Assembly: GCF_017114995.1 (NCBI RefSeq)
Contig: NZ_JABXKL010000103.1
Span: 1-64,000, forward strand
DNA: 64,000 nucleotides
Direction of reading: 5' to 3'
Origin: Nostoc sp. NMS9
Lineage (GTDB): Bacteria > Cyanobacteriota > Cyanobacteriia > Cyanobacteriales > Nostocaceae
Shown: piece by piece, positions 1-64,000 of the stretch
Position numbering within the stretch: the stretch's first letter is position 1
Layout: every line of letters starts with the position of its first letter
Position numbers and translations under genes: made by a program
The notes under the pieces: model-generated
What the model saw: only the letters and a program-made list of their open reading frames with translations
Database searches by the model: none
Told to the model about the DNA's origin: nothing

Positions 1-226
1 TCCGCGCTTCCTAAATATTCTCGAATGGCTGGTACTTTATTTTTTCGCAAGTCCCTTAGCGTCAACTTAAGGCAGATGCCCTGTCAAGTCTTCTTTGCGT
101 CTCTTGCTAATGCGATCGCTTTTCTATAAAAGGAGAAGTGTCTTCGACAGGAGAAGCGATCGCAGTGTTTATTTTATAGTCGCAGATAAGATAAGAGAGT
201 AACATGCTCCTCACACACAAGTAGCA

Positions 227-1549
227 ATGACCTCAACCCTGCGGAAATTTCCCCGTCTCAATGCTCCGACGCTCCACAAGTTGCCCAATGGTTTGACAAT
301 CATTGTCGAGCAAATGCCAGTTGAAGCTGTAAACCTCAACTTATGGATAAAAGTTGGCTCTGCTGTAGAACCTGATGCCATTAACGGCATGGCTCACTTT
401 TTAGAACACATGATTTTTAAAGGAACAGAACGACTGGCTAGCGGCGAATTTGAACGTCGAATTGAAGAACGGGGTGCTGTTACCAATGCCGCTACTAGCC
501 AAGACTATACTCATTACTATATAACTACTGCCCCCAAAGATTTTGCCGAGCTTGCGCCACTACAAATAGATGTAGTATCGAATGCGAGTATTCCTGATGA
601 TGCCTTTGAACGTGAGCGATTGGTAGTTTTAGAAGAAATTAGACGTTCAGAGGATAATCCCCAACGGCGTACATATCGGCGGGCGATGGAGACAGCCTTT
701 GATTATCTACCCTATCGCCGTGCGGTATTGGGGCCAGAATCGGTGATTGCTGAACTTAAACCCCAGCAGATGCGAGATTTTCATGCTAATTGGTATCAAC
801 CCCAGTCAATTACTGCTGTAGCTGTGGGCAATTTGCCCGTGGAAGAATTAATTGCAACTGTTACTGAAGGATTTACAAAAGCTAATAAAACTCTCCATTC
901 CCCCTTATCCCCAGAGGGGGCCCCACATTCCCCCTTATCCCCAGAGGGGGCACCACCTTCCCCACTCCCTCCTGAGTCACCATTTACAGAAATTGTCCGT
1001 CGAGAATTTATCGATGAAAGTCTGCAACAAGCAAGGCTAGTGATGGTTTGGCGGGTTCCAGGAATGACCCAGTTAGATCGCACCTATGGATTGGATGTTT
1101 TAGCAGGAATTTTGGGACACGGACGGACATCAAGACTGGTGAGGGATTTACGAGAAGAACGGGGATTGGTTTCTTCAATTTCTGTGAGCAACATGAGCAA
1201 TGAGCTACAAGGGATATTTTATATTTCAGCTAAATGTGCAGTGGAAAATTTACCAGTTGTAGAGGATGCGATCGCTCAACATATTGGCAAACTACAAACA
1301 GAGTTGGTAACAGAATCAGAAATTGCCCGTATACGGCTCAGAGTAGCTAACAAATTTGTTTTTGGTAACGAAACACCAAGCGATCGCTCTGGGTTGTATG
1401 GTTATTATCAATCTTTGGTGGGAGATTTGGAACCCGCCTTTAACTACCCAGCGATAATTCAGAGCCAAGATGCAACAGACTTGATGCAAGCAGCCAAAGA
1501 GTATCTATCTCCAGATGCTTATGGTGTAGTTTTCGTCAAGCCCTTTTAG
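227..1549 (+). CDS. M16 family zinc metallopeptidase (processing-peptidase-like)
   Basis: The 440-residue protein has the inverted zinc motif HFLEH at residues 57-61 and a downstream conserved glutamate pair in VLEEIRR near 136-137, which complete the HxxEH...E metal site of M16 peptidases. The second half has the usual M16 C-terminal fold features, including a GHGRTSRLVRDLRE segment. Length fits single-subunit M16B peptidases, which in cyanobacteria often work as pairs; no partner lies downstream here, and the upstream sequence is outside the window. An odd low-complexity insert at residues about 224-253 contains two copies of HSPLSPEGAP and one degenerate copy. It comes from a Nostoc-type intergenic repeat that has entered the gene in frame. 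The ATG start follows a purine-poor leader, so the start is chosen mainly by homology of the N-terminus. Confidence 0.9.
   Translation: MTSTLRKFPRLNAPTLHKLPNGLTIIVEQMPVEAVNLNLWIKVGSAVEPDAINGMAHFLEHMIFKGTERLASGEFERRIEERGAVTNAATSQDYTHYYITTAPKDFAELAPLQIDVVSNASIPDDAFERERLVVLEEIRRSEDNPQRRTYRRAMETAFDYLPYRRAVLGPESVIAELKPQQMRDFHANWYQPQSITAVAVGNLPVEELIATVTEGFTKANKTLHSPLSPEGAPHSPLSPEGAPPSPLPPESPFTEIVRREFIDESLQQARLVMVWRVPGMTQLDRTYGLDVLAGILGHGRTSRLVRDLREERGLVSSISVSNMSNELQGIFYISAKCAVENLPVVEDAIAQHIGKLQTELVTESEIARIRLRVANKFVFGNETPSDRSGLYGYYQSLVGDLEPAFNYPAIIQSQDATDLMQAAKEYLSPDAYGVVFVKPF
896..965 (+). repeat. In-frame 30-bp tandem repeat inside the M16 peptidase gene
   Basis: Two near-identical 30-bp units begin at 896 and 926, each with CCCCTTATCCCCAGAGGGGG at its core, followed by a decayed third copy. 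The C-rich/G-rich palindrome matches the kind of repeat seen between genes elsewhere in this window (for example near 20300 and 34400). The unit length is a multiple of three, so the reading frame is kept. Confidence 0.85.
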
Positions 1550-1671
1550 AGTTAAGAGTGAGGAGTTATGAGTAAAAAACCATGATTGAGACTCCTCACT
1601 CCTAAGTTTTATTTAGCTCCTTACTTCTAACTCATAACTCATAACTCCTAACTCCTAACTTTTATTTAATC
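1550..1671. repeat. Short tandem heptamer-like repeats between genes
   Basis: The gap is filled with iterations of ACTCCTA and ACTCATA on one side and their complements (GAGTTAAGAGTGAGGAG) on the other, so it can fold into a long imperfect hairpin. This resembles the STRR-type repeats of heterocystous cyanobacteria. It may also end transcription of the upstream gene, though there is no clear T-run. Confidence 0.6.
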
Positions 1672-2556
1672 ATGTGGACTCAAATCGACGCGCATATTAG
1701 CCAGGTGACTGGCGAAAAATTTCAAAGTCAGCAACGGCGATCGGTTGGTGGCGGGTGCATCAACCAAGGTTATGCTGTCTCTAATGGTGAGATAACCTAC
1801 TTCGTCAAACAAAACCTTGCATCTCAAGTTGCAATGTTTGAAGCTGAGGCGTTGGGTTTAGAGCAAATGCTCGCAACAGCTAGTATTCGCATCCCCAAAC
1901 CAATTTGCTGGGGTACTGCTGATAATTCTAGCTATATCGTCCTGGAATGGTTGGAACTTGGTAGCGGTAATACTGAATCCTCTCTACGAGACGCTCCGCG
2001 ATGGGAAGAGATGGGGCGGAAGTTGGCAGCGATGCACAAAGCTAGTAGCAGTCAAGGTTTTGGTTGGAAAATTAACAATACTATTGGTTCCACGCCACAA
2101 ATTAATACTTGGACAGCAGACTGGGTGGAATTTTATGTTAAACATCGCCTGGGTTATCAATTTCAATTAGCAAGGCGGAGGGGAGGTAATTTCCCTAAAG
2201 AAGATAAGTTATTAGCGGTGATTCCTGAACTATTAGCAGATCGTCAAGTGCAACCTTCGTTGGTACATGGCGATTTATGGGGCGGAAATGCTGGATGTAC
2301 TGCGTTGGGAGAACCAGTGATATTTGATCCAGCAACTTATTTTGGCGATCGCGAAGTTGATATCGCCATGACAGAATTGTTTGGTGGGTTCCCAGCAGCG
2401 TTTTATAAGGGTTACAACGAAGTCTTTCCTTTAGAGCCAGGTTATGAGCAGAGAAAAACACTTTATAACCTCTATCACATATTGAATCACTTCAATTTAT
2501 TTGGTGGCGGTTATAGTTCTCAAGCAAATCAGATGATTGACCAGATTTTGCATTGA
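1672..2556 (+). CDS. Fructosamine/ketosamine-3-kinase family protein
   Basis: The 294-residue protein belongs to the FN3K family of aminoglycoside-kinase-like phosphotransferases, which phosphorylate sugar adducts on proteins and so promote deglycation. The catalytic-loop motif VHGDLWGGN is at about residues 198-206, followed by a metal-binding IFDPATYFGDRE segment. The N-terminal lysine of the nucleotide site is in YFVKQN near residue 46. An unusual SLRDAPR peptide at about residue 104 comes from an in-frame Nostoc repeat. The gene stands alone between an STRR-type repeat and a strong terminator hairpin at 2726. Function in the cyanobacterial cell is inferred from family only. Confidence 0.9.
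   Translation: MWTQIDAHISQVTGEKFQSQQRRSVGGGCINQGYAVSNGEITYFVKQNLASQVAMFEAEALGLEQMLATASIRIPKPICWGTADNSSYIVLEWLELGSGNTESSLRDAPRWEEMGRKLAAMHKASSSQGFGWKINNTIGSTPQINTWTADWVEFYVKHRLGYQFQLARRRGGNFPKEDKLLAVIPELLADRQVQPSLVHGDLWGGNAGCTALGEPVIFDPATYFGDREVDIAMTELFGGFPAAFYKGYNEVFPLEPGYEQRKTLYNLYHILNHFNLFGGGYSSQANQMIDQILH
1980..2003 (+). repeat. In-frame palindromic repeat encoding SLRDAPR
   Basis: CTCTACGAGACGCTCCGCG is a very common Nostoc short repeat. The same sequence family occurs at 31772-31794 (inside the IS4 transposase, also read as SLRDAPR), near 32230-32260, and around 60200-60220. Here it is inside the FN3K gene without breaking the frame. Confidence 0.75.
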
Positions 2557-2939
2557 ACTTCACTTTTTTACAAAGTCCCAATAGTCCGAATCGCTCTTCC
2601 ACAACAAAAGCACGTAGAAAAGCAATTGCCTGTAGTGGAATGCTGGCGTTAATGCCCAGCAGTATGTAGACTACCTATAACCTAGCATAACATTCTAAAA
2701 AATTAGAATTCTAGAGAGCGCGATGGTCACTCACACTAAATCTTATGTGCGAGTGACTAATTTTTTTGTATGATTCCACTTTTATAGTACTATTGTACCA
2801 AATCAGTGTTTTGTTTACTGATTTTGAAAGTATTCAAGAGTCGGAGAGGCAAGATTCATAATTAATAGAAATTAATTTTTGGGCTTGGCACTACTCCGTT
2901 GGCCTGTCATTTTGTCACAAATATTAATAATAAATAAAA
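2557..2939. other. Intergenic region upstream of the SNF2 helicase gene
   Basis: I see no gene in this 383-bp gap. It holds the terminator hairpin at 2726-2767, and the base composition drops to AT-rich just before the helicase start, marking the boundary of the atypical segment. Confidence 0.5.
2726..2767 (+). terminator. Rho-independent terminator-like hairpin
   Basis: GTCACTCACAC (2726-2736) pairs with GTGCGAGTGAC (2747-2757) with one mismatch around a 10-base loop, followed by TAATTTTTTT. It probably closes transcription from the fructosamine-kinase side. Confidence 0.7.
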
Positions 2940-5900
2940 ATGGCTAAAAAATCAAAAGGTAATGAATCTGAACCACAGTCTAATTTAGATAACGAAAACA
3001 CTAACATGAAATGGCCTCCTAATGCATTATTTCCTCTTAATCTTCCTAGTGAAAAGAGAAATGTTAAGCAAGAAGTTATTAAAGATATTAATTCAAGTGA
3101 AAATTATTTAATAAACACAGGATTTAGTTCGCTGGGAAATATCATAGATATTTTTAATACTGAGGTTGATATGTCGACAATTAATTCTGTGCGTATTCTT
3201 CTTGGTTCAGAGCCTGATAACCGCCCCAGAAAATTTTGGAAAATAGTTGATTTACAAAAAGAAATAAAAGACTATTGGTTAGAGCGTAGATATTCTTTAT
3301 TGAAGGGCGGAAACATTATTAAAACTATTGAGTATATTAGAACTGGTAAACTCCATTTTAAAATTTTGGATAATTTTCATGCAAAACTCTATATTGGCGA
3401 AAGTCATGCAATTTCAGGTTCCTCTAATTTTAGCAAAAATGGTTTATCCCAACAGTTAGAAGCTAATGTCAGGGTTTATAAGAATTCTATTATACTTTTT
3501 GAAAAACAACAGTATGAAGGAATGGATCAGATTGCGGAAAATTATTATAAATTGGGGCAAGACTATAAAGATGAAATCATAGGTTTATTAGAAAAATTAA
3601 TGTCAATAACATCGTGGGAAGAAGCTTTGGCAAGAGCGATCGCAGAAATCCTAGAATGCAATTGGTTCAAAGAATTTCCTCAACTATATGAAAAATTAAA
3701 TAATATTAGCTTGTGGCCTGCACAGAGATATGGTTTAGGACAAGCATTATATATATTACAAACTCAAGGTTGTGTCTTGATTGCCGATCCAACTGGTTCT
3801 GGTAAGACTAAGCTCATCAGCACACTTCAATTATTACTATTTTACTGGTTGTGGGAGTCTGACAGAATGAATAAATCATATATATTGACAATATGTCCGC
3901 CAATAGTACAAAACAATTGGCATCAAGAATCTGTTGATATAGGCTTTGCTCAGAGTTCACAGGTTTCAATGGGATTATTAAGCCATTCTCATAACTCTAG
4001 ACATAAAAATATTTTGAAAGAAATTCAAATAGCTAATATCTTAACGATAGATGAAGCTCATAATTATTTAAATTCAAAATCTCAGCGAAGTGATAATATT
4101 TCAAAGCATAAAGCTGACTATGTTATTCTTTCTACCGCCACACCTATTAGCAAGCAAGTCAGAGATTTATTACGCTTGATAGAAATGCTTGATGTCGATA
4201 ACTTAGATAATGATGAATTAAATCAGTTAAAAAGACTGAAAAAAGGTGGATTATTGAAGAATGCTAAAGAAACAGAGAATTTAAGAAAATATATTAAAAA
4301 ATTTATTCTACGTAGAACTAAAAAGCAATTTAAAAATTTAATTGAACAAGAACCAGAGAAGTATAAAGATAAATTCGGAAGATTATGTCGATATCCCAAA
4401 ACTGAGAGTCACACTTATGCTACTAAAGAAACAACAAAGGACAAATCAATAGCCTTAGAAATTAATAATCTTGCTAAACAGTTAAAGGGAATTATATATT
4501 TACAAAAGTTAGAAAAGACTGACTATTATTTTGAAATTGGAGAGGAAGCTTATATTAAGATGAGGTTAAATACAGCAAACACGCTAGCAATATTTGCTGT
4601 ACAAGCAACATTGAGGTCTTCGAGAGTAGCTTTAATAGAACTTATAGAAGGAACAAAAGTAGTTCTAGATGAATTCAAATTTACAACTTCTAAAACACAC
4701 TCTGGAAACATTATTGAAAAATTAGAAACCTATAAAATAAAACTTCCTGACAATAAGCTTTCTGATGATTTGCTCCCATCCTGGCTAACAAATTTAGCAG
4801 AATATCAAAAACTTTGTGATGAAGAAATTAAAATATACACACAAATAGCACAGTTAGTAAGAAAAATCTCACCTGCACGCGAAAATTCAAAAGTCAATAA
4901 ACTAGTTAAACTTTTTGAAAATCACAATTTAGTTATTGCATTTGATAGTACTATAATAACTCTAGATTATTTGAAAAAGCTGATTACAGAAAATCACACA
5001 AATATCGAAACTTATATAGTGACTGGAACAACAACAAAAGATACAGCATTAAAAAAATTTGAACTAGGTTCAAAAGAGAAAAATATTTTGGGATTGCTTT
5101 CTGACTGTATGTCAGAAGGTGTTAATTTACAGCAGGCATCTGCTGTATTATTTTTAGATATGCCAACTGTTCTCCGAATAGCTGAACAACGTATTGGTAG
5201 AATTGATAGATTGGACAGTCCTCATAAAAAAATTCAAGTTTTCTGGCCATCTGACTCTGATGAATTTGCGCTGAGGACAGATAAAAAATTAATTAAAACT
5301 TCTTTAGATGCAGAGAGTTTAATTGGATTAAACTTTGACATCCCACCTCAAATTTTAGATAAACACATGGATCAAATTGTACGTCCTAAAGACTTTGTAG
5401 AGGCTTTGGAAGAACTTGAGCAAGAAGACTATATTTGGGAAGGGATACAAGATGCCTTTAAACCAGTTCATGATTTATATGAAGGAGAAAATTCACTTAT
5501 ACAAAAAAAGGATTATTTATATTTTAAAGATGTGAATGCAAGCATAAAAGTCAAAATAAGTATATTAGAATCTAAAGAAAGTTGGTTATTTATAGCAACG
5601 AGAGGAGGCAAATTATCACCACCCAGATGGTATTTTATTGATTCAAAAGATTGTATCTATTCAGAGCTACCAGAGATATGTAGAGAACTAAGAGCAAAAT
5701 TGAACACATCAATTAAACCAGAGATGTGGACTGACACAACAACTAAAGTTCTAAGTCGATGTCTTCAGCTTCTTAAAAACAATGAAATTAAACTCTTACC
5801 AAATAAGAGAAGAAGAGCATTAGAAGTTGTCCAGTTTATAATTGAAAGACAATTACAGATAACTAAAAATGCCTCTAAAAAGAGTCTATATGAAGAAGTA

Positions 5901-6185
5901 CTTGAGCTATTTAAACCAACTTCAATAGACTCAGAGTATAGTATCAATTATTATCTTTTTTCACAGCAATGGCTTGATATACTTAATCCTTATTTATTTG
6001 ACAAACGCCAAGACAGAAAATACAAAAGACAAATTGTTAGTTTAAATGACTTGAAAGAAGATAAAGAATTTCACAATATTTTACTTAACACTGAAAATTT
6101 AGAACAAATAATCAATAATATACCGTATACTCAACCAATTTGGCAAAATGTTGCTGCTTGCATTATTAGCATTTCATCAAAATAA
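2940..6185 (+). CDS. PLD-nuclease/SNF2-type DEAH helicase fusion, candidate defence protein
   Basis: This 1081-residue protein joins a phospholipase-D-like nuclease motif to a superfamily 2 helicase. Near residue 146 it has HAKLYIG followed by SGSSNFSKNGL, the HxK...N pattern of PLD nucleases. Walker A is ADPTGSGKT (about 281-290), the DEAH box is in ILTIDEAHN (about 370), and helicase motifs V-VI appear as SEGVNLQQA and QRIGRIDR (about 750). The roughly 300-residue C-terminus is not recognised. PLD plus SNF2-like helicase is a combination seen in DNA restriction and repair systems. The gene is clearly more AT-rich than its neighbours, which suggests horizontal transfer, yet it contains one HIP1 site near 3637, so it is not very recent. 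No methylase or other partner is adjacent. The exact role is unknown. Confidence 0.85.
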   Translation: MAKKSKGNESEPQSNLDNENTNMKWPPNALFPLNLPSEKRNVKQEVIKDINSSENYLINTGFSSLGNIIDIFNTEVDMSTINSVRILLGSEPDNRPRKFWKIVDLQKEIKDYWLERRYSLLKGGNIIKTIEYIRTGKLHFKILDNFHAKLYIGESHAISGSSNFSKNGLSQQLEANVRVYKNSIILFEKQQYEGMDQIAENYYKLGQDYKDEIIGLLEKLMSITSWEEALARAIAEILECNWFKEFPQLYEKLNNISLWPAQRYGLGQALYILQTQGCVLIADPTGSGKTKLISTLQLLLFYWLWESDRMNKSYILTICPPIVQNNWHQESVDIGFAQSSQVSMGLLSHSHNSRHKNILKEIQIANILTIDEAHNYLNSKSQRSDNISKHKADYVILSTATPISKQVRDLLRLIEMLDVDNLDNDELNQLKRLKKGGLLKNAKETENLRKYIKKFILRRTKKQFKNLIEQEPEKYKDKFGRLCRYPKTESHTYATKETTKDKSIALEINNLAKQLKGIIYLQKLEKTDYYFEIGEEAYIKMRLNTANTLAIFAVQATLRSSRVALIELIEGTKVVLDEFKFTTSKTHSGNIIEKLETYKIKLPDNKLSDDLLPSWLTNLAEYQKLCDEEIKIYTQIAQLVRKISPARENSKVNKLVKLFENHNLVIAFDSTIITLDYLKKLITENHTNIETYIVTGTTTKDTALKKFELGSKEKNILGLLSDCMSEGVNLQQASAVLFLDMPTVLRIAEQRIGRIDRLDSPHKKIQVFWPSDSDEFALRTDKKLIKTSLDAESLIGLNFDIPPQILDKHMDQIVRPKDFVEALEELEQEDYIWEGIQDAFKPVHDLYEGENSLIQKKDYLYFKDVNASIKVKISILESKESWLFIATRGGKLSPPRWYFIDSKDCIYSELPEICRELRAKLNTSIKPEMWTDTTTKVLSRCLQLLKNNEIKLLPNKRRRALEVVQFIIERQLQITKNASKKSLYEEVLELFKPTSIDSEYSINYYLFSQQWLDILNPYLFDKRQDRKYKRQIVSLNDLKEDKEFHNILLNTENLEQIINNIPYTQPIWQNVAACIISISSK

Positions 6186-6457
6186 ATAATTGCGCTTTGT
6201 GAAAAAATGTATTAGATAATGATTCTTGTACAACTTTGTAGTTTTTAAGCATAGGAAAAGGTGATCGTCACTCAAAACTTACTTAGAAGTATTGTAAAAG
6301 TAAAACTTCTGAGTCAGTCAACTTAAGTTATAGCAATTTTCAGCTTTATAAACCTTGGTTAGGACAGGAAATAGGCAGTGGGAAAAGACAAGATTTTTTC
6401 GTAATCTTACTAAATATCAACTACTAGTTCTATCTTGTATTAAAGTTGATATTGTAG

Positions 6458-6883
6458 TTAATATTTGGCTCTTGCATTTGATGCAACTATGTCCTTCTTT
6501 TCGTGGGGTGTAACTTTGGCATAGCGAACGGTAAAATTAAACACACGCTCTGCTGCATCTTGATAGGAAAGCTGAAAGGGCTGTTTGCGCAAGATATAGC
6601 GGTCTATTTCTAAGTGCCAAGCTGGGGGCAAATTCTCTAGAAAACGTTCGATTTCGCTTCGCAACGGTAATGATAATTCGCTGCGTTCGAGAAGTAAGTT
6701 TGCAATGATTTGGGCTTGTTCAATTTGCCCGATGTCTGTCAACGCATTGATACATCTATGTAATGCTCTGATGCGTGGTTCTTTCCAATCGTTATTGTTA
6801 CCGATGAGTAACTTACGTTGAGCGATCGCTTTAATTAACTTAGAGATATTAGGGTCTTCTCCCCACATCATACCGATACTCAA
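6458..6883 (-). CDS. Hypothetical protein, possibly 5'-truncated
   Basis: The 141-residue protein is not recognised. It is helical and charged, with repeats of leucine-rich amphipathic segments, and has no signal peptide or membrane segment. Its apparent start lies exactly where a DUF1016 remnant on the opposite strand begins (about 6881), so the gene may have lost its true 5' end at that junction. Codon use looks normal for the genome and includes a HIP1 site near 6823. Confidence 0.55.
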   Translation of the reverse strand: MSIGMMWGEDPNISKLIKAIAQRKLLIGNNNDWKEPRIRALHRCINALTDIGQIEQAQIIANLLLERSELSLPLRSEIERFLENLPPAWHLEIDRYILRKQPFQLSYQDAAERVFNFTVRYAKVTPHEKKDIVASNARAKY

Positions 6884-7153
6884 CAGCAGGGCGCTACTTG
6901 GGGAAAATCCGTAGTAGAACAGTTAGCAAAAGACTTACAAGCAGAGTTTCCAGGAATTAGTGGATTCTCTACTGCTAACCTCTGGCGGATGAGGCTTTTT
7001 TATGAATTTTATGTCAACAATGAAAAACTCGCACCATTGGTGCGAGAAATTGGATGGAGTCACAATCTGGTCATTGTAGAGAAGTGCAAAGATGACCTAG
7101 AACGGGAATTCTATATCAGAATGACTCGGATAGAATATCGTTTTCGGAGTTAA
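6881..7153 (+). pseudogene. DUF1016 (YhcG-type nuclease) N-terminal fragment
   Basis: Reading in one frame up to the TAA at 7151 gives a run with GATWGKSVVEQLAKDL, FSTANLWRMRLFYEFY and EIGWSHNLVIVEKCKDD, which are the hallmarks of the DUF1016 N-terminal helix-turn-helix domain. No start codon or first part is present, and the C-terminal PD-(D/E)XK nuclease domain is missing because a stop follows FYIRMTRIEYRFRS. It is a dead remnant of a full gene of about 350 codons. Confidence 0.75.
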
Positions 7154-7594
7154 TTACTTCCCAAAACCTTTACCACGGTTTTTATTTTTTGCTGGCTCTA
7201 GTGTCATTAGCTCTGCTTTAAAACCTCTGGAGTTTTGCAACATTAACTTACGAATTCGCTGGCGTTGGTAAGCCTGCACTTCAGTAGCTAGGGGATGATT
7301 AGAGTCAATTCTTAGGTGAGTAATAGAAGAAACATATTTTTCTTTACTTTCGGGATTATTCGGCTCTTTTAGTCCGCACATAATCCCACCTTCATCTCCT
7401 GAATAGCCAACGAAATCAATTTCAAATTCTCTGTCTGGATCAGCGTTTTCCCCTTTTTGCCTTAATGTCTTCAAAAACTCCTTCCCTGCTCGTGCTTTAA
7501 TGGGTAAGTTCTCTTTGAGTTTTTCAGTTAGTGCCTTTGCTGCATTGTAATCATCAATTCTCATTGGTCTTTCTCTATACGTAGTTTTTCTCAC
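7154..7594 (-). CDS. Hypothetical protein
   Basis: The 146-residue soluble protein is not recognised. It is rich in lysine and arginine, ends in a basic tail NKNRGKGFGK, and has a central acidic segment with FVGYSGDEGGIMCGL. An alternative ATG ten codons downstream (7564) gives MRIDDYNAAK and looks like the more natural beginning. It converges tail to tail with the DUF1016 remnant. The coherent composition and length support a real gene, but no function can be given. Confidence 0.6.
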   Translation of the reverse strand: MRKTTYRERPMRIDDYNAAKALTEKLKENLPIKARAGKEFLKTLRQKGENADPDREFEIDFVGYSGDEGGIMCGLKEPNNPESKEKYVSSITHLRIDSNHPLATEVQAYQRQRIRKLMLQNSRGFKAELMTLEPAKNKNRGKGFGK

Positions 7595-7673
7595 CTAAAA
7601 GAATACTACTATCATCACTTGACAGTCTTTAAAATTTTAGATACCACATTTAGCGATCGCTCCTCTATCCCCA

Positions 7674-8294
7674 GTGAAACACTATCAACAACAAACCAAC
7701 GCCTTCCCCAGCGATTACCTAAACAACTTGTGGGGAGAAATCCAAGCTTGTCCTTACTTTGCTATCAACAACCTCAACCGCGATTTTGTCGCCACTAAAG
7801 GATTTTCTGTAGTGTTCCAGCGTTCTGGATTACCAAAAGTAGAACAGCAGTTTCCCTACTTCAAGCCTTACTTAGATTTAGCTCTCCAGCCGAATTGTAA
7901 TGCTTTTTACCTCAATCCTTTACAGCTAAAGGAAGGCTCCCGCGTCGATCCGCATATTGATCGCTCCCTGCGTTCCTACTCCAAAACCATTGAACCACCT
8001 GCGGTTGTCAGTGTTCTCTATGTGCGCGTACCTGCGGATATGGAAGGGGGAGAATTGGTATTGCGATCGCACAAACGCCAACTTGGGCAAATTAAGCCCC
8101 AATTCAATACTTTAGTTTATTTTCAAGGTGATTTAACCCATTCGGTTAACGCTGTCAAAACCCCAGGAAATCGCTTAAGTTTAGTTTGTGAACAGTATAG
8201 TTTGAGTGAAGCTGAACTTCAGGAAATCCCTGAGTTTACTGTTGAGTCAAGAAGCACTCAGTCTACAACCAAAAAGAGAAAGTATGCCTCATAG
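7674..8294 (+). CDS. 2-oxoglutarate/Fe(II)-dependent dioxygenase (prolyl-4-hydroxylase-like)
   Basis: The 206-residue protein shows the iron facial triad of the P4Hc-type double-stranded beta helix: H and D in DPHIDRS near residue 97, the distal H in GDLTHSVNAV near 157, and the 2-oxoglutarate-binding arginine in GNRLSLVCEQY near 170. Substrate is unknown; family members hydroxylate proteins or small molecules. The start is a GTG at 7674, since no ATG fits the conserved N-terminus. The last 11 bases overlap the start of cas6, so the two genes are probably co-transcribed and translationally coupled. Confidence 0.85.
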   Translation: MKHYQQQTNAFPSDYLNNLWGEIQACPYFAINNLNRDFVATKGFSVVFQRSGLPKVEQQFPYFKPYLDLALQPNCNAFYLNPLQLKEGSRVDPHIDRSLRSYSKTIEPPAVVSVLYVRVPADMEGGELVLRSHKRQLGQIKPQFNTLVYFQGDLTHSVNAVKTPGNRLSLVCEQYSLSEAELQEIPEFTVESRSTQSTTKKRKYAS

Positions 8295-9129
8295 TTTAGT
8301 GTTGAATTTGCTACCTCAATCGCCTATTCCACCACAGTATCTTACAGGTAGACATCTCCACGCCCTATTTTTAACCCTTGTTAGTTCTGTAGATAGCACA
8401 TTAGGCGATCGCTTGCACGATTCCACTGCTGATAAAGCTTTCACCCTCTCCCCTCTACAAATTAGTAATATAAACTCCCCCATTTTAAAGGGTGGTAAAG
8501 GGGGATCTAAATTGCAATATTCATATCAACAACCCATTCCCACCGGGACTCCTTGTTGGTGGCGCATCTCTTTATTAGATGACACTCTATTTGGCAAACT
8601 TACCCAACTCTGGCTAAATCTAAATCCTAATCATCCTTGGCATCTTGGCCCGGCTGACTTGTATATTACCAGCATTCAAGGCACACCCCAATCTATCCAA
8701 CCTTGGGCAAATGCCAGTACTTATGCTCAATTATACGAAGAAGCTAGCGAGTGCAATTCTTCCATTAACCTTAGCTTTTGCACGCCTACCGCCTTCCGTC
8801 AAGGACAGTATGATACTACCCTTCCTACCAGAGAATCTGTCTTTAATTCTCTACTTTCGCGGTGGAATAAATACAGTGGCATAGAATTTAATCACATTGC
8901 GATCGAGTCAATCTTTCCTTCTTTTGTCAACATTCACACAGAAATATTAGCCGACTACCGCAGCAAATTTATTGGCATTCTTGGCGAAGTTAACTACAAG
9001 ATTTTGGGAAAAATTGAACCTATACAAATTAAGCAACTTAACGCTTTAGCTAATTTTGCTTTGTATGCAGGAATTGGTCGCAAAACAACTATGGGAATGG
9101 GAATGACACGGCGGCTATATTCTCCATAA
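8284..9129 (+). CDS. cas6: CRISPR-associated endoribonuclease Cas6
   Basis: The 281-residue protein has the two-ferredoxin-fold layout of Cas6 and the glycine-rich C-terminal signature IGRKTTMGMGM, used for binding the repeat RNA hairpin. Cas6 cuts precursor CRISPR RNA within each repeat. I chose the ATG at 8284 because MPHSLVLNLLPQ matches the usual Cas6 beginning; it overlaps the dioxygenase gene by 11 bases. An extra stretch NSPILKGGKGGSK around residues 64-76 derives from an in-frame G/C-rich Nostoc repeat (8473-8508). No other complete cas gene and no CRISPR array are visible nearby, so this Cas6 either serves an array elsewhere or is a relic. Confidence 0.88.
   Translation: MPHSLVLNLLPQSPIPPQYLTGRHLHALFLTLVSSVDSTLGDRLHDSTADKAFTLSPLQISNINSPILKGGKGGSKLQYSYQQPIPTGTPCWWRISLLDDTLFGKLTQLWLNLNPNHPWHLGPADLYITSIQGTPQSIQPWANASTYAQLYEEASECNSSINLSFCTPTAFRQGQYDTTLPTRESVFNSLLSRWNKYSGIEFNHIAIESIFPSFVNIHTEILADYRSKFIGILGEVNYKILGKIEPIQIKQLNALANFALYAGIGRKTTMGMGMTRRLYSP
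8473..8508 (+). repeat. In-frame G/C-rich repeat inside cas6
   Basis: ACTCCCCCATTTTAAAGGG followed by TGGTAAAGGGGGATCT is the common Nostoc intergenic repeat type (CCCCC...GGGGG). It is read through in frame and adds about 13 residues to Cas6. Confidence 0.7.
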
Positions 9130-9160
9130 TTCTAATAATTATTTAAAAACCACCTCAGTT

Positions 9161-9331
9161 ATGAATCAAACTGAATATATTTCAATTGCGGCATTGAATC
9201 AAGATGCCTATTGTCCGCATCGTTGTTGGCAAATGTTTTGTGCAGGCGAATTTACCGATAATCAATACACAATTTAAGGTACAACTTTACACGATCGCGT
9301 CCACACGACAAGCGATATACAGCGAGGATAA
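9161..9331 (+). pseudogene. cas4: cas4 remnant (nonsense-mutated and truncated)
   Basis: From the ATG at 9161 the translation runs through YISIAALNQDAYCPHRCWQM and FCAGEFTDNQYTI, the conserved N-terminus of Cas4, then meets TAA at 9275. The frame continues with GTTLHDRVHT, as expected for Cas4 (normally EGxxLHxRVH), so the stop most likely replaces a GAA codon. A second stop follows at 9329 and nothing later is recognisable. Cas4 is a PD-(D/E)XK exonuclease of spacer acquisition; this copy cannot be functional. Confidence 0.8.
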
Positions 9332-9669
9332 ACTTAGCAGATTCGGGCAATTTGGCTGAATAAAAGCAACATCAGCACACCAAGCACGATCCAAATATAA
9401 CTAGGTAAATTTATTTGATGGCATTCCCAGATGATCGTATAGTATGTTATTGTCTAAACCATTGATTTAGATAGTATGTCTGATAACTTGATGGCTTGAT
9501 TAAGTATATTAATCGGATTAAATGGAATCGGAGGTGAGCAAATATGAACATGAAAATATTATCTGGAAAAATTAGTACATGACTTTTTTGTTTGGTTAGT
9601 ATGTACTATCCTGAACAGCAACAATGTTGTTGGTTAAAATAAATATTGGTTGAAGTAAAATAAACTAAA
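9332..9669. other. Intergenic region after the cas4 remnant
   Basis: No gene or CRISPR array is seen. TAGTATGT occurs three times (near 9437, 9470 and 9598). A strong Shine-Dalgarno-like GGAGGTGAGC at 9530 precedes a 12-codon open frame starting at 9544 (MNMKILSGKIST), too short to call. Confidence 0.4.
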
Positions 9670-10224
9670 ATGACTGAAATTGGCCTGATGATGACGGGCG
9701 TGTTAACAATAAGACAAGCATCTGGGGCCAATTTGCCACAGCAGCAATTATTTCAGATGGAAAATGAGGTAAACCAGTCAAAACAGAGTCAGTTAGAGAT
9801 AACTGCTAAAGTCACACCACCTGAATTCATGCAGACAGATGGGATTTCCCAGGCTTCTCTCTCAGCGCTGAAACTAGAAAAAGAACATATACTTCAGAAA
9901 ATCAGCAAAAAGAATCTGGGACTAGTTTCTTCTAAGTTAGGTAAGCCTAAGAAGTCTTTTCAGTCTGGAGGTAAAGTCCGTACAAAGGCTACAGGACGGT
10001 TCCAGAAGTTTAGTAGCCAACCTCTACCGACTCTTTATTTCGGTAGTTCTGGTATTGCTGTCAGAGCCTTACAACAGCTATTAGTGTCTAACGGTTATGC
10101 TGTGAGAGTAGATGGGATTTTTGGCGCACTAACAGAGACTGCTGTCAAAGCCTTTCAAAACCAGCGAAATTTAGGAGTAGATGGAGTAGTTGGTCAACGA
10201 ACTTGGAGTGCGCTAACAATTTAG
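9670..10224 (+). CDS. Peptidoglycan-binding domain protein
   Basis: The C-terminal 60 residues (about 122-182) form a PG_binding_1 domain: LYFGSSGIAVRALQQLLVSN, then VDGIFGALTETAVKAFQ and VDGVVGQRTWSAL, the usual three-helix wall-binding repeat. The first 120 residues are low in homology, rich in Gln, Ser and Lys, and probably flexible. There is no convincing signal peptide, although the N-terminus is mildly hydrophobic. The family targets proteins to cell-wall peptidoglycan; no catalytic domain is attached, so the role is undefined. Confidence 0.8.
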   Translation: MTEIGLMMTGVLTIRQASGANLPQQQLFQMENEVNQSKQSQLEITAKVTPPEFMQTDGISQASLSALKLEKEHILQKISKKNLGLVSSKLGKPKKSFQSGGKVRTKATGRFQKFSSQPLPTLYFGSSGIAVRALQQLLVSNGYAVRVDGIFGALTETAVKAFQNQRNLGVDGVVGQRTWSALTI

Positions 10225-10284
10225 TTATTTGTCTTTAGTCATTTGTCTTTAGTCTTTAGCTAATGACAAATGACAAATGACAAA
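10225..10284. terminator. Bidirectional hairpin made of ATTTGTC/GACAAAT repeats
   Basis: GTCATTTGTC (10238-10247) pairs with GACAAATGAC (10265-10274), and both arms are iterated heptamers (TTTGTCTTTAG and TGACAAA). It lies between two converging genes, so it probably acts as a two-way terminator built from STRR-type repeats. Confidence 0.6.
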
Positions 10285-12705
10285 CTAACGGTACTTATGC
10301 TGCTCTAATAACTGTTGCGCTCTTGGCTTGTAAATTAAATAAAACAAAGCCTCGATATAGCGCAATAAATCTTCCCGATTTTCCTTTGAGGTAAAGTTCC
10401 AGAAGCCATAAATTCGTGCTAATGATAACAGCTTGGTAGTGTGAATTTTCCAAGTATAGGTGCTGTAAACTCGGTCAATTCCTCGCTGGGAAATTTCACT
10501 CCAATAGTTAGGGCTTTGTTCGGATTTAGTGATGAATTCCACAATTTTGGTGGCTGTTTCCTCTAAATTTGTCGGGTTAATCAAAAAGCCATTTACCTTA
10601 TCTTGAATAATCTCCAATGGCCCACCAAACTGTGTGGCAAAAGTCGGTAATCCTGAAACCATCGCTTCTAAAATTGTCAAACCAAAAGCTTCAAATAAAG
10701 CTGGTTGTACAAAAATTCCCTGATGATCGGCAATGACTCGGTAAATTTCACCGGAATCGGTTTTGGAGAGGCGCACACCCAACCAACGAATTTTACCGTG
10801 GAGATTGTACTGGTCAATTATTTGGTAGAGTTTGATAATTTCGTCACGTTCTTCGTTGTCACCTGATTCTTCGACGCGTAATTTACCCGCTACCAAAATT
10901 AAGTTGCAATGCTCTTGTAATTCTTTACTTTGACCATAACATTCAGCTAAACCTGTGAGGTTTTTAATGTGGTCAAGACGCGCCATTGAGAAGAGAGGGC
11001 GCTTGTTAGGATCGTCGAGTTTGCCAAAGATTTGCGTGGGATCTTCCAGAGTAAAGAGTGTTTCTGCAAGGCGTTGGCGATCGCTCTCTACGCGGTCTTT
11101 AGTCCGAGTATAGGGAAAGTAATTATTTTCGTTTACTCCAGGTGGTACGACATTAAATTTGGGACTAAATAATTCAATCCCATTGGTAACATGGTACAAC
11201 TCTGGCATAGTGAAGCACTTATAAGATTCGTACTGTCCCACACTATCTGGTGTTCCGACAATTTCTTGGTAGGTGCTGCTAATCACAAAATTGGCAGCAT
11301 TCATGGCAATCAAATCAGCTGTGAATTGCAAGGAAAAATGATATTTATCTTCTAATTCTTGCCAGTAGAGGTTACTGAACAAGTATTTAGATTTTTCTAA
11401 AGCATGGGCAACATTGCATTGGGTAACTTTTAGCCGTCGCGCCAGCAAGAATGCCACTAAATTCCCATCTGTATAGTTTCCAACTATTAAATCAGGTGTG
11501 CCTTGAAATTCTGCCCGTAGTTCTCTTTCGGAATCAATGGCGTAGGTTTCTAGATAAGGCCAAAACTCAAACCGAGAAATCCAGTTTTGAGTCATGTTAG
11601 GGTTAAATTCCCGTAAAGGCACTCGCAAAATCCAGGCATTTTCGGTACCAAGGACTTTTTCTAACCGTTGATTACAAAGGGTGCCATCACTATTGGGAAT
11701 CAAGCGGGTGAGAATAATTACCTTTGGCTCGACATTCAATTTCTCTAAACCCGCAAGCAGAACATCTTCTTGTAGCTGCTTCTCTAGGCTCTTTGCCTGG
11801 TCAAGGACGTAAACTACCTGACCACCGGTATCGGGACGCCCTAAAACTCCCTCTTGCCCAAACCAACCGTGAGCTGACACCAAGACGATTCTAAAAATCA
11901 TCGGAACACGAGAAATGAAAGCTTCTAAGGTCTGGGGATCGGCAGAATCAATCAATTCATCGAGAATATTTAAAGTTTCCCGCACTCGCGCTGCGGTGTT
12001 ACCCCAACCCGGCTCAAAACCCATTGACTGCAATTGGAAGCGGAATTGTTCGTAGGGTTCATCTTCGAGGCGATTATTAACAAAACCGATAGCCTTCTTA
12101 ACTTGCTCGGAAAGTTGCTGCTGTGATTGAATGCGATCGTTGACTAGCAGCTGGACACCATTGTAGTGGTGCAGGCGCAAGAAATTTAACAAGCTGTCCA
12201 ACAATTGTTTGGAGTCTTGAAATAGTTTACTGGAAAGATAGCGGTTGAGGTATTGTACCCCTTTACCAATATTTTTGGGGTCGCGGATGGTTGGGGAGTA
12301 GTCATAAAACGGGCCGAAGTCCAATTCTAGCAAGTCGCCCTCGTTGGGATGAAATTTGTTCACCAAGCGATCGCGCAGATCCAACAAATCCTGCACCGTC
12401 ATCGGCTCAATGCTTAAGTCTGATGTCAACCAATAAACTTCTTGGCTGGCAATCTTAGAACGGATGATGAAACAAAAGTTTGAGTCCTCCTGAATTATTT
12501 CCTGAGTATAGTAAATGAGTTTTCCCAACTCAGAGGAAGTGTAAAAAGTCTCAGGTTTCTCGGACTTGGAACAATATTCACTATATACATTGAGTATGTC
12601 GTTCCGCAGCAAGTACTTCTTTTCTTGTTGGCGTAATTCACTAATAAAGGAACGTAAATCACTTCTTTCTTCACTATCTAAGACTGCTTGAAGCAATTCA
12701 GACAT
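10285..12705 (-). CDS. susA: Sucrose synthase
   Basis: From the ATG at 12705 (MSELLQAVLDSEERSDLRSF) the protein is 806 residues, the length known for Anabaena SusA. It reversibly cleaves sucrose with UDP or ADP to give nucleotide sugar plus fructose, and in heterocystous cyanobacteria it works in vegetative cells to move carbon into glycogen and other polymers. The GT-B glucosyltransferase half shows GRPDTGGQVVYVLDQ for the acceptor site and EAFGLTILEAMVSGLP, the E-x7-E nucleotide-sugar motif. The upstream in-frame codons to 12804 are not conserved and are left out. A long 5' non-coding region precedes the gene. Confidence 0.95.
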   Translation of the reverse strand: MSELLQAVLDSEERSDLRSFISELRQQEKKYLLRNDILNVYSEYCSKSEKPETFYTSSELGKLIYYTQEIIQEDSNFCFIIRSKIASQEVYWLTSDLSIEPMTVQDLLDLRDRLVNKFHPNEGDLLELDFGPFYDYSPTIRDPKNIGKGVQYLNRYLSSKLFQDSKQLLDSLLNFLRLHHYNGVQLLVNDRIQSQQQLSEQVKKAIGFVNNRLEDEPYEQFRFQLQSMGFEPGWGNTAARVRETLNILDELIDSADPQTLEAFISRVPMIFRIVLVSAHGWFGQEGVLGRPDTGGQVVYVLDQAKSLEKQLQEDVLLAGLEKLNVEPKVIILTRLIPNSDGTLCNQRLEKVLGTENAWILRVPLREFNPNMTQNWISRFEFWPYLETYAIDSERELRAEFQGTPDLIVGNYTDGNLVAFLLARRLKVTQCNVAHALEKSKYLFSNLYWQELEDKYHFSLQFTADLIAMNAANFVISSTYQEIVGTPDSVGQYESYKCFTMPELYHVTNGIELFSPKFNVVPPGVNENNYFPYTRTKDRVESDRQRLAETLFTLEDPTQIFGKLDDPNKRPLFSMARLDHIKNLTGLAECYGQSKELQEHCNLILVAGKLRVEESGDNEERDEIIKLYQIIDQYNLHGKIRWLGVRLSKTDSGEIYRVIADHQGIFVQPALFEAFGLTILEAMVSGLPTFATQFGGPLEIIQDKVNGFLINPTNLEETATKIVEFITKSEQSPNYWSEISQRGIDRVYSTYTWKIHTTKLLSLARIYGFWNFTSKENREDLLRYIEALFYLIYKPRAQQLLEQHKYR

Positions 12706-13606
12706 AGCAACTCCACTAAATGACGATGTTTGCATTGTTAACTTTTTAGGCGAGACAAATAAGCCTCGACCTTTTGTTAAACACATATAAACACGAAACA
12801 ACACAGATAAATTATTTTTATCTGTGTACCTACAAGTATCAACTTTTCAGTAGGCACTTAAATCATGTTCTACTTTACTTAAAGTATCTATGACTCAGTA
12901 TTTTTGGATCTCACTAAAGGAATACAATTTTTATTTCTTTTGATAGATGTTAGTAAATAACTGCATCATAATAGTTAGGGCACAAATTATCACACCCTCA
13001 ATTGCTTGATTTAATCTTTACTATATCATTTATTATTTGCGTATATTTTGATTATCAGCACATACAGCAGAATTCAAAATTCAGTAGTCACAATGGGCTG
13101 CGCTACCAGAAGTAAACTAGTACAGCACGGCGTAAATAGAGATACCATTCACAATCAGGGAAAAGCTGACAACACAAGCTTTTTGACTTTTGACTTCCGC
13201 CTTGCGGCACTAGGCTTTGAGACTTAGCTTGTGTAGTTCACCAACTTGAAATCTGCTGTGTGTAAGGTAAATAATTTCAAAAATCAAATATAGGACTCCG
13301 ATTTGATTGTTGAAAACATACTGAGACTCAAAAGCCTGTTTTATCAGGGTTTGATCTGAAATCTTGTTCAGAAATCAGATATGAGTTCTATATGATTCCT
13401 ATATTGTGTTAATTTGGGGAATAAGTAATAGTCTTGCTATAATCTCTTTTTAAATAGTTGAAACAAAAATTAATGGTTTTGCTGAAAATTTAACTAAATA
13501 GTTAAACTTAAATTAATTAAAATCAATTTTTGTTCCAAGATAGACTAATGTTTATTTGCCATAGTTATAATTTAGGCAAAAGTTGTTTAAATGTTGGTCG
13601 ATTTAT
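12706..13606. other. Long upstream region of susA
   Basis: Nine hundred bases hold no credible gene. There are several AT-rich stretches and a Nostoc-type repeat around 13080-13260 (including CCGCCTTGCGGC and GACTTTTGACTTC). The length suggests a complex promoter for sucrose synthase on the minus strand and perhaps for the small plus-strand frame at 13607; no specific promoter can be fixed by eye. Confidence 0.4.
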
Positions 13607-13723
13607 ATGGCTACCAATACAGATAAGTTAACAGCTTCTGACCACAGTATAGGCAATATTTTGATTATCTCTTTACTTGCCTTTTGTGGGCTGACTTTGA
13701 TCATTCTTCTAGGCATTTTTTAA
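13607..13723 (+). CDS. Possible 38-residue single-span membrane protein
   Basis: The frame from ATG 13607 has a polar first 15 residues followed by one hydrophobic segment, NILIISLLAFCGLTLIILLG, which would cross the membrane once. No good Shine-Dalgarno precedes it, and the family is not recognised; small photosynthetic subunits look similar in size but do not match in sequence. A strong hairpin follows at 13760, which is consistent with a short transcription unit. This remains a weak call. Confidence 0.35.
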   Translation: MATNTDKLTASDHSIGNILIISLLAFCGLTLIILLGIF

Positions 13724-13759
13724 CAGTTAAATGTGCGTTCAAGAACTTCTGACACTCAA

Positions 13760-13788
13760 ATTCCCGACTTCTCCAAGAAATCGGGAAT
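13760..13788. repeat. Near-perfect palindrome, possible terminator
   Basis: ATTCCCGACTTCT and AGAAATCGGGAAT pair at 12 of 13 positions around a CCA loop. This is a common Nostoc intergenic palindrome; there is no clear T-run, so termination is only possible. Confidence 0.6.
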
Positions 13789-14108
13789 CTTAATATAAAT
13801 AGCTCATGCTCCAGAAAAGTATGAGCATCTGCTTAGTTCGATAGCGTAGTAACAGGTTCTCTATCCTTAGCCCATCTCGTAGAGAAGTAGCTTATCATAA
13901 GACATTGCACACCTAATTTTCATTTAGAAAGTAGATTTGCTTATAAACATTAACTTATTGATAAAATAATGAATTGTCGTAGGTTTGTAATCCTTGCAAG
14001 TCTATGAACTCGTAGACGACAGATCGTTGCTAAAGTAATGGTTATGAATGTTCAGAACCACAACCGATCTTTATATAGGAATCTATATATCAATATGAAA
14101 TTATGTAG

Positions 14109-14182
14109 GGCGAACGATGGGAATTGAACCCACGAATGGTGGTACCACAAACCACTGCCTTAACCACTTGGCTACGCTCGCC
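14109..14182 (-). tRNA. trnH: tRNA-His (GTG)
   Basis: Read on the minus strand, the gene starts with G-1 at 14182, followed by acceptor GCGAGCG, then U8-A9, a D arm with AGTGGTTAAGG, an anticodon arm GTGGT-TTGTGGT-ACCAC giving anticodon GUG, a T arm with GGGTTCAATTCCC, and acceptor CGTTCGC plus C73. The extra G-1 opposite C73 is the identity mark of histidine tRNA. CCA is not encoded. Confidence 0.95.
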
Positions 14183-14305
14183 ATTCAACAATTTGAATTA
14201 TAGCAATAATTTGGCAATCGATCAAGAGTTTTTGTTCAAGGAACGGACTTAGTTGATTTAGAGTCTCTGGAATCTAACGATTACAATGAATTTTACTTGG
14301 GAAAT

Positions 14306-14689
14306 ATGAAACCATTGACCATCATCGCGTATACTGGAGCAGCAGTAGGCCTCGCCGCCTTGGGTGTGACAATGGCGAAAACCAATCCCGGTCAGGTTGA
14401 ATATGAAGAATATGCAGTTCAACGCCTGACAAAATACTTAAAAACCGATGTATGTAAAAAAACTACGAATATTATAGAAAATTTAATCCGTTTTAATTGC
14501 GATAAATTGGTTGACTCGGCTAGCCCGCAAATCCAAGAAGTTATTGCCAAGACTACAGAAAGACAAAATTACGTTATTTTTAGTGTTTACCGTACAGATT
14601 TAAAAATAAATTCCTGGATACCTTCGTACAAATTTGAAACGGTAGGAGCTTTTAATCAATTTTATACTTACACTGCCGAAGAACAATAA
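14306..14689 (+). CDS. DUF4359-like small secreted or membrane-anchored protein
   Basis: Starting at ATG 14306 the 127-residue protein begins MKPLTIIAYTGAAVGLAALG, a signal peptide or membrane anchor, and continues with a soluble domain carrying two cysteines (VCKK and FNCDK). The arrangement MAKTNPGQVEYEEYA after the anchor recalls the DUF4359 family of unknown function. The upstream TTG at 14297 is less likely because no ribosome site precedes it. No functional clue comes from the neighbours, tRNA-His and a small membrane protein. Confidence 0.65.
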   Translation: MKPLTIIAYTGAAVGLAALGVTMAKTNPGQVEYEEYAVQRLTKYLKTDVCKKTTNIIENLIRFNCDKLVDSASPQIQEVIAKTTERQNYVIFSVYRTDLKINSWIPSYKFETVGAFNQFYTYTAEEQ

Positions 14690-14719
14690 GGAGTAAGGGG
14701 AGAATATAAAAGTGATTAA

Positions 14720-14805
14720 GAAGACTGCGTAGGTTGGGTTGAGGAACGAAACCCAACAATTAATGCTTGATGTTGGGTTGAACGAAGTGAAACCTAACCT
14801 ACGAT
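14720..14805. repeat. Palindromic intergenic repeat
   Basis: The segment starts TAGGTTGGGTTGAGGAACGA and ends GAAACCTAACCTACG, with a TGTTGGGTT core; the two ends are inverted copies. It is a widely spread cyanobacterial repeat type. Confidence 0.6.
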
Positions 14806-14881
14806 TATCCTTAACTGAAGCGTATTGAGGCTGGAAAGTAGGTATTAAAAGGGTTTGGGCTTAAGCTGACACCAATGGTTT

Positions 14882-15103
14882 GTGGCTATTCCAGAAGGAT
14901 TTGTAACCAACGCACAGTTTAAGAGTCAAAATATGCCGCGAACAGAGCTATTGTTCTTACTTGCTGCATTTCTAATTCCTGTTTGGCTGGGGGCGATGCT
15001 GGATTATTGGGGATTGCGCAGACAAACTGATCTTCCCAAGCGAGTTGTGCTTGCATTGACAACAGGCACTTTGATGGTGGCGATGTTGAATAATTTTACT
15101 TGA
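14882..15103 (+). CDS. Small membrane protein, hypothetical
   Basis: The 73-residue frame (GTG 14882; alternative ATG 14933 giving MPRTELLFLL) has two hydrophobic segments, LLFLLAAFLIPVWLGAMLDY and VVLALTTGTLMVAML, separated by a basic loop RRQTDLPKR. That predicts a two-span membrane hairpin. The family is not recognised. The consistent hydrophobic pattern and ordinary codon use support a real gene. Confidence 0.6.
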   Translation: MAIPEGFVTNAQFKSQNMPRTELLFLLAAFLIPVWLGAMLDYWGLRRQTDLPKRVVLALTTGTLMVAMLNNFT

Positions 15104-15158
15104 CTATTAGAGCATTTATAACGTATTTTCTAAATTAAATTATTTCAAGTAAAAAAAT

Positions 15159-15836
15159 ATGCCTAGCAAACATAAAGCTATTGATCCTCCTAATTTACCT
15201 TTATATGAAACAATGAATAAGGGTATACCAGATAATCAATTATATGAATTAGAGAGCTATAAAAATGTACATTTATCAAATTTCCAGATTGAGGGAACTA
15301 AAGGAGTAGATTTTCAGTATGCATATTTTGATAATGTTAAAGCTATAAATACTTACTTTAAAAAACTTACTCTACAAGATGTTAGAATTGCCAAAAGTGA
15401 TTTTGCCAATACTGAATGGGAAGAAGGTTCACTTAATAGAGTTGAATTTATTAACTGTAGGTTGCTGGGATTTCAAGCAATAAAGTCTAGATTTAAAAAT
15501 GTTATTTTTAAAGGCTGTCAAGGAAGATTATCACAATTTAATTCAAGTAAATTTGATAATGCTATTTTTGAAAATTGTATCCTTGAAGATTCTACATTTA
15601 TAGAATCTTCTCTAATGAATGTAAAATTTCTAAATTGCCAAATGAATAATGTTATCCTTACTGATGCTAAATTTAAAAATACAGATTTTCGAGGTTCTAA
15701 CATAGAAGGTTTACAAATTAATATAAATCAGCTTCAAGGTGCAATTTTAGATGTATTCCAAGCTGCTTACATTCTTCAAAGGTATGCAAATGTAATAGTT
15801 AAAGCTGTTGATGAAGAAACGATGGATAAGGCATAA
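15159..15836 (+). CDS. Pentapeptide-repeat-like protein
   Basis: The 225-residue protein has a run from about residue 50 to 190 with F, L or C every five positions (FKNVIFKGC, FDNAIFENCILEDSTF, MNVKFLNCQMNNVIL, FKNTDFRGS), the pattern of a right-handed quadrilateral beta helix. The repeats are degenerate compared with classical A(D/N)LXX. The first 45 residues and the last 35 are not repetitive. The gene is AT-rich. Pentapeptide proteins are abundant in cyanobacteria; the role is unknown. Confidence 0.75.
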   Translation: MPSKHKAIDPPNLPLYETMNKGIPDNQLYELESYKNVHLSNFQIEGTKGVDFQYAYFDNVKAINTYFKKLTLQDVRIAKSDFANTEWEEGSLNRVEFINCRLLGFQAIKSRFKNVIFKGCQGRLSQFNSSKFDNAIFENCILEDSTFIESSLMNVKFLNCQMNNVILTDAKFKNTDFRGSNIEGLQININQLQGAILDVFQAAYILQRYANVIVKAVDEETMDKA

Positions 15837-16026
15837 AAATTGGAAGAAAGTTTTGAGTTGTCGTTGTGGAAGATAACAACTCTACTACATAAGCTCTCTC
15901 TTCATCTCTTTTTTTGGCGAAGGCATTGTTAGCAATCGATCGCAGTTTCAATAATTACCAGATTACTTAATTATCCCCAGCTTCATCTTAAAATAAGGAT
16001 AGTAACTGAGAGTTCAAGCTTTGCCG

Positions 16027-16773
16027 ATGTCATCTGCCTATTTGCTATTGTCTCACGGAAGTCGTGACCCGCGCCCAGAAATTGCTATGCAGCAACTAGC
16101 TAGGCTTGTACGTCACAAATTGCCAATAAACCACAACTCAGTAAATAGGGAACATTTGGTTGGCATCGCTGCTCTAGAAATGAGTCCTCAGCCTTTACAC
16201 GAGCAGATTCAACAATTTGCTAAAAGCGCTTTTGGCGATTGCCCACTGTCTCAAAATGAGAATCGCCTTAAAATTGTACCGCTATTTCTACTGCCGGGAG
16301 TGCATGTCATGACAGACATTCCCGCCGAAGTAGCACTCGCACAACAGGCTGCTGGTCAAGATATGATCATTGAGTTGCAACCATATTTAGGTTCTCATCC
16401 CAATTTAGAGAAATTGCTGGCAAAGCAAATAGCTGCTATAAAAGCAGAAGCATGGATTCTCTTAGCTCATGGTAGCCGTCGCCCAGGTTCGCAAAAAACT
16501 GTGGAAGCAATGGCGGCGAGTTTGGGAGCTGTGACTGCTTATTGGGCTGGGCCTCCTAGTTTAGAATCACGGGTGAAAGAGTTGGTAACTGCTGGTTATC
16601 GGGAAATTGCAATATTGCCATACTTTTTATTCGCTGGTGGAATAACCGATGCGATCGCCACCTCAATAGAGGAGCTAAAATTACAATTTTCTGCGGTGAA
16701 TTTCCAACTGGCAAAACCACTGGGAGCAAGTGCAGAATTAGCCGAGCTAATTTGGGATTTAACAGATAGATGA
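16027..16773 (+). CDS. cbiX: Sirohydrochlorin cobalto-/ferrochelatase (CbiX type)
   Basis: The protein has two tandem CbiX half-domains: the first begins YLLLSHGSRDPRPE, the second WILLAHGSRRPGSQ near residue 155, each with the metal-coordinating histidine after the first strand. It inserts cobalt (or iron for siroheme) into sirohydrochlorin on the anaerobic cobalamin route. I chose ATG 16027 over TTG 16021. The stop overlaps the start of cobA (ATGA at 16770-16773), so the pair forms an operon making and metallating the same tetrapyrrole. Confidence 0.92.
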   Translation: MSSAYLLLSHGSRDPRPEIAMQQLARLVRHKLPINHNSVNREHLVGIAALEMSPQPLHEQIQQFAKSAFGDCPLSQNENRLKIVPLFLLPGVHVMTDIPAEVALAQQAAGQDMIIELQPYLGSHPNLEKLLAKQIAAIKAEAWILLAHGSRRPGSQKTVEAMAASLGAVTAYWAGPPSLESRVKELVTAGYREIAILPYFLFAGGITDAIATSIEELKLQFSAVNFQLAKPLGASAELAELIWDLTDR

Positions 16774-17549
16774 ACCGCACAATGACAGAGAGGAACAAGT
16801 ATTTGGGAAAGGTTTATTTAGTAGGTGCGGGGCCAGGAGATCCAGGACTAATAACCTTGAAGGCGAAAGGTTTGTTGGAATGTGCAGATGTAGTCATCTA
16901 TGATGCCTTGGTGAGTCCGGCAATTTTGGCAATGATTAATCCCCAAGCCGAGCAAATTAATGCTGGTAAACGTGCGGGGAGACATTCGTTGTTGCAGTCA
17001 GAAACAACTCAATTGCTGATTGATAAAGCGCAGGATCATGCAATTGTAGTGCGACTCAAGGGTGGCGATCCCTTTATATTTGGTCGCGGTGGCGAAGAGA
17101 TGGAAGAATTAGTCAAAGCTGGAATCTCAACGGAAGTCGTGCCAGGTATCACTTCGGGGATTGCAGCAGCAGCATACTCAGGTATTCCTTTGACGCATCG
17201 GCTGTATAGTTCGTCAGTGACATTTGTCACTGGCCATGAAGCGGTGGGTAAGTATAGACCGCAAGTGAATTGGAGTGCGATCGCTCACGGTTCCGAAACG
17301 ATTGTAATTTATATGGGAATTCACAATCTGCCTTATATTGTGGAAGAATTAAGTGCAGCTGGGTTGAATTTAGAAACGCCCATTGCTTTGGTGCGCTGGG
17401 GTACACGACCAGAACAAGAAGAATTGATTGGTACTTTAGAGACAATTGTCAAACAGGTAGAGGAAACTGGATTTGGTGCGCCTGCGATCGCAGTTATTGG
17501 ACAAGTAGTGAATATGCACAGTATTTTATCTGGTTGTCGTCCAGTTTGA
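16770..17549 (+). CDS. cobA: Uroporphyrinogen-III C-methyltransferase (SUMT)
   Basis: The 259-residue tetrapyrrole methylase carries VGAGPGDPGLITLKAKG at its N-terminus, the VRLKGGDPFIFGRGGEE motif and the VVPGITSGIAAAAYSGIPLTH segment for S-adenosylmethionine binding. It methylates uroporphyrinogen III at C2 and C7 to precorrin-2, the branch point to siroheme and cobalamin. It overlaps cbiX by four bases. It is a single-domain SUMT and lacks the oxidase/ferrochelatase domain of CysG. Confidence 0.95.
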   Translation: MNRTMTERNKYLGKVYLVGAGPGDPGLITLKAKGLLECADVVIYDALVSPAILAMINPQAEQINAGKRAGRHSLLQSETTQLLIDKAQDHAIVVRLKGGDPFIFGRGGEEMEELVKAGISTEVVPGITSGIAAAAYSGIPLTHRLYSSSVTFVTGHEAVGKYRPQVNWSAIAHGSETIVIYMGIHNLPYIVEELSAAGLNLETPIALVRWGTRPEQEELIGTLETIVKQVEETGFGAPAIAVIGQVVNMHSILSGCRPV

Positions 17550-17552
17550 TTG

Positions 17553-19004
17553 TCATGCTTGGGGCGATAACAAACCAATGCGAGCCAAAATCTCGCTGCT
17601 GACTCGCTCTCCCGATTCCAGTGCCGATTCCATCCCCGGAGATGCGATCGCAGTATGTTCGCCTGCAAAATGAATTCGCTGCCAGGGTTTAGCCATTTTG
17701 TCTTGAAAGCGCCGGATTTGTCCGGGGGCAAAGTGGGAATAAGCACCCAGAGCATAGCGATCGCGTCCCCAAGAAACAACGCGCAGAATCTCGACATTTT
17801 CCTCTGTTCCAGGGCGAATTCGCGTCAGTTGCGACGAAACATATTTGGCTAATGCGTCTGCACTCATGGCATCCAACTGCTTGGCATTAGTTCCATTTGC
17901 CCAGCAGACTAAGCTTTGCACTCGCCCCTGCTTATCCCGAACCGGCAATACACTTTCAAGTAGTGAGTCTGTCCACATCATCGGCGGATAGCCATCAGTT
18001 TCCCAGAATGGATGACCAACCTGAAAGCGAATTTGCGTCACTGCTGTGTAGGGCAATTCCTGTACCGCCTGTGCCTGTATTTTTGGTAATGGTGGGGTTA
18101 TTTCTACCTGGCGCAGCACCGAAAACGGCAACGTCACCACAGCATAATCAGCATCGAACTTTGAACCATCTGAGCAGTAAACTTTTACACTCGTTGCCTG
18201 AGAACGAATCGACTCTACCACTTTGTTTAGCTGCACAGGAGACTTGAGAGAGGCTGCCATCTTTTCTGGCAAACGACTGTTACCACTCTGTATATGCATT
18301 GGGTGCTGGCTGCGAGTTTGGGCGCGCTGGTCATTCCGTAATGCCCATAGCGCAGAGGTAGTATTTATATTGTTGAATAAAGAACCTGGATTAAAGTTGA
18401 TTAATCGTAAAGCTTCATTTGAGGCACCTTGAGCGCGGAGATACTTGTCTAGGGGAATATCTAGAAATGAATATTTCGGGTTGAGCCAAGCGATCGCATT
18501 TTCTAGGGGATTGTGTTTGCGGAGATAATGACTTAGCAATTCTTGGGGAAGTAGAGAATGTTCGCTGTTTGCTAACTGGTTAGCGGCAGAAATAGCCCAG
18601 TCTTTTGGCAGTACTGCTTGTCCTCTAATATACAGCAGCGATTCCTTGTCTAAGCCAAGGCTTGGCTCCGTTGGGACTTGCAAGCGTTCCGCCAATGCTA
18701 ACAAGCGCCGATATTTTTCGCTCAAAGATTGTGCCCCTGCTTCTGGCTTACCGGGGAGATCGTCTAAAGTATGGACCCGACCACCGACGCGATCGCGTGC
18801 CTCTAAAACCGTCACAGAGAAACCCTTGGCTTCTAACAACAATGCTGTATATAAACCAGACAGACCCGCACCGAGAACCAGCACTGAGGTCGGTTTGCTT
18901 GCCGCCACCACTTGCCCAGATGCCCGACCGAGAACGAGTAATGCCAATGCTGATTGGCTTGCGCCCCATAATAATTCGCGGCGATTCCAGTTTTTCAATG
19001 TCAT
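17553..19004 (-). CDS. Tat-exported flavin amine oxidase
   Basis: From ATG 19004, which has the ribosome site AAAGGAATAAGAAC, the 483-residue protein starts with a twin-arginine signal (NWNRRELLWGASQSALALLV). The FAD dinucleotide fold is VLVLGAGLSGLYTALLLEAKG followed by LEARDRVGGR, and the C-terminal FAD segment is IHFAGEHTAIASPGMESALE. The family (monoamine/L-amino acid oxidases) oxidises amines or amino acids, giving hydrogen peroxide and ammonia; the substrate is unknown. It lies tail to tail with cobA and back to back with the B12 riboswitch. Confidence 0.88.
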   Translation of the reverse strand: MTLKNWNRRELLWGASQSALALLVLGRASGQVVAASKPTSVLVLGAGLSGLYTALLLEAKGFSVTVLEARDRVGGRVHTLDDLPGKPEAGAQSLSEKYRRLLALAERLQVPTEPSLGLDKESLLYIRGQAVLPKDWAISAANQLANSEHSLLPQELLSHYLRKHNPLENAIAWLNPKYSFLDIPLDKYLRAQGASNEALRLINFNPGSLFNNINTTSALWALRNDQRAQTRSQHPMHIQSGNSRLPEKMAASLKSPVQLNKVVESIRSQATSVKVYCSDGSKFDADYAVVTLPFSVLRQVEITPPLPKIQAQAVQELPYTAVTQIRFQVGHPFWETDGYPPMMWTDSLLESVLPVRDKQGRVQSLVCWANGTNAKQLDAMSADALAKYVSSQLTRIRPGTEENVEILRVVSWGRDRYALGAYSHFAPGQIRRFQDKMAKPWQRIHFAGEHTAIASPGMESALESGERVSSEILARIGLLSPQA

Positions 19005-19363
19005 GTTCTTATTCCTTTGAAGTTTTGGGTGCAAACTTCCGGCGATGTCAAACGACAGGTGTTTCTCAACTTTTTCAGCTGCAAGCGACTCAAACAAACA
19101 TCTTCTTCGAGTGCGATCGCTATTTCCTGGTTCTATTTTTTAACAAGTTCTTTGTCTAATAACTGCTTCTCCATTTTCGTATGCAAGCGCCTTCGCAAGC
19201 TCCTAATTCATCAAAATTAAAGAGATACAAAAACCATATCTTTTACTGGAAATTTTGTATAATTTTTAATGATAGCGATAATTATTATCATAATGAAAAT
19301 TGCTGTGTTGGCGCAAAGCTTATTGTTTCGTATTCTCCGATAACGCTAGTGTATGATCGATAA

Positions 19364-19510
19364 GGTTATTCGGTTCTGGTGGGAGTCAGCTACCAGAGGT
19401 AACGGGGAAAGTTCGGTGCAAATCCGGCGCTGTCCCGCAACTGTGAACCAATTTGAGATTAAAAAACTAAATCGAAAATCTCAAATTGAGTGAGTCAGGA
19501 TGCCCGCCGA
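19364..19510 (+). promoter_or_regulatory. Cobalamin (AdoCbl) riboswitch
   Basis: The segment has the B12-box landmarks in order: GGTGGGAGTCAGCTACCAGA, AACGGGGAAAGTTCGGTGCA, AATCCGGCGCTGTCCCGCAA, CTGTGA, a long AT-rich variable hairpin (AATTTGAGATT...AATCTCAAATT), then GAGTCAGGATGCCCGCC. It lies 38 bases upstream of the DUF1636 start and so should repress that gene when cobalamin is plentiful. Confidence 0.95.
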
Positions 19511-19547
19511 AATAGATTTATTAGTTTCACATATCTGCGAGGTACAG

Positions 19548-19967
19548 ATGACTACTACTGTAAATATTTCCCCAACTAGTCCCTTGGGTGTTGCTGAACA
19601 TACTTTATTTGTTTGCAAAACCTGTGCCAGTGTTTGGCAAAATGGAAAACGCTTAGGTGAAAGTGGTGGTGAAAAACTTCTACACCAACTTCAGGAGCTT
19701 GCACAAGATTGGGACTTACGAGATGAATTTCCGATTCAGGAAGTTGAATGCATGAGTGCTTGTAATCGTTCTTGTGTAGTCGCCTTTAGTGCCAAAGGCA
19801 AATTAACATATTTATTTGGTGATTTAGCCGTTGATGGGAGTGCTTCTGCGGTACTGAAATGTGCCAGTCAATACTATGCTAAAGCAGATGGTTTACTGCC
19901 TTGGTCAGAGCGTCCAGAAGCAATGAAAAAGGGCGTTTTAGCAAAGATTCCACCTTTATCTCAATAG
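19548..19967 (+). CDS. DUF1636 cysteine-rich metal-binding-like protein, B12-regulated
   Basis: The 139-residue protein has FVCKTCASVW near the N-terminus and EVECMSACNRSCVVAF in the middle, the cysteine pattern of DUF1636, which resembles thioredoxin-like [2Fe-2S] ferredoxins. I chose ATG 19548 because the upstream frame runs back into the conserved riboswitch core. Riboswitch control and the surrounding cob genes suggest a role in cobalt or cobalamin homeostasis, as an electron or metal carrier; that is inference. Its TAG stop codon is also the edge of a repeated element. Confidence 0.85.
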   Translation: MTTTVNISPTSPLGVAEHTLFVCKTCASVWQNGKRLGESGGEKLLHQLQELAQDWDLRDEFPIQEVECMSACNRSCVVAFSAKGKLTYLFGDLAVDGSASAVLKCASQYYAKADGLLPWSERPEAMKKGVLAKIPPLSQ

Positions 19968-20529
19968 ACCTTTTGCAGAAATCACAAAATTTGAACCCCA
20001 CTCCCTGGATTTACCCCCCTTAATCCCCGCGCCGCGATGCCTTGGGGGGAAATATCCGGTTCTCCCCAAGGCTAAGGGCAGGGCTGTTTCATTCCCCAAA
20101 GAGCTTTAAAAATCAAGGGTTCTAGCAATTAAAAATTGGTTATTTTGTTACCAGCGTGCTGAGATAATGAACTATTTTACTGGTATTTAAGTGCTTAAAT
20201 GTTCATCTCATCGTCACCCTTACTTACAATTTTCTTGCTAACCATCTTGACAAATCCTGTTTGAAATGGAATAGACCTCTTGCAAAAATCCTTGAATCAC
20301 GCCTCCCCAACCCTCCCCTTGTGAAGGGGAGGGGGCAAAGTTTCAAGTTTCCCCCCAATATATCGGGGGGATTAAGGGGGGTCTATTCGACTTATGCAAG
20401 AGGTCTAATGAAACAGCCCTGCTTGCTAAGGGGGAGCTAGAGGGGGTCAGAAGGACTTGTGTGTACACCGTAGCTTACTAAGGGGAGGGATTAAGCTGTG
20501 GGGTGTTAGGGACTTTTGCAAGATATCTA
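19965..20529. repeat. Nested inverted-repeat elements (MITE-like)
   Basis: Three pairs of inverted ends are nested here. Outer pair: TAGACCTTTTGCAGAAATC (19965) and GACTTTTGCAAGATATCTA (20511). Middle pair: GCAGGGCTGTTTCATT (20078) and its exact complement (20407). Inner pair: TAGACCTCTTGCAAAAATC (20272) and GACTTATGCAAGAGGTCTA (20389). The space between is filled with CCCCC/GGGGG palindromes. The structure suggests repeated insertion of related non-autonomous elements between the DUF1636 gene and cobK. A single end of another element (GACTTGTGTGTACACCGTAG) is at 20454-20473. Confidence 0.7.
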
Positions 20530-20532
20530 ATG

Positions 20533-21276
20533 ATGCGCGTTTTAATTTTGGGTGGGACGGGTGATGCAGCAGAACTAGCTGCCAAAGTTACAACTATCCA
20601 AGGGTTAGAAGTAATCACTTCTCTGGCTGGCCGCACCCGCGAACCGTCAATACCGTTGGGCGATTTGCGAGTTGGAGGCTTCGGTGGTGCGGTTGGATTG
20701 GCTAGCTATCTGCAAGTCATGGAAATCGACTTATTAATTGATGCAACCCATCCTTTTGCAACTCAGATTTCCTTCAATGCAGCAGATGCGGCAACGGAAG
20801 TTGGAATACCCCGTCTGATGTTAATTCGCCCGCCTTGGGAAAAAGTAAGTGCCGATCGCTGGATTGAAGTTGATAGTGTTGCAGCCGCAGCAACAGCCCT
20901 GCAAAACCAGGCACAGCGGGTATTTTTGACAGTTGGTAGACAAGAACTAGCCGCTTTTGCTCACTTGGAGAAAATTTGGTTTTTGATGCGGATGATTGAC
21001 CCTCCTGGCGATGATGCTTTAGTACCGTCGGGGATGGTATTGTGCGATCGCGGGCCCTTTACCCTCAAGAATGAGAGACAAATTCTGATTCAGAATAACA
21101 TTGATACCATTGTCAGTAAAAATAGCGGTGGCAATGCTACAAAGCCCAAGATTATTGCAGCGCGAGAAATGGGCGTGAAGATTGTGATGGTAAATCGTCC
21201 AGCCATACCGCCAGGGGAGCAGGTTAGTAATGTTGATGCTGCTTTGGCGTGGTTATTAGATCGCTTTGTAGGGTAA
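20533..21276 (+). CDS. cobK: Precorrin-6A/cobalt-precorrin-6A reductase
   Basis: The 247-residue protein begins MRVLILGGTGDAAELAAK, the nucleotide-binding start of CobK/CbiJ, and continues with DATHPFATQIS, FLTVGRQELAAFA and the TIVSKNSGGNATKPKI segment typical of the family. It reduces the macrocycle of (cobalt-)precorrin-6A with NADPH. The preceding ATG at 20530 is equally possible. It is separated from the other cobalamin genes by inserted repeats, which also supply its upstream region. Confidence 0.93.
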   Translation: MRVLILGGTGDAAELAAKVTTIQGLEVITSLAGRTREPSIPLGDLRVGGFGGAVGLASYLQVMEIDLLIDATHPFATQISFNAADAATEVGIPRLMLIRPPWEKVSADRWIEVDSVAAAATALQNQAQRVFLTVGRQELAAFAHLEKIWFLMRMIDPPGDDALVPSGMVLCDRGPFTLKNERQILIQNNIDTIVSKNSGGNATKPKIIAAREMGVKIVMVNRPAIPPGEQVSNVDAALAWLLDRFVG

Positions 21277-21630
21277 CTTTAACTAAGTACAGTTTTGCGT
21301 AAAAGCGTAGCGTTTTTAATGCAGGAGAACGCATTAACAAGGCGGCCGCCGCATTAACAATGCAAGCCGACGCATTGGCATTGTAGGGTATTGCCTTTCT
21401 TTAATTCGCTATGAATTAATGAAATGCTGTACTAAGTGTTGACGTTCGGTCTTAAACCCTTAAATTTACGAGAAAACTTGCGATCTCTCTATAGGCTCTT
21501 TGAGACATACAGATTAAAGTAATATAGCAACGGTGATATCATTGCATCAAAATGATACCGTAATTTTATTTAGATATAGAATTCTATCGCCCTGCCAACG
21601 GTAGATTATTTCTAAAAGGAGTTTGCTGCA
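21277..21630. repeat. Intergenic region with GCATTAACAA repeats
   Basis: Iterations of GCATTAACAA, GCATTGGCATTG and a GCGGCCGCC palindrome occupy 21315-21385. The rest, up to the IMPase start, is AT-rich. A good ribosome site AAAAGGAG lies just before 21631. No gene is seen. Confidence 0.5.
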
Positions 21631-22500
21631 ATGTCCACAACCCCAACTACTCGATTAATTTTAGAGACTTTACTCCCCCATCTCAAAGTAGCAGCAGCCT
21701 ATGCCCATTTTCTACAACCAAAAATTGCTGCACTTCCTGCCAAAGAACAAGCAAACAACTTTTTTAGTGCTGCACTTACTGATGCAGATGTGGCTATTCA
21801 AAATCTAGTAGAAGTAGTATTACTAGGAACTTTTCCAGATATTCGCTTTTATGGTGAAGAATATGAAAGTTCTAATAATACCAAATATTTTCGGGCTACC
21901 GAACTCGGTTCAGAAGGTGATTACTTAGTAACACTTGACCCGATTGATGGCACGAAATTTTATATGGATGGACATTCTAATTACCAAATTATTCTCAGTA
22001 TTCTAAATGCAGATGACTTTGAAGCAGTAATTGCCATTTCTCCTGCCCAAAATATTTATTTTTACGCCCTTCGAGGTGAAGGTGCTTTTAAAGGCACGCT
22101 GGAGATGAACTTAGAAGCTTGTGCCCCATTAGATATAACATCCGCCAAACCTTCTATTTTGTTGGGATGGGGAATGAATTCCATCGCACATTTATTAAAA
22201 GATCGATATCAAGTAATCGATATAGCGGCTGATTACTCTAGTGATATTCAAATTCCCAATCTCAATGGTATTCTCAGTGGCGATTTGAGTGGAGCAGTCA
22301 TTAAATCGGGCAAATTTCTTGATAGTGCTGCACTCGCTTTTATTGCAAAAGAGGCTGGCTGGATTGTAACTACTCTGGACGGTTCGACTTTACCGCCACT
22401 GCATACTTGTCAAAAGTATAGTATGCCTGGATTGCTCGTAGCTGCCTCAAAATCTGTTCATCAAGACCTGCTGTCAGCGCTGCAAAGCGTAGCTGTTTGA
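21631..22500 (+). CDS. Inositol monophosphatase family phosphatase
   Basis: The 289-residue protein has YGEEYES near residue 72 and LDPIDGTKFYMDG near 102-114, the DPxDGT metal site of the IMPase/FBPase/CysQ superfamily. The C-terminal catalytic Asp of the usual WD motif appears as GKFLDSAALAFIAKEAG. The substrate within the superfamily (inositol phosphate, histidinol phosphate or adenosine bisphosphate) cannot be read from these motifs. The ribosome site AAAAGGAG is 16 bases upstream of the ATG. Confidence 0.85.
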   Translation: MSTTPTTRLILETLLPHLKVAAAYAHFLQPKIAALPAKEQANNFFSAALTDADVAIQNLVEVVLLGTFPDIRFYGEEYESSNNTKYFRATELGSEGDYLVTLDPIDGTKFYMDGHSNYQIILSILNADDFEAVIAISPAQNIYFYALRGEGAFKGTLEMNLEACAPLDITSAKPSILLGWGMNSIAHLLKDRYQVIDIAADYSSDIQIPNLNGILSGDLSGAVIKSGKFLDSAALAFIAKEAGWIVTTLDGSTLPPLHTCQKYSMPGLLVAASKSVHQDLLSALQSVAV

Positions 22501-22860
22501 GGGTTAATCAATATCGGTTTGGAGATGATTTTTCGATTGTTTGTACCATTTTAGTGTCGCCTATGACAAAGGTAAGGCGGATGACCCTATTAAGTACTTC
22601 GCTGCAAAAGAAAATCAAGATTTAGGAGTCGTCAAAGCGCTGCGAAAGCCAGTCTCAAAGCTGGATTTGTCTCCTTTTCCTGCACCATCGCAGACATTAG
22701 TGCAATCATTCTAACCTCTCACTGATGGAGATACAGCTAATTTTCAGTCATGGCTTAGACAATGACCGCGATAGAACTTTATTTGGTGTATGCCTGTTTG
22801 ACGACATTTCTTTAAATCAAATCAAAAAGTAAAATTGTAGGAGTTCAGAAGAAAAAGCAA
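22501..22860. other. Intergenic region with a possible gene remnant
   Basis: A plus-strand open stretch from about 22550 to 22713 reads VAYDKGKADDPIKYF and KPVSKLDLSPFPAPSQ before a stop, but has no start and is not recognised. It may be a decayed gene end. Nothing else is seen. Confidence 0.3.
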
Positions 22861-23184
22861 ATGACCGACGCACCTTTCCCAAACCGAATCGACCGCATCG
22901 AAGAAATCCTTTTAGGTGTGGCAGAGCGACAAGCCGCCACCCAACAACAACTAAATGAACTCGCCAACAACGTTGACCGAGTTCTGAGTCGTAGTGCGAT
23001 TTTAGATGACGTACTGCTTGAATTACGCGATAGCCACGAACAACACCAGCGTAATTTTGAAGAACATCAACGGAATTTTGAAGAACATCAACGGAATTTT
23101 GAAGAACATCAGCGCACCACAAACGCAGCATTACAAAGTCTTGAGTCAATACTTTTGCAATTAATTAGAAATAACCCAACTTAA
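22861..23184 (+). CDS. Small coiled-coil protein with heptad repeats
   Basis: The 107-residue protein starts with a helix-forming segment NRIDRIEEILLGVAERQ, common in small cyanobacterial coiled-coil proteins. It then has four tandem copies of a seven-residue unit HQRNFEE encoded by 21-bp repeats (23038-23108). The heptad length predicts a continuous coiled coil through residues 60-85. No membrane segment is seen. Function is unknown; the copy number probably varies between strains. Confidence 0.7.
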   Translation: MTDAPFPNRIDRIEEILLGVAERQAATQQQLNELANNVDRVLSRSAILDDVLLELRDSHEQHQRNFEEHQRNFEEHQRNFEEHQRTTNAALQSLESILLQLIRNNPT

Positions 23185-23407
23185 TTCCCTACCTGCCCCA
23201 TTCTCTACCCACACACGATTATCATTATCACAAAAACTATTTTGAGTATTTTAACCAATTGACAAAAGGTGCTTTATCTTAACCTTTCACCGATGGGTAC
23301 TGTTACATCCACAGGTTGATGTTGAAGGTAAGCTAGTTCAAGGTATTCTGTCTAGATCACAAACGACTGGATACCGTCTTCTACGACTTAATATTTCTTT
23401 TGACAAA

Positions 23408-24403
23408 ATGAAAATCTGTATTGTTGGCGCTGGTGCGATTGGTGGATATTTAGGGGCAAAACTGGCACTGGTAGGTGAAGAGGTGACACTAATCGCGCGT
23501 GGTTATCATTTGGAGGCAATTCAAAAAAATGGGCTGAAGTTACTCATGGCAGACGGTTCCAGCCAAATTGCTACCCCAACTTTGGCAACTAGTGATATTC
23601 AGTCAGCAGGGACACAAGATGTAGTAATTTTAACTGTTAAGGCTCACAGTGTACCCGCGATCGCACCTTTTCTCCCTGCACTGTACAATCCTCATACAAT
23701 GGTGGTGACAGCCCAAAATGGCGTTCCTTGGTGGTACTTTCGTCAGCATGGCGGTGAATATGAAGGTACGCGGATTCAATCTGTTGACCCAGATGGGATT
23801 ATTGAAGCTAGTATCGGTGCTGAACGTGCTATCGGTTGTGTGGTTTACCCAGCAACTGAGATAATTGAACCAGGTGTAATTAAACATATTGAAGGCGATC
23901 GCTTTACTCTTGGTGAAATCGACGGCACTAAAACAGAACGCATCCAATTATTGGCACAAACTTTAAAACAGGCAGGATTCAAAGCACCAATCCGCAATCA
24001 AATTCGCACCGAAATTTGGATCAAGTTGTGGGGTAATGTGGCATTTAATCCGCTCAGTGCTTTAACTGGTGCTACTTTAGAGGATATTTGCCGCTATCCC
24101 CTCACCCGCGAATTAGCGTGGCAAATGATGACAGAAACTCAAGCGATCGCAGAAAATTTGGGTATAAAGTTTGGCATTACTTTGGAACAGCGAATTAATG
24201 GCGCAGAAAACGTTGGTGCCCATAAAACCTCAATGCTACAAGATATTGAAGCCGGACGCGCTACGGAGATAGACGCTATTGTTGGCGCAGTCACAGAATT
24301 GGGAAAACTTACTCAAATTCCCACACCTTATATTGATGCTATTTATGCCAGCGTCAAGCTGCTGGAGGCGACCAAACAAAGAAGTCTATTTAATGAAAGG
24401 TAA
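23408..24403 (+). CDS. panE: 2-dehydropantoate 2-reductase (ketopantoate reductase)
   Basis: The 331-residue protein opens with KICIVGAGAIGGYLGAKLA, the NADPH-binding Rossmann motif of ApbA/PanE. It carries the catalytic-lysine segment EIWIKLWGNVAFNPLSALTG near 205-225 and the C-terminal GAHKTSMLQDIEAGRATEID motif. It reduces ketopantoate to pantoate for coenzyme A synthesis, though some homologues act on other 2-keto acids. Its end overlaps the converging Coq4-like gene by 18 bases. Confidence 0.9.
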   Translation: MKICIVGAGAIGGYLGAKLALVGEEVTLIARGYHLEAIQKNGLKLLMADGSSQIATPTLATSDIQSAGTQDVVILTVKAHSVPAIAPFLPALYNPHTMVVTAQNGVPWWYFRQHGGEYEGTRIQSVDPDGIIEASIGAERAIGCVVYPATEIIEPGVIKHIEGDRFTLGEIDGTKTERIQLLAQTLKQAGFKAPIRNQIRTEIWIKLWGNVAFNPLSALTGATLEDICRYPLTRELAWQMMTETQAIAENLGIKFGITLEQRINGAENVGAHKTSMLQDIEAGRATEIDAIVGAVTELGKLTQIPTPYIDAIYASVKLLEATKQRSLFNER

Positions 24404-24880
24404 AAGGTCAAACTCTTGACGAATTTCTAACAGTGAACGGTCTAACATTGGTTCAAAGTTAAGAAACGGGACGAAAATCTGATGATTGCGAGTTTTTCGC
24501 CACATTGAAATCAACTCTGGCATTAATCGCAGTAATTCCAAAAAGATGGAGCTGTACAAACCAATCATACCATGACGTTTGATCAAGTCTTCATACATCA
24601 CATCTACAGATGGATTTTGGCGCTCACGCAACCAATCTCTAAATTTGAAGTCACTTGTCCAAAATGTTAGCGGCAAAATCTTAAGTTCATCATACATATC
24701 TGTGTCACAGCCATAAATGACGTGACTAGCATCATGGGCAAGCAATATTTTGGCAAAATCCTCTGGTTGAGTGCTGGGATGAGTGAGATCGAAATTGACC
24801 GTGTAGTATTCCTCTAGCCCTTGACGTAAAGTTTGAGTGCTATTTTTGCTGGTATATTGGGGTCGAGTTCGCAAAGACAT
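24386..24880 (-). CDS. Coq4-like putative metal-binding protein
   Basis: From ATG 24880 (MSLRTRPQYTSK) the protein has 164 residues. The segment HDASHVIYGCDTDMYDE fits the HDxxH(x11)E metal-binding signature of the Coq4 family, known for assisting ubiquinone synthesis. In cyanobacteria, which lack ubiquinone, homologues have no assigned role. The gene is divergent from a TetR regulator, and a perfect palindrome lies 11 bases upstream of its start, so it is very probably the regulator's target. Confidence in the fold is moderate. Confidence 0.65.
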   Translation of the reverse strand: MSLRTRPQYTSKNSTQTLRQGLEEYYTVNFDLTHPSTQPEDFAKILLAHDASHVIYGCDTDMYDELKILPLTFWTSDFKFRDWLRERQNPSVDVMYEDLIKRHGMIGLYSSIFLELLRLMPELISMWRKTRNHQIFVPFLNFEPMLDRSLLEIRQEFDLLPFIK

Positions 24881-24891
24881 AGGTCTGTGAA

Positions 24892-24926
24892 TAATATTAT
24901 CGATACCATTAGTATCGATAATATTA
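24892..24926. promoter_or_regulatory. Perfect inverted repeat, likely TetR operator
   Basis: TAATATTATCGATAC (24892-24906) and its exact complement GTATCGATAATATTA (24912-24926) are separated by CATTA. The palindrome is between the divergent Coq4-like and tetR genes, the classic place for autoregulation plus target control. Confidence 0.75.
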
Positions 24927-24989
24927 AATACAAATGTCAATCACATTGGTAGTTGTCAGAAATAAAAATTAATATGAAGTTATTGCTAT

Positions 24990-25580
24990 ATGAGTGAACC
25001 TGCTAAAAAGCGCCCTGGAAGACCTCGCAGTGTTGAGTCTCATCAGGCAATTCTGCAAGCGACAATTGATTTACTCATAGAGGTTGGTTTTACTCAGATG
25101 AGTGTTGATGCGATCGCTGCCCGTGCTGGAGTAGGCAAAACTACGATTTATCGACGATATAATTCTAAGGAAGAGTTAATTGCAGATGCGATTGAAAGTC
25201 TTAGACAAGAAGTTGTGATACCTGATACAGGGAGTTTCTGGGGTGACATCGATTCTCTGATTGAGAGTGCTGCACAACTTACACTCAATTCTTTAGGAAA
25301 ACAGACTGTTGCTATGATTGTTAGCACTGCATTAACCAATCCTCAGTTCGCTCAGATGTATTGGACAAAATATCTACAGCCTCGACGGGAAGCTTTTGCG
25401 ATCGTGCTACAACGTGGGAAGGAACGAGGTGAACTTCAGGCAGATGCCGATTCTGATTTATTTTTCGACACAATCAGCAGTATTATGCTTTATGCATCAG
25501 TTTTTCCACCTGGTGCTGAATCGTGGGGTGCTTATGTTCGCCGTCTTCTAGATTTTCTGCTCAGAGATAAAGTAGTTTAA
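24990..25580 (+). CDS. TetR/AcrR family transcriptional regulator
   Basis: The 196-residue protein has the TetR N-terminal helix-turn-helix: FTQMSVDAIAARAGVGKTTI followed by YRRYNSKEELIADAI. A basic leader PAKKRPGRPRS is in front, as in many AcrR-type proteins. The C-terminal ligand domain is not specific. It probably binds the palindrome at 24892-24926 and controls both itself and the divergent Coq4-like gene. Confidence 0.92.
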   Translation: MSEPAKKRPGRPRSVESHQAILQATIDLLIEVGFTQMSVDAIAARAGVGKTTIYRRYNSKEELIADAIESLRQEVVIPDTGSFWGDIDSLIESAAQLTLNSLGKQTVAMIVSTALTNPQFAQMYWTKYLQPRREAFAIVLQRGKERGELQADADSDLFFDTISSIMLYASVFPPGAESWGAYVRRLLDFLLRDKVV

Positions 25581-25698
25581 AAAATAAATTCAGATTCAAA
25601 AGCTTCTGCACAAAACTTCTAGATACACTAAAATATTTGGCTAGCTGCTAATATGACCCTTCTTTCTTAGAGGCTGTCTCTAAAGAAATACCAAGTTC

Positions 25699-27183
25699 AT
25701 GAAAAAAAAAGTATGGCTATTAACGATACTGGTTCTAACAGTAGTAGGAATCAGCATCATCGGACATAGTAATTCTCTAAAAGCTGCTTCACCTTTAGGG
25801 AAAGACACGCTGACGATGATTACTTCCCCAGATTATCCCCCTTATGAGTTTTATGATACAAAAGGAGGCGATCGCCAAATCGTTGGCTTTGATATAGATA
25901 TTGCCAAAACCCTTGCTGAAAAACTAGGGTTTAAACTTCAAATAATGGAATCCGATTTTAATGGATTAATCCCTGCACTCCAAGCAAATCGCGCTGACTT
26001 TGTAATGGCTGGGATGACTCCGACTCCAGAACGTCAGAAAAATATTGATTTTTCAATTATTTATTACGAAGCCAAAGATACAATTGTCGCTCCTAAAGGT
26101 AGCAACCTGAAACAGCCCCAAAACTTATCAGGAAAAAAGGTTGGGGTACAACTAGGAACTATACAAGAACAAAATGCTCAGAAAATTGCTAAAAAAGTTG
26201 CGGGTATTCAGCTAAAGCAACTCAACAAAGTGCCGGAAGTAGTTCAGGAAATCAAATCTGGGCGAATTGATGCAGCAATTGTTGAAGATACCGTCGCTAA
26301 GGGATTCGCTCAAGCTAACCCAGATTTAGAATTTAATACTATTCCTTCAGAGGAGGCAAGTGGATCAGCGATCGCTTTTCCCAAAGGTTCTTCTTTTGTA
26401 GAACCGTTTAACAAAGTCCTTCAACAAATGAAAGACAACGGCACATTGAATAAACTTGTCGCCAAATGGTTTTCACAGAATGTTACCGCCAATCCTGTAT
26501 CCTCAACTCCTGCCAAAGGCGGATTGAATCTTGACTTCACCAGAATTCTTCCAGATATTCCCTTTATTCTGCGGGGAATCCCTTTAACTTTGTTGTTCAC
26601 CCTATTATCTGTAACCTTGGGGTTAATCTGGGGAACAATCCTATCTCTATTAAAAATTCTCGGCATCAAGCCGCTTACCTGGGTTGCTAACGCCTACACT
26701 TCTGTTTTTCGAGGTACACCTTTGCTATTACAGTTGGCATTAGTTTACTACGCAACACCCCAACTTACAGGCTATGACATTTCCGCATTGGAGGCTGGGG
26801 TGCTAACTTTTACGCTGAATTCTGGCGCTTATATGTCGGAAACCATCAGGGGTGGGATTCAGGCGGTGGATAAAGGGCAAAGTGAAGCGGCGATGTCTAT
26901 GGGTGTTCCCTATTGGTTGATGATGTGGGATGTGATTTTGCCCCAAGCATTAAAGAACATTCTCCCAGCATTGGTAAATGAAACTATCGGATTGCTCAAA
27001 GATTCCGCGCTGGTGTCAACCATTGGGGTGGTGGAAATATTACGCAGCGCCCAAATCGTTGGTGCAAATAAGTATATTTATTTTGAACCACTGCTATTTG
27101 CAGGGTTAATCTACTATGTTTTGGTAATGGGTATGACCTTGGGTGCATCCGCTTTAGAAAAGAGGTTACGGGAAAGTGAGTAA
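25699..27183 (+). CDS. Polar amino acid ABC transporter, fused substrate-binding protein and permease
   Basis: The 494-residue protein combines a signal peptide ([20 protein letters not shown]), a periplasmic solute-binding domain of family 3 at about 35-260 ([30 protein letters not shown]) and an inner-membrane permease domain at about 285-490. The permease has the EAA-loop segment [20 protein letters not shown], which contacts the ATPase. It should import glutamine or other polar amino acids. It overlaps the ATPase gene by 8 bases. Fused binding-permease proteins are known in the GlnPQ-type subfamily. Confidence 0.92.
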
Positions 27184-27910
27184 TGTAGTAATTCGCACGG
27201 AATTCTTATCTAAATCCTTTGGCAAACTCGACGTACTCAAAGATATTTCCACTGAGTTTTATCAGGGGGAAGTGGTTGCCATACTAGGCCCTTCTGGTTC
27301 AGGTAAGTCTACATTTTTGCGATGCATAAACTTGCTAGAACAACCCACTAGAGGAAGAATCTACTTTCACGACCAAGAAATTACCAAGCCCAAGGCAAAC
27401 ATTGCTAAGGTGCGCCAGCATTTGGTGATGGTATTTCAACATTTTAATTTGTTTCCCCACATGAATGTGCTGCAAAATGTCACCTACGCGCCCATAAAGG
27501 TGAAAGGAATAAACAAGCAAAAAGCAGAAGAACACGGCTTAGAATTGCTTGCTAAGGTAGGTTTAGAGCCAAAAGCATCTGTCTATCCGTCCAAACTATC
27601 TGGGGGACAGAAACAGCGAGTAGCGATCGCCAGGGCATTAGCAATGGAACCAGAGATGATTTTGTTTGATGAACCCACTTCTGCGCTAGATCCAGAAATG
27701 GTTAAGGATGTGCTGGAAGTGATGAAAGCTTTAGCGCTATCGGGAATGACAATGGCCATCGTTACTCATGAAATGGGCTTTGCCAGAGAAGTTGCCAATC
27801 GGATTATCTTCCTCGACCAGGGAAGTTTAGCAGAAGATACTACTCCTGACGAGTTTTTCCAAAATCCTCAGTGCGATCGCGCCAAGCAATTCTTGGAAAA
27901 AATGCTTTAA
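27176..27910 (+). CDS. glnQ: Polar amino acid ABC transporter ATPase
   Basis: The 244-residue ATPase has Walker [10 protein letters not shown], the Q-loop [13 protein letters not shown], signature [16 protein letters not shown] and Walker [14 protein letters not shown], the pattern of the GlnQ/HisP group. Translation starts at GTG 27176 inside the end of the permease gene, so the two are translationally coupled and form one importer. The symbol rests on family similarity; the exact amino acid carried is unknown. Confidence 0.92.
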
Positions 27911-28395
27911 AACATCAGAAATTCGCCGCTTTTTTTGTATTCTTGAAACTTTTCCAAAACGGGGCGATCGTTTGGCATTAACGTAGGTAAGTCCGCCAAA
28001 TCAAAAAATTCCAGCGCCAGCGATTCTCCATCTAAGCAACCGAGACTGCCTGACCATTCAACGGCTCGCAAAATTAAAATGAAGTTTTGGACGCGATCGC
28101 CATTGGGATAAGTTACAGCTTCAAAGGCTGGGTTGGAAGAAAATCCCACAGCTGCAAAACGCTTAACCGTTAAACCAGTTTCTTCAAAAACCTCTCGTGC
28201 TGAACATTCTTCAGCAGATTCACCTACTTCAGGACAACCGCCAGGTAGCCCCCAAAGTTTGAAATCACTCCGCTTTTGCAACAAAACGCGCCCCAAGCTA
28301 TCTTCAATAATCACACGTGCGCCAAATAATAGAAGTAGGCGATCGCCTACAACTTGTCGTAACTTGCCTAGATAAGAATCTGACCAATTCGCCAT
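27907..28395 (-). CDS. Nudix hydrolase
   Basis: The 162-residue protein has a full Nudix box, [20 protein letters not shown] followed by TGL, preceded by WGLPGG. Nudix enzymes hydrolyse nucleoside diphosphates linked to other groups; the substrate is not clear, though the short length fits ADP-ribose or NTP pyrophosphatases. It converges on the ABC ATPase gene with a four-base overlap. Confidence 0.9.
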
Positions 28396-28503
28396 AATCT
28401 GAGAGAAAGTTTGTAAAGAAACTCTAAAGGTAGTAAATAGCGATCGCCTGAAAACAGGATAATGCAGCTGAACAGGTTAATCCTTCCCATTCAACCTAGA
28501 ATT

Positions 28504-29082
28504 ATGGCATCTACATCTAAAATCCTCGCCTTTGCAGGCAGCACCCGGATTGATTCTTACAACAAAAAATTGGTAAAAATCGCGGCGGCTGGCGCTAAGG
28601 CAGCAGGTGCAGAAGTGACTTATATAGACCTCCGCGATTTGCCTTTACCTCTCTATGATGAAGATTTGGAAGCTCAAGAAGGACTACCAGCCAACGCCCG
28701 TACTTTCAAGGATTTGCTAATTTCTCATCAAGGATTGCTGATTGCTTCGCCGGAATATAACAGCTCACTCACAGCAGTTTTGAAAAATGCCATTGACTGG
28801 GCATCCCGTCCAGCCCCAAACGAAGCACCGTTAGCTGCTTTTGCAGGTAAAGTTGCTACTATTATGAGCGCTTCCCCAGGTGCTCTTGGTGGTTTGCGGG
28901 GGTTGGTTCACCTGCGGTCTATTTTGGGAAACATCAAAGTTTTAGTACTTCCTGACCAGATAGCCTTACCCAAAGCTTACGAAGCCTTTAATGCTGATGG
29001 CACGTTAAAAGATCCGAAACAGCAAGAATCTATTGAGCTGTTAGGCGATGGCTTAACAAAGATATTGCTGAAGCTTAACTAA
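28504..29082 (+). CDS. NADPH-dependent FMN reductase
   Basis: From ATG 28504 the 192-residue flavodoxin-like protein has FAGSTRIDSYNKKLVKIAA for the FMN phosphate and SPEYNSSLTAVLKNAIDWAS for the isoalloxazine site, as in the ChrR/YieF group of FMN reductases. Family members reduce FMN, quinones or chromate. The upstream in-frame ATG at 28462 is less likely because MASTSKILAFAGST is the natural beginning. Confidence 0.9.
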   Translation: MASTSKILAFAGSTRIDSYNKKLVKIAAAGAKAAGAEVTYIDLRDLPLPLYDEDLEAQEGLPANARTFKDLLISHQGLLIASPEYNSSLTAVLKNAIDWASRPAPNEAPLAAFAGKVATIMSASPGALGGLRGLVHLRSILGNIKVLVLPDQIALPKAYEAFNADGTLKDPKQQESIELLGDGLTKILLKLN

Positions 29083-29685
29083 ATTTTATGCAGTCCCTCT
29101 TTGGTTAAAGACACAGCACCGAATGGCACTAAGAATTGCTCTAAGCTATACGGAATAAGGGCTATAGCTTTGAAAGCTATTGAACAGTGGAGGAGGAGTC
29201 AGGCGGTCGTCCTTGATGCAGTGTCATGGAAGCGATCGCCCTGCTAGAAACGAACCACGCGTTCGTAAACGTCGTCCAAAAGCTTACCCCTTAATGACAA
29301 AACCAAGGAATGAATTACGCAAGCAATTGCAAACTGCTTAAACCAAAAGGGTTTCAGCTTTTCAAGCGTGCCATTCGTTCATGATTTGATCTCTAATATT
29401 AATGTGACTGTCGCGATGGCGTACCCGCCCGCTCTCTTGCGATCGCAATTGGGTTTGTAGCAACTCCAATCTGTGTGGTACAAGTCTTTCGCAGTTGTAT
29501 ATTGCTCTATTTGCGATACTGTCTGGGTGGAATTCTCTTGGTTCTTTCTATCTAAATCGTAATGAGTTCCATTGCCCAACTTCTTTCAGATTCTTACAAT
29601 GATTTGTCAGATTCTTATGGTGCTGGCGAATTTGTGATTGATGAGCTGCGGAAGGTTGTGACTTCAGAATGTTGCGTGATGTGCG
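29083..29685. other. Intergenic region with transposase debris
   Basis: This 600-bp gap contains the IS4 C-terminal remnant at 29249 and otherwise repeats including a GCGATGGCGTACCCGCCCG segment near 29416. A plus-strand open frame at 29562-29807 overlaps the end of the acyltransferase gene and looks spurious. Confidence 0.4.
29249..29341 (+). mobile_element. IS4-family transposase C-terminal remnant
   Basis: The frame NEPRVRKRRPKAYPLMTKPR, NELRKQLQTA, stop, closely matches the C-terminus of the degraded transposase at 31082-32047 (EPRVRKRRPKIYPLMTKPRH), but in the opposite orientation. Only about 30 codons remain. Confidence 0.75.
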
Positions 29686-30948
29686 CTAGGCAGCTTTGGA
29701 TGCAACTTCCTGTACTACTGCAAGTTCTAAACGCTTCACTCCTGCCGATAAAAAGGCAGTTGCAGCCCGATCACTCTGGGCCCGATCCACATCCATCAGT
29801 GGTGTAGATGAAATCGTGAGGGCGAGGCGATCGCCCAAGGTCGCAACTCCAACAATCCGCCCTACCACACTTAGCATGACAGCAGGTGCATGGAGTGCTT
29901 CAATCCGAATGTTGCCGTATTGTTGAGCCATCTCGATGCGCCCGAGATTTGTGATGGTTAGTTGACAGGGATATTGCGATCGCGCTGCTTCAGCAAAGGC
30001 AGTGGCATCGGTGAGATTCGCCATTGCGGGTTGTCGGAGTTGGCGCTCCTCGACTAACTGCTGGGCAATGTCGATTTGTGAGAGTTGAGATTTGACCGAT
30101 CGCGCAACGTCCCAAAACGCAGAATCCGCCTGAAGAAAATGAGTCGTCATACACAAGCAAAAATAAAGCCCAACTCCATCTGGCATCGGCAAGGATAGAT
30201 GCGATCGCACGTTGACCGGGTGTAAACATCGCATCACATCGCTGGGTTTAACGTCTTGCTGAGTGAGCGTGAGCAAGAACGCCGCGCTGATTGCACCGTG
30301 TACGGTTGTGTGTTCGGCTCGACTGCGTTGGATCAGTTGCTGGGTGAGTTCGGGAGAGAGGACAACGGTGCGAATGTGGGGTGGGGGACGACGAGACAGG
30401 GGTGGTATATAGTCCGTGGGCTTAGGAGTAGCTTCTTTCCAGGGTTCGATGCCAGGAAGCGCTGATTCGAGCGATAATGCCGCACAAAGGTGCGATCGCT
30501 CAAATATTTTGCCTCCTAATCCTTGGACAATATCTCGCATCAGATAAACGCCAGATAACCCATCTGCGATCGCATGATGGCAAATAATCATCAGTTCGGA
30601 TTCAGCCCCCGATTGCAGCAGCACGACTCGCAGTAAGGATGCAACCTGCCAATCCAACGAGCGAGCCAGTTCGACTTCGAGTTCTGCTTGCCACTGCCAC
30701 TTGTCCGTTCTCGTGACCAGCCGCAGCGGAATTTCGTCGTCGGTTTCGACAAATTTAGGCTGTCCGATCGCGTCAGGGGCGATGCGGACTCGCAGCAGCG
30801 GATGGCGTTGCTGAACTTGCCTGAGTACCGTCGAAAGTTGATCGACACTGAACTGCCCCTGAAGTTTCGCAACGGTGGCAAAATCCATTGGATAAAACTG
30901 GTTGTAGAGCCAAAATGAATGTTCAAATGCACCTAAATACCGTTCCAT
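29686..30948 (-). CDS. Stand-alone condensation-domain/PapA-like acyltransferase
   Basis: The 420-residue protein carries the catalytic motif HHAIADGLSG near residues 125-134, that is HHxxxDG of the chloramphenicol-acetyltransferase/condensation superfamily. The N-terminal LRQVQQRHPLLRVRI segment is also typical. Such free-standing proteins (PapA5, WS/DGAT and others) make esters or amides from activated acyl groups. No peptide synthetase or polyketide gene is adjacent. It is flanked on both sides by inverted IS4 remnants, suggesting it was moved. Base composition is more GC-rich than its surroundings. Confidence 0.82.
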   Translation of the reverse strand: MERYLGAFEHSFWLYNQFYPMDFATVAKLQGQFSVDQLSTVLRQVQQRHPLLRVRIAPDAIGQPKFVETDDEIPLRLVTRTDKWQWQAELEVELARSLDWQVASLLRVVLLQSGAESELMIICHHAIADGLSGVYLMRDIVQGLGGKIFERSHLCAALSLESALPGIEPWKEATPKPTDYIPPLSRRPPPHIRTVVLSPELTQQLIQRSRAEHTTVHGAISAAFLLTLTQQDVKPSDVMRCLHPVNVRSHLSLPMPDGVGLYFCLCMTTHFLQADSAFWDVARSVKSQLSQIDIAQQLVEERQLRQPAMANLTDATAFAEAARSQYPCQLTITNLGRIEMAQQYGNIRIEALHAPAVMLSVVGRIVGVATLGDRLALTISSTPLMDVDRAQSDRAATAFLSAGVKRLELAVVQEVASKAA

Positions 30949-31081
30949 GAGTGACTCCTATTGCTTCTCGACAGAAACTGAATTACGACAGAGAAGTATT
31001 TGAACAACGTTATCGAGCAAGACATCGCAACATTAAACGCATCGTGAAACCGATAAGATAAGCGGCGGCAGATGAATGGAA
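30949..31081. other. Gap with an unidentified short coding remnant
   Basis: On the plus strand a frame reads QKLNYDREVFEQRYRARHRN, IKRIVKPIR, then a stop at about 31060. It is basic and coding-like but has no start; it may be the tail of a lost gene. Confidence 0.3.
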
Positions 31082-32047
31082 CTAAGAAAAGCTGAAACAC
31101 TTGTAAATTAAGCTGTTTGCTTTCATATTTCGTAATTCGTGCCGGGGTTTGGTCATCAAGGGGTAAATTTTTGGGCGACGTTTGCGGACTCGTGGTTCAC
31201 TTCTACCTGGGCGATCGCTCACAGCTTTGTGAGCAATAACTTTAAGTAACGTGCGATAAATTTGAAGACGTTTTGTTGAAGTTGCGGCTAACAATTCGGA
31301 TTTCTCATGGATGTTTTCCGGGCTTGATGCTTACGAAATACTGCATCACAATCACATTTTTTAATCGCAACTAAATCAGCATAAGCGCAAAATGCTCTAT
31401 CTCCTAAAAGCACCTCATTGGGTTTGAGTAAACTGTACACCTTTCTTGCTAGTTGAATATCATGGGTGTTCAGAACATCGATAATTAAAGCAACAGCAGC
31501 ACCTGTTGCCAAACTGAATATCACACCAATTTTCGCAATGGGGAATCCACATCCAGGCAAGTGAAGTCTTGGGCTGAGGGTATGCTTTCTGATTTTCAAT
31601 AGTGTCTGGCATTGATACTGTAGACCCATCTATCACCTTGACGTTTCGACCACACCATAAATATTCTGTTGTCACTTTTTCTGACAAACTTTCCCCAGTC
31701 TTATGAAAAAGTTTTTGTAATAATGTTTCTGGTAATCTTGACCGAGCTTGACAATAGGCACTTGTATCCGTCGTTCGCGGAGCGTCTCGAAGAGAGGGGA
31801 TTTCTACTTCCAAGCCAGCCAAATAAGTAATGACTTTACTGACTGCATTATGGCAACTTTTATCACTATCCAAAACCTGAGATAAAAATGCCCAAATCGT
31901 TACGATTGGGTCAAACAATCGCTGATAATATCTAATTTTTAGCTCATTCATGGCTTGCTCAATTACAGAAGATGATAATAGCTCTTTAAAAGGCAATCCC
32001 AAACTTTGAGTAAATTTATCCTTGAGAATTCGTACTCGTAGTGTCAC
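31082..32047 (-). pseudogene. IS4-family transposase, frameshifted and deleted
   Basis: Three overlapping minus-strand frames together give an IS4 transposase. The N-terminal part (31460-32047) has SAYCQARSRLPETLLQ and VKVIDGSTVSMPDT with the first catalytic Asp. The middle part (31288-31629) has GCGFPIAKIGVIFSLATGA and LLGDRAFCAYADL with the second Asp. The C-terminal part (31082-31294) has RKRRPKIYPLMTKPRH. A frameshift near 31570 and a deletion near 31290, which removes the region of the catalytic Glu, make it inactive. An in-frame SLRDAPR repeat is inserted at 31772-31794. Confidence 0.85.
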
Positions 32048-32698
32048 AGTGGTATTTATGTTGTTGGCTTATTCGTATCAATGAAAGTATTTCATGAACG
32101 AGTAAGCTTTTCCTATCTAAAATAAATTTTGGGCAACCCGTACATCTAATTCCACTGTCTCTATCAGGCACAGCGATGGCGTACCCGCCCGCCGCAGGCG
32201 ATCGCAAAGGGCGCTGAACGAAAACAGCGATGCCGTTCGCGGAGCGTCTCGTAGAGAAGGCGGCGAGGGGAGCAGCACTGCATCAAGGACAATCGTCTGC
32301 CCCATCCCGACATTGTTCAATAGCTTTAAAATCTGTAGCGCTTATCCTGCATAGCTTAGAGCTTTTCTTAGTACCATTCGACACAGCACCACTGAGCGGT
32401 TCGGTGGTAAAGTCAGTTATCGAGTGATGTTATCCCTCTTTTATTACTACGGGGAAAGTTTTCTCAGAAAGAAAACCGGAAACAGTAAGTAACAGGGATG
32501 TTACGCCGCGCAGACAAGCAGTAAGCACAGTGGGCTTCATAGATAACTATTGTCAACACTATTATTCGGTATTTGAGGATGTAAAGAGGGATCATTTTGA
32601 AACTTTGAGAAAGGATGTACCTTAATCAAAAAGCGTGTAGGCGTAGGCTGCCCTTAGATATCGCTTAGTACTCTTAGTTGTGGATATTGAAAAAATTT
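32048..32698. other. Repeat-rich intergenic region
   Basis: The 650-bp gap has GCGATGGCGTACCCGCCCGC (32174) followed by HIP1, and a TTCGCGGAGCGTCTCGTAGA copy (32236). No complete gene is supported. Several short open frames exist only because of these GC-rich repeats. Confidence 0.45.
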
Positions 32699-33415
32699 TT
32701 ACCTTTTTTCATCTCGCCACAAAGCAATACCGCCTAATAAACCAGTGATATTGGGGATAAGTTTGACATTTAACGGTAGCTGTAAATTCACTCTCACAGC
32801 TTCACCACCGCCAATGTAAAGGTAGTCATAATTAAACAGATGTTGCAAAGATGCGATCGCTTTTTCTAAACGCCTATTCCATCTTTTCTCACCAATTTTT
32901 TCTAACTCTGCACGCCCCAACTGCTGCTCAAAAGTTTCTCCTTTGCGAAACGGATGATGCCCCATTTCCATATTTGGTACTAGCTTACCATCTAGAAATA
33001 AAGCCGAACCAAACCCCGTACCCAGAGTAATCACCAATTCGACACCTTTACCTGCGATCGCACCAAACCCCTGCATATCTGCATCATTAATCACCCGTAC
33101 AGGCTTGTTTAAGTGTTTTAATAATGCTGTTTCCAAATCAAATCCGATCCAATCTGGATGTAAGTTTACCGCTGTCTCTGTGACTCCACATCGTACCACA
33201 CCAGGAAAACCGACCGAAACGCGATGAAATTCACCTTGAGCCGCTGCTAACACCACAATTGCATTAATTACAACCTCTGGTGTCGCAGGTTGCGGTGTAT
33301 CTAAACGCGCCCTTTCCGTTACAGGATTTCCCGTAATATCCAAAACCATAGCCTTAACGCCACTACCGCCAATATCAACTGATAGGGTACGAATCGATCC
33401 ATTTTCTTTAACCAT
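32699..33415 (-). CDS. ROK-family/polyphosphate glucokinase-like sugar kinase
   Basis: The 238-residue protein begins with LSVDIGGSGVKAMVLDITG, the phosphate-1 loop of the actin-like ATPase fold, and has VINDADMQGFGA with the catalytic aspartate and VITLGTGFGSALFLDG as the phosphate-2 motif. The short length and lack of the ROK zinc cluster match bacterial polyphosphate glucokinases, which use polyphosphate or ATP to phosphorylate glucose. The substrate is inferred. Confidence 0.85.
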   Translation of the reverse strand: MVKENGSIRTLSVDIGGSGVKAMVLDITGNPVTERARLDTPQPATPEVVINAIVVLAAAQGEFHRVSVGFPGVVRCGVTETAVNLHPDWIGFDLETALLKHLNKPVRVINDADMQGFGAIAGKGVELVITLGTGFGSALFLDGKLVPNMEMGHHPFRKGETFEQQLGRAELEKIGEKRWNRRLEKAIASLQHLFNYDYLYIGGGEAVRVNLQLPLNVKLIPNITGLLGGIALWRDEKR

Positions 33416-33754
33416 TGAGTTACATCCTTGTTAATACTTGTTATTTCGTTATTATGCTCTGCTGCGTTTGATCATATCTGGATATTTGGAGAGTCTTTAT
33501 ATTGCTAGGGATATGGGGAAGCAGGGGAGCAGGGCAGCAAGGGAGAAGTTGCAGTAAGTTTTTCGCCTCTGCCCCTCTGCTCCCCTGCCCCTCTGCCTCT
33601 TGTACCCGATGCCCAAAGTTAAAAATCCCATACATTCGATGCCGGACAGCATCTAGATTTGTTAATCTAAGAATAATAGAGATAGTACTGGCGTAGCTGC
33701 TTAAAATCTATCGGGCAGCAAATTTCTATTGAAAGTAATATAAGAGAAAGAATT
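33416..33754. other. Intergenic region with GCAGGGGAGCAGGG repeats
   Basis: Around 33515-33600 the sequence GCAGGGGAGCAGGGCAGC and its approximate complement CTGCTCCCCTGCCCCTCTGC form an imperfect hairpin of a repeat type common in Nostoc. No gene is seen. Confidence 0.5.
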
Positions 33755-34258
33755 ATGACGGCGTTTGAACCTCAAAGCATCCGCTCGTATAGACAAGAAG
33801 ATGTCCAACAAATTCTGCACTTAGCGATCGCTCGTCAAGCAGATGATAAAGACACAGAATTTTCTTATGAGCATATATTAGAAATTGCTGCTGAGTTAGA
33901 AATTTCACCTGAGTCTTTAAAATTAGCAGAACGCGATTGGGTATTACAACAGGGTCAAGTTCAACAGCGAAAAGCTTTTGACGCCTACCGTATCAGAAGA
34001 TTTCAGAAGCGTTTAAGCAAATATGCAATTTTCAATGGCTTTTTTATACTGCTTGATTTAATCACTGGTGGCGGAATTTCTTGGTCGCTCTACATTTTGC
34101 TATTCTGCGGATTGCCTGTAGGGCTTGATGTCTGGAATACCTTTCAAATTAAAGGCGAAGAGTATGAAATGGCATTCCAAAAGTGGAGTCGTAACCATCA
34201 GATTAAGAAAACCATCAGCACAGTTTTGAATAAGTGGTTTAAGGTATTACAGGCTTAA
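33755..34258 (+). CDS. 2TM-domain protein
   Basis: The 167-residue protein has an N-terminal helical domain with EDVQQILHLAIARQ and LEIAAELEISPESLKLAER, followed by two hydrophobic spans (FNGFFILLDLITGGGISW and LYILLFCGLPVGLDVWNTF). This is the 2TM domain fold. A paralogue is encoded at 60722-61135 on the minus strand with the same order of motifs. Function is unknown; it probably sits in the inner membrane with the N-terminal domain in the cytoplasm. Confidence 0.8.
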   Translation: MTAFEPQSIRSYRQEDVQQILHLAIARQADDKDTEFSYEHILEIAAELEISPESLKLAERDWVLQQGQVQQRKAFDAYRIRRFQKRLSKYAIFNGFFILLDLITGGGISWSLYILLFCGLPVGLDVWNTFQIKGEEYEMAFQKWSRNHQIKKTISTVLNKWFKVLQA

Positions 34259-34316
34259 TCAAAACTTTCTCTAACGCTAACGCTAATTCATCTCTACTTT
34301 ATTCCCCCAGAAACGG

Positions 34317-34520
34317 CTACGGTGTACACACAAGTCTGAAGTAGTTTATGAATCTGGTTTTTCGCGTCAGTTTTACCCCACCCTAACTCTCCCCTTTCTA
34401 AGGGGAGGGAACTAGATTCCTGTTTCCCCTCTTTCCAAGGGGGGAACTAGATTTTCCGGTTTTCCCCCAATGCATCGGGGGGATTAAGGGGGGTAATTTG
34501 ACTTGTGTGTACACCATAGT
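34317..34520. mobile_element. MITE with 20-bp terminal inverted repeats and 9-bp target duplication
   Basis: CTACGGTGTACACACAAGTC (34317-34336) and GACTTGTGTGTACACCATAG (34500-34519) are inverted with one mismatch. The flanks carry CAGAAACGG as a direct repeat at 34308-34316 and 34521-34529, the expected target-site duplication. The interior is non-coding, with CCCCTTTCTAAGGGGAGGG palindromes. A lone copy of the same end is at 20454-20473. Confidence 0.8.
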
Positions 34521-34550
34521 CAGAAACGGGCGGAATGTTTTGCGATCAAA

Positions 34551-35117
34551 CTAACTAGATACTGAATTAACCGCCTCGGAAGCCTTCTCGGCTGGTGGAA
34601 AGCCACCCATACGAATCTCAGAAGTGAAGGAAGTGATACTAAATCCACCAAAACTCTTGAGGACATTTACCCGCATTCGCAAATTGGGGCTAGCAAACCA
34701 CAGGCGTTCCTCTGAGAAGATGGTTTCATCCTCTGTAGTTAGGATCAAAGCACCATCACTGTCAATTTTATAGCGTCCGGCAACTGGAGTTTTATTGACA
34801 TCAACTATTTCTCGCAGTAACCTGCCTTGGGCCGGATTATCCGCATCAGGTACTGAAACTAATACAGTTGAACCACTATGTTTTGTTTGATCCTTGTCCA
34901 TTGTGCCGTTCCAGGTAATTTTGGTAGCACAGGAAGCAGAACTAGGATTAATGTTGTAATTTTGACACAGCTTGACGGCTTCTGGATGATCTACTGCCAG
35001 CGCCTCAATGATGATATCTGACTTGCTATGTTCCGATTGGTTAAAAGCCAAATGTTGACTAGTACGATGAGAAAACCATTTACCAGCACTTAACTGAAAA
35101 AACTCTTCAATATTCAT
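34551..35117 (-). CDS. CpcS/CpeS-family phycobilin lyase
   Basis: The 188-residue protein begins [20 protein letters not shown] and has [20 protein letters not shown] near residue 145, both typical of the CpcS/CpeS (CpcU) lipocalin-like lyases. These attach phycocyanobilin or phycoerythrobilin to Cys-84-type sites of phycobiliproteins. Which bilin and which subunit cannot be told here. The next gene encodes a HEAT-repeat protein of the lyase/NblB type on the same strand, so both may act on phycobiliproteins. Confidence 0.85.
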
Positions 35118-35192
35118 GAATGAAATTACCCTGCATCAAAATGCTAAAATTCCCACTTAATTATTATTAAAAGGTAGCAGGAGGCTTTAATA

Positions 35193-35873
35193 TTAAGCTT
35201 GATTGCCTATTTCCTCAAGCTTCTTCAGGCCAATTCTGGCTGCCTCAGCAACGTTGAAATGATTGTCTTTTTCCAGGTATTTTAAAGCTGAGACACTCTT
35301 GGGAGTGGGAAGATTTCCCAAAGCTTCTGCCAAACGCTGCCTAACTAACCAATCATCTGATTCGGCGAAGCGCAGGATCTTATCTACAGATTCGATGTCT
35401 TGAATTTCTCCCAGTGCAGAGATTGCAGCTTGTTGCAACACTACTTCTTTGCTATCCAATGCCTGAAGAAGAATTTGACGGGCACGGGGATCTTTAATAT
35501 TACCTAGAGAAACAGCTGCACTAAAACGTACTAGCCAATCAGTATCTTCATAAAATGCCCGTGAAAGTACCTCAAAGGCTCTGGCATCACCCAAATATCC
35601 TAAAGCACCAGCGGCATCAGCGCGCATACCATAATCAGGATCATTTTCGAGAATTTTTACCAAAATAGAATAACATTCTGGTGTTGGCTTGATTCCTAGA
35701 GCAAATATTGCCATCGATCGCAGTTGCAAAGATTCGTCGTCTAGTACCTTTTTAATCAAAGGTACTGCATCCTCAGCTGCAACGTGACGCAGATTAGCAA
35801 GGGCTACCATGCGATCGCGTAAATTCGGACTTTCTAGCTGAGTAGAAATTTCTTGTAAGCTTAGAGCTGCCAT
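35193..35873 (-). CDS. HEAT-repeat protein, NblB/phycobilin-lyase-like
   Basis: The 226-residue protein consists of about six HEAT (PBS-lyase type) repeats, for example MRADAAGALGYLGDARAFEV, VRFSAAVSLGNIKDPRARQI and VRQRLAEALGNLPTPKSV. The family includes CpcE/F lyases and NblB, a phycobilisome degradation factor. Placement beside a CpcS/CpeS lyase supports a phycobilin role, but HEAT proteins are versatile. The order of repeats and the small size look more like NblB than CpcE. Confidence 0.75.
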   Translation of the reverse strand: MAALSLQEISTQLESPNLRDRMVALANLRHVAAEDAVPLIKKVLDDESLQLRSMAIFALGIKPTPECYSILVKILENDPDYGMRADAAGALGYLGDARAFEVLSRAFYEDTDWLVRFSAAVSLGNIKDPRARQILLQALDSKEVVLQQAAISALGEIQDIESVDKILRFAESDDWLVRQRLAEALGNLPTPKSVSALKYLEKDNHFNVAEAARIGLKKLEEIGNQA

Positions 35874-36369
35874 TTAGTTCAAAGCGTTTTCTTTACTTAT
35901 CTTAATTTACCCGATCTGTTCATCAGGCTGTCGCCATAGTGAAGTAGGAGTTTGGCGACTTTACAAAATGGCTCAATTATGAATGATAAAAAAGCGATCG
36001 CGCTTACACCAGTTGCAGAAGTCGGTGTAAAGCATCTGCCAATTGGGAAAATCACCCGCATCCATAGCCCTTTCTAAGAAAAGGCGTACTTGGCAATTCG
36101 TTTCTAAATATTAAGTACATCTTCATCGTCAATTGGTACGAGTAGTTCTGCAGATCGCAAAAAAGCCGCATAACTGGCAAATAACAACATATTAGCGTTT
36201 TTAAAATAGTATTTGGGGTAGTAGTCGATTATGTACTTTTGTAAAGATGTAACAAGAAGTTGCGTAAAGTTATTAGCTTGACCTGAGTAACTTAATACAA
36301 GTTCCCTTAAACATAAAATCACAAGCTGAAAAAACTGCTTTGCAAAAATCTCTCTGGGAAAAAATACAA
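35874..36369. other. Intergenic region with a weak 72-codon minus-strand frame
   Basis: A minus-strand frame at 36104-36322 begins MILCLRELVLSYSGQANNF. It is not recognised and has no strong ribosome site, so it is left uncalled. The remainder appears to be the shared upstream region of the divergent neighbours. Confidence 0.35.
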
Positions 36370-37200
36370 ATGCTAGCAGGAATAGATTGTATGAAAATTA
36401 GTAAGCATGAGTCAACAGATTTTCCTATAGAAATCCAAGTAATACCTACACAGTCAGAAAAAATTATTGACCGACCTTCAGAACCTAAGAACAATTCAGA
36501 CCTTGAAAATAAAGAGGAAAAACAACAACGTCTAGCTATTCTAGCAGAAGACACACGACGTAGGCTGAAACGAAGTGCTATGGACATTTATTGCATTGGT
36601 GTCAACTTGTTAGAAGCTCAAAAAATTACCGAACATGGCGAGTTTCTACCTTGGCTACGACAAGAGTTCGGAATGGGAAAAACTTCAGCCTATGAGTTTA
36701 TTCACGTTGCCAGAGCATTTGAGTCCAAAATTCCGATTATCGGAAATTTGATTAATGGTATTACTCCTACTGCTCTCTATAAACTAGCTGCTCCTAGTAC
36801 ATCTGAAGCTGCTATAGATGAAGCAATAAATCTTTTGAAGGCAGGCGAAGTAGTTGATCCAGATGTTGCTAAAAATCTCATTAAAAAATATAGAAATCCT
36901 AAAGTAGTAAAAGAAGAGCAACAAAAATATTCTTCAGTTAGTCAACAGAGGGATACAAATCAAGTAGAGGCATTAGTCTTACCTAAGGCTGAGGTTTCTA
37001 GTATTGAACAAACAACCACTCATCTGCCACTTTCTTCTCCACTTCAACCGAATGAACTACAAAAATTGGTAGCGGAGCGTGATACTTATAAAGCACAACT
37101 AGAAGTACTGCAAATAAAGAATCAGAAACTTCAGCTAGATATTGCAAAACTTCGTTCAGAATTAACTTTATTACAAACTAGTAAAGCTAACAGTAGTTAG
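36370..37200 (+). CDS. DUF3102 domain protein with C-terminal coiled coil
   Basis: The central part has RLKRSAMDIYCIGVNLLEAQ, then GEFLPWLRQEFGMGKTSAYE, the signature of DUF3102, found in phage, plasmid and genomic-island proteins and resembling a ParB/KorB-like helix-turn-helix. The last 50 residues form a coiled coil (LQKLVAERDTYKAQLEVLQI). The start is uncertain: TTG 36340, ATG 36370 and ATG 36391 are in frame. Codon use is AT-rich, which suggests an accessory gene. Confidence 0.7.
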   Translation: MLAGIDCMKISKHESTDFPIEIQVIPTQSEKIIDRPSEPKNNSDLENKEEKQQRLAILAEDTRRRLKRSAMDIYCIGVNLLEAQKITEHGEFLPWLRQEFGMGKTSAYEFIHVARAFESKIPIIGNLINGITPTALYKLAAPSTSEAAIDEAINLLKAGEVVDPDVAKNLIKKYRNPKVVKEEQQKYSSVSQQRDTNQVEALVLPKAEVSSIEQTTTHLPLSSPLQPNELQKLVAERDTYKAQLEVLQIKNQKLQLDIAKLRSELTLLQTSKANSS

Positions 37201-38090
37201 GGGAGCCTCTGATACTTACCTAAGCCTGAATTATTGAGCTAACTTTCATCTAGTAGAATCAATAGATATCTCCAAAAATTAAATATGTGTTATCCATAAA
37301 CCTTGTAGAGATTTAGCATTGCTACGTCTCTACATTCATTTAAACTCATATTTCTAATATGCTCGTTTGAAGCTTGCGATTATAAAAAGTTGCCAGAAAT
37401 GAGTGAGTTTATAATTTACATAGCCATGATTTTTTTGATGTTAAAACGTCTTCTAAAGTGCCATTCACTATTTTACAATCTCTTCCAGTGCTAGCCTTTA
37501 GCAAGCCTCTATACATCTACGTTTTATTTGAAAATCTATTTTTGGTAAATTCCTAAACTGGAAAAATTCTCCAGTTTTAGATTTGCATGAAAAACGAACA
37601 AGCTCAAATAAGTAAGAAAAGAAAAATATTTAAAAACAATTTTTTTGAATGTGGTAAGTTAAGTAAATAAGGCAATATCCTGAAAATTATAAAAATTAAA
37701 AATAAAAAGAAGAATACTTGTATTTTTTTGAAAAAGATGGTAAATATAAAACCAAGCAGCACACTACTAAAAAGCTTAGTGTTTTTATATGTAGACGTAT
37801 TGGCAATTATTTTGGTAGATAATGCTGCAAAAATTAACACAAGATAAATTTCAATAATTAGCCGTCGAATCGAGAAGCTTATACGGGGAAAAACTTTGGA
37901 ATTTAGCAATAAAGCTCAGAAACACTTTTGGATAATTAATTCGATAAATTATAACCAAATAGAAAGTTTCTAGAATCTTGCATAAAACTCAAATAATAGA
38001 CTGATTATTATTGGAAGGGTTAAAGAAACAAGATTCTTAAGTTTAGACATTACAACTCAATCAATAGTTGCAATTAGGAGATTTAAAGCA
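37201..38090. other. AT-rich region upstream of the biosynthetic cluster
   Basis: This 890-bp stretch should carry the cluster promoter. It holds an imperfect hairpin (GTAGAGATTTAGC with GCTACGTCTCTAC, about 37305-37333). A minus-strand frame at 37604-37909 is hydrophobic, but its composition reflects AT-rich sequence, so I do not call it. A ribosome site TTAGGAG at 38074 precedes the first cluster gene. Confidence 0.45.
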
Positions 38091-39197
38091 ATGATTATAG
38101 TTATGAAATTAGGTACGCCATCAACAGAAATCGAACGTGTTGTTAAAGAACTTAGTCGTTATGAAATCACCCCAGAAGTATGTCAAGGTCAACACAAAAC
38201 AGTAATTGGCTTAGTTGGTGAAACGGCAGAAATTGACACTAGGCAGATTCAAAATCTTAGCCTTTTTATTGAGCAAGTGATCCGAGTAAAAAAACCATTT
38301 AAACGTGCTTCTTTAGAATTCCGCTATGGAGAACATAGTGAAGTGGTTGTACCCACACCTAATGGAGCTGTTACCTTTGGACAAACCCATCCTTTAGTTG
38401 TAGTTGCTGGGCCATGTTCTGTTGAAAATGAGGAAATGATTGTTGAAACAGCACAGATAGTAAAAGCAGCAGGGGCACAGTTCCTACGAGGTGGGGCGTA
38501 CAAACCTCGGACTTCACCTTATGCATTCCAAGGACATGGCGAAAGCGCATTAGGTTTGTTAGCAAAAGCTCGTGAAGCTACTGGTTTGGGTATTATCACA
38601 GAAGTCATGGATGCAGCTGATTTAGACAAGATTGTTGAAGTAGCAGACGTGATCCAAATTGGTGCCCGCAATATGCAGAATTTCTCCCTACTGAAGAAAG
38701 TAGGCACTACAGGTAAAGCAGTCTTATTGAAGCGGGGACTGTCAGCCACAATTGAAGATTGGTTGATGTCAGCTGAATATATTTTGGCAGCAGGCAATCC
38801 CAATGTAATTTTGTGTGAGCGGGGAATTCGCACCTTTGACCGACAGTATACACGGAATACCCTTGATATATCTGCAATCCCTGTCTTGCGGACTTTGACT
38901 CACTTACCAATTATGATTGACCCTAGCCACGCCACCGGGAAATCAGAGTTTGTCCAACCGATGACCTTGGCAGCGATCGCAGCTGGCGCAGATTCCTTAA
39001 TGATTGAAGTTCACCCTAACCCAGCTAAGGCTCTTTCAGATGGCCCTCAGTCTTTAACACCGGAAGCATTTGAAGACTTAATGCTAGAAATGGCTTCTTT
39101 AGGTAAGTTCTTTGGTCGTTGGTCTAAACAACATAGCACCACTGTTACCCCCAAGTTTGCTGCACGAGTTTCTGCCACCGCCAGTAGTGCTTTATAA
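38091..39197 (+). CDS. 3-deoxy-7-phosphoheptulonate (DAHP) synthase with N-terminal regulatory domain
   Basis: The 368-residue protein has an N-terminal ferredoxin-like domain (about 1-75) joined to the catalytic barrel, as in the Thermotoga/class I-beta enzymes. Motifs include VVAGPCSVENEEMI, FLRGGAYKPRTSPYAFQGHG, RNMQNFSLL, LLKRGLSATIEDW and LPIMIDPSHATG. It condenses phosphoenolpyruvate and erythrose 4-phosphate, the first step of the shikimate pathway. As the first gene of a secondary-metabolite cluster it is probably a dedicated copy that increases aromatic amino acid supply. Its ribosome site is AGGAG ten bases upstream. Confidence 0.93.
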   Translation: MIIVMKLGTPSTEIERVVKELSRYEITPEVCQGQHKTVIGLVGETAEIDTRQIQNLSLFIEQVIRVKKPFKRASLEFRYGEHSEVVVPTPNGAVTFGQTHPLVVVAGPCSVENEEMIVETAQIVKAAGAQFLRGGAYKPRTSPYAFQGHGESALGLLAKAREATGLGIITEVMDAADLDKIVEVADVIQIGARNMQNFSLLKKVGTTGKAVLLKRGLSATIEDWLMSAEYILAAGNPNVILCERGIRTFDRQYTRNTLDISAIPVLRTLTHLPIMIDPSHATGKSEFVQPMTLAAIAAGADSLMIEVHPNPAKALSDGPQSLTPEAFEDLMLEMASLGKFFGRWSKQHSTTVTPKFAARVSATASSAL

Positions 39198-39307
39198 GCG
39201 TGCCATTTCCCTGAAATATCTCTGACAAAGCAACAAAGGCACAACTCCCAACAAGGACATCCAATCAGTCCATCATCTGTGCAATCTAAATAATAATTGG
39301 AAGTTCA

Positions 39308-41011
39308 ATGAATACAACATCACTCAACAAAAACAAGACCTTTCAATCTTCTGCAACCTCCGTAGTAAATTCCAGCAAAACTGTAATTGTAGGCAACCAA
39401 GACCTAACGATAGACGAAGTAGCTAGTGTGTCCCGTCATGGTGTTCAAGTACGCCTAACCGATAATCGAGATGTTGTCCAAGGAGTTCAAGCATCGTGTG
39501 ATTACATTAGTGATGCTGTGGAATCTGGTCAACCAATTTATGGCGTGACAAGTGGTTTTGGTGGCATGGCCAATGTTGTCATTTCCCCTGAATCTGCGGC
39601 ACTGCTTCAGAACAACCTAATTTGGTATCACAAAACTGGAGCCGGACAAAAATTACCGCTAGCTGATGTCCGAGCCGCCATGCTTTTGCGTGCTAACTCC
39701 CACTTGCATGGTGCATCTGGTATTCGTCTAGAACTTATCCAGCGTATGGAAACTTTCTTAAATGCTGGTGTTACACCCCATGTATATGAATTTGGATCTA
39801 TTGGTGCAAGCGGTGATTTAGTGCCTTTATCCTACATCACTGGGGCATTGGTTGGTTTAGACCGCTGCTATACTGTTGACTTTAACGGCGAAGAAATCGA
39901 TGCGCCGACAGCGTTGAGTCATCTGGGTTTAGAGCCATTGCAATTACTTCCTAAAGAAGGATTGGCAATGATGAATGGCACCTCAGTCATGACAGGTATT
40001 GCTGCCAATTGTGTCTACGACACCAGAGTTTTATTAGCTCTCTCAATGGGGGCACATGCCCTAGCAATTCAAGGTTTGAATGGTACCAATCAATCATTCC
40101 ACCCATTTATTCATCAACTCAAACCACATTCAGGGCAAAAATGGGCTGCGAACCAAATGCTGAACTTACTAGCAGGTTCACGCTTAGTCCGCGAAGAACT
40201 AGATGGTTCTCACAACTATCGGGGTGGAGATCCAATTCAAGACCGTTATTCACTGCGCTGTTTACCACAATATATGGGGCCGATTGTAGATGGGATCGAG
40301 CAGATTAAAAAACAAATCGAAGTAGAAATTAATTCTGTCACCGACAACCCGCTAATCGATGTTGAGAACCAAGTTAGCTATCATGGCGGTAATTTCTTAG
40401 GGCAGTACATCGGTGTAGGAATGGATCAGCTGCGCTACTACATCGGGTTGTTGGCTAAACATTTAGATGTGCAAATAGCCTACCTGGTAGCGCCAGAATT
40501 TAACAATGGACTGCCAGCATCTTTAGTGGGGAACCGAGAGCGCAGTGTCAACATGGGGCTAAAAGGTCTGCAAATATCTGGGAACTCCATCATGCCATTG
40601 TTAACCTTCTATGGAAATTCGATCGCAGACAGATTTCCTACCCATGCCGAACAATTTAACCAAAATATCAACAGCCAAGGTTTTGCTTCTGCAAACTTAG
40701 CGCGCCAGTCAGTAGAAATCTTCCAGAAATACATGGCAATTGCTCTGATGTTTGGGGTGCAAGCGGTTGATTTACGTACTTACGTCGTTGCTGACCATTA
40801 TGATGCCCGCGCTACTCTCTCACCAGCAACTAGAGATTTGTATATGGCAGTGCGCGATGTTGTTGGACAACCAGCTTCAGCTGACCGCCCTTACATTTGG
40901 AACGACCACGAACAAGCTCTAGACGAACACATTGTCCGCATTGCAGATGATATTGCTTGTGGTGGGCAAATCGTCACCGTGATTAACAACAGTCTTTGCG
41001 CCAACGAATGA
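39308..41011 (+). CDS. MIO-type aromatic ammonia-lyase (Phe/Tyr), altered selectivity residues
   Basis: The 567-residue protein aligns without gaps over its first 170 residues with the Anabaena variabilis phenylalanine ammonia-lyase (recalled sequence). It has the Ala-Ser-Gly triad at 167-169 (GSIGASGDLVPL) that forms the MIO cofactor, Tyr78 (PIYGVTSGFGG), and RYSLRCLPQ and NGTNQSFHP further on. It removes ammonia from phenylalanine or tyrosine to give cinnamate or coumarate. The selectivity pair Phe107-Leu108 of A. variabilis PAL is Tyr107-His108 here (IWYHKTGAG). A histidine in this loop is the mark of tyrosine-using lyases, although normally at position 107. The next gene is a CoA ligase, as expected. 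Confidence 0.93.
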   Translation: MNTTSLNKNKTFQSSATSVVNSSKTVIVGNQDLTIDEVASVSRHGVQVRLTDNRDVVQGVQASCDYISDAVESGQPIYGVTSGFGGMANVVISPESAALLQNNLIWYHKTGAGQKLPLADVRAAMLLRANSHLHGASGIRLELIQRMETFLNAGVTPHVYEFGSIGASGDLVPLSYITGALVGLDRCYTVDFNGEEIDAPTALSHLGLEPLQLLPKEGLAMMNGTSVMTGIAANCVYDTRVLLALSMGAHALAIQGLNGTNQSFHPFIHQLKPHSGQKWAANQMLNLLAGSRLVREELDGSHNYRGGDPIQDRYSLRCLPQYMGPIVDGIEQIKKQIEVEINSVTDNPLIDVENQVSYHGGNFLGQYIGVGMDQLRYYIGLLAKHLDVQIAYLVAPEFNNGLPASLVGNRERSVNMGLKGLQISGNSIMPLLTFYGNSIADRFPTHAEQFNQNINSQGFASANLARQSVEIFQKYMAIALMFGVQAVDLRTYVVADHYDARATLSPATRDLYMAVRDVVGQPASADRPYIWNDHEQALDEHIVRIADDIACGGQIVTVINNSLCANE

Positions 41012-41107
41012 GCAATGGGCAGTGCAAAGTAACGAAAAAAAGAGAGTAGAGAGTGGGTTAATCCCTACTCCCTGCTCCCCATAAAAAATTTCTAATTTAG
41101 TTATAGT

Positions 41108-42628
41108 ATGAACATCGCACACCATGTTGAGCGGGGTCAACGTTTATTTCCTGACAAAATCGCCCTAATTTTTGAAGATACATCTTTTACCTACCATCAG
41201 CTTGACCAGCTAGCCAATCGTATGGCCAATGGTTTACGTGGATTGGGGGTCAAAAAAGGCGATCGCGTGGCCCTATTTCTGCCAAACATTCCAGAGTTCG
41301 TCATTTCCTATCTTGGCATTCTCAAAATCGGCGCAGTGGCTGTCTCAGTCAACGTCATGCTCAAAAGTGCTGAAGTCAGCTTTATTCTCAACGACTGTGC
41401 CGCCAAAGCTGTCATTACCACTCAGTTGCAAAGCGAACAAGTGCAACAGGCAGACTTACCTGAACTGCAACACATTTTAATTGCAGAAGGTAGCGTCACT
41501 CAGGGAATTAGCCTAGTACAACTCATGGAAAATGCTTCTCCTTACGCCCGTGCTGTCGAATTGGATCGCCACGCTCCTGCAAGCATCGTTTACACATCAG
41601 GCACCACAGGTTTCCCCAAAGGAGCTACTCTTTCTCACGGCAACATCATTTCTAATATGTATTCTCACAACCGTTGTTGTGGAATGCAACCGGACGACCG
41701 ATTGCTACTTTATTTACCACTATTTCATTGCTTTGGTCAAAACGCTATTCTCAACGCTGGACTTAACGTTTGTGCAAGTATCATCCTGCAACGTCGGTTT
41801 AAGCTTGAGCAAGCTCTGGAAAACATCAGCACAAATCAAGTGACAATGTTTTTTGGTGTGCCGACGATATACATCAATCTGCTAAATACAGATACCTCTG
41901 CCTATCGCCTTGAGAATGTGCGTTATTACTTTTCAGCAGCGGCACCCATGCCGACGGAAGTCGCCCAGAATTGGCTAGAGAAATATGGAAAATTTATTCA
42001 TGAAGGATATGGTCTCACGGAAACATCGCCATGTGCTTGTTATAACCACGACCTGAAATATAAGCTTGGTTCGATTGGGATGCCAATTGAGAATGTAGAA
42101 ATGAAGATTGTTGATGCTGATGGTCATCCAGTAGAACCAGGCGAAGAGGGTGAAATCGTTATTAAGGGTCCAAACGTTATGCTTGGTTATTGGAATCGCC
42201 CCTTTGAAACCGCCCAAGTCATTAAAAATGGTTGGTTCCATACTGGCGATATTGGTCGGATGGATGAAGACGGCTTTTTCTACATCGTAGATCGCCTAAA
42301 AGATATGATCAACATTTCTGGATTTAAGGTCTATCCTAGTGAAGTAGAAAATGTCATATATCAACATCCTGCAATTGCCGAGGCTGCTGTATTCGGAATT
42401 CCAGATAGGCTCAAGGGTGAGATAGTGCAAGCAAACATCGTACTTAAGTCTGGCTACGCAGTTACAGAAGAACAAATTATTGATTTTTGTTCTCGTCGGA
42501 TAGCAACTTATAAACTTCCCCGTGTGATTAACTTTGTGGATTCACTGCCCAAAAATCCGACTGGGAAAGTCCTCAAGCGAGTTTTACGTCAGAAATTAAT
42601 TCCTCAATACGCTACTATTACCACCTGA
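41108..42628 (+). CDS. Aryl/acyl-CoA ligase (4-coumarate-CoA-ligase-like)
   Basis: The 506-residue ANL-superfamily enzyme has the AMP-binding loop IVYTSGTTGFPKGATLSHGN near residue 158, YGLTETSP near 303, GWFHTGDIGRMDEDGFFYIV near 375 and the C-terminal catalytic lysine in NPTGKVLKR. It should convert the cinnamate or coumarate made by the upstream lyase to its CoA thioester. Similar enzymes include fatty-acyl and benzoate ligases, so substrate is inferred from context. It lies about 96 bases behind the ammonia-lyase and 49 bases before the ThDP enzyme. Confidence 0.9.
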   Translation: MNIAHHVERGQRLFPDKIALIFEDTSFTYHQLDQLANRMANGLRGLGVKKGDRVALFLPNIPEFVISYLGILKIGAVAVSVNVMLKSAEVSFILNDCAAKAVITTQLQSEQVQQADLPELQHILIAEGSVTQGISLVQLMENASPYARAVELDRHAPASIVYTSGTTGFPKGATLSHGNIISNMYSHNRCCGMQPDDRLLLYLPLFHCFGQNAILNAGLNVCASIILQRRFKLEQALENISTNQVTMFFGVPTIYINLLNTDTSAYRLENVRYYFSAAAPMPTEVAQNWLEKYGKFIHEGYGLTETSPCACYNHDLKYKLGSIGMPIENVEMKIVDADGHPVEPGEEGEIVIKGPNVMLGYWNRPFETAQVIKNGWFHTGDIGRMDEDGFFYIVDRLKDMINISGFKVYPSEVENVIYQHPAIAEAAVFGIPDRLKGEIVQANIVLKSGYAVTEEQIIDFCSRRIATYKLPRVINFVDSLPKNPTGKVLKRVLRQKLIPQYATITT

Positions 42629-42677
42629 ATCAGAATTTTAGCCAACTACTCAAGTAACCTAAAAAGAGGTTCATCTC

Positions 42678-44483
42678 ATGCAACAGTCTGATATTAAATC
42701 GAATCAAATCTGGACTAAAAAATCTAATAGTAATACCATTTTCGCGCAACATACAGGCTCTTCTTTAGTACTATCTCCGAATGAAAAGTCTAGCCAATCA
42801 GAATCTACTGGGCTAACAGTTGCAGATGCTCTAGTCAAAATGCTAGAAGATTTAGGAGTACGCCATGCTTTTGGTGTTTCTGGTGGTGCGATTGCCTCAC
42901 TCTGGGCAAGCTTAGAACATAGCTCCATCGATGTGCTACACTTCCGCCACGAATCAGGAGCAGCCTTTGCCGCGATTGAGTCGTACTTTGCAAATAATCG
43001 CCCTGTTGTTGTGTTTACTACCACAGGCCCAGGCATTACTAACGCTCTGACTGGACTGTTCGCGGCACGTTGGGATGGTGCGAAGGTGATTTTATTATCT
43101 GCTGCTACTGCTGCCCCACAACGTGGACGCTGGGCTTTCCAAGAAACTAGTACTTACACAATGCCAAGTGAAGTTTTTTGTACTTCTGGCTCGCTGTTCA
43201 ACTATGCTACTAGTATTGAGACTGGTGATGAATTGCCAGAAATTGCTCGCAGACTTGCTGTAGGTTTGGCACGCCCAGGGGGATTTGTGACTCATTTGAG
43301 TGTCCCCACAATTATCCAATCCAGTTTCTTCAGAGCATCATTGCCTCGCGTGAGTTTCTCGCAAACTCTGTCCACTGCCGGAGAGGATGCGATCGCCAAA
43401 TCTGTACAGTTACTTTCGGAAAGTCCGTTTGCCATTTGGGTAGGCTATGGCGCTAGAGGCGCAGCCGAGGAAATCCGCCAACTGGCGGAGAGAACCGGAG
43501 TTGCCATCATGTCTTCGCCGCGTGGTAAGGGCATCTTTCCTGAAAATCATCCGCAGTACTTGGGCGTAACTGGCTTTGGCGGGCATAACTCGGTTGTAAA
43601 ATATATGCAAGAGCAACGTCCAGGGCGTGTACTGGTTTTGGGAACCCGCCTTGGTGAGTTTACCTCCTTCTGGAGTCCAGCGATGGTTCCCGCAAAAGGA
43701 TTTGTCCATGTAGACATTGACCCAGAAGTGCCGGGAACCGCATATCCATCTGTTGAGACTTTATCCATTCAATCAGATGTGCAAGTCTTCGTCAAAGAAC
43801 TACTCAAGTACTTTCCTAAGCGTTCTGGACACAGCCCTGTATTTCCTAATCCTCAGCGTGTCCCACTCCTACCCCAAGCCGAAGGTCTAGTGCGCCCAGA
43901 TATACTGATGGATACAATTCAACAAGTATTTATTGATCGGGGCGATGCAGTAGTGATGACCGAAGCAGGAAACTCTTTTGCTTGGGGCACCCACATACTG
44001 CGATTTACTAGACCAGATCGCTATCGGGTTAGCACTGGGTTCGGCTCGATGGGTCATGCGGCCACTGGTGTCTTGGGTGCTGCATTGGCACGAAATAACA
44101 AAGCCGTCGCTATTCTTGGGGATGGTGCGATGCTAATGAACAATGAGGTCAGCACCGCTGTCAAATACCAGATTCCCTGTGTCTGGATTGTCTTGAATGA
44201 CTCAAGCTATAACATGTGCGCTCAAGGCATGACATTGTTGGGATTTAAAGGTGTAGATACGCAGATGCCACCAACGGATTTTGTAGCAATTGCCCGAGGT
44301 ATGGGAGCCGATGGCATTCGTGTTGACAGGGAAACTGACCTCCAGTCTGCTTTAGAGAAAGCATTCGCTGCTAACGTGCCGTTCGTTGTTGATGTCATCA
44401 TTAATGATACACAACACGCGCCGTTTGGCAACCGTATTCAGAGTTTGATTGAACAAGGTGCTAAAGAAACAAATACTAAGTAA
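42678..44483 (+). CDS. Thiamine-diphosphate-dependent acetolactate-synthase-like enzyme
   Basis: The 601-residue protein has the three ThDP-enzyme domains. The catalytic glutamate is Glu92 in FRHESGAAFAA, and the ThDP-magnesium motif is ILGDGAMLMNNEVSTA ending near IVLNDSSYN. It resembles acetolactate synthase and the scytonemin enzyme ScyA, which joins two 2-keto-acid-derived units. Here it would decarboxylate a 2-keto acid and add the resulting carbanion to a second unit. The first 45 residues are poorly conserved and polar. It sits between the CoA ligase and the KAS III-like gene, as in cyanobacterin-type clusters. Confidence 0.9.
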   Translation: MQQSDIKSNQIWTKKSNSNTIFAQHTGSSLVLSPNEKSSQSESTGLTVADALVKMLEDLGVRHAFGVSGGAIASLWASLEHSSIDVLHFRHESGAAFAAIESYFANNRPVVVFTTTGPGITNALTGLFAARWDGAKVILLSAATAAPQRGRWAFQETSTYTMPSEVFCTSGSLFNYATSIETGDELPEIARRLAVGLARPGGFVTHLSVPTIIQSSFFRASLPRVSFSQTLSTAGEDAIAKSVQLLSESPFAIWVGYGARGAAEEIRQLAERTGVAIMSSPRGKGIFPENHPQYLGVTGFGGHNSVVKYMQEQRPGRVLVLGTRLGEFTSFWSPAMVPAKGFVHVDIDPEVPGTAYPSVETLSIQSDVQVFVKELLKYFPKRSGHSPVFPNPQRVPLLPQAEGLVRPDILMDTIQQVFIDRGDAVVMTEAGNSFAWGTHILRFTRPDRYRVSTGFGSMGHAATGVLGAALARNNKAVAILGDGAMLMNNEVSTAVKYQIPCVWIVLNDSSYNMCAQGMTLLGFKGVDTQMPPTDFVAIARGMGADGIRVDRETDLQSALEKAFAANVPFVVDVIINDTQHAPFGNRIQSLIEQGAKETNTK

Positions 44484-44497
44484 TCAACAGGAGATTT

Positions 44498-45640
44498 GTG
44501 ATGATTAACCCAGCAGTAGGCATTCGCTCAATTGCACTAACCTTCCCTAGCATTGTACGTACAAACGACTATTGGCAAAATAAATACCCAAACTTAGTAA
44601 ATGTTGCCGAGCAAAAAGCCTTAGCCAAGTTGTTTTCCGCCAGTAACTCCAATGAAAAAACTTGCGAGTTTGACCAAGAAATGATACCTTATATGTCAGA
44701 CCCATTCCGTGGAGCCAATGAGCGCCGGGTACTAGCAGCAAATGAGTCTTCTATGACTTTGGAGAAGCGCGTGGCATTTGATGCGATCGCTGCCGCAGAG
44801 ATGTCCACCGATGATCTAGACTTGATGATAGTCACTTCCCTATTCCCCGAACGGATTGCCCCCGGGAATGCTTCCTTCTTGGTGGGGGAAATGGGCTTGC
44901 GTTGTCCTGCCTGGAATCTTGAGTCTACTTGCTCTAGCGCTTTGGTGGCTCTCCAGACTGCTAATGCCCTAGTGCAAACTGGAGCGTACCGCAATGTATT
45001 AGTGGTCATCTCTTGCATATATTCTCGCTTTGTAGATGAAGACGATACTTTATCTTGGTTTATGGGCGACGGTGCTGGAGCCTTTGTAGTCAGCGCGCTC
45101 AAACCTAACCAAGGAGTCTTAGGAACTAAAATCATTCATACTGCTGCAACCTGCGGAGCCTTCTTTAATGAACTCACATTAGACGCTCAAGGCAACCCAC
45201 GGATGCGTATTCAGAATGGCAAAAACGCCAGCCAGCAGATCCGGGGTACAGGTGTAGAGTTTGTGCGTGCTTGCAGTCTGGGTGCGGTTGAAGCTGCTGG
45301 AGTCAGTCTCAATGATATTCAATTCTTTGCTTTCAATACACCCACTGCTTGGTATGCAAACTTGTGTGTGCGCGCCTTAGGCATTGATCCTGAGCGCACA
45401 ATCAATCTCTACGCGCAGTATGCAAACATTGGGCCAGTACTTCCCATCGCCAATATGTACTATGGCGCACAAATGGGCAAAGTCAAAGAAAACGATTTAG
45501 TGCTTGTTTACACTATTGGTTCTGCTTCTACTGCTGTTGCCACCGTCATGCGCTGGGGTGATGTCAAACTTGGGACTGTTCCAGCTCCTGCACTTTACCA
45601 TAACCAACAGGAAGATAAAATTCCCCTGTTAACTCGGTAA
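44498..45640 (+). CDS. Divergent KAS III-like synthase (candidate furanolide synthase)
   Basis: The 380-residue thiolase-fold protein has the nucleophile Cys145 in LESTCSSALVALQ and the FMGDGAGAFVVSA loop of beta-ketoacyl-ACP synthase III. The catalytic His of FabH (HQAN) is not present: the matching stretch reads FFAFNTPTAWYANL (residues 277-290), with Asn280 or a neighbour in its place, while an Asn (YANIGP, residue 310) remains near the second position. This departure suggests a condensation without the usual decarboxylation. By position and company it fits the furanolide synthase role described for cyanobacterin. A good ribosome site AACAGGAG precedes ATG 44501, so the first methionine may be at 44501. 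Confidence 0.85.
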   Translation: MMINPAVGIRSIALTFPSIVRTNDYWQNKYPNLVNVAEQKALAKLFSASNSNEKTCEFDQEMIPYMSDPFRGANERRVLAANESSMTLEKRVAFDAIAAAEMSTDDLDLMIVTSLFPERIAPGNASFLVGEMGLRCPAWNLESTCSSALVALQTANALVQTGAYRNVLVVISCIYSRFVDEDDTLSWFMGDGAGAFVVSALKPNQGVLGTKIIHTAATCGAFFNELTLDAQGNPRMRIQNGKNASQQIRGTGVEFVRACSLGAVEAAGVSLNDIQFFAFNTPTAWYANLCVRALGIDPERTINLYAQYANIGPVLPIANMYYGAQMGKVKENDLVLVYTIGSASTAVATVMRWGDVKLGTVPAPALYHNQQEDKIPLLTR

Positions 45641-45665
45641 GTGTATTCCTTAAGATGGTATTATA

Positions 45666-46505
45666 ATGAAGGCTAGAAAAATGGTCGTATCAGTTGCCTA
45701 TTTAGGGCCAAAGGGAACTTACGCAGAAGCTGCTGCCTTAGCTTATACTAATCAGTTGGCAGAGGAACTGGCACAAACAACCCAGCTATATCCTTATCCT
45801 AGTATTGCCGAAACATTAAGAGCGTTAGCCCGAGGACAGGCTTATCTGGCAGTCGTACCAGTGGAAAACTCTGTTGAAGGTAGTGTCTCTAACACGTTGG
45901 ATACTCTGTGGCAACTGCCTACATTGCAAATTCAACACTCCTTAGTCTTACCGATTTCCCATGCCCTAATTTCATGTGCGAAGTCTTTGGCAACTATCCG
46001 CACCGTTTATTCTCATCCCCAAGCCCTCGCCCAATGTCAGGGGTGGTTGGAGCGGTCTCTACCATCTGTGGGACTGGTTCCGACCAACGCTACCACAGAG
46101 GCACTCCATTGTTTGTCAGAAGACAAGACAGCCGCCGCTATCGCATCTTTGAGAGCAGCCGAACTCTACAATTTGCCAGTTCTGGCTTGCCCAATTAATG
46201 ATTATCCAGAAAATCATACCCGTTTCTGGGTGCTAGGTTTAGAATCATCAAAGAGTGGAAATCAAACTTCCCTGGCTTTTAGTGTTCCCACCAATGTTCC
46301 TGGCGCACTTGTGAAACCGTTGTTTTGTTTTGCTAGTCGGGGCATTAATCTTAGTCGGATTGTATCTCGTCCGACCAAGCGATCGCTCGGCGAGTATCTT
46401 TTCTTCGTGGATTTAGAAGCTGATCCTAGGGAGGCTGCTGTGCAATCTGCCCTAGAAGAATTAACAAGCTGTACAGAAACGCTAAAGATTTTTGGTAGTT
46501 ATTGA
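45666..46505 (+). CDS. pheA: Prephenate dehydratase with ACT domain
   Basis: The 279-residue protein opens with VAYLGPKGTYAEAAAL, has the catalytic VPVENSVEGSVSNTLD and the TRF motif in NHTRFWVLG, and ends in an ACT domain (GALVKPLFCFASRGINLSRI, then VSRP). The normal phenylalanine-binding ESRP sequence reads VSRP here, which might weaken feedback inhibition; this is inference. The enzyme turns prephenate into phenylpyruvate, the precursor of phenylalanine. It follows the KAS III-like gene closely and is probably a cluster-dedicated copy. Confidence 0.92.
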   Translation: MKARKMVVSVAYLGPKGTYAEAAALAYTNQLAEELAQTTQLYPYPSIAETLRALARGQAYLAVVPVENSVEGSVSNTLDTLWQLPTLQIQHSLVLPISHALISCAKSLATIRTVYSHPQALAQCQGWLERSLPSVGLVPTNATTEALHCLSEDKTAAAIASLRAAELYNLPVLACPINDYPENHTRFWVLGLESSKSGNQTSLAFSVPTNVPGALVKPLFCFASRGINLSRIVSRPTKRSLGEYLFFVDLEADPREAAVQSALEELTSCTETLKIFGSY

Positions 46506-46851
46506 ATGAATTGAAATATTCAAGGTTAGCCTTGACAGAGTGTAAGTTTTTATTTTTGCCGAGTCAGTTGTTGGTAAATAAGCGTAATCTTTTCCTAAAA
46601 AATAACCTTGTGGAGATCTAAACAGCATCAAGTTTTTTACGAAAAGATAGAAATTATGTCGAAATGATTATGCTTCTATCTCTCAAAGCTTTTGTGAATT
46701 TTTTGATACAAACACTTATAAGCTTTACATAAACATGATATTAAACATATGGTTTAATTCTAATGTTGTATCAATATGAAGTGTAATTTTGCTACAAAGC
46801 CAGTGTTTTTAAGACTTTGAAAAATTCCATAATTTGGAAGGAATGGCACAA
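46506..46851. other. Intergenic gap between pheA and the RTX gene
   Basis: The 346-bp gap is AT-rich and has no gene. It may hold a promoter that starts a second transcript with the RTX gene. The ribosome site GGAAGG (46836-46841) points to ATG 46852. Confidence 0.4.
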
Positions 46852-48843
46852 ATGAACAAATCGCATCTAGTGCAGAAACCCTATCTAGCTGAAACTCCCG
46901 TCAAAAGTCTCTTCTTTGGTACACCTAGCAATGATATTGTTTTCGGCACTCTAAACAATAACACAATCTTTAGTGCCAGTGGTAATGATGTACTACTGCT
47001 TTTACCAGGTAATGATTTTGCAAGTGGCGGTGATGGTAACGATCTAATTGTGGGTGGAGCAGGGGATAATATTCTCTTTAATCCACCCGCAGACAATGGT
47101 CATACTGACGACATTCTACTAGGGGGTACAGGAAATGACTTCATCAGTGGTGAGTCTGGTAATGACTATATTGATGGAGAAACAGGGAACGATATTATGC
47201 TGGGTTCTCTGGGCAAAGATTTCATCCGAGGCGGAGAAGGAGATGACAAAATTTTTGGTGGTCTTGAGGATGATGTATTATTTGGCAATGAAGGTAATGA
47301 CTTTATCACCGGTGATGAAGCTAATGATTTGCTAGGTGGCGGTTCAGGAAATGACCAACTGTTTAGTGGTATAGGAGATGACACTCTCTTAGGTCAGGAA
47401 GGTCAAGACAAAATTATTGGCGATCAAGGCAACGATGTTTTAAATGGTGGAAGTGGCAACGATACTTTAATTGGTATTGACCCCTTTAATCCTCCATATC
47501 AATTTGGCAAGAGTGATATTGATAGTCTCACAGGTGGTGAAGGCAGAGATACCTTTGTCTTGGGGGATGCAGGACATGTCTATTACGATGGTGGTGGGTC
47601 TAAGTTGACAGGCGGTGCAGCTATCATCAATGACTTCAACCGCTACCAAGATTTTATTCAACTTAAAACCGTCAAAGACGGTCAATATGTTTTGACAGAA
47701 GAACCAAGCCCTGTGTCAGGCGTATTATCCAGCAAGATTTTTTTACAAAGACCAAATCAGCCCCTAGAATTGATAGCTATTATTCAAGGTGTTACTAACT
47801 TAAATCTGAGCGATCGCTATTTTAAATATACTCAGCAAAATACAGGTCCACTGAGGGCTAAACCTAGCGATAGCGTAACCCTTGGCGGCAGCAATAATCA
47901 ACAAATTTTTGGTTCAGCAACAAATGATTTCTTAGGAGGTACTGCAACTACCTACTTCGATGGCGGGCAAGGGAAAGACTTAATTGTTAGTACACTCTCA
48001 AACAGTATCCTGTTTGGTGGTGCTGGTGATGATATTCTTTATGGTGGGCCAGACAATCAAACCCTCTTGGGAAGTGAGGGAAACGACCTGTTGATTGGTC
48101 GTTTAGGTTTTGATGCCGGAATTAACTTTCTCGATGGTGGCACAGGAGATGACGCAATCATAGGAAGCCTTGCTGATGACACGATATTATGTGGCATCGG
48201 TAATGACATTGCTACAGGTAATCTTGGCAATGACTTAATCTTTGGTAATGAAGGTGACGATAAACTAAATGGTGTAAACGGTACTGACACCATATTTGGC
48301 GGAAATGGCAACGACATACTTATAGGAGGCGAAGGAAATGACTATCTTGAGGCCGGAACTGGGCAGGACTATTCTGTTGCTGGGACAGGAGATGACACTA
48401 TCTTGGGTCAGGAAGGTGAAGACAAAATTATTGGCGGTCAAGGCAATGATGTTTTAAATGGTGGAGGTGGCAACGATACTTTAATTGGTATTGACCCCTT
48501 TGATCCCACATATCAATTTGGCAAGAGTGATATTGATACGCTCACAGGTGGTGCAGGCAGAGATACCTTTGTCCTGGGGGATGCAGGGCATGTCTATTAC
48601 GATGGTGGTGGGTCTGAGTTGGCAGGCGGTGTAGCTATCATCACTGACTTCAACCCTTACCAAGATTTTATTCAACTTAAAACCATCACCGATGGTCAAT
48701 ATGTTTTAGTTTCTAGTTCTACTCCAGGGCAAGAGTCTACCAAAATTTTCTTAGACAGAGCAAATCAGCCACTAGAACCGATTGGTAGTTTGCAAGGTGT
48801 CACAAATTTAAGCTTAAACAATAACTACTTTGTTTTCGTCTAA
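46852..48843 (+). CDS. RTX (hemolysin-type calcium-binding) repeat protein
   Basis: From ATG 46852 the 663-residue protein is built largely of glycine- and aspartate-rich nonapeptides of the GGxGxDxUx type (GGDGNDLIVGGAGDNIL, GGEGDDKIFGGLEDDVLFGN and many more), which bind calcium in a parallel beta roll. Each of the two halves ends with an almost identical non-repeat module (GRDTFVLGDAGHVYYDGGGS). There is no N-terminal signal peptide; RTX proteins normally leave by type I secretion. The gene is inside the aromatic biosynthetic cluster. Its TAA stop codon is duplicated as the target site of a small inserted element. The upstream TTG 46834 is less likely as a start. Confidence 0.88.
   Translation: MNKSHLVQKPYLAETPVKSLFFGTPSNDIVFGTLNNNTIFSASGNDVLLLLPGNDFASGGDGNDLIVGGAGDNILFNPPADNGHTDDILLGGTGNDFISGESGNDYIDGETGNDIMLGSLGKDFIRGGEGDDKIFGGLEDDVLFGNEGNDFITGDEANDLLGGGSGNDQLFSGIGDDTLLGQEGQDKIIGDQGNDVLNGGSGNDTLIGIDPFNPPYQFGKSDIDSLTGGEGRDTFVLGDAGHVYYDGGGSKLTGGAAIINDFNRYQDFIQLKTVKDGQYVLTEEPSPVSGVLSSKIFLQRPNQPLELIAIIQGVTNLNLSDRYFKYTQQNTGPLRAKPSDSVTLGGSNNQQIFGSATNDFLGGTATTYFDGGQGKDLIVSTLSNSILFGGAGDDILYGGPDNQTLLGSEGNDLLIGRLGFDAGINFLDGGTGDDAIIGSLADDTILCGIGNDIATGNLGNDLIFGNEGDDKLNGVNGTDTIFGGNGNDILIGGEGNDYLEAGTGQDYSVAGTGDDTILGQEGEDKIIGGQGNDVLNGGGGNDTLIGIDPFDPTYQFGKSDIDTLTGGAGRDTFVLGDAGHVYYDGGGSELAGGVAIITDFNPYQDFIQLKTITDGQYVLVSSSTPGQESTKIFLDRANQPLEPIGSLQGVTNLSLNNNYFVFV
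47374..47692 (+). repeat. RTX internal duplication, copy 1
   Basis: This stretch is near-identical to 48388-48706, exactly 1014 bases (338 codons) downstream. It encodes the module from GDDTLLGQEGQDKIIG to DGQYVL. Confidence 0.85.
48388..48706 (+). repeat. RTX internal duplication, copy 2
   Basis: The second copy of the module at 47374-47692 encodes GDDTILGQEGEDKIIG through DGQYVL. High DNA identity at synonymous positions suggests a recent duplication or gene conversion. Confidence 0.85.
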
Positions 48844-48985
48844 GAGGATGTTTGAAAAGTCATCCAACGTATGTTTGACTACTCTAGCTATCGAGAAGTT
48901 GAACGAGATAATCGGGGTTCTGGGACTTGCGTTCGCTTCTGTGAGTTGCATTTAAGGCTCAAGCTGACACTTTTCAAACAACCTC
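48844..48985. mobile_element. 142-bp MITE-like element inserted at the RTX stop codon
   Basis: GAGGATGTTTGAAAAGT (48844-48860) and ACTTTTCAAACAACCTC (48969-48985) are inverted with one mismatch. Both ends are bordered by TAA (48841-48843, which is the RTX stop codon, and 48986-48988), a three-base target duplication of the IS5/IS1031 kind. The interior has no open gene. Confidence 0.75.
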
Positions 48986-49096
48986 TAACACCTTCAGACT
49001 GTGGTTGAATCTAGCTGACGACTTATTAATTTAGATTCACTGAGTTTTGAATATGTATCTCTCTAGAAAATTGATTAGTTAAAGGAATAGCATCAG

Positions 49097-50197
49097 ATGA
49101 TTGATAGAAAAAAATTATCATCACTAATTGCTGGAACAGTCATTGCCAGCTTTAGTTTCGGACTAGAAGTTGTGCAAGCGCATCCGGGACACTCTCCCTT
49201 TGTTCCCCACGAAATTACACCACTTTCCACAGCAACAACTGAGCAAGTTTTAGTGATATCACCAGAAGCACCAGATCGTCCAGTTTATTCTGTCACAAGT
49301 GGCATTACAACTTTTTTGGCATATGATGGCGAAACTAATAATGTTTTCTCGCTTTTTAAAGATGTGATTGCACCGAACAACGGAGCAATACCACATTTAC
49401 ATACCCGGCAAGATGAATTTTACTACATCCTAGATGGTACAGCTAATGTCATTACTGGAGGTACAACCAAAGTAGTAACAGCAGGGAATTTTATATTCCT
49501 TCCTAAAGGTAATCGCCACGGATTTACCAACATTGGCTCAACTCCACTACAGATGCTCGTAGGTGTAACACCAGCCGGATTTGAGGGCTTTTTCATAGAT
49601 CAAAATAAACCAGTAATAGACAGATCTAATCCACCACCACCAGAACAAGATCTCGCTGTCATTGGGCAACTCTCACAAAAGTATGGAACCGAACTTGCAC
49701 TCGATCCCGCAACCCCATCTAAAGGATTAACTGACTTAGATTTCCTGATCACAAAAGCAGATACTCCTGGTCGTTACTCGTATACTGAAGCAGGTGGAGT
49801 CTATACTTCCTTGGCAAATGATGCAGAAACAGGCAACCAGTTCTCACTATTTGATGTTCTACTGGCACCACAAGCAGGCTCTACACAAGTAGTCAAAAAT
49901 GAGAAAGAAAGTCTGTCTTTTTATGTATTAGATGGAGATTTGACTTTCCAAATCGGGAATGAGACGAAACAAGGTATTGCTGGAACCTATATTTATCTTC
50001 CCAAGGGAACACCATACTCTTTTCAAAATATGGGAACTTCTTCAGCTAGAACCCTGTTATTTAAAACACCAGTTGCAGTTCCTGAACCTGCCACTATATT
50101 AGGTGTATTGGCTGTGAGTATTTTAGCTGCCACTTCTCTAGTCAAACGCAAACAACCATTACTAAACGTCAGCAGAGAATTTCATCAAAAAATATAG
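49097..50197 (+). CDS. Secreted bicupin protein with PEP-CTERM anchor
   Basis: The 366-residue protein has a signal peptide ending near GLEVVQAHPG, two cupin domains and a C-terminal sorting signal VPEPATILGVLAVSILAATS followed by KRK, recognised by exosortase systems. Cupin 1 (about 70-165) keeps the metal ligands in PHLHTRQDEFYYI and NRHGF. Cupin 2 (about 230-325) lacks the histidines (TQVVKNEKESLSFYV) and is likely structural. The layout resembles quercetin-2,3-dioxygenase-like bicupins. As part of the cluster it may act on the product outside the cytoplasm; this is inference. Ribosome site AAAGGAATAG lies upstream. Confidence 0.82.
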   Translation: MIDRKKLSSLIAGTVIASFSFGLEVVQAHPGHSPFVPHEITPLSTATTEQVLVISPEAPDRPVYSVTSGITTFLAYDGETNNVFSLFKDVIAPNNGAIPHLHTRQDEFYYILDGTANVITGGTTKVVTAGNFIFLPKGNRHGFTNIGSTPLQMLVGVTPAGFEGFFIDQNKPVIDRSNPPPPEQDLAVIGQLSQKYGTELALDPATPSKGLTDLDFLITKADTPGRYSYTEAGGVYTSLANDAETGNQFSLFDVLLAPQAGSTQVVKNEKESLSFYVLDGDLTFQIGNETKQGIAGTYIYLPKGTPYSFQNMGTSSARTLLFKTPVAVPEPATILGVLAVSILAATSLVKRKQPLLNVSREFHQKI

Positions 50198-50426
50198 TTT
50201 GGAGATATTGCATAAAAACTTCATTGCTCTCTGATAAGTAAATAAAGACACGGATATGCAATTGTCCTGAGCATTGCTAGTAAGTAAAATAAGGCTTGTT
50301 AATACTTGATTTACCAGCTGGCATTAATTCACTGGTTGATATATTTGCTCTAACTCAAGACAAGGGCATGTCCTGTTTCCAAGGCTTTCAAAAATACAAA
50401 AAATATATTTTCTGGAGATAAATCAA

Positions 50427-51947
50427 ATGTCTACTCTACCTAAGTCTACACAAGTGCTTGTTGTTGGTGGTGGCCCTGCTGGTTCTACAGCTGCAACTTT
50501 ACTAGCCCGTGAAGGTTTTGATGTTACTTTAGTAGAAAAAGAAGTTGGCGCTCGTTATCACATTGGTGAATCTCTTTTACCTGCGGCACTCAATGTTTTT
50601 GACCTTTTAGGTATCCGAGAAAAGATAGATGCTTGCGGCTTCTATCGCAAATCAGGAGCCTTTTTTGAGTGGGGATCTTTGAAATGGGAACTTGATTTTG
50701 AACAAGTACTCAATACTTACAGCTACCAAGTGCGTCGTGCTGAATTTGATAAACTACTTTTAGATCATGCTCGTAGCCAAGGCGTTAATGTTTGTGAGGG
50801 AATAGAAATTCGTAAATTATCCTTTGATGGGGAGCGCCCAACTAGTGCAGTTTGGTCTGAATCTATGAAAGACGGTAGTTCTGCACAAGTGTCTTTCGAC
50901 TATCTCATTGATGCATCAGGTCGGGCAGGTCTGATGTCTACACGCTACCTGCAAAACCGACAGTATCACCAAGAGTTTCAAAATCTCGGGATCTGGGGAT
51001 ATTGGAAGAATGCAGATGTAGATAAGATCCGTCCTAGTGGTAGCACTGTCAGTGCTTCTGTCAACGATGGTTCTGGATGGATTTGGGCAATCCCTCTCAG
51101 TGACGGTACTATCAGTGTAGGTCTGGTAATTAATAAACATCTTTACAAAGAAGAGCGTGCTAAGGCAGATTTAGAGGCAATTTACCATCAGGGAATCGCT
51201 AATTGTCCTTGTGTAGCAGAAATCTTAGCTACAGCAGAATTAGTATCACCTGTCAAAGTTGAACAAGACTATTCCTATGTTGCTGATAAATTCTCAGGGC
51301 CTGGCTATTTTATTCTGGGAGATGCAGCTTGTTTCCTTGACCCGTTGCTTTCCACTGGAGTACACCTAGCAACCATGAGTGCCACGATGGCAGCAGCTAG
51401 TTTATCAAGTGTGCTACGAAATGAGGTGACAGAAAGCCAAGCCTATTCTTACTTCGATAGAGGCTTCCGCCATACATACTTACGTCTGTTGGTGATTGTA
51501 TCTTCTTTGTATGATATCATCCGCCAAACTAGATTATCTTCTCAACCAGAGCCAAGTGTTGAGTCACAGGCTCCTGTTGGGAACTTTTTACCTGGTATGG
51601 GAGATGTCGCTAAGGCTAGTGCTGAACTACGTGAGCAGGTGACGGGAGAAATGACCCAAATACTTGCAACTAGTTCTGCGGTTTTAGAAAGCGTAGAATC
51701 AACCTCTGCTGAAGGAAGTACCCACGCCATATCAATGGATAGTATATTTGCGTCCTTGTGGAATCAACTATTCTCGTGGTCGTTACCAAAAGAAAATGGT
51801 TTGCAAATCCTCACAGACCCACATTTAGGTCTAGTTCCTGTGAGTGAAGTTAGCAATGATTCTGCATCTATCTATCATCAAAGCTTGAACTTAGAACAAA
51901 ATTATTCGAGTTCTGAGCCAGCAAAATCGAATGCTATTTTAGCTTAA
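50427..51947 (+). CDS. Flavin-dependent halogenase (phenol/pyrrole type)
   Basis: The 506-residue protein has the FAD motif VLVVGGGPAGSTAATLLARE, the RYHIGESLLPA segment, the halogenase signature WIWAIP (residues 218-223) and Lys75 in FYRKSGAFFEWG, at the place of the lysine that carries or guides hypohalous acid in CndH/PltM-type enzymes. The FAD C-terminal motif is ILGDAACFLDPLLSTGVHLA. The last 130 residues are variable. It would chlorinate an activated aromatic ring, which fits chlorinated cyanobacterial furanolides. It needs a separate flavin reductase, and none is adjacent. Ribosome site TGGAGA lies upstream. Confidence 0.87.
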   Translation: MSTLPKSTQVLVVGGGPAGSTAATLLAREGFDVTLVEKEVGARYHIGESLLPAALNVFDLLGIREKIDACGFYRKSGAFFEWGSLKWELDFEQVLNTYSYQVRRAEFDKLLLDHARSQGVNVCEGIEIRKLSFDGERPTSAVWSESMKDGSSAQVSFDYLIDASGRAGLMSTRYLQNRQYHQEFQNLGIWGYWKNADVDKIRPSGSTVSASVNDGSGWIWAIPLSDGTISVGLVINKHLYKEERAKADLEAIYHQGIANCPCVAEILATAELVSPVKVEQDYSYVADKFSGPGYFILGDAACFLDPLLSTGVHLATMSATMAAASLSSVLRNEVTESQAYSYFDRGFRHTYLRLLVIVSSLYDIIRQTRLSSQPEPSVESQAPVGNFLPGMGDVAKASAELREQVTGEMTQILATSSAVLESVESTSAEGSTHAISMDSIFASLWNQLFSWSLPKENGLQILTDPHLGLVPVSEVSNDSASIYHQSLNLEQNYSSSEPAKSNAILA

Positions 51948-52067
51948 GTTTTCCCAGAATTAGCGAATTGTGTCGTAGCATTGGCAGAATAAATGCCTCT
52001 ACGACACAATTGAGCAAATTTTTTCGCTATTTACAGGTAATATTCATTAACTAAAGATTGGTATTTT

Positions 52068-52976
52068 ATGTTTGCTTTAAAAAACTTATCATTGCCTTTT
52101 TTAAGTGCAATGTTGATTGTTTTAGGAATAGCAGATACGGCAAATGCTTCTCAGTTCTTTGGTGATTCTCAGCCGTTAGGAGAGGGTTTTGTTCGCTCTT
52201 TTGTTTCATTTGATGAACTGGGAAATCCTTCAGAGTTTGGTGTCACACTTACCAAACAAGCATTATCTCTGCCTGTTGATGATTCCGCTGTTGATATACC
52301 TGTTTTCTTGTCTTTGCCTTCTGAGGCTTCATCATTACCATTTAATCATATTGAGTTAACTTATCGTCCGCACGGCTATCCGTGGCTCCCACCAACTTTT
52401 GCTGTACCACGTTTCACAGTAGATGCTTTTTTGATTAGTCCCCAAGAGCGCGCATCAATTTGCCCTGATGCTGATATCAATAATCCACAATCTACTTGTA
52501 ACCCCGATCAGCTAGCAAGAGCGCTCAAGGAACCAAAACCCGAACTTGTTCCTTCAGGATTTTTGCCTACAGGAATTGTAGAACCAGGCAAAGGAGCGCG
52601 TTATTTTGACTCAGATTTACTTCCTCCGATTATACAGGGACAAAAACCATTTACAACCTTATATGATTATGCTTTTTTTGATGGACAAGTTAGTTTAACA
52701 GGTTATGGAAGTACTAAAGCGTTTTTGGAAACGCAAACCAGTGTTAGTAAATCTATAAAAATTCCAAATTATTATTCTAAGAAGGGTTATTATCCTACTG
52801 CGTACAGTATCAATTTTGATCCGACTAGTCAAGAATATAAACTGGCTTTTACTGAATTTAAACATCGTTCTGTACCTGAGTTTTCTAGTATATTTGGGTT
52901 GCTATTATTGGGTACGATCACTACATATTCTCAATTTAGAAAAGCAAAAAATAAAAATCTGTTAGTAAATAAATAG
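52068..52976 (+). CDS. Secreted DUF5602-like protein with PEP-CTERM-type tail
   Basis: The 302-residue protein has a signal peptide (FLSAMLIVLGIADTANA) and a C-terminal VPEFSSIFGLLLLGTITTYS then a basic tail, a variant PEP-CTERM signal. The body resembles the next gene product: both have PLGxGxVR, a GVTxTKxxL segment and a PF.H..L stretch, so they are diverged duplicates. Compared with recalled DUF5602 (TTHB210-like) proteins, this copy has lost the HGHEP and HFDFHF histidines (it reads HGYPW and RFTVDAF). Function is unknown; it is probably extracellular. Confidence 0.65.
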   Translation: MFALKNLSLPFLSAMLIVLGIADTANASQFFGDSQPLGEGFVRSFVSFDELGNPSEFGVTLTKQALSLPVDDSAVDIPVFLSLPSEASSLPFNHIELTYRPHGYPWLPPTFAVPRFTVDAFLISPQERASICPDADINNPQSTCNPDQLARALKEPKPELVPSGFLPTGIVEPGKGARYFDSDLLPPIIQGQKPFTTLYDYAFFDGQVSLTGYGSTKAFLETQTSVSKSIKIPNYYSKKGYYPTAYSINFDPTSQEYKLAFTEFKHRSVPEFSSIFGLLLLGTITTYSQFRKAKNKNLLVNK

Positions 52977-52998
52977 TACAACTATCAAAAAAATAGGT

Positions 52999-53610
52999 AT
53001 GTGTATGACTATAATTAATAAATTAATTTTTTTAAGTATCGGAACAATTTGTTCTGCTGTCTTTTTAGGAACGCAATCTGCATATGCTCATGGGCTGCAC
53101 TTACATCCAGATCCAGAAGATATGCCCTCAGGCTCTTATCAGCCACCTTTAACACCAATCACTGCATCACAAGACCCTCGCTTCAGTCCTGGTTCCGTAG
53201 TTTATGGAGCCGTACAACCCCTAGGAAATGGAAATGTCCGGACTAGGTTAAAACTGAACAATCTGGGAATTCCGACAGATATTGGTGTGACATTTACGAA
53301 AGCATCATTGTCAGATTTGCCCAACAATGATGATGATTTGGGAGAATATCCTTTGAAATTAAAGTTATTGGATGGTATTGGTAACTCGACATTTGAATAT
53401 GAGTTGCTCTTTTCTAAAGCAGCTGCATCTACACCATTCACTCACATGGCACTAAACTGGAATCCTTTAGGTCATGCACCAGCATGAGTAACTACATTAC
53501 CGCATTTTGATTTCCATTTCAATCTGTTTACTCCAGAAGAACGAGATGCAATTACGGCAGATAATTTAGCAAATTTTATTGCTAAAGCGTTTAAAACTAT
53601 TATTTTTTAG
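52999..53610 (+). pseudogene. DUF5602-like secreted protein interrupted by an in-frame TGA
   Basis: The frame starts with a signal peptide (KLIFLSIGTICSAVFLGTQS) and reaches TGA at 53485-53487 after WNPLGHAPA. It then continues without a break as VTTLPHFDFHFNLFTPEERD, AITADNLANF to the TAG at 53608. The HFDFHF motif is the conserved metal-like site of this family, and other members read HGHEPPGVY at the break, so the TGA probably arose from a GGA glycine codon. The C-terminal half of the family (about 100 residues more in the neighbour) is also missing. The shortened 162-residue product could still be made and secreted. Confidence 0.7.
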
Positions 53611-53631
53611 TGATGCAAAAGGATAATTTAT

Positions 53632-54915
53632 ATGCATACTAACTTTACACATAGATTCACTGTAGATGGTGAAGACACTATTGATCATCCAACTGAGTCA
53701 TTAGATACAAATTGTAAAATTCTTGATACTAAGCAAACTACTTGTTGTATAGTAGGAGGTGGGCCAGCTGGAGCAGTATTAGCACTACTTCTGGCACGCC
53801 AAGGTATTTCTGTGATGCTGTTGGAAGCGCACAAAGACTTTAATCGCTACTTTCGGGGCGATACGATTCACTCATCTGTTTTAGAAGTCATGGATGAACT
53901 TGGTCTAGCTGATCGCTTACTCCAACTTCGTCATACAAAAACATATAAATATATCACTCAAACAGTTGATGGTCCTGTAACCTTTGCTGATTTTAGTCGG
54001 CTTAAAGGCAAGTTTCCCTACATGATGATCATGGAACAGGTACGCTTTTTAGAATTCATTACAGCGGAGGCAAAACAATATCCAAATTTTCAGTTGGTCA
54101 TGGGTGCCAATGTCCAAGAAATTCTTGAGGAAGATGGTGTAATTTTGGGCGTGCGCTACCGGGGTCAAGGTGGTTGGCACGAAGTCCGCGCAGACTTGAC
54201 AGTTGGTGCTGATGGTCGTAGTTCCCGCACTCGTCATTTAGCAGGTTTAAAATTGAATAAGCATGAGGCACCAATAGATGTTCTTTGGTTCCGGTTGCCA
54301 CGCTACCCTGATGAACCAGAAGAAGAATTAGGTGAATTTGGACAGGGTTGTCTGTTAGTTCTGACTAATCGTTTTGAGTACTGGCAAGTGGGGTACATCA
54401 TTCCTAAAGGCCATTATCAACAACTCCATGCAGGCGGATTAGAAGCATTACGCCAGTCTATTGCTCAGACAATGCCAATGTTGGCAGATCGAGTGGATTA
54501 TCTCAAAGATTGGAAGCAGGTGGCATTACTCCCAGTTGTTTCTGGTCTTGTAGAACGTTGGTATAGACCAGGTTTATTACTCATCGGTGATGCGGCCCAT
54601 GTGATGTCACCAATTGGTGGTGTTGGAATTAACTATGCTATTCAAGATGCTGTTGTAACAGCTAATGTACTCAGCAATCCTCTAATTAATAAACAGCTAC
54701 AGCAGCGTCATCTAGCAACTGTACAACGACAACGCGAATTACCGACACGAATTATTCAATGGTTCCAGTCTTTATCTCATAACCAAGTTATTGTGAAAAC
54801 CTTTCAATCAGGTAAGCCTTTTAAACCACCAAAAATTATGCTTTTACCATTCATGCGTGACCTACCAGCCGCATTGATGGGTTATGGTGTTTGGCCAGTT
54901 CATGTGAAAAATTAA
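53632..54915 (+). CDS. FAD-dependent aromatic monooxygenase (group A)
   Basis: The 427-residue protein has an N-terminal extension of about 35 residues, then the FAD motif CCIVGGGPAGAVLALLLARQ, the DG motif DLTVGADGRSSRTRHLAG and the GD motif LLIGDAAHVMSPIGGVGINY, the three marks of p-hydroxybenzoate-hydroxylase-type flavoproteins. It probably hydroxylates or otherwise oxidises the aromatic or lactone part of the cluster product, using NAD(P)H and oxygen. The neighbouring SnoaL-like gene follows after 27 bases and may be co-translated. Confidence 0.88.
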   Translation: MHTNFTHRFTVDGEDTIDHPTESLDTNCKILDTKQTTCCIVGGGPAGAVLALLLARQGISVMLLEAHKDFNRYFRGDTIHSSVLEVMDELGLADRLLQLRHTKTYKYITQTVDGPVTFADFSRLKGKFPYMMIMEQVRFLEFITAEAKQYPNFQLVMGANVQEILEEDGVILGVRYRGQGGWHEVRADLTVGADGRSSRTRHLAGLKLNKHEAPIDVLWFRLPRYPDEPEEELGEFGQGCLLVLTNRFEYWQVGYIIPKGHYQQLHAGGLEALRQSIAQTMPMLADRVDYLKDWKQVALLPVVSGLVERWYRPGLLLIGDAAHVMSPIGGVGINYAIQDAVVTANVLSNPLINKQLQQRHLATVQRQRELPTRIIQWFQSLSHNQVIVKTFQSGKPFKPPKIMLLPFMRDLPAALMGYGVWPVHVKN

Positions 54916-54942
54916 TTATCTTAAAAAACCAGGTATCTAAAA

Positions 54943-55395
54943 ATGAGTGAACAAGAAAATGTACAAATAGTAGAGCAAGTTTGTATCGCTTTTGAACAAG
55001 GTAATATTGCTTATTTGCTAGCAACCTTAGCAGAAGATATAGAGTGGTATATAGTTGGCTCTCAAAAATATATTCCGCTTGCAGGTAAATATCACGGACG
55101 CGATCAGATAGCGCAAATTTTTAGTAAAGTGGGTGAATACTTAGAACTACATCAATTTCAAGCACAAGAATTTATTGCTCAAGGCGATCGAGTTGCTGTG
55201 TTTGGACACGCTCTTGGTCGTGTTAAACCAACCAATAGTTCACTAGAATACGATTGGGTACATGTTTATACTCTGTATGATGGCAAAATTATTAAGTTTC
55301 GTGAATATTTAGATACAGCCACGATGTTCGCAGCTTTTAGTAGTCCTGAAACTACTTCTATAAAAAGCGAAGAATATATATCTGCATCCAAGTAA
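54943..55395 (+). CDS. SnoaL/NTF2-like protein
   Basis: The 150-residue protein has the NTF2-like alpha+beta cone pattern: a helix EQVCIAFEQGNIAYLLATLA, DDIEWYI-type strand (EDIEWYIVG), KYHGRDQIAQIF, and a C-terminal sheet with VHVYTLYDGKIIKFREYLDT. SnoaL-like proteins act as cyclases, dehydratases or isomerases in natural product pathways, and Asp/His residues in the pocket are compatible with that. It is 27 bases behind the monooxygenase, so a joint tailoring step is likely. The specific reaction is not known. Confidence 0.78.
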   Translation: MSEQENVQIVEQVCIAFEQGNIAYLLATLAEDIEWYIVGSQKYIPLAGKYHGRDQIAQIFSKVGEYLELHQFQAQEFIAQGDRVAVFGHALGRVKPTNSSLEYDWVHVYTLYDGKIIKFREYLDTATMFAAFSSPETTSIKSEEYISASK

Positions 55396-55464
55396 ACTGA
55401 AGATTTAGGGAACCATAAAGAATAGCTTGTGATTTCTGATTGGTTCACACCTCATCTTGGTATA

Positions 55465-55506
55465 TTGGGACTTAAACAAAAATTAAGCCCAAATGTAGGC
55501 CAAACT
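55465..55506. repeat. 42-bp repeat with hairpin potential, copy 1
   Basis: The segment starts TTGGGACTTAAACAAAAATT and ends GGCCAAACT; it can form a hairpin from TTGGGACTTA and TAAGCCCAA. A similar 42-bp copy lies at 57376-57417, directly after the next intact gene. It may be a terminator or the scar of an insertion. Confidence 0.6.
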
Positions 55507-55530
55507 CAGTAAACCAAAAATTCCCTCCAG

Positions 55531-55737
55531 CATCGTGGTATCCGTATAACAATTCCACGACTCTCCAACGAACCACGTCGCGGTTCTTTTAGCCGTGAAA
55601 TCTATCGTCAACGCAACGTTGTTGAACGCGCTATCAACCGAATCAAGCAGTTTCGTCGCATTGCGACCCGATATGAAAAACTTGCTGCCAATTATACAGC
55701 CATGATAACGATCGCCTGCATTTTATTATGGTTATAG
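55531..55737 (+). mobile_element. IS5-family transposase C-terminal remnant
   Basis: The frame has HRGIRITIPRLSNEPRRGSF, YRQRNVVERAINRIKQFRRI and LAANYTAMITIACILLWL before TAG at 55735, the C-terminal end of IS5-type transposases with the catalytic Glu in NVVERAINR. The upstream two thirds are missing. Confidence 0.82.
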
Positions 55738-55758
55738 TTTGAAAACACGCCCTAGTAA

Positions 55759-56003
55759 AATCTGCGGCTGATTTTGCCAAAGGTATTTGCGGACGGGGGA
55801 TTGAGAATCGTCTTCATTGGGTTAAGGATGTGATTTTTAATGAAGATCATTCGACTATACATAAGGGTAACGCCCCTGCAAATCTATCGGTACTCCGAAC
55901 GATCGCACTCAATATTTTGCGCCGAAATGGTTATTCCTCCATCACCTCAGCCCAGAGATTTATCTCTAATGATATTGACAAACTCTTATCCTTTGTGGAA
56001 TGA
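55759..56003 (+). mobile_element. ISAs1-family transposase C-terminal remnant
   Basis: The frame reads RGIENRLHWVKDVIFNEDHS, KGNAPANLSVLRTIALNILR and ends at TGA 56001, matching the C-terminal (ENxLHWxLDVxFxED) end of ISAs1-type transposases. The N-terminal part is absent. It lies directly after an unrelated IS5 remnant. Confidence 0.82.
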
Positions 56004-56393
56004 AACAGCCTTCTTTAAAAGGGGGTCGCCGCAGGCGGGGGGATCTTAACCGAACCGTATTGTGAGTTGATGCACACCTTGGACATTCGATGGCGATCAC
56101 ACTAATTCATATCTTTATTCTGCAAAGCCAATTTCTTTCTCACTACACCCACTCAGCCACACTTCACACCCAAAAGCTTTATAGATAATGGTTTTGCCGT
56201 TAATTTAGTGGTATTCCCTCATAACCAGAGTGTATATTTGTTAGGTTTGCTAAATCAACATTTTAATTGCTTGTTTTTGCATAGCAATTGTGTATGTAGT
56301 TGCATATTGTTTGAATATAAATGTTGTAGTATATCTTTGAATGTGAATTTTAATGTAAAGCCATCTTGAATCTCTTAATAAGGAGCTGCTGGC
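56004..56393. other. Intergenic region upstream of the reductase gene
   Basis: A GGGGGTCGCCGCAGGCGGGG repeat is at 56022. After it the sequence becomes AT-rich and probably carries the promoter for the reductase gene. The ribosome site AATAAGGAG lies just before 56394. No gene is seen. Confidence 0.45.
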
Positions 56394-57374
56394 ATGACCA
56401 CAGATAAAACAAAACTAAGGACTACTGACACAATGCGAGCTGCTGTAATTCGTCGCTTTGGCGGGCCAGAAGCATTGAAAGTAGAACTTATCCCCATACC
56501 TCAGCCAAAGCTAGGTGAGGTCTTAGTACGTATTCGAGCAGCAAGTATTAATCCCTTAGACTACAAAATTCGTAGTGGTCAATTACAGTTACTAACCGGG
56601 AAGAATTTTCCGCGTATTCTTGGCTGTGACTTTGCTGGCGAAGTTGTGGATACTAACTCAACTGAAACTGAATTCGGAGTAGGTACACGCGTATTTGGCA
56701 TGCTTAATGGTTTTAAAGGAGGGGGTTATGCCGAGTATGCCAGTGTGCCAGTAGAGTGGTTAGCTCACACACCTACAGTTTTGACAGACCAAGAAGCTGC
56801 TGCTATACCAGTTGCTGCACGTACGGCATGGAAGGCATTACGTAATTTACTTCATAAAGTACAACCCCAGTCTGTGCTAATTAATGGTGCTTCTGGTGGG
56901 GTAGGGACGTTTGCAGTACAGCTAGCTCGAATAATAGGTGTTCATGTGACTGCTGTGTCTAGCCGCGATGCCTTTAATTTAGTTGAGCAACTGGGAGCTG
57001 AGCGTTTACTGGACTATAAAGAGACAGACTTTATCAAAAGTAGCGATCGCTACAATTTAATCTTTGATGTTGCAGGAAATCGTAATTTTTGCAAATGCGC
57101 TCCTATTTTAAATCCTAAAGGGCTCTACATCACTACCGCACCAAGTTTCCAGGGAGTTTTAGCCTTTGTTTTCGCTCAACCATTTACTGGTAAAAAAGCG
57201 CTAATTCTAGACCTTCGCCCAGACGGTACTGATTTAACGAACATTGCTCGTATGGTTACAGAAAATAATCTGCGTCCTATTGTAGGGAAAATTTTTCCCC
57301 TAAGTGAGGTAGCAGCAGCACATACTTATGGAGAAACCAAACATCCGCGTGGCAAAATAATTTTACAGATTTAG
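56394..57374 (+). CDS. Zinc-independent quinone-oxidoreductase-like reductase (MDR family)
   Basis: The 326-residue protein has the medium-chain dehydrogenase fold: RRFGGPEALKVELIPIPQPK, ILGCDFAGEVVD, and the NADPH motif LINGASGGVGTFAVQLAR near residue 165. The structural-zinc cysteines are missing, so it belongs to the QOR/enoyl-reductase group. It could reduce an enone or exocyclic double bond of the pathway product. It is separated from the SnoaL-like gene by transposase debris, so membership of the cluster is likely but not certain. Confidence 0.85.
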   Translation: MTTDKTKLRTTDTMRAAVIRRFGGPEALKVELIPIPQPKLGEVLVRIRAASINPLDYKIRSGQLQLLTGKNFPRILGCDFAGEVVDTNSTETEFGVGTRVFGMLNGFKGGGYAEYASVPVEWLAHTPTVLTDQEAAAIPVAARTAWKALRNLLHKVQPQSVLINGASGGVGTFAVQLARIIGVHVTAVSSRDAFNLVEQLGAERLLDYKETDFIKSSDRYNLIFDVAGNRNFCKCAPILNPKGLYITTAPSFQGVLAFVFAQPFTGKKALILDLRPDGTDLTNIARMVTENNLRPIVGKIFPLSEVAAAHTYGETKHPRGKIILQI

Positions 57375-57870
57375 TTTGGGACTTAAACAAAAATCAAGCC
57401 TAAATAAAGCCCAAACTGGCTTTATAAGCAAAAGAGTGGAATCTACACCTCTTGAACTTTTATGGGCGATCGCAATTACTGCAATCCAGATTTTAAAGCA
57501 ATACAGTTCAGAATAAGCAACAAAAGCCTGATGTTGAGACGCGATAAATCGCGTCTTTCAAAACCAATTATCTATACCAATAACCCTTAACCCTAGCGTA
57601 TTGGATTTTAAAGTGTTTTTTCAGACTTCTTGCATAAATGTCAAAGAAAGACGCGATAAATAAGTATCATCCGTGACTATTCCTTGCCAAACTTGAATCT
57701 CGTAAGTCAAGTTTCAGATTAATAAATCTACATTTCTTCATAGATGCAGACATAGATGCTTAAAACTTGACTAAACAAGATAAATATTAAAGCAATAGAG
57801 TCTATGTCTGCACTTATAACATCAATCCAAAACTAGATTGCCATCAATTCAGCTCGAAAGGAGAACAACA
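57375..57870. repeat. Intergenic region with a repeat copy and palindromes
   Basis: Copy 2 of the 42-bp repeat is at 57376-57417. AGACGCGATAAATCGCGTCT near 57536-57556 is a perfect Nostoc palindrome. A strong ribosome site AAAGGAGAAC at 57858 fixes the next start at ATG 57871. No gene is seen. Confidence 0.55.
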
Positions 57871-59619
57871 ATGACAGAATATAATAGCTTTCAACAGACA
57901 CCAGCCAACAAATCGAGTAAGTCATTGTGGGTGGTTGGGGACTTAGTTAAATTTATCTCAACTGGCGAAGATACTGGTGGTAAATACGATCTCTTTGATG
58001 CTTACGTTCCATCAAATGTCGGGACTACACCGCATATCCACCTTCAACAAGATGAAGGATTTTACATTGTCGAGGGGACTGTAAAGTTTCAGTTGAATGA
58101 TAAAGTTATTACTGCAACTCCTGGAACTTTTGTGAATGTGCCCAAAGGGGAAACCCACGCCTATCGCAATTTTGAAGATAAGCCAGCGAGAATGATCATC
58201 CAAGGTATCCCCTCCGGGCTTGACAAATTAATTGAGGATACGAGTCGTCCAGGGACAGACATATCTGCGGCTTTTCCGCTATTTACAGATGAAGGACTTG
58301 ATAAAATCGTGCAAGCCTTTAAGGACAACGCATCAGTACCCCTAGACTCAATAATTTTTGCTGGTACTGAATACAGCGTCAATGAAGATGGTTCTCCTAT
58401 AGCAGCAGTAACTTTAATCCGCCCATTAGATGATACAGGGGCAGTTGGCGCTACTATCACTTTGAAAGATGGTACTGCTAAATATCTCGAAGATTATAAC
58501 GGTTCTCAGCAGATAAAGGTTAACTTTGCTGACGGAGAAAGAGTTAAAGTTGTAAATATTCCGATTATTGATGATAATTCAATCGAAGCAAATAAAACTA
58601 TCAACCTCACCTTGAGCGATGTTACAGGCGGCGCAATTATTGGGCTATTGCAGAATACGGCTACTCTCACAATTGTAGACAATGACGCTCGACCCAAAGG
58701 AAAAGATGGTGTTCTTCTGGTTGGAGATGATAGTGATAACATCCTTACGGGTGGGAAAAGCAGTGAAAACATTATTGGTGGAAAGGGAAACGACCTCCTT
58801 ACAGGTGGCGGGAATATAGACCTATTTATAGTTCAACTCGGTAATGGCATCGACACCATTACTGACTTCGGTGGTGTAGGAACAGGATCTCGTCCATCTT
58901 CAGGCGTATCTGCGGAAATTGATACTCTAAAATTTGAGGGTAATGGGCTGACTGCTAGAAATCTGCTCTTAACTCAGAATAAAGATGACCTGCTCATAAC
59001 CTTTGAGGGAGTTGAGAATACTGGGGTCGTCTTGCAAAATTTTGCCTTACAAAACCTAGATAACCTTCGCAAAGCCACAGGTGCATCGGTGGATATTGGC
59101 AATATTTTGTTTAACGGGCAGACGGGGTTTCAAGACAGCTTTGATGTCTTGAATGCCAACGAACAAAGGAGTAGTGTTTACAGTCGTAACTCGGTAACAT
59201 TCCTGAACGAGCTTAATAATAATACTAGTGGCTTTGACAAATCTAATGATGTTATTAACGGTCAGGGTGGCAATGACTATCTGTGGGGGTTGAGTGGTGA
59301 TGACATACTCCGGGGCGGTGCTGGTAATGACACCCTTGTAGGGGGGTTTGGTTGGGATACTCTGATTGGTGGCAGTGGCAAAGACACATTCTCCTTTACA
59401 TCTGGATCGGGGGTTGATACCATTGTTGACTTTACTAATGGGGAAGATTCTATTGGGCTTTTGGGTGGTCTGACATTTACTGATTTAACAATCTACCAAG
59501 GTACCGGTGGTAGTGTAAATGATACTTTGATTAATATTACCAGCAGTAATGAGCCTTTGATGATCTTAAGTGGGATACAAGTCAATACTATTACAAGTGC
59601 TGATTTCTTGATTGTGTAG
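57871..59619 (+). CDS. Cupin-Calx-beta-RTX multidomain protein
   Basis: From ATG 57871 the 582-residue protein has an N-terminal cupin (about 20-125) with a full metal site in PHIHLQQDEGFYI and ETHAYRN, a Calx-beta domain (about 160-275, with YSVNEDGSPIAAVTLIR and ATLTIVDND) and C-terminal RTX repeats (GGKGNDLLTGGGN; GGNDYLWGLSGDDIL, GGAGNDTLVGG). The cupin is related to cupin 1 of the protein at 49097, and the RTX part to the protein at 46852, so it looks like a fusion of the two types found in this cluster. It is probably exported by type I secretion. It may bind or transform the product outside the cell; this is inference. Confidence 0.85.
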   Translation: MTEYNSFQQTPANKSSKSLWVVGDLVKFISTGEDTGGKYDLFDAYVPSNVGTTPHIHLQQDEGFYIVEGTVKFQLNDKVITATPGTFVNVPKGETHAYRNFEDKPARMIIQGIPSGLDKLIEDTSRPGTDISAAFPLFTDEGLDKIVQAFKDNASVPLDSIIFAGTEYSVNEDGSPIAAVTLIRPLDDTGAVGATITLKDGTAKYLEDYNGSQQIKVNFADGERVKVVNIPIIDDNSIEANKTINLTLSDVTGGAIIGLLQNTATLTIVDNDARPKGKDGVLLVGDDSDNILTGGKSSENIIGGKGNDLLTGGGNIDLFIVQLGNGIDTITDFGGVGTGSRPSSGVSAEIDTLKFEGNGLTARNLLLTQNKDDLLITFEGVENTGVVLQNFALQNLDNLRKATGASVDIGNILFNGQTGFQDSFDVLNANEQRSSVYSRNSVTFLNELNNNTSGFDKSNDVINGQGGNDYLWGLSGDDILRGGAGNDTLVGGFGWDTLIGGSGKDTFSFTSGSGVDTIVDFTNGEDSIGLLGGLTFTDLTIYQGTGGSVNDTLINITSSNEPLMILSGIQVNTITSADFLIV

Positions 59620-59727
59620 CTCTCTTTAACTAATTTGATATTGCCAAATAAAACTATCAACAATTGAGATTTACAGTTGGCAATTGCTGTATACAGAAAA
59701 AACCTAAAACTCAACCTTAAAATTGAT

Positions 59728-60165
59728 ATGGATCAACTAACCTTTTCAACACACATAGATCAACATTCCAGCATTGCAAAGGTAGTGGGAGAATGGCGAG
59801 TCCGGGGACTTCGAGGCGCAACGACAGTCAGCTACAACTCTATAAAAGCAATTACTGAGGCTGTAGATGAGTTATTAGACGCCTTAGAAACAAACAATGT
59901 TTTAGACTCTGAGGAAATCGTCAGTGTTACCTTTTCTGCAACTCCAGACTTAGATGCAATGTTTCCGGCTGCGGTGGCACGTCGTCGTCCTGGTTGGGAT
60001 CAAATTCCTTTACTAGATGTGCAACAGATGCAGGTTGCCAATAGCCTCGATCGCTGTATTCGGGTGCTAATCCACTTAAACACTCCTCTACCCCAGAATG
60101 CATTACGCCCAGTCTATCTGCATCGTGCTGCTCAGTTACGTCCAGATATAGCATTGTTAGGTTAG
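59728..60165 (+). CDS. aroH: Monofunctional chorismate mutase (AroH type)
   Basis: From ATG 59728 the 145-residue protein has EWRVRGLRGATTVSYNSIKA, the LDSEEIVSVTFSATPDLDAM segment and IRVLIHLNTPLP, covering the active-site arginine and glutamate of the AroH (Bacillus-type) pseudo-barrel mutase. It turns chorismate into prephenate, the substrate of the prephenate dehydratase at 45666. The earlier TTG at 59677 is unlikely as a start. It follows the cupin-RTX gene on the same strand, so it may be the last cluster gene or a neighbouring housekeeping gene. Confidence 0.9.
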   Translation: MDQLTFSTHIDQHSSIAKVVGEWRVRGLRGATTVSYNSIKAITEAVDELLDALETNNVLDSEEIVSVTFSATPDLDAMFPAAVARRRPGWDQIPLLDVQQMQVANSLDRCIRVLIHLNTPLPQNALRPVYLHRAAQLRPDIALLG

Positions 60166-60721
60166 GCGACGCCGTAAGCGTTGCATTAGCGAGTCCGCAT
60201 TCGCGTAGCGTCTCGTAGAGAGCGTTATAGCCCGTCGCAGACATCGCTCTGCGAGACTTTAGTTAAATTATCAACACATTTATGAGGTCTCTAGACATTG
60301 CAGTTTTGGCTCATAAATATCTCTGTATCTACCCTCTTGCGCTAAATCCCCAGAGAATCAGTATTCGTCATCGCGGAGGATAAACCCAGATTCCTTATTG
60401 AGGAAACCGGCAAGCTACGCAAAACAAAACCGCCCTTACCACAGCTGGCAGGACGGTTTTATTCAGGTTCTTTGATACCTTTATCAGAAATTAATTGTAG
60501 AATCTGGCCCTCAAGCTCTTGAAGTGGCGCGTGTTGCCGAAACCAAAGGGGGCTTTGCAATGGGTGAAGGGTGGATTGAATCGATGGTATGTGATGCCGA
60601 AGGATTTCAGCTACCAACACTATCGAAAGCATATAACCGCCTGATGAATCGTAATTGCGATGGCGTAACCGCCCGCTGGAAGCGATCGCGCTACCTGACA
60701 CAGTAGCCGAAACTGTGGAAA
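60166..60721. other. Intergenic region with repeats and a hairpin
   Basis: The palindromic repeat CGCATTCGCGTAGCGTCTCG is at 60197, of the same family as the in-frame SLRDAPR repeats. AACCGCCCT (60429) and AGGACGGTTT (60450) form a terminator-like hairpin. Short frames on both strands at 60459-60706 are not convincing genes. Confidence 0.45.
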
Positions 60722-61135
60722 TTACCCACCGTCGCGGGTTGTGTCCAAAGCAGCTATCTCGTAATCCTCTGATTTACTCTGATAAACACCCCACCAATGA
60801 AAAAATAATCCTAACCCCCATCCTAATACTGGGAAAATAGCCCAAAAATAACTAGGACTAGTGATTAAATTTAAAAGAATTAGGAATAAATTCACCGCTA
60901 GAAAAGAAACAAGGTGTGTCCAAAAGGCTCTGCGTCGGAAAGTATTAAATGTGTGTCGTGAACGTTCCTCTTCTTGTTGAGCCAGCCACTTTTGTTCAGT
61001 TGTTTCTAAAATATTAGAAGAAATACCTAACTCAGATGCCATTTCTAAAAGCTGTTCTCGTGAAAATTCACCTTCCTGTTTACGAGTGAGTGCTTTTTGC
61101 AAGATTTGTTGAACATCTTCTGAATCGTAAGTCAT
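60722..61135 (-). CDS. 2TM-domain protein (paralogue)
   Basis: The 137-residue protein has the N-terminal domain EDVQQILQKALTRKQ and LEMASELGISSNILETTEQ, and two membrane spans (FLAVNLFLILLNLITSP and FWAIFPVLGWGLGLFFHW). It matches the protein at 33755-34258 in order and motif but is shorter and lacks its C-terminal 20 residues. Function is unknown. Confidence 0.8.
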   Translation of the reverse strand: MTYDSEDVQQILQKALTRKQEGEFSREQLLEMASELGISSNILETTEQKWLAQQEEERSRHTFNTFRRRAFWTHLVSFLAVNLFLILLNLITSPSYFWAIFPVLGWGLGLFFHWWGVYQSKSEDYEIAALDTTRDGG

Positions 61136-61757
61136 TTTAATTACCTTATAAGTTTGTGTGTAAATGCGCCTTTGATTTCACAAAATTATCGATCGGCTTC
61201 GTTCAATTCAATTAGCAAATGTATCCACATTTTGCATCCAATACTTAGTGATATTCACAACACTATTATTTTCTCACAATTGATTTAGGGCTACTGTATT
61301 TGTCAATACCTCTATAATTGCTTTGATGAAAGCGATCGCTGTTACGGCATTAAGCCAAACATTGTCATTATGGAGTAAAGGAGGCTGGTAGCTCGATTCT
61401 AGATAAAGATCCAACTACATATTGCTGCCTCTATCGAGTAAACATCGCTGAAATCACTCTTTTGAATTTCCGAAAATATTAAATTTAATGGAAGATTTAA
61501 GATATCAGCAGAAGTGTACGCTACCTAGTAGTCTGTAAAGTTTGATTTGATCGGTTCGTAGTTTGTGCTTTATAGCAGTTCCCATTCAGATGCGGTACAA
61601 CGTTATACGCAAGGTGCAGGGGCACGGTATGCCGTGCCCCTATAGGTTTCCTCACGTAAACGAGAACTGCTATAACGCTAACTAGAAACAATCCGCACCT
61701 CTCAATTATTTCTTGACAGACCAGTAGATAGGAATGCGTCAATAGAGGACTCAATCA
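61136..61757. other. Intergenic region containing a small MITE
   Basis: Apart from the element at 61571-61674 there is one HIP1 site and AT-rich DNA with no credible gene. The region should hold the promoter of the ParA-like gene. Confidence 0.45.
61571..61674. mobile_element. 104-bp MITE-like element with TA borders
   Basis: TATAGCAGTTC (61571-61581) and GAACTGCTATA (61664-61674) are exact inverted ends with TA at each border, as with IS630/Tc1-type elements. The centre is a GGGGCACGGTATGCCGTGCC palindrome. Confidence 0.65.
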
Positions 61758-62642
61758 ATGGGATATGTAATTGCTACTGCCAATATGAAAGGTGGTGTTG
61801 GTAAAACCACCCTCACCGTCAACTTAGCTACCTGTTTAGCTAAAAATCATGGCAAGCGGGTGCTTGTCCTTGATTTAGACAGCCAAATTAGTGCCACACT
61901 CAGTTTGATGTCGCCTTTAGATTTTGCCAAGCGTCGTAAACAAAGTAAGACATTTAGGTATCTGATAGACGAAATTATCAATCCAGATCCACAAGCAAAA
62001 CTTACAATTCAGGATATTGTTCAATCCCAGGTTTGTAATCTTCCCGGACTAGATTTATTGCCGGGAGACATAGATTTATATGATGAATTTGTTGTTTCAG
62101 AAATGCTGCATCAGCAAGCAACTGCTTTGGGTGAACAAGACTTTGAAACGATTTGGAATCGCTTTGAAAGGGTCTTAATTAATAATATCTTAAAACCAGT
62201 ACGTCAAGAATATGATTTTATCCTTCTCGATTGCGCCCCTGGCTATAATCTATTGACTCGTAGCGCTTTAGCTGCCAGTGATTTTTACATACTTCCTGCG
62301 AAACCAGAACCATTATCTGTAGTGGGTATTCAACTGCTAGAAAGACGGATTGCCCAATTAAAAGATAGTCACGGACATGAAACAAAAATAGATATCAAAA
62401 TGTTGGGAATTGTATTTAGTATGTCCAGCGCTAATCTGCTCACTGGTAGATACTATAAACAAGTAATGCATCGTGTTGTAGAAGATTTTGGTGTCGAAAA
62501 AATTTGTAAGGTACAAATACCAGTTGATGTCAATGTTGCTAAGGCTGTTGATAGTTTTATGCCAGCTGTTTTAATTGCTCCCCAATCAGCAGGTTCAAAA
62601 GCTTTTTTACAATTAACTCAGGAGTTGTTGCAAAAGCTATAG
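61758..62642 (+). CDS. ParA/Soj-family ATPase
   Basis: The 294-residue protein begins with the deviant Walker A NMKGGVGKTTLTVNLATCLA and has LVLDLDSQISATLS and FILLDCAPGYNLLTRSALAA, the A' and B motifs of ParA-type P-loop ATPases. Such proteins position plasmids, chromosomes or protein complexes such as carboxysomes. There is no parB gene adjacent, so an orphan, protein-positioning role is more likely than plasmid segregation. Upstream and downstream gaps are both free of other genes. Confidence 0.88.
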   Translation: MGYVIATANMKGGVGKTTLTVNLATCLAKNHGKRVLVLDLDSQISATLSLMSPLDFAKRRKQSKTFRYLIDEIINPDPQAKLTIQDIVQSQVCNLPGLDLLPGDIDLYDEFVVSEMLHQQATALGEQDFETIWNRFERVLINNILKPVRQEYDFILLDCAPGYNLLTRSALAASDFYILPAKPEPLSVVGIQLLERRIAQLKDSHGHETKIDIKMLGIVFSMSSANLLTGRYYKQVMHRVVEDFGVEKICKVQIPVDVNVAKAVDSFMPAVLIAPQSAGSKAFLQLTQELLQKL

Positions 62643-63063
62643 CTCTAGTTAATCATTTATGAACAACATGATTTCCGATTTATTGAATTAGAGATATGAA
62701 TGTAAAGACGTAGGAATGCTACGTCTTTACAAGGGTTTCAGGCAATGAATAATTTATTTTTGGAGATGCCTATGTCTATTAAGTAGGTCGCAAATCGAAC
62801 CTTTCAATTTTTATAAAGGTCTGAAGAAAGAGAATTTATACTTACTCAGTGAGAAACAAGCTACATGGAATAAATCTTAAATCCCCAATTTAAAATTCTT
62901 TATTCAAGGAAACTCTTTAGGCATGAGGTCAATCTAAAATCCAAAATCCACAATCCAGTAATAAATAAGTTATCCTTTCTTAAAGTTCAGCAGTTATACG
63001 GAAGCTATAATTGGTGAGATTCAGCTATTGAGTGAAAAGGTCAGTAAATCTCACTAAGAAACA
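62643..63063. repeat. Intergenic region with a palindrome
   Basis: GTAAAGACGTA (62702-62712) and TACGTCTTTAC (62720-62730) form a perfect stem just after the ParA gene; it is a common cyanobacterial palindrome and a possible terminator. The rest holds AAATCC-type short repeats near 62880-62960. Confidence 0.55.
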
Positions 63064-64000
63064 ATGGTTAGTAATGATTCTGCACGGGCGGGGAACAATC
63101 AGCACTTGCTAATGCGCCTACCACGGACTCTGAGTTATCTCGAAACCTGGGGCTTCGGGTTAACTGGCCATGTTGGATGGATTGGTACTGCCCCCATCAT
63201 TCATGCAGCGTTAGGGCCGAAAGCTATCTTAGTTTGGTTTTTTGGCACGATTATTTCCTTTTTGCTTAACTTGCAGGTACAAAGTCTAGGTAGGCATTGG
63301 TCAGATGTTGCTGGAGGAACACCAAACTATACCACAAGGCTATTAAAGAACTTTCCTGGCTTAGGCCGTTACGTAGCATTAGGATACTTTTTTAGCTGGG
63401 CAGCAGCACCAGCACTGTATGCGATTATTCTCACTAACTTAATTAAAGTCAATTTTGAAACATTAGGTATTTCTTGTCCAGAAACTTTCTTAAAAGTCTT
63501 ATTTACAGCGATTCCATTTATTCTAGCGTTCAGTGGTACCCGTGCTTTGGCGCTCCTGCATTTATTTTTTGTATTACCAGCGATTTTATTACTGTTATTG
63601 TTTTGTGTTCAAGGCGTATTATGGTTAGCCTTCTCATCTGCTAATTTTAATTTTCTCCCAAATAGCACACATAGCCTGAGCTTTCAAGAATGGGCAAAGT
63701 GGTTTTTTCTAGCTAGCTATTCAATTTATGCTTGTGAAACCACTTCTTCTTTTGTTGCTGATAGTCGCCACCCATATAAAACTTTAAAGTTTTTAACCGT
63801 AGCTGCTTGGTTAATTCCTCCGGTGTTTCTAGGTGGTTCTTGGGTATTAATGTGTTCTACTCCAAATTCAACAATAGGTGAGGATGCGTTCTTAAATCTG
63901 GTAGCGGCTTCTAAACCTTTTTGGGGTGAATCTGCCTCTTTTCTAGTAACACTTCTGATTACTATATCTTGCCTTCTAAGTTCTGCTACAGCAGTTTCTA
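63064..64000 (+). CDS. APC-superfamily amino acid permease, 3' end outside the window
   Basis: The frame from ATG 63064 stays open to the window end (312 codons). It begins LLMRLPRTLSYLETWGFGLT and GHVGWIGTAPIIHAALGPKA, followed by at least eight hydrophobic spans, for example YVALGYFFSWAAAPALYAII and FILAFSGTRALALLHLFFVL. The pattern of an early glycine-rich helix and alternating spans matches amino acid/polyamine permeases. Substrate and full length cannot be seen. Confidence 0.8.
   Translation, partial: MVSNDSARAGNNQHLLMRLPRTLSYLETWGFGLTGHVGWIGTAPIIHAALGPKAILVWFFGTIISFLLNLQVQSLGRHWSDVAGGTPNYTTRLLKNFPGLGRYVALGYFFSWAAAPALYAIILTNLIKVNFETLGISCPETFLKVLFTAIPFILAFSGTRALALLHLFFVLPAILLLLLFCVQGVLWLAFSSANFNFLPNSTHSLSFQEWAKWFFLASYSIYACETTSSFVADSRHPYKTLKFLTVAAWLIPPVFLGGSWVLMCSTPNSTIGEDAFLNLVAASKPFWGESASFLVTLLITISCLLSSATAVS

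Follow-up and report, generated by a model that had tools for sequence, protein, structure and literature searches.

Three cyanobacterial gene clusters for furanolides, cyb, ncl and mac, are named in the sources drawn on here, and these lactones are described as inhibiting photosynthesis, killing algae and providing cytotoxic leads (PMC12395478). The locus examined in this work, from Nostoc sp. NMS9, raises the question of whether it encodes a further cluster of this kind and, if so, what its product would be. Within the window analyzed (the whole stretch of 64,000 nucleotides), 16 genes, all on the + strand, occupy positions 38091-60165. An initial annotation had read them as a furanolide cluster of cyanobacterin or nostoclide type. 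All the genes it named are present in the order it gave, and its reading as a furanolide cluster is borne out by the presence of all four signature enzymes in their order, along with a flavin halogenase of the RadH/CmlS type. Gene set, gene order and family membership are direct observations, with families assigned by Pfam and NCBIfam profiles:

38091..39197, +, DAHP synthase at the macA position, aromatic precursor supply (PF00793, 5e-85; NF009933, 672.8 bits, cutoff 486)
39308..41011, +, aromatic amino-acid ammonia-lyase of the cyanobacterial PAL family, CybB position (PF00221, 6.8e-150)
41108..42628, +, CoA ligase, CybC position, expected to be a 4-coumaroyl/cinnamoyl-CoA ligase (PF00501, 7.1e-104)
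42678..44483, +, ThDP-dependent acyloin synthase, ScyA-related, CybE position (NF035927, 1001.2 bits, cutoff 1000)
44498..45640, +, furanolide-synthase-like KAS III enzyme, CybF position (Cys145 and Asn310 conserved; Asn280 in the position of the FabH catalytic His)
45666..46505, +, prephenate dehydratase, extra copy, phenylpyruvate supply (PF00800, 1.7e-56)
46834..48843, +, RTX calcium-binding repeat protein, secretion expected (PF00353, 8.3e-71, 10 stretches)
49097..50197, +, two-cupin protein with PEP-CTERM anchor, predicted exported (Cupin_2, 5.3e-26; PEP_CTERM, 22.4 bits, cutoff 16)
50427..51947, +, flavin-dependent halogenase, RadH/CmlS type (WIWAIP motif at 218; Lys75 at the alignment position of RadH Lys74)
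52068..52976, +, TTHB210-like protein, probably exported (Pfam, 20.4 bits, below cutoff 26.6; PFE_CTERM, 20.6, below cutoff 24)
52999..53487, +, short TTHB210-like protein (PF18197, 28.1 bits, cutoff 26.6)
53632..54915, +, FAD_binding_3 oxygenase (PF01494, 1.1e-49)
54943..55395, +, SnoaL-like protein (PF12680, 3.3e-15)
56394..57374, +, MDR/quinone-oxidoreductase-like enzyme (PF13602, 5.7e-20; PIG3 family, 172 bits, below cutoff 296.8)
57838..59619, +, protein with cupin, Calx-beta and RTX parts (a relative in furanolide locus L060 has the same architecture)
59677..60165, +, chorismate mutase, AroH type (PF07736, 5.8e-44; TIGR01796, 149.9, cutoff 82)

The chorismate mutase, which the text of the initial annotation did not name, possibly starts at an ATG at 59728.

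Core enzymes and their relatives

The lyase, CoA ligase, ThDP enzyme and KAS III-like synthase adjoin in the B-C-E-F order, with spacers of 14-110 bp among the first six genes, from DAHP synthase to prephenate dehydratase. Relatives of the synthase were found at 353 places in genome contigs, the best 80 of which were kept as named loci; the four-gene order recurs in 20 of these 80 and hence is not a product of chance. A DAHP synthase lies upstream of the ordered core in 13 of the 20 (two of them partial), and that of the window is 99% identical to its counterpart in locus L057 of Nostoc sp. LPT. CoA ligase relatives share 62-83% identity across 24 furanolide loci compared in detail, loci that were partly chosen for having this ligase; its substrate is expected to be cinnamate or coumarate. 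Throughout, the Cyb, Ncl and Mac enzymes are represented by proxy loci, so identity with the characterized enzymes is by proxy.

In a sample of 386 genomes of the phylum, relatives of the synthase show 44-64% identity, against 25-35% for FabH-like proteins; the cyanobacterial KAS III-like family as a whole spans 44-88%. Cys145 and Asn310 are present in all 82 aligned rows, which include the window protein and the genome's own second copy, and asparagine replaces the FabH histidine in 79. Family identity and this asparagine set the enzyme apart from FabH as CybF-type, CybF being represented by proxies. The ThDP enzyme carries Glu92 and a GDG481 motif, clears the ScyA-related model by 1.2 bits only, and groups with the ThDP enzymes of other furanolide loci in a tree that carries long-branch warnings; model and grouping together place it with CybE, likewise represented by proxies. 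Assignment to FabH (100.3 against a cutoff of 292.1, with Asn280 for the catalytic His) and to acetolactate synthase (acolac_lg, 211.7 against 538.35) was rejected. A core made of primary acetolactate synthase and FabH, the contrary outcome named in the initial annotation, is thus contradicted by profile scores and family separation.

In the synthase tree, the window protein and those of three Nostoc loci form a clade of their own, apart from that of Nostoc 210A (L064), and loci with a lyase and a CoA ligase do not fall into one clade. The placement of the window's clade next to 16 synthases whose loci have a different CoA ligase and are without a ThDP enzyme is weakly supported (87). Other loci hold ThDP-KAS III pairs with neither lyase nor CoA ligase; one lies in the same genome (contig C50). 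These pairs belong to the same ThDP and KAS III-like families as the cluster enzymes (65% and 53-55% identity), no CoA-thioester supply genes were found in the locus, and a GDSL-type reading frame, recognized by motif only, follows the pair in 19 of 35. The four-enzyme recipe is already known from cyb, ncl and mac. On the evidence of order and family, it is very likely that the locus is a furanolide cluster of this kind belonging to its own sub-lineage, an assessment that covers the furanolide core.

Extent of the cluster and its accessory genes

Downstream of 46505 the spacers are wider (328, 253, 229, 998 and 463 bp among others), which would suit an arrangement in which the core (38091-46505) is followed by chance by an unrelated set of secreted-protein and oxidoreductase genes (46834-60165). 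The FAD oxygenase, SnoaL-like and MDR genes, which stand downstream of exported-protein genes, gave no match at E <= 1e-6 in any of the 24 compared loci (in a separate comparison, the oxygenase gave one 22% cross-match to L063), and the terminal 553 bp of the contig of the nearest relative, past its prephenate dehydratase remnant, are unmatched in window positions 30001-48000. Such a chance junction is nevertheless unlikely, since six kinds of downstream gene each have a relative in at least one other furanolide locus: the chorismate mutase in 8 of 24; the halogenase in L063 and L073, both Brasilonema UFV-L1 (53% and 55%); the TTHB210-like proteins in 3 of 24 (mac-like L049, L062/L048 and L059); the RTX and cupin-RTX proteins in one of 24 (L060); and the two-cupin protein also in one, a 48% relative adjoining the KAS III gene in L059/L153. 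The cupin, RTX and DUF5602-like genes that the initial annotation had set aside as extra and unexplained are present as described and in part recurrent in other furanolide clusters. The short TTHB210-like protein, which matches the opening portion of its predecessor at 33% identity, is possibly encoded by a truncated copy of the gene before it.

Halogenase relatives (50-54%) also occur in five other genomes of the genus, on contigs for which no synthase relative is listed. The FAD oxygenase is an additional paralogue of a gene that 46 of the 53 genus genomes carry (own included). Given how common that gene is in Nostoc, the missing matches in the compared loci and the position behind exported-protein genes, the oxygenase, SnoaL-like and MDR genes may be late or unrelated additions. 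SnoaL-like matches occur in five of the 53 (own included), the other four at 34-46% identity. Preceded by the 998 bp gap, the MDR enzyme is tentatively retained as a tailoring reductase and cluster member.

Prephenate dehydratase occurs in one of the 24 compared clusters, that of the nearest relative, where it is a truncated remnant, and TyrA in 11; judged by gene content, the extra dehydratase stands here in place of TyrA, although it could merely raise phenylalanine. It is 66% identical to the genome's other copy (contig C92). Among 53 genus genomes, a second copy was found only here and in one other, where the match spans residues 154-279 only; a further genome (G068) has two matches that are apparently pieces of one gene. 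As far as the compared sequences indicate, the surrounding supply, finishing and exported-protein genes form a combination absent from the compared clusters.

Relation to the named clusters

The cyb cluster comes from Tolypothrix sp. PCC 9009 (PMC8777810, PMC12481558, PMC13288894, PMC12395478), and its CybB is described as deaminating tyrosine (PMC13288894, PMC12395478). The window shares with it a tyrosine-type lyase, the CoA ligase, ThDP enzyme and KAS III-like synthase, and a flavin halogenase, the counterpart of CybI by type. Judged through L063, which is cyb-like by gene content, the window goes beyond cyb in its prephenate dehydratase, FAD_binding_3 oxygenase, SnoaL-like, MDR and cupin/RTX/TTHB210-like genes, while the O-methyltransferase, NmrA-type and Rieske genes of L063 are without a match in the window cluster. 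The mac cluster of Nodularia sp. NIES-3585 (PMC13288894) has the DAHP synthase, four core genes and chorismate mutase in common with the window. Its proxy L049, chosen by content only (chorismate mutase, tyrosinase, NAD(P)H-binding protein and bilin reductase), also has a TTHB210-like protein (43-44%); unlike the window, it has an FL (PAL-type) lyase, a tyrosinase and a bilin reductase, and no halogenase match in its 20 kb.

Nostoc 210A is named for a nostoclide-like cluster (PMC5987646), here L064. A true nostoclide-type cluster would yield a phenylalanine-derived alpha-benzyl, a beta isopropyl and a gamma chlorinated hydroxybenzylidene group. The host genome falls in the genus group of the named Nostoc genomes, a halogenase and a prephenate dehydratase are both present, and L064 shares the order from DAHP synthase to KAS III, the chorismate mutase and the lyase's selectivity pair, YH (residues 107-108, with an ASGD (MIO) motif). 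YH is reported as the TAL motif (PMC5651878), a correlate of tyrosine preference; the best structure matches of the lyase are PAL (PDB 2nyn/2nyf). The YH pair also occurs in L063 and, being shared with L064, does not by itself separate the two readings. Nostoclides carry an unsubstituted alpha-benzyl group, for which an FL pair would be looked for, a feature possibly wrongly drawn given L064; with YH, an alpha-benzyl derived from phenylalanine would not be expected, which weakens the earlier argument that phenylalanine- and tyrosine-derived units together fit a nostoclide. Furthermore, neither the synthase nor the ThDP enzyme falls within the L064 clade of its tree, the P450, TyrA and multicopper oxidase of L064 are without a match in window positions 30001-64000, and L064 has no prephenate dehydratase counterpart to that of the window and no halogenase match in its 21 kb. 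The nostoclide label is hence not upheld, and we regard this type as improbable.

Decay or silencing of the cluster is slightly less probable still: the closest relative's P450 is missing in the window, the second TTHB210-like gene looks truncated and the relative's prephenate dehydratase is truncated, but every core frame is full length and the catalytic motifs examined are intact. A scytonemin-related or other acyloin pathway using a ScyA-type enzyme is largely refuted: the ThDP enzyme is ScyA-related and shares 62% identity with the ScyA of this genome (contig C76), but it falls below the ScyA equivalog NF035923 (938.3, cutoff 1020) that the C76 copy passes (1125.4), no Glu/Leu/Phe/Val-dehydrogenase (ScyB-type) family occurs among the 16 genes, and neither a lyase nor a CoA ligase nor a KAS III-like enzyme of this kind is known among scytonemin genes.

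Predicted pathway and significance

For the furanolide cluster favored here, steps can be proposed from the characterized pathway, whose core biochemistry, including the Morita-Baylis-Hillman/1,4-hydride-shift cascade of CybF, is described in PMC13288894 and PMC12395478. The DAHP synthase, chorismate mutase and extra prephenate dehydratase would push carbon towards phenylpyruvate. The lyase would give mainly 4-coumarate, to be activated by the CoA ligase, and the ThDP enzyme would couple two alpha-keto acids, one probably phenylpyruvate, into an acyloin. Coumaroyl-CoA would then O-acylate the acyloin on the KAS III-like enzyme, and the butenolide, expected to be trisubstituted, would be closed through such a cascade. 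The halogenase would probably chlorinate the phenol ring next, and a chlorinated product is fairly likely; the FAD oxygenase, SnoaL-like protein and MDR enzyme would likely serve later oxidation or reduction steps. Most speculatively, there may be an extracytoplasmic role for the exported cupin, RTX and TTHB210-like proteins in binding, storage, export or modification of the product. For mac, expressing the full cluster in E. coli rather than its four core genes alone is described as making no difference (PMC13288894), so accessory genes may matter little.

With somewhat less than even confidence, we predict a chlorinated furanolide whose alpha position bears a tyrosine-derived group of 4-hydroxybenzyl type and whose beta or gamma position, or both, carries an unsubstituted, phenylpyruvate-derived phenyl, a pattern unlike that of nostoclides I/II. 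A fuller scheme, in which the tyrosine-type lyase supplies alpha and the dedicated dehydratase beta/gamma of a chlorinated furanolide that an extracytoplasmic cupin/RTX/TTHB210-like arm finishes or binds, and in which TTHB210-like proteins serve furanolide clusters generally as accessory factors, is doubtful.

Judged from its genes, this Nostoc-like cyanobacterium very probably makes a lactone, likely chlorinated, akin to cyanobacterin, a natural herbicide. The locus would add a further furanolide sub-lineage with halogenation and a testable change in precursor supply, prephenate dehydratase for TyrA, and the TTHB210-like family offers a lead on hypothetical proteins that furanolide clusters contain and that have no assignment. 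The survey shows a synthase family extending far beyond the named pathways, and ThDP-KAS III pairs without nearby thioester supply are common within it.

Core enzymes and extent of the cluster

Gene content and family comparison bear out the furanolide biosynthetic gene cluster proposed in the initial annotation, a reading that is well supported by these sequence data, and gene-by-gene family assignment across 38091-60165 found the gene order given there to be correct. The cluster lies on contig C41 (76,923 bp), which carries the window, in a host genome of 8.09 Mb belonging to a genus group of 53 genomes, among them Nostoc sp. LPT (G422), Nostoc mirabile CHAB5784 (G397) and Nostoc sp. FACHB-892 (G411). 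The features discussed are:

31288-32047, - strand: two overlapping ORFs, judged by eye to be broken transposase-like frames, upstream of the cluster
38091-60165, + strand: the sixteen genes of the cluster, all on this strand, the final one an AroH-type chorismate mutase not named in the initial annotation
39308-45640, + strand: core genes for the aromatic ammonia-lyase, CoA ligase, ThDP enzyme and KAS III-like synthase
57838-59619, + strand: gene for a protein with a cupin/Calx-beta part

A scan of 37200-57000 for promoter-like (35 versus 44.5 expected) and terminator-like sites (17 versus 16.0 expected) was uninformative on operon limits.

Searching 386 cyanobacterial genomes with the KAS III-like protein yielded two distinct sets, relatives at 44-64% identity that align nearly all at full length and FabH-like proteins at 25-35% that align only across the common part. 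The named genome collection yielded 353 confirmed KAS III-like relatives, of which the 80 best served as named loci and were aligned with the window and the second copy of the host genome (82 rows). With the FabH catalytic triad as reference, the nucleophile Cys145 and Asn310 are each conserved in 82 of 82 rows, and the position of the FabH catalytic His is occupied by Asn in 79, the remainder being two Tyr and one His. The ThDP enzyme narrowly passes the NCBIfam 'ScyA-related' model (1001.2, cutoff 1000). It falls short of the ScyA model (938.3, cutoff 1020), which another ThDP copy of the host genome, on contig C76, passes with 1125.4. On these scores a scytonemin reading of the cluster is rejected. 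Model scores and active-site residues together indicate that FabH, acetolactate synthase and ScyA all fail to describe the KAS III-like and ThDP proteins; the reading as primary metabolism, which the initial annotation had named as the outcome that would speak against its proposal, is thereby rejected, neither FabH nor acetolactate synthase fitting the core.

The host genome contains a second ThDP-KAS III pair (L037, G000:C50:120001-140000, 9695-14420), 65% and 53-55% identical to that of the window. After this pair come genes for a GDSL-type esterase, whose end looks PEP-CTERM-like by eye, and for an SDR-like protein, and the locus shows no lyase or CoA ligase match. Pairs lacking both of these genes, here labeled type B, make up 35 of the 82 rows, with a GDSL-motif ORF immediately after the KAS III gene in 19 of these 35. 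A piece of a third furanolide-synthase-like gene (L038, G000:C18:60001-75000, 8979-9299; ~90 residues, 53%) is apparently a pseudogene.

Furanolide loci across genomes

Among the 80 named loci, 22 have a family CoA ligase and ThDP enzyme beside the synthase, with the lyase visible in 20 and two ending before it. The ThDP enzyme stands alone in 36 (two of them on short contigs), lyase and CoA ligase occur without it in two, four have none of these enzymes, and 16 carry a different CoA ligase of ~30% identity. The synthases of these 16 loci (L074, L078, L082, L083, L086, L088-L090, L097, L098, L100, L102, L109, L118, L124 and L127) form one well-supported clade with no ThDP enzyme or lyase match, and their loci mostly encode a ~440 aa protein and often very large ORFs, possibly representing a separate pathway. 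In the synthase tree two loci called type B (L058, L068) lie on short contigs and are placed in type A clades, and two called type A (L065, L076) stop before the lyase.

Known furanolide clusters were compared through stand-in loci rather than through the Cyb, Ncl and Mac sequences themselves. The cyb proteins are deposited under GenBank accession BK059219, and mac genes have been expressed in E. coli BAP1 (both from PMC13288894). A putative nostoclide-like cluster has been reported in Nostoc sp. 210A, here L064 (PMC5987646, in part). L049 was matched by content to the mac cluster, its DAHP synthase, core, chorismate mutase, tyrosinase, NAD(P)H-binding protein and bilin reductase agreeing with the description in the consulted part of PMC13288894, and L063 of Brasilonema UFV-L1, with the core, an O-methyltransferase, an NAD(P)-binding protein, two Rieske proteins and a halogenase, follows the cyb outline in the consulted parts of PMC8777810 and PMC12481558. 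The cluster of the window is not described in the parts consulted of PMC13288894, PMC12395478, PMC12481558, PMC8777810 and PMC5987646, most subscription papers falling outside the search.

Gene content was compared (E <= 1e-6) across 24 loci with CoA ligase and ThDP enzyme, or with lyase and CoA ligase without ThDP enzyme, comprising 23 named loci and L049, with L065 omitted. Three clusters bear two locus names each (L048 = L062, L059 = L153, L057 = L155). With flanks of ~10 kb per side and some shorter contigs, the counts are lower bounds: TyrA in 11 (one partial), P450 in 10, chorismate mutase in eight, tyrosinase in four, the TTHB210-like gene in three, a halogenase at >=50% in two (both Brasilonema UFV-L1), and RTX, cupin-RTX and bicupin genes in one each at more than half length, with shorter cupin matches elsewhere. 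Prephenate dehydratase occurs once, as a remnant, and no FAD_binding_3 oxygenase (FMO), SnoaL or MDR gene was found in these 24 loci at this threshold and flank length.

Nearest relatives and precursor supply

The synthase tree, built from 82 rows by a quick method, unites the window at full support with Nostoc sp. LPT, Nostoc mirabile and Nostoc sp. FACHB-892, in a clade separate from that of L064 and from L061-L063. L060, L084 and the 16 synthases with a different CoA ligase adjoin this clade (support 87), and lyase-bearing loci do not form a single clade. In the ThDP tree (63 rows, with long-branch warnings for other rows) the window again joins these three Nostoc loci, next to L060, L061 and L080 (96) and away from the L064 clade. 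The nearest relative is the Nostoc LPT locus (L155), with 94% DNA identity over 32593-40974 and 82% over 41107-45648. A P450 gene located between lyase and CoA ligase in L155 (12645-14162 region) is missing from the window at 40974-41107; since the fall in identity begins at this site, this one comparison suggests recombination or gene exchange at the lyase/CoA ligase junction.

The lyase carries Tyr-His (YH) at selectivity positions 107 and 108. The consulted part of PMC5651878 gives FL among known PAL motifs and YH among known TAL motifs, and the mac study infers that cinnamoyl-CoA is preferred at the alpha position (PMC13288894, in part). Of 25 lyases, 18 have YH, including the window and the nostoclide-like L064 (two rows being the same cluster), and seven have FL, including the mac-like L049. 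TyrA is found in none of seven FL loci versus 10 of 17 YH loci (Fisher p = 0.019; 24 loci, relatedness ignored). Besides the prephenate dehydratase on contig C92 the host has the one in the window, 66% identical to it; among the other 52 genus genomes a second copy appears only in Nostoc LPT, matching residues 154-279 only, and the two matches in G068 seem to be fragments of a single gene. Taken together, the YH lyase, the TyrA pattern and the extra prephenate dehydratase suggest that the alpha group derives from tyrosine and the beta or gamma groups from phenylpyruvate.

This predicted pattern differs from that of nostoclide I/II, the structure used for comparison, which the initial annotation had thought compatible with the cluster. 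The nostoclide-type label of that annotation is rejected as a claim of membership, the synthase and ThDP enzyme lying outside the L064 clade. As the L064 lyase also has YH, the motif speaks against the alpha-benzyl prediction, not against kinship.

Tailoring and accessory genes

The product is likely chlorinated. Among solved structures the halogenase matches RadH most closely (6e-78), followed by CmlS (1.6e-71); it keeps the WxWxIP motif (WIWAIP at 218), and its Lys 75 aligns with RadH Lys74, which we take to be the catalytic residue. The relatives in the 24 loci (53% and 55%) belong to two clusters of Brasilonema UFV-L1. Five other genus genomes (G400, G424, G426, G414 and G397) hold relatives at 50-54% on contigs without a KAS III relative from the listed set (two of these contigs being only 6 and 4 kb), so that the family may not be exclusive to furanolide clusters. 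Of 388 genomes of the order, three more give matches at E <= 1e-100, G590 and G625 being the new ones. The FMO is an additional copy of a gene that 46 of the 53 genus genomes, host included, carry at ~60-63%, and a 59% relative lies alongside the halogenase relative on a 6 kb contig of G424 (G424:C2). The SnoaL-like gene has matches in five of the 53, host included, the others at 34-46%.

The initial annotation set the cupin/RTX and DUF5602-like genes aside as extra; this does not hold for several of them, which recur in other furanolide clusters. The TTHB210-like protein has seven matches in five of 386 genomes, self included. Of the other six, three (39-43%; one in G251, two in G030) follow a furanolide synthase at a distance of 2.5-3.9 kb, and the remaining three (27-33%) come from two genomes in which no synthase matched at E <= 1e-20. 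Given these downstream genes and a 58% relative in the FACHB-892 cluster, the sequences indicate that the family genuinely accompanies furanolide clusters, though not invariably. The structure model of the TTHB210-like protein (pLDDT 73.9, built from 6 sequences) returned nothing from the PDB by Foldseek at E <= 0.001 (best 0.58), and TTHB210 and DUF5602 had no match in the literature searched.

Hydrococcus sp. Prado102 (L060) also has adjacent RTX and cupin-RTX genes, and this locus holds the one relative of like architecture to the 57838-59619 protein. The cupin/Calx-beta part of the latter matches in 21 of 386 genomes, host included (<=6 candidates scored per genome), the other matches being almost all cupin-only or Calx-beta-only, with one (35%) spanning residues 22-278. 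For the bicupin, three full-length relatives (44-48%) occur in the 53 genus genomes; only one is in a furanolide cluster (FACHB-892), the other two (G410:C542, G394:C68) coming from contigs that carry none of the listed KAS III relatives, and the apparent association is therefore weak. The bicupin has a PEP-CTERM signal over cutoff, and the first TTHB210-like protein a sub-threshold PFE-CTERM match. At a guess, the exported proteins could act in product binding, storage or extracellular finishing.

In FACHB-892 (L153/L154, G411:C96:306001-346000) the furanolide cluster is followed by coproporphyrinogen oxidase, glutamyl-tRNA reductase and Rieske oxygenase genes. Together with the bilin reductase of L049, this arrangement raises the question of pigment-related self-protection. 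Judged by its predicted genes, the cluster in Nostoc sp. NMS9 is of a known kind, and it combines supply and accessory genes in a way that is new among the clusters compared.
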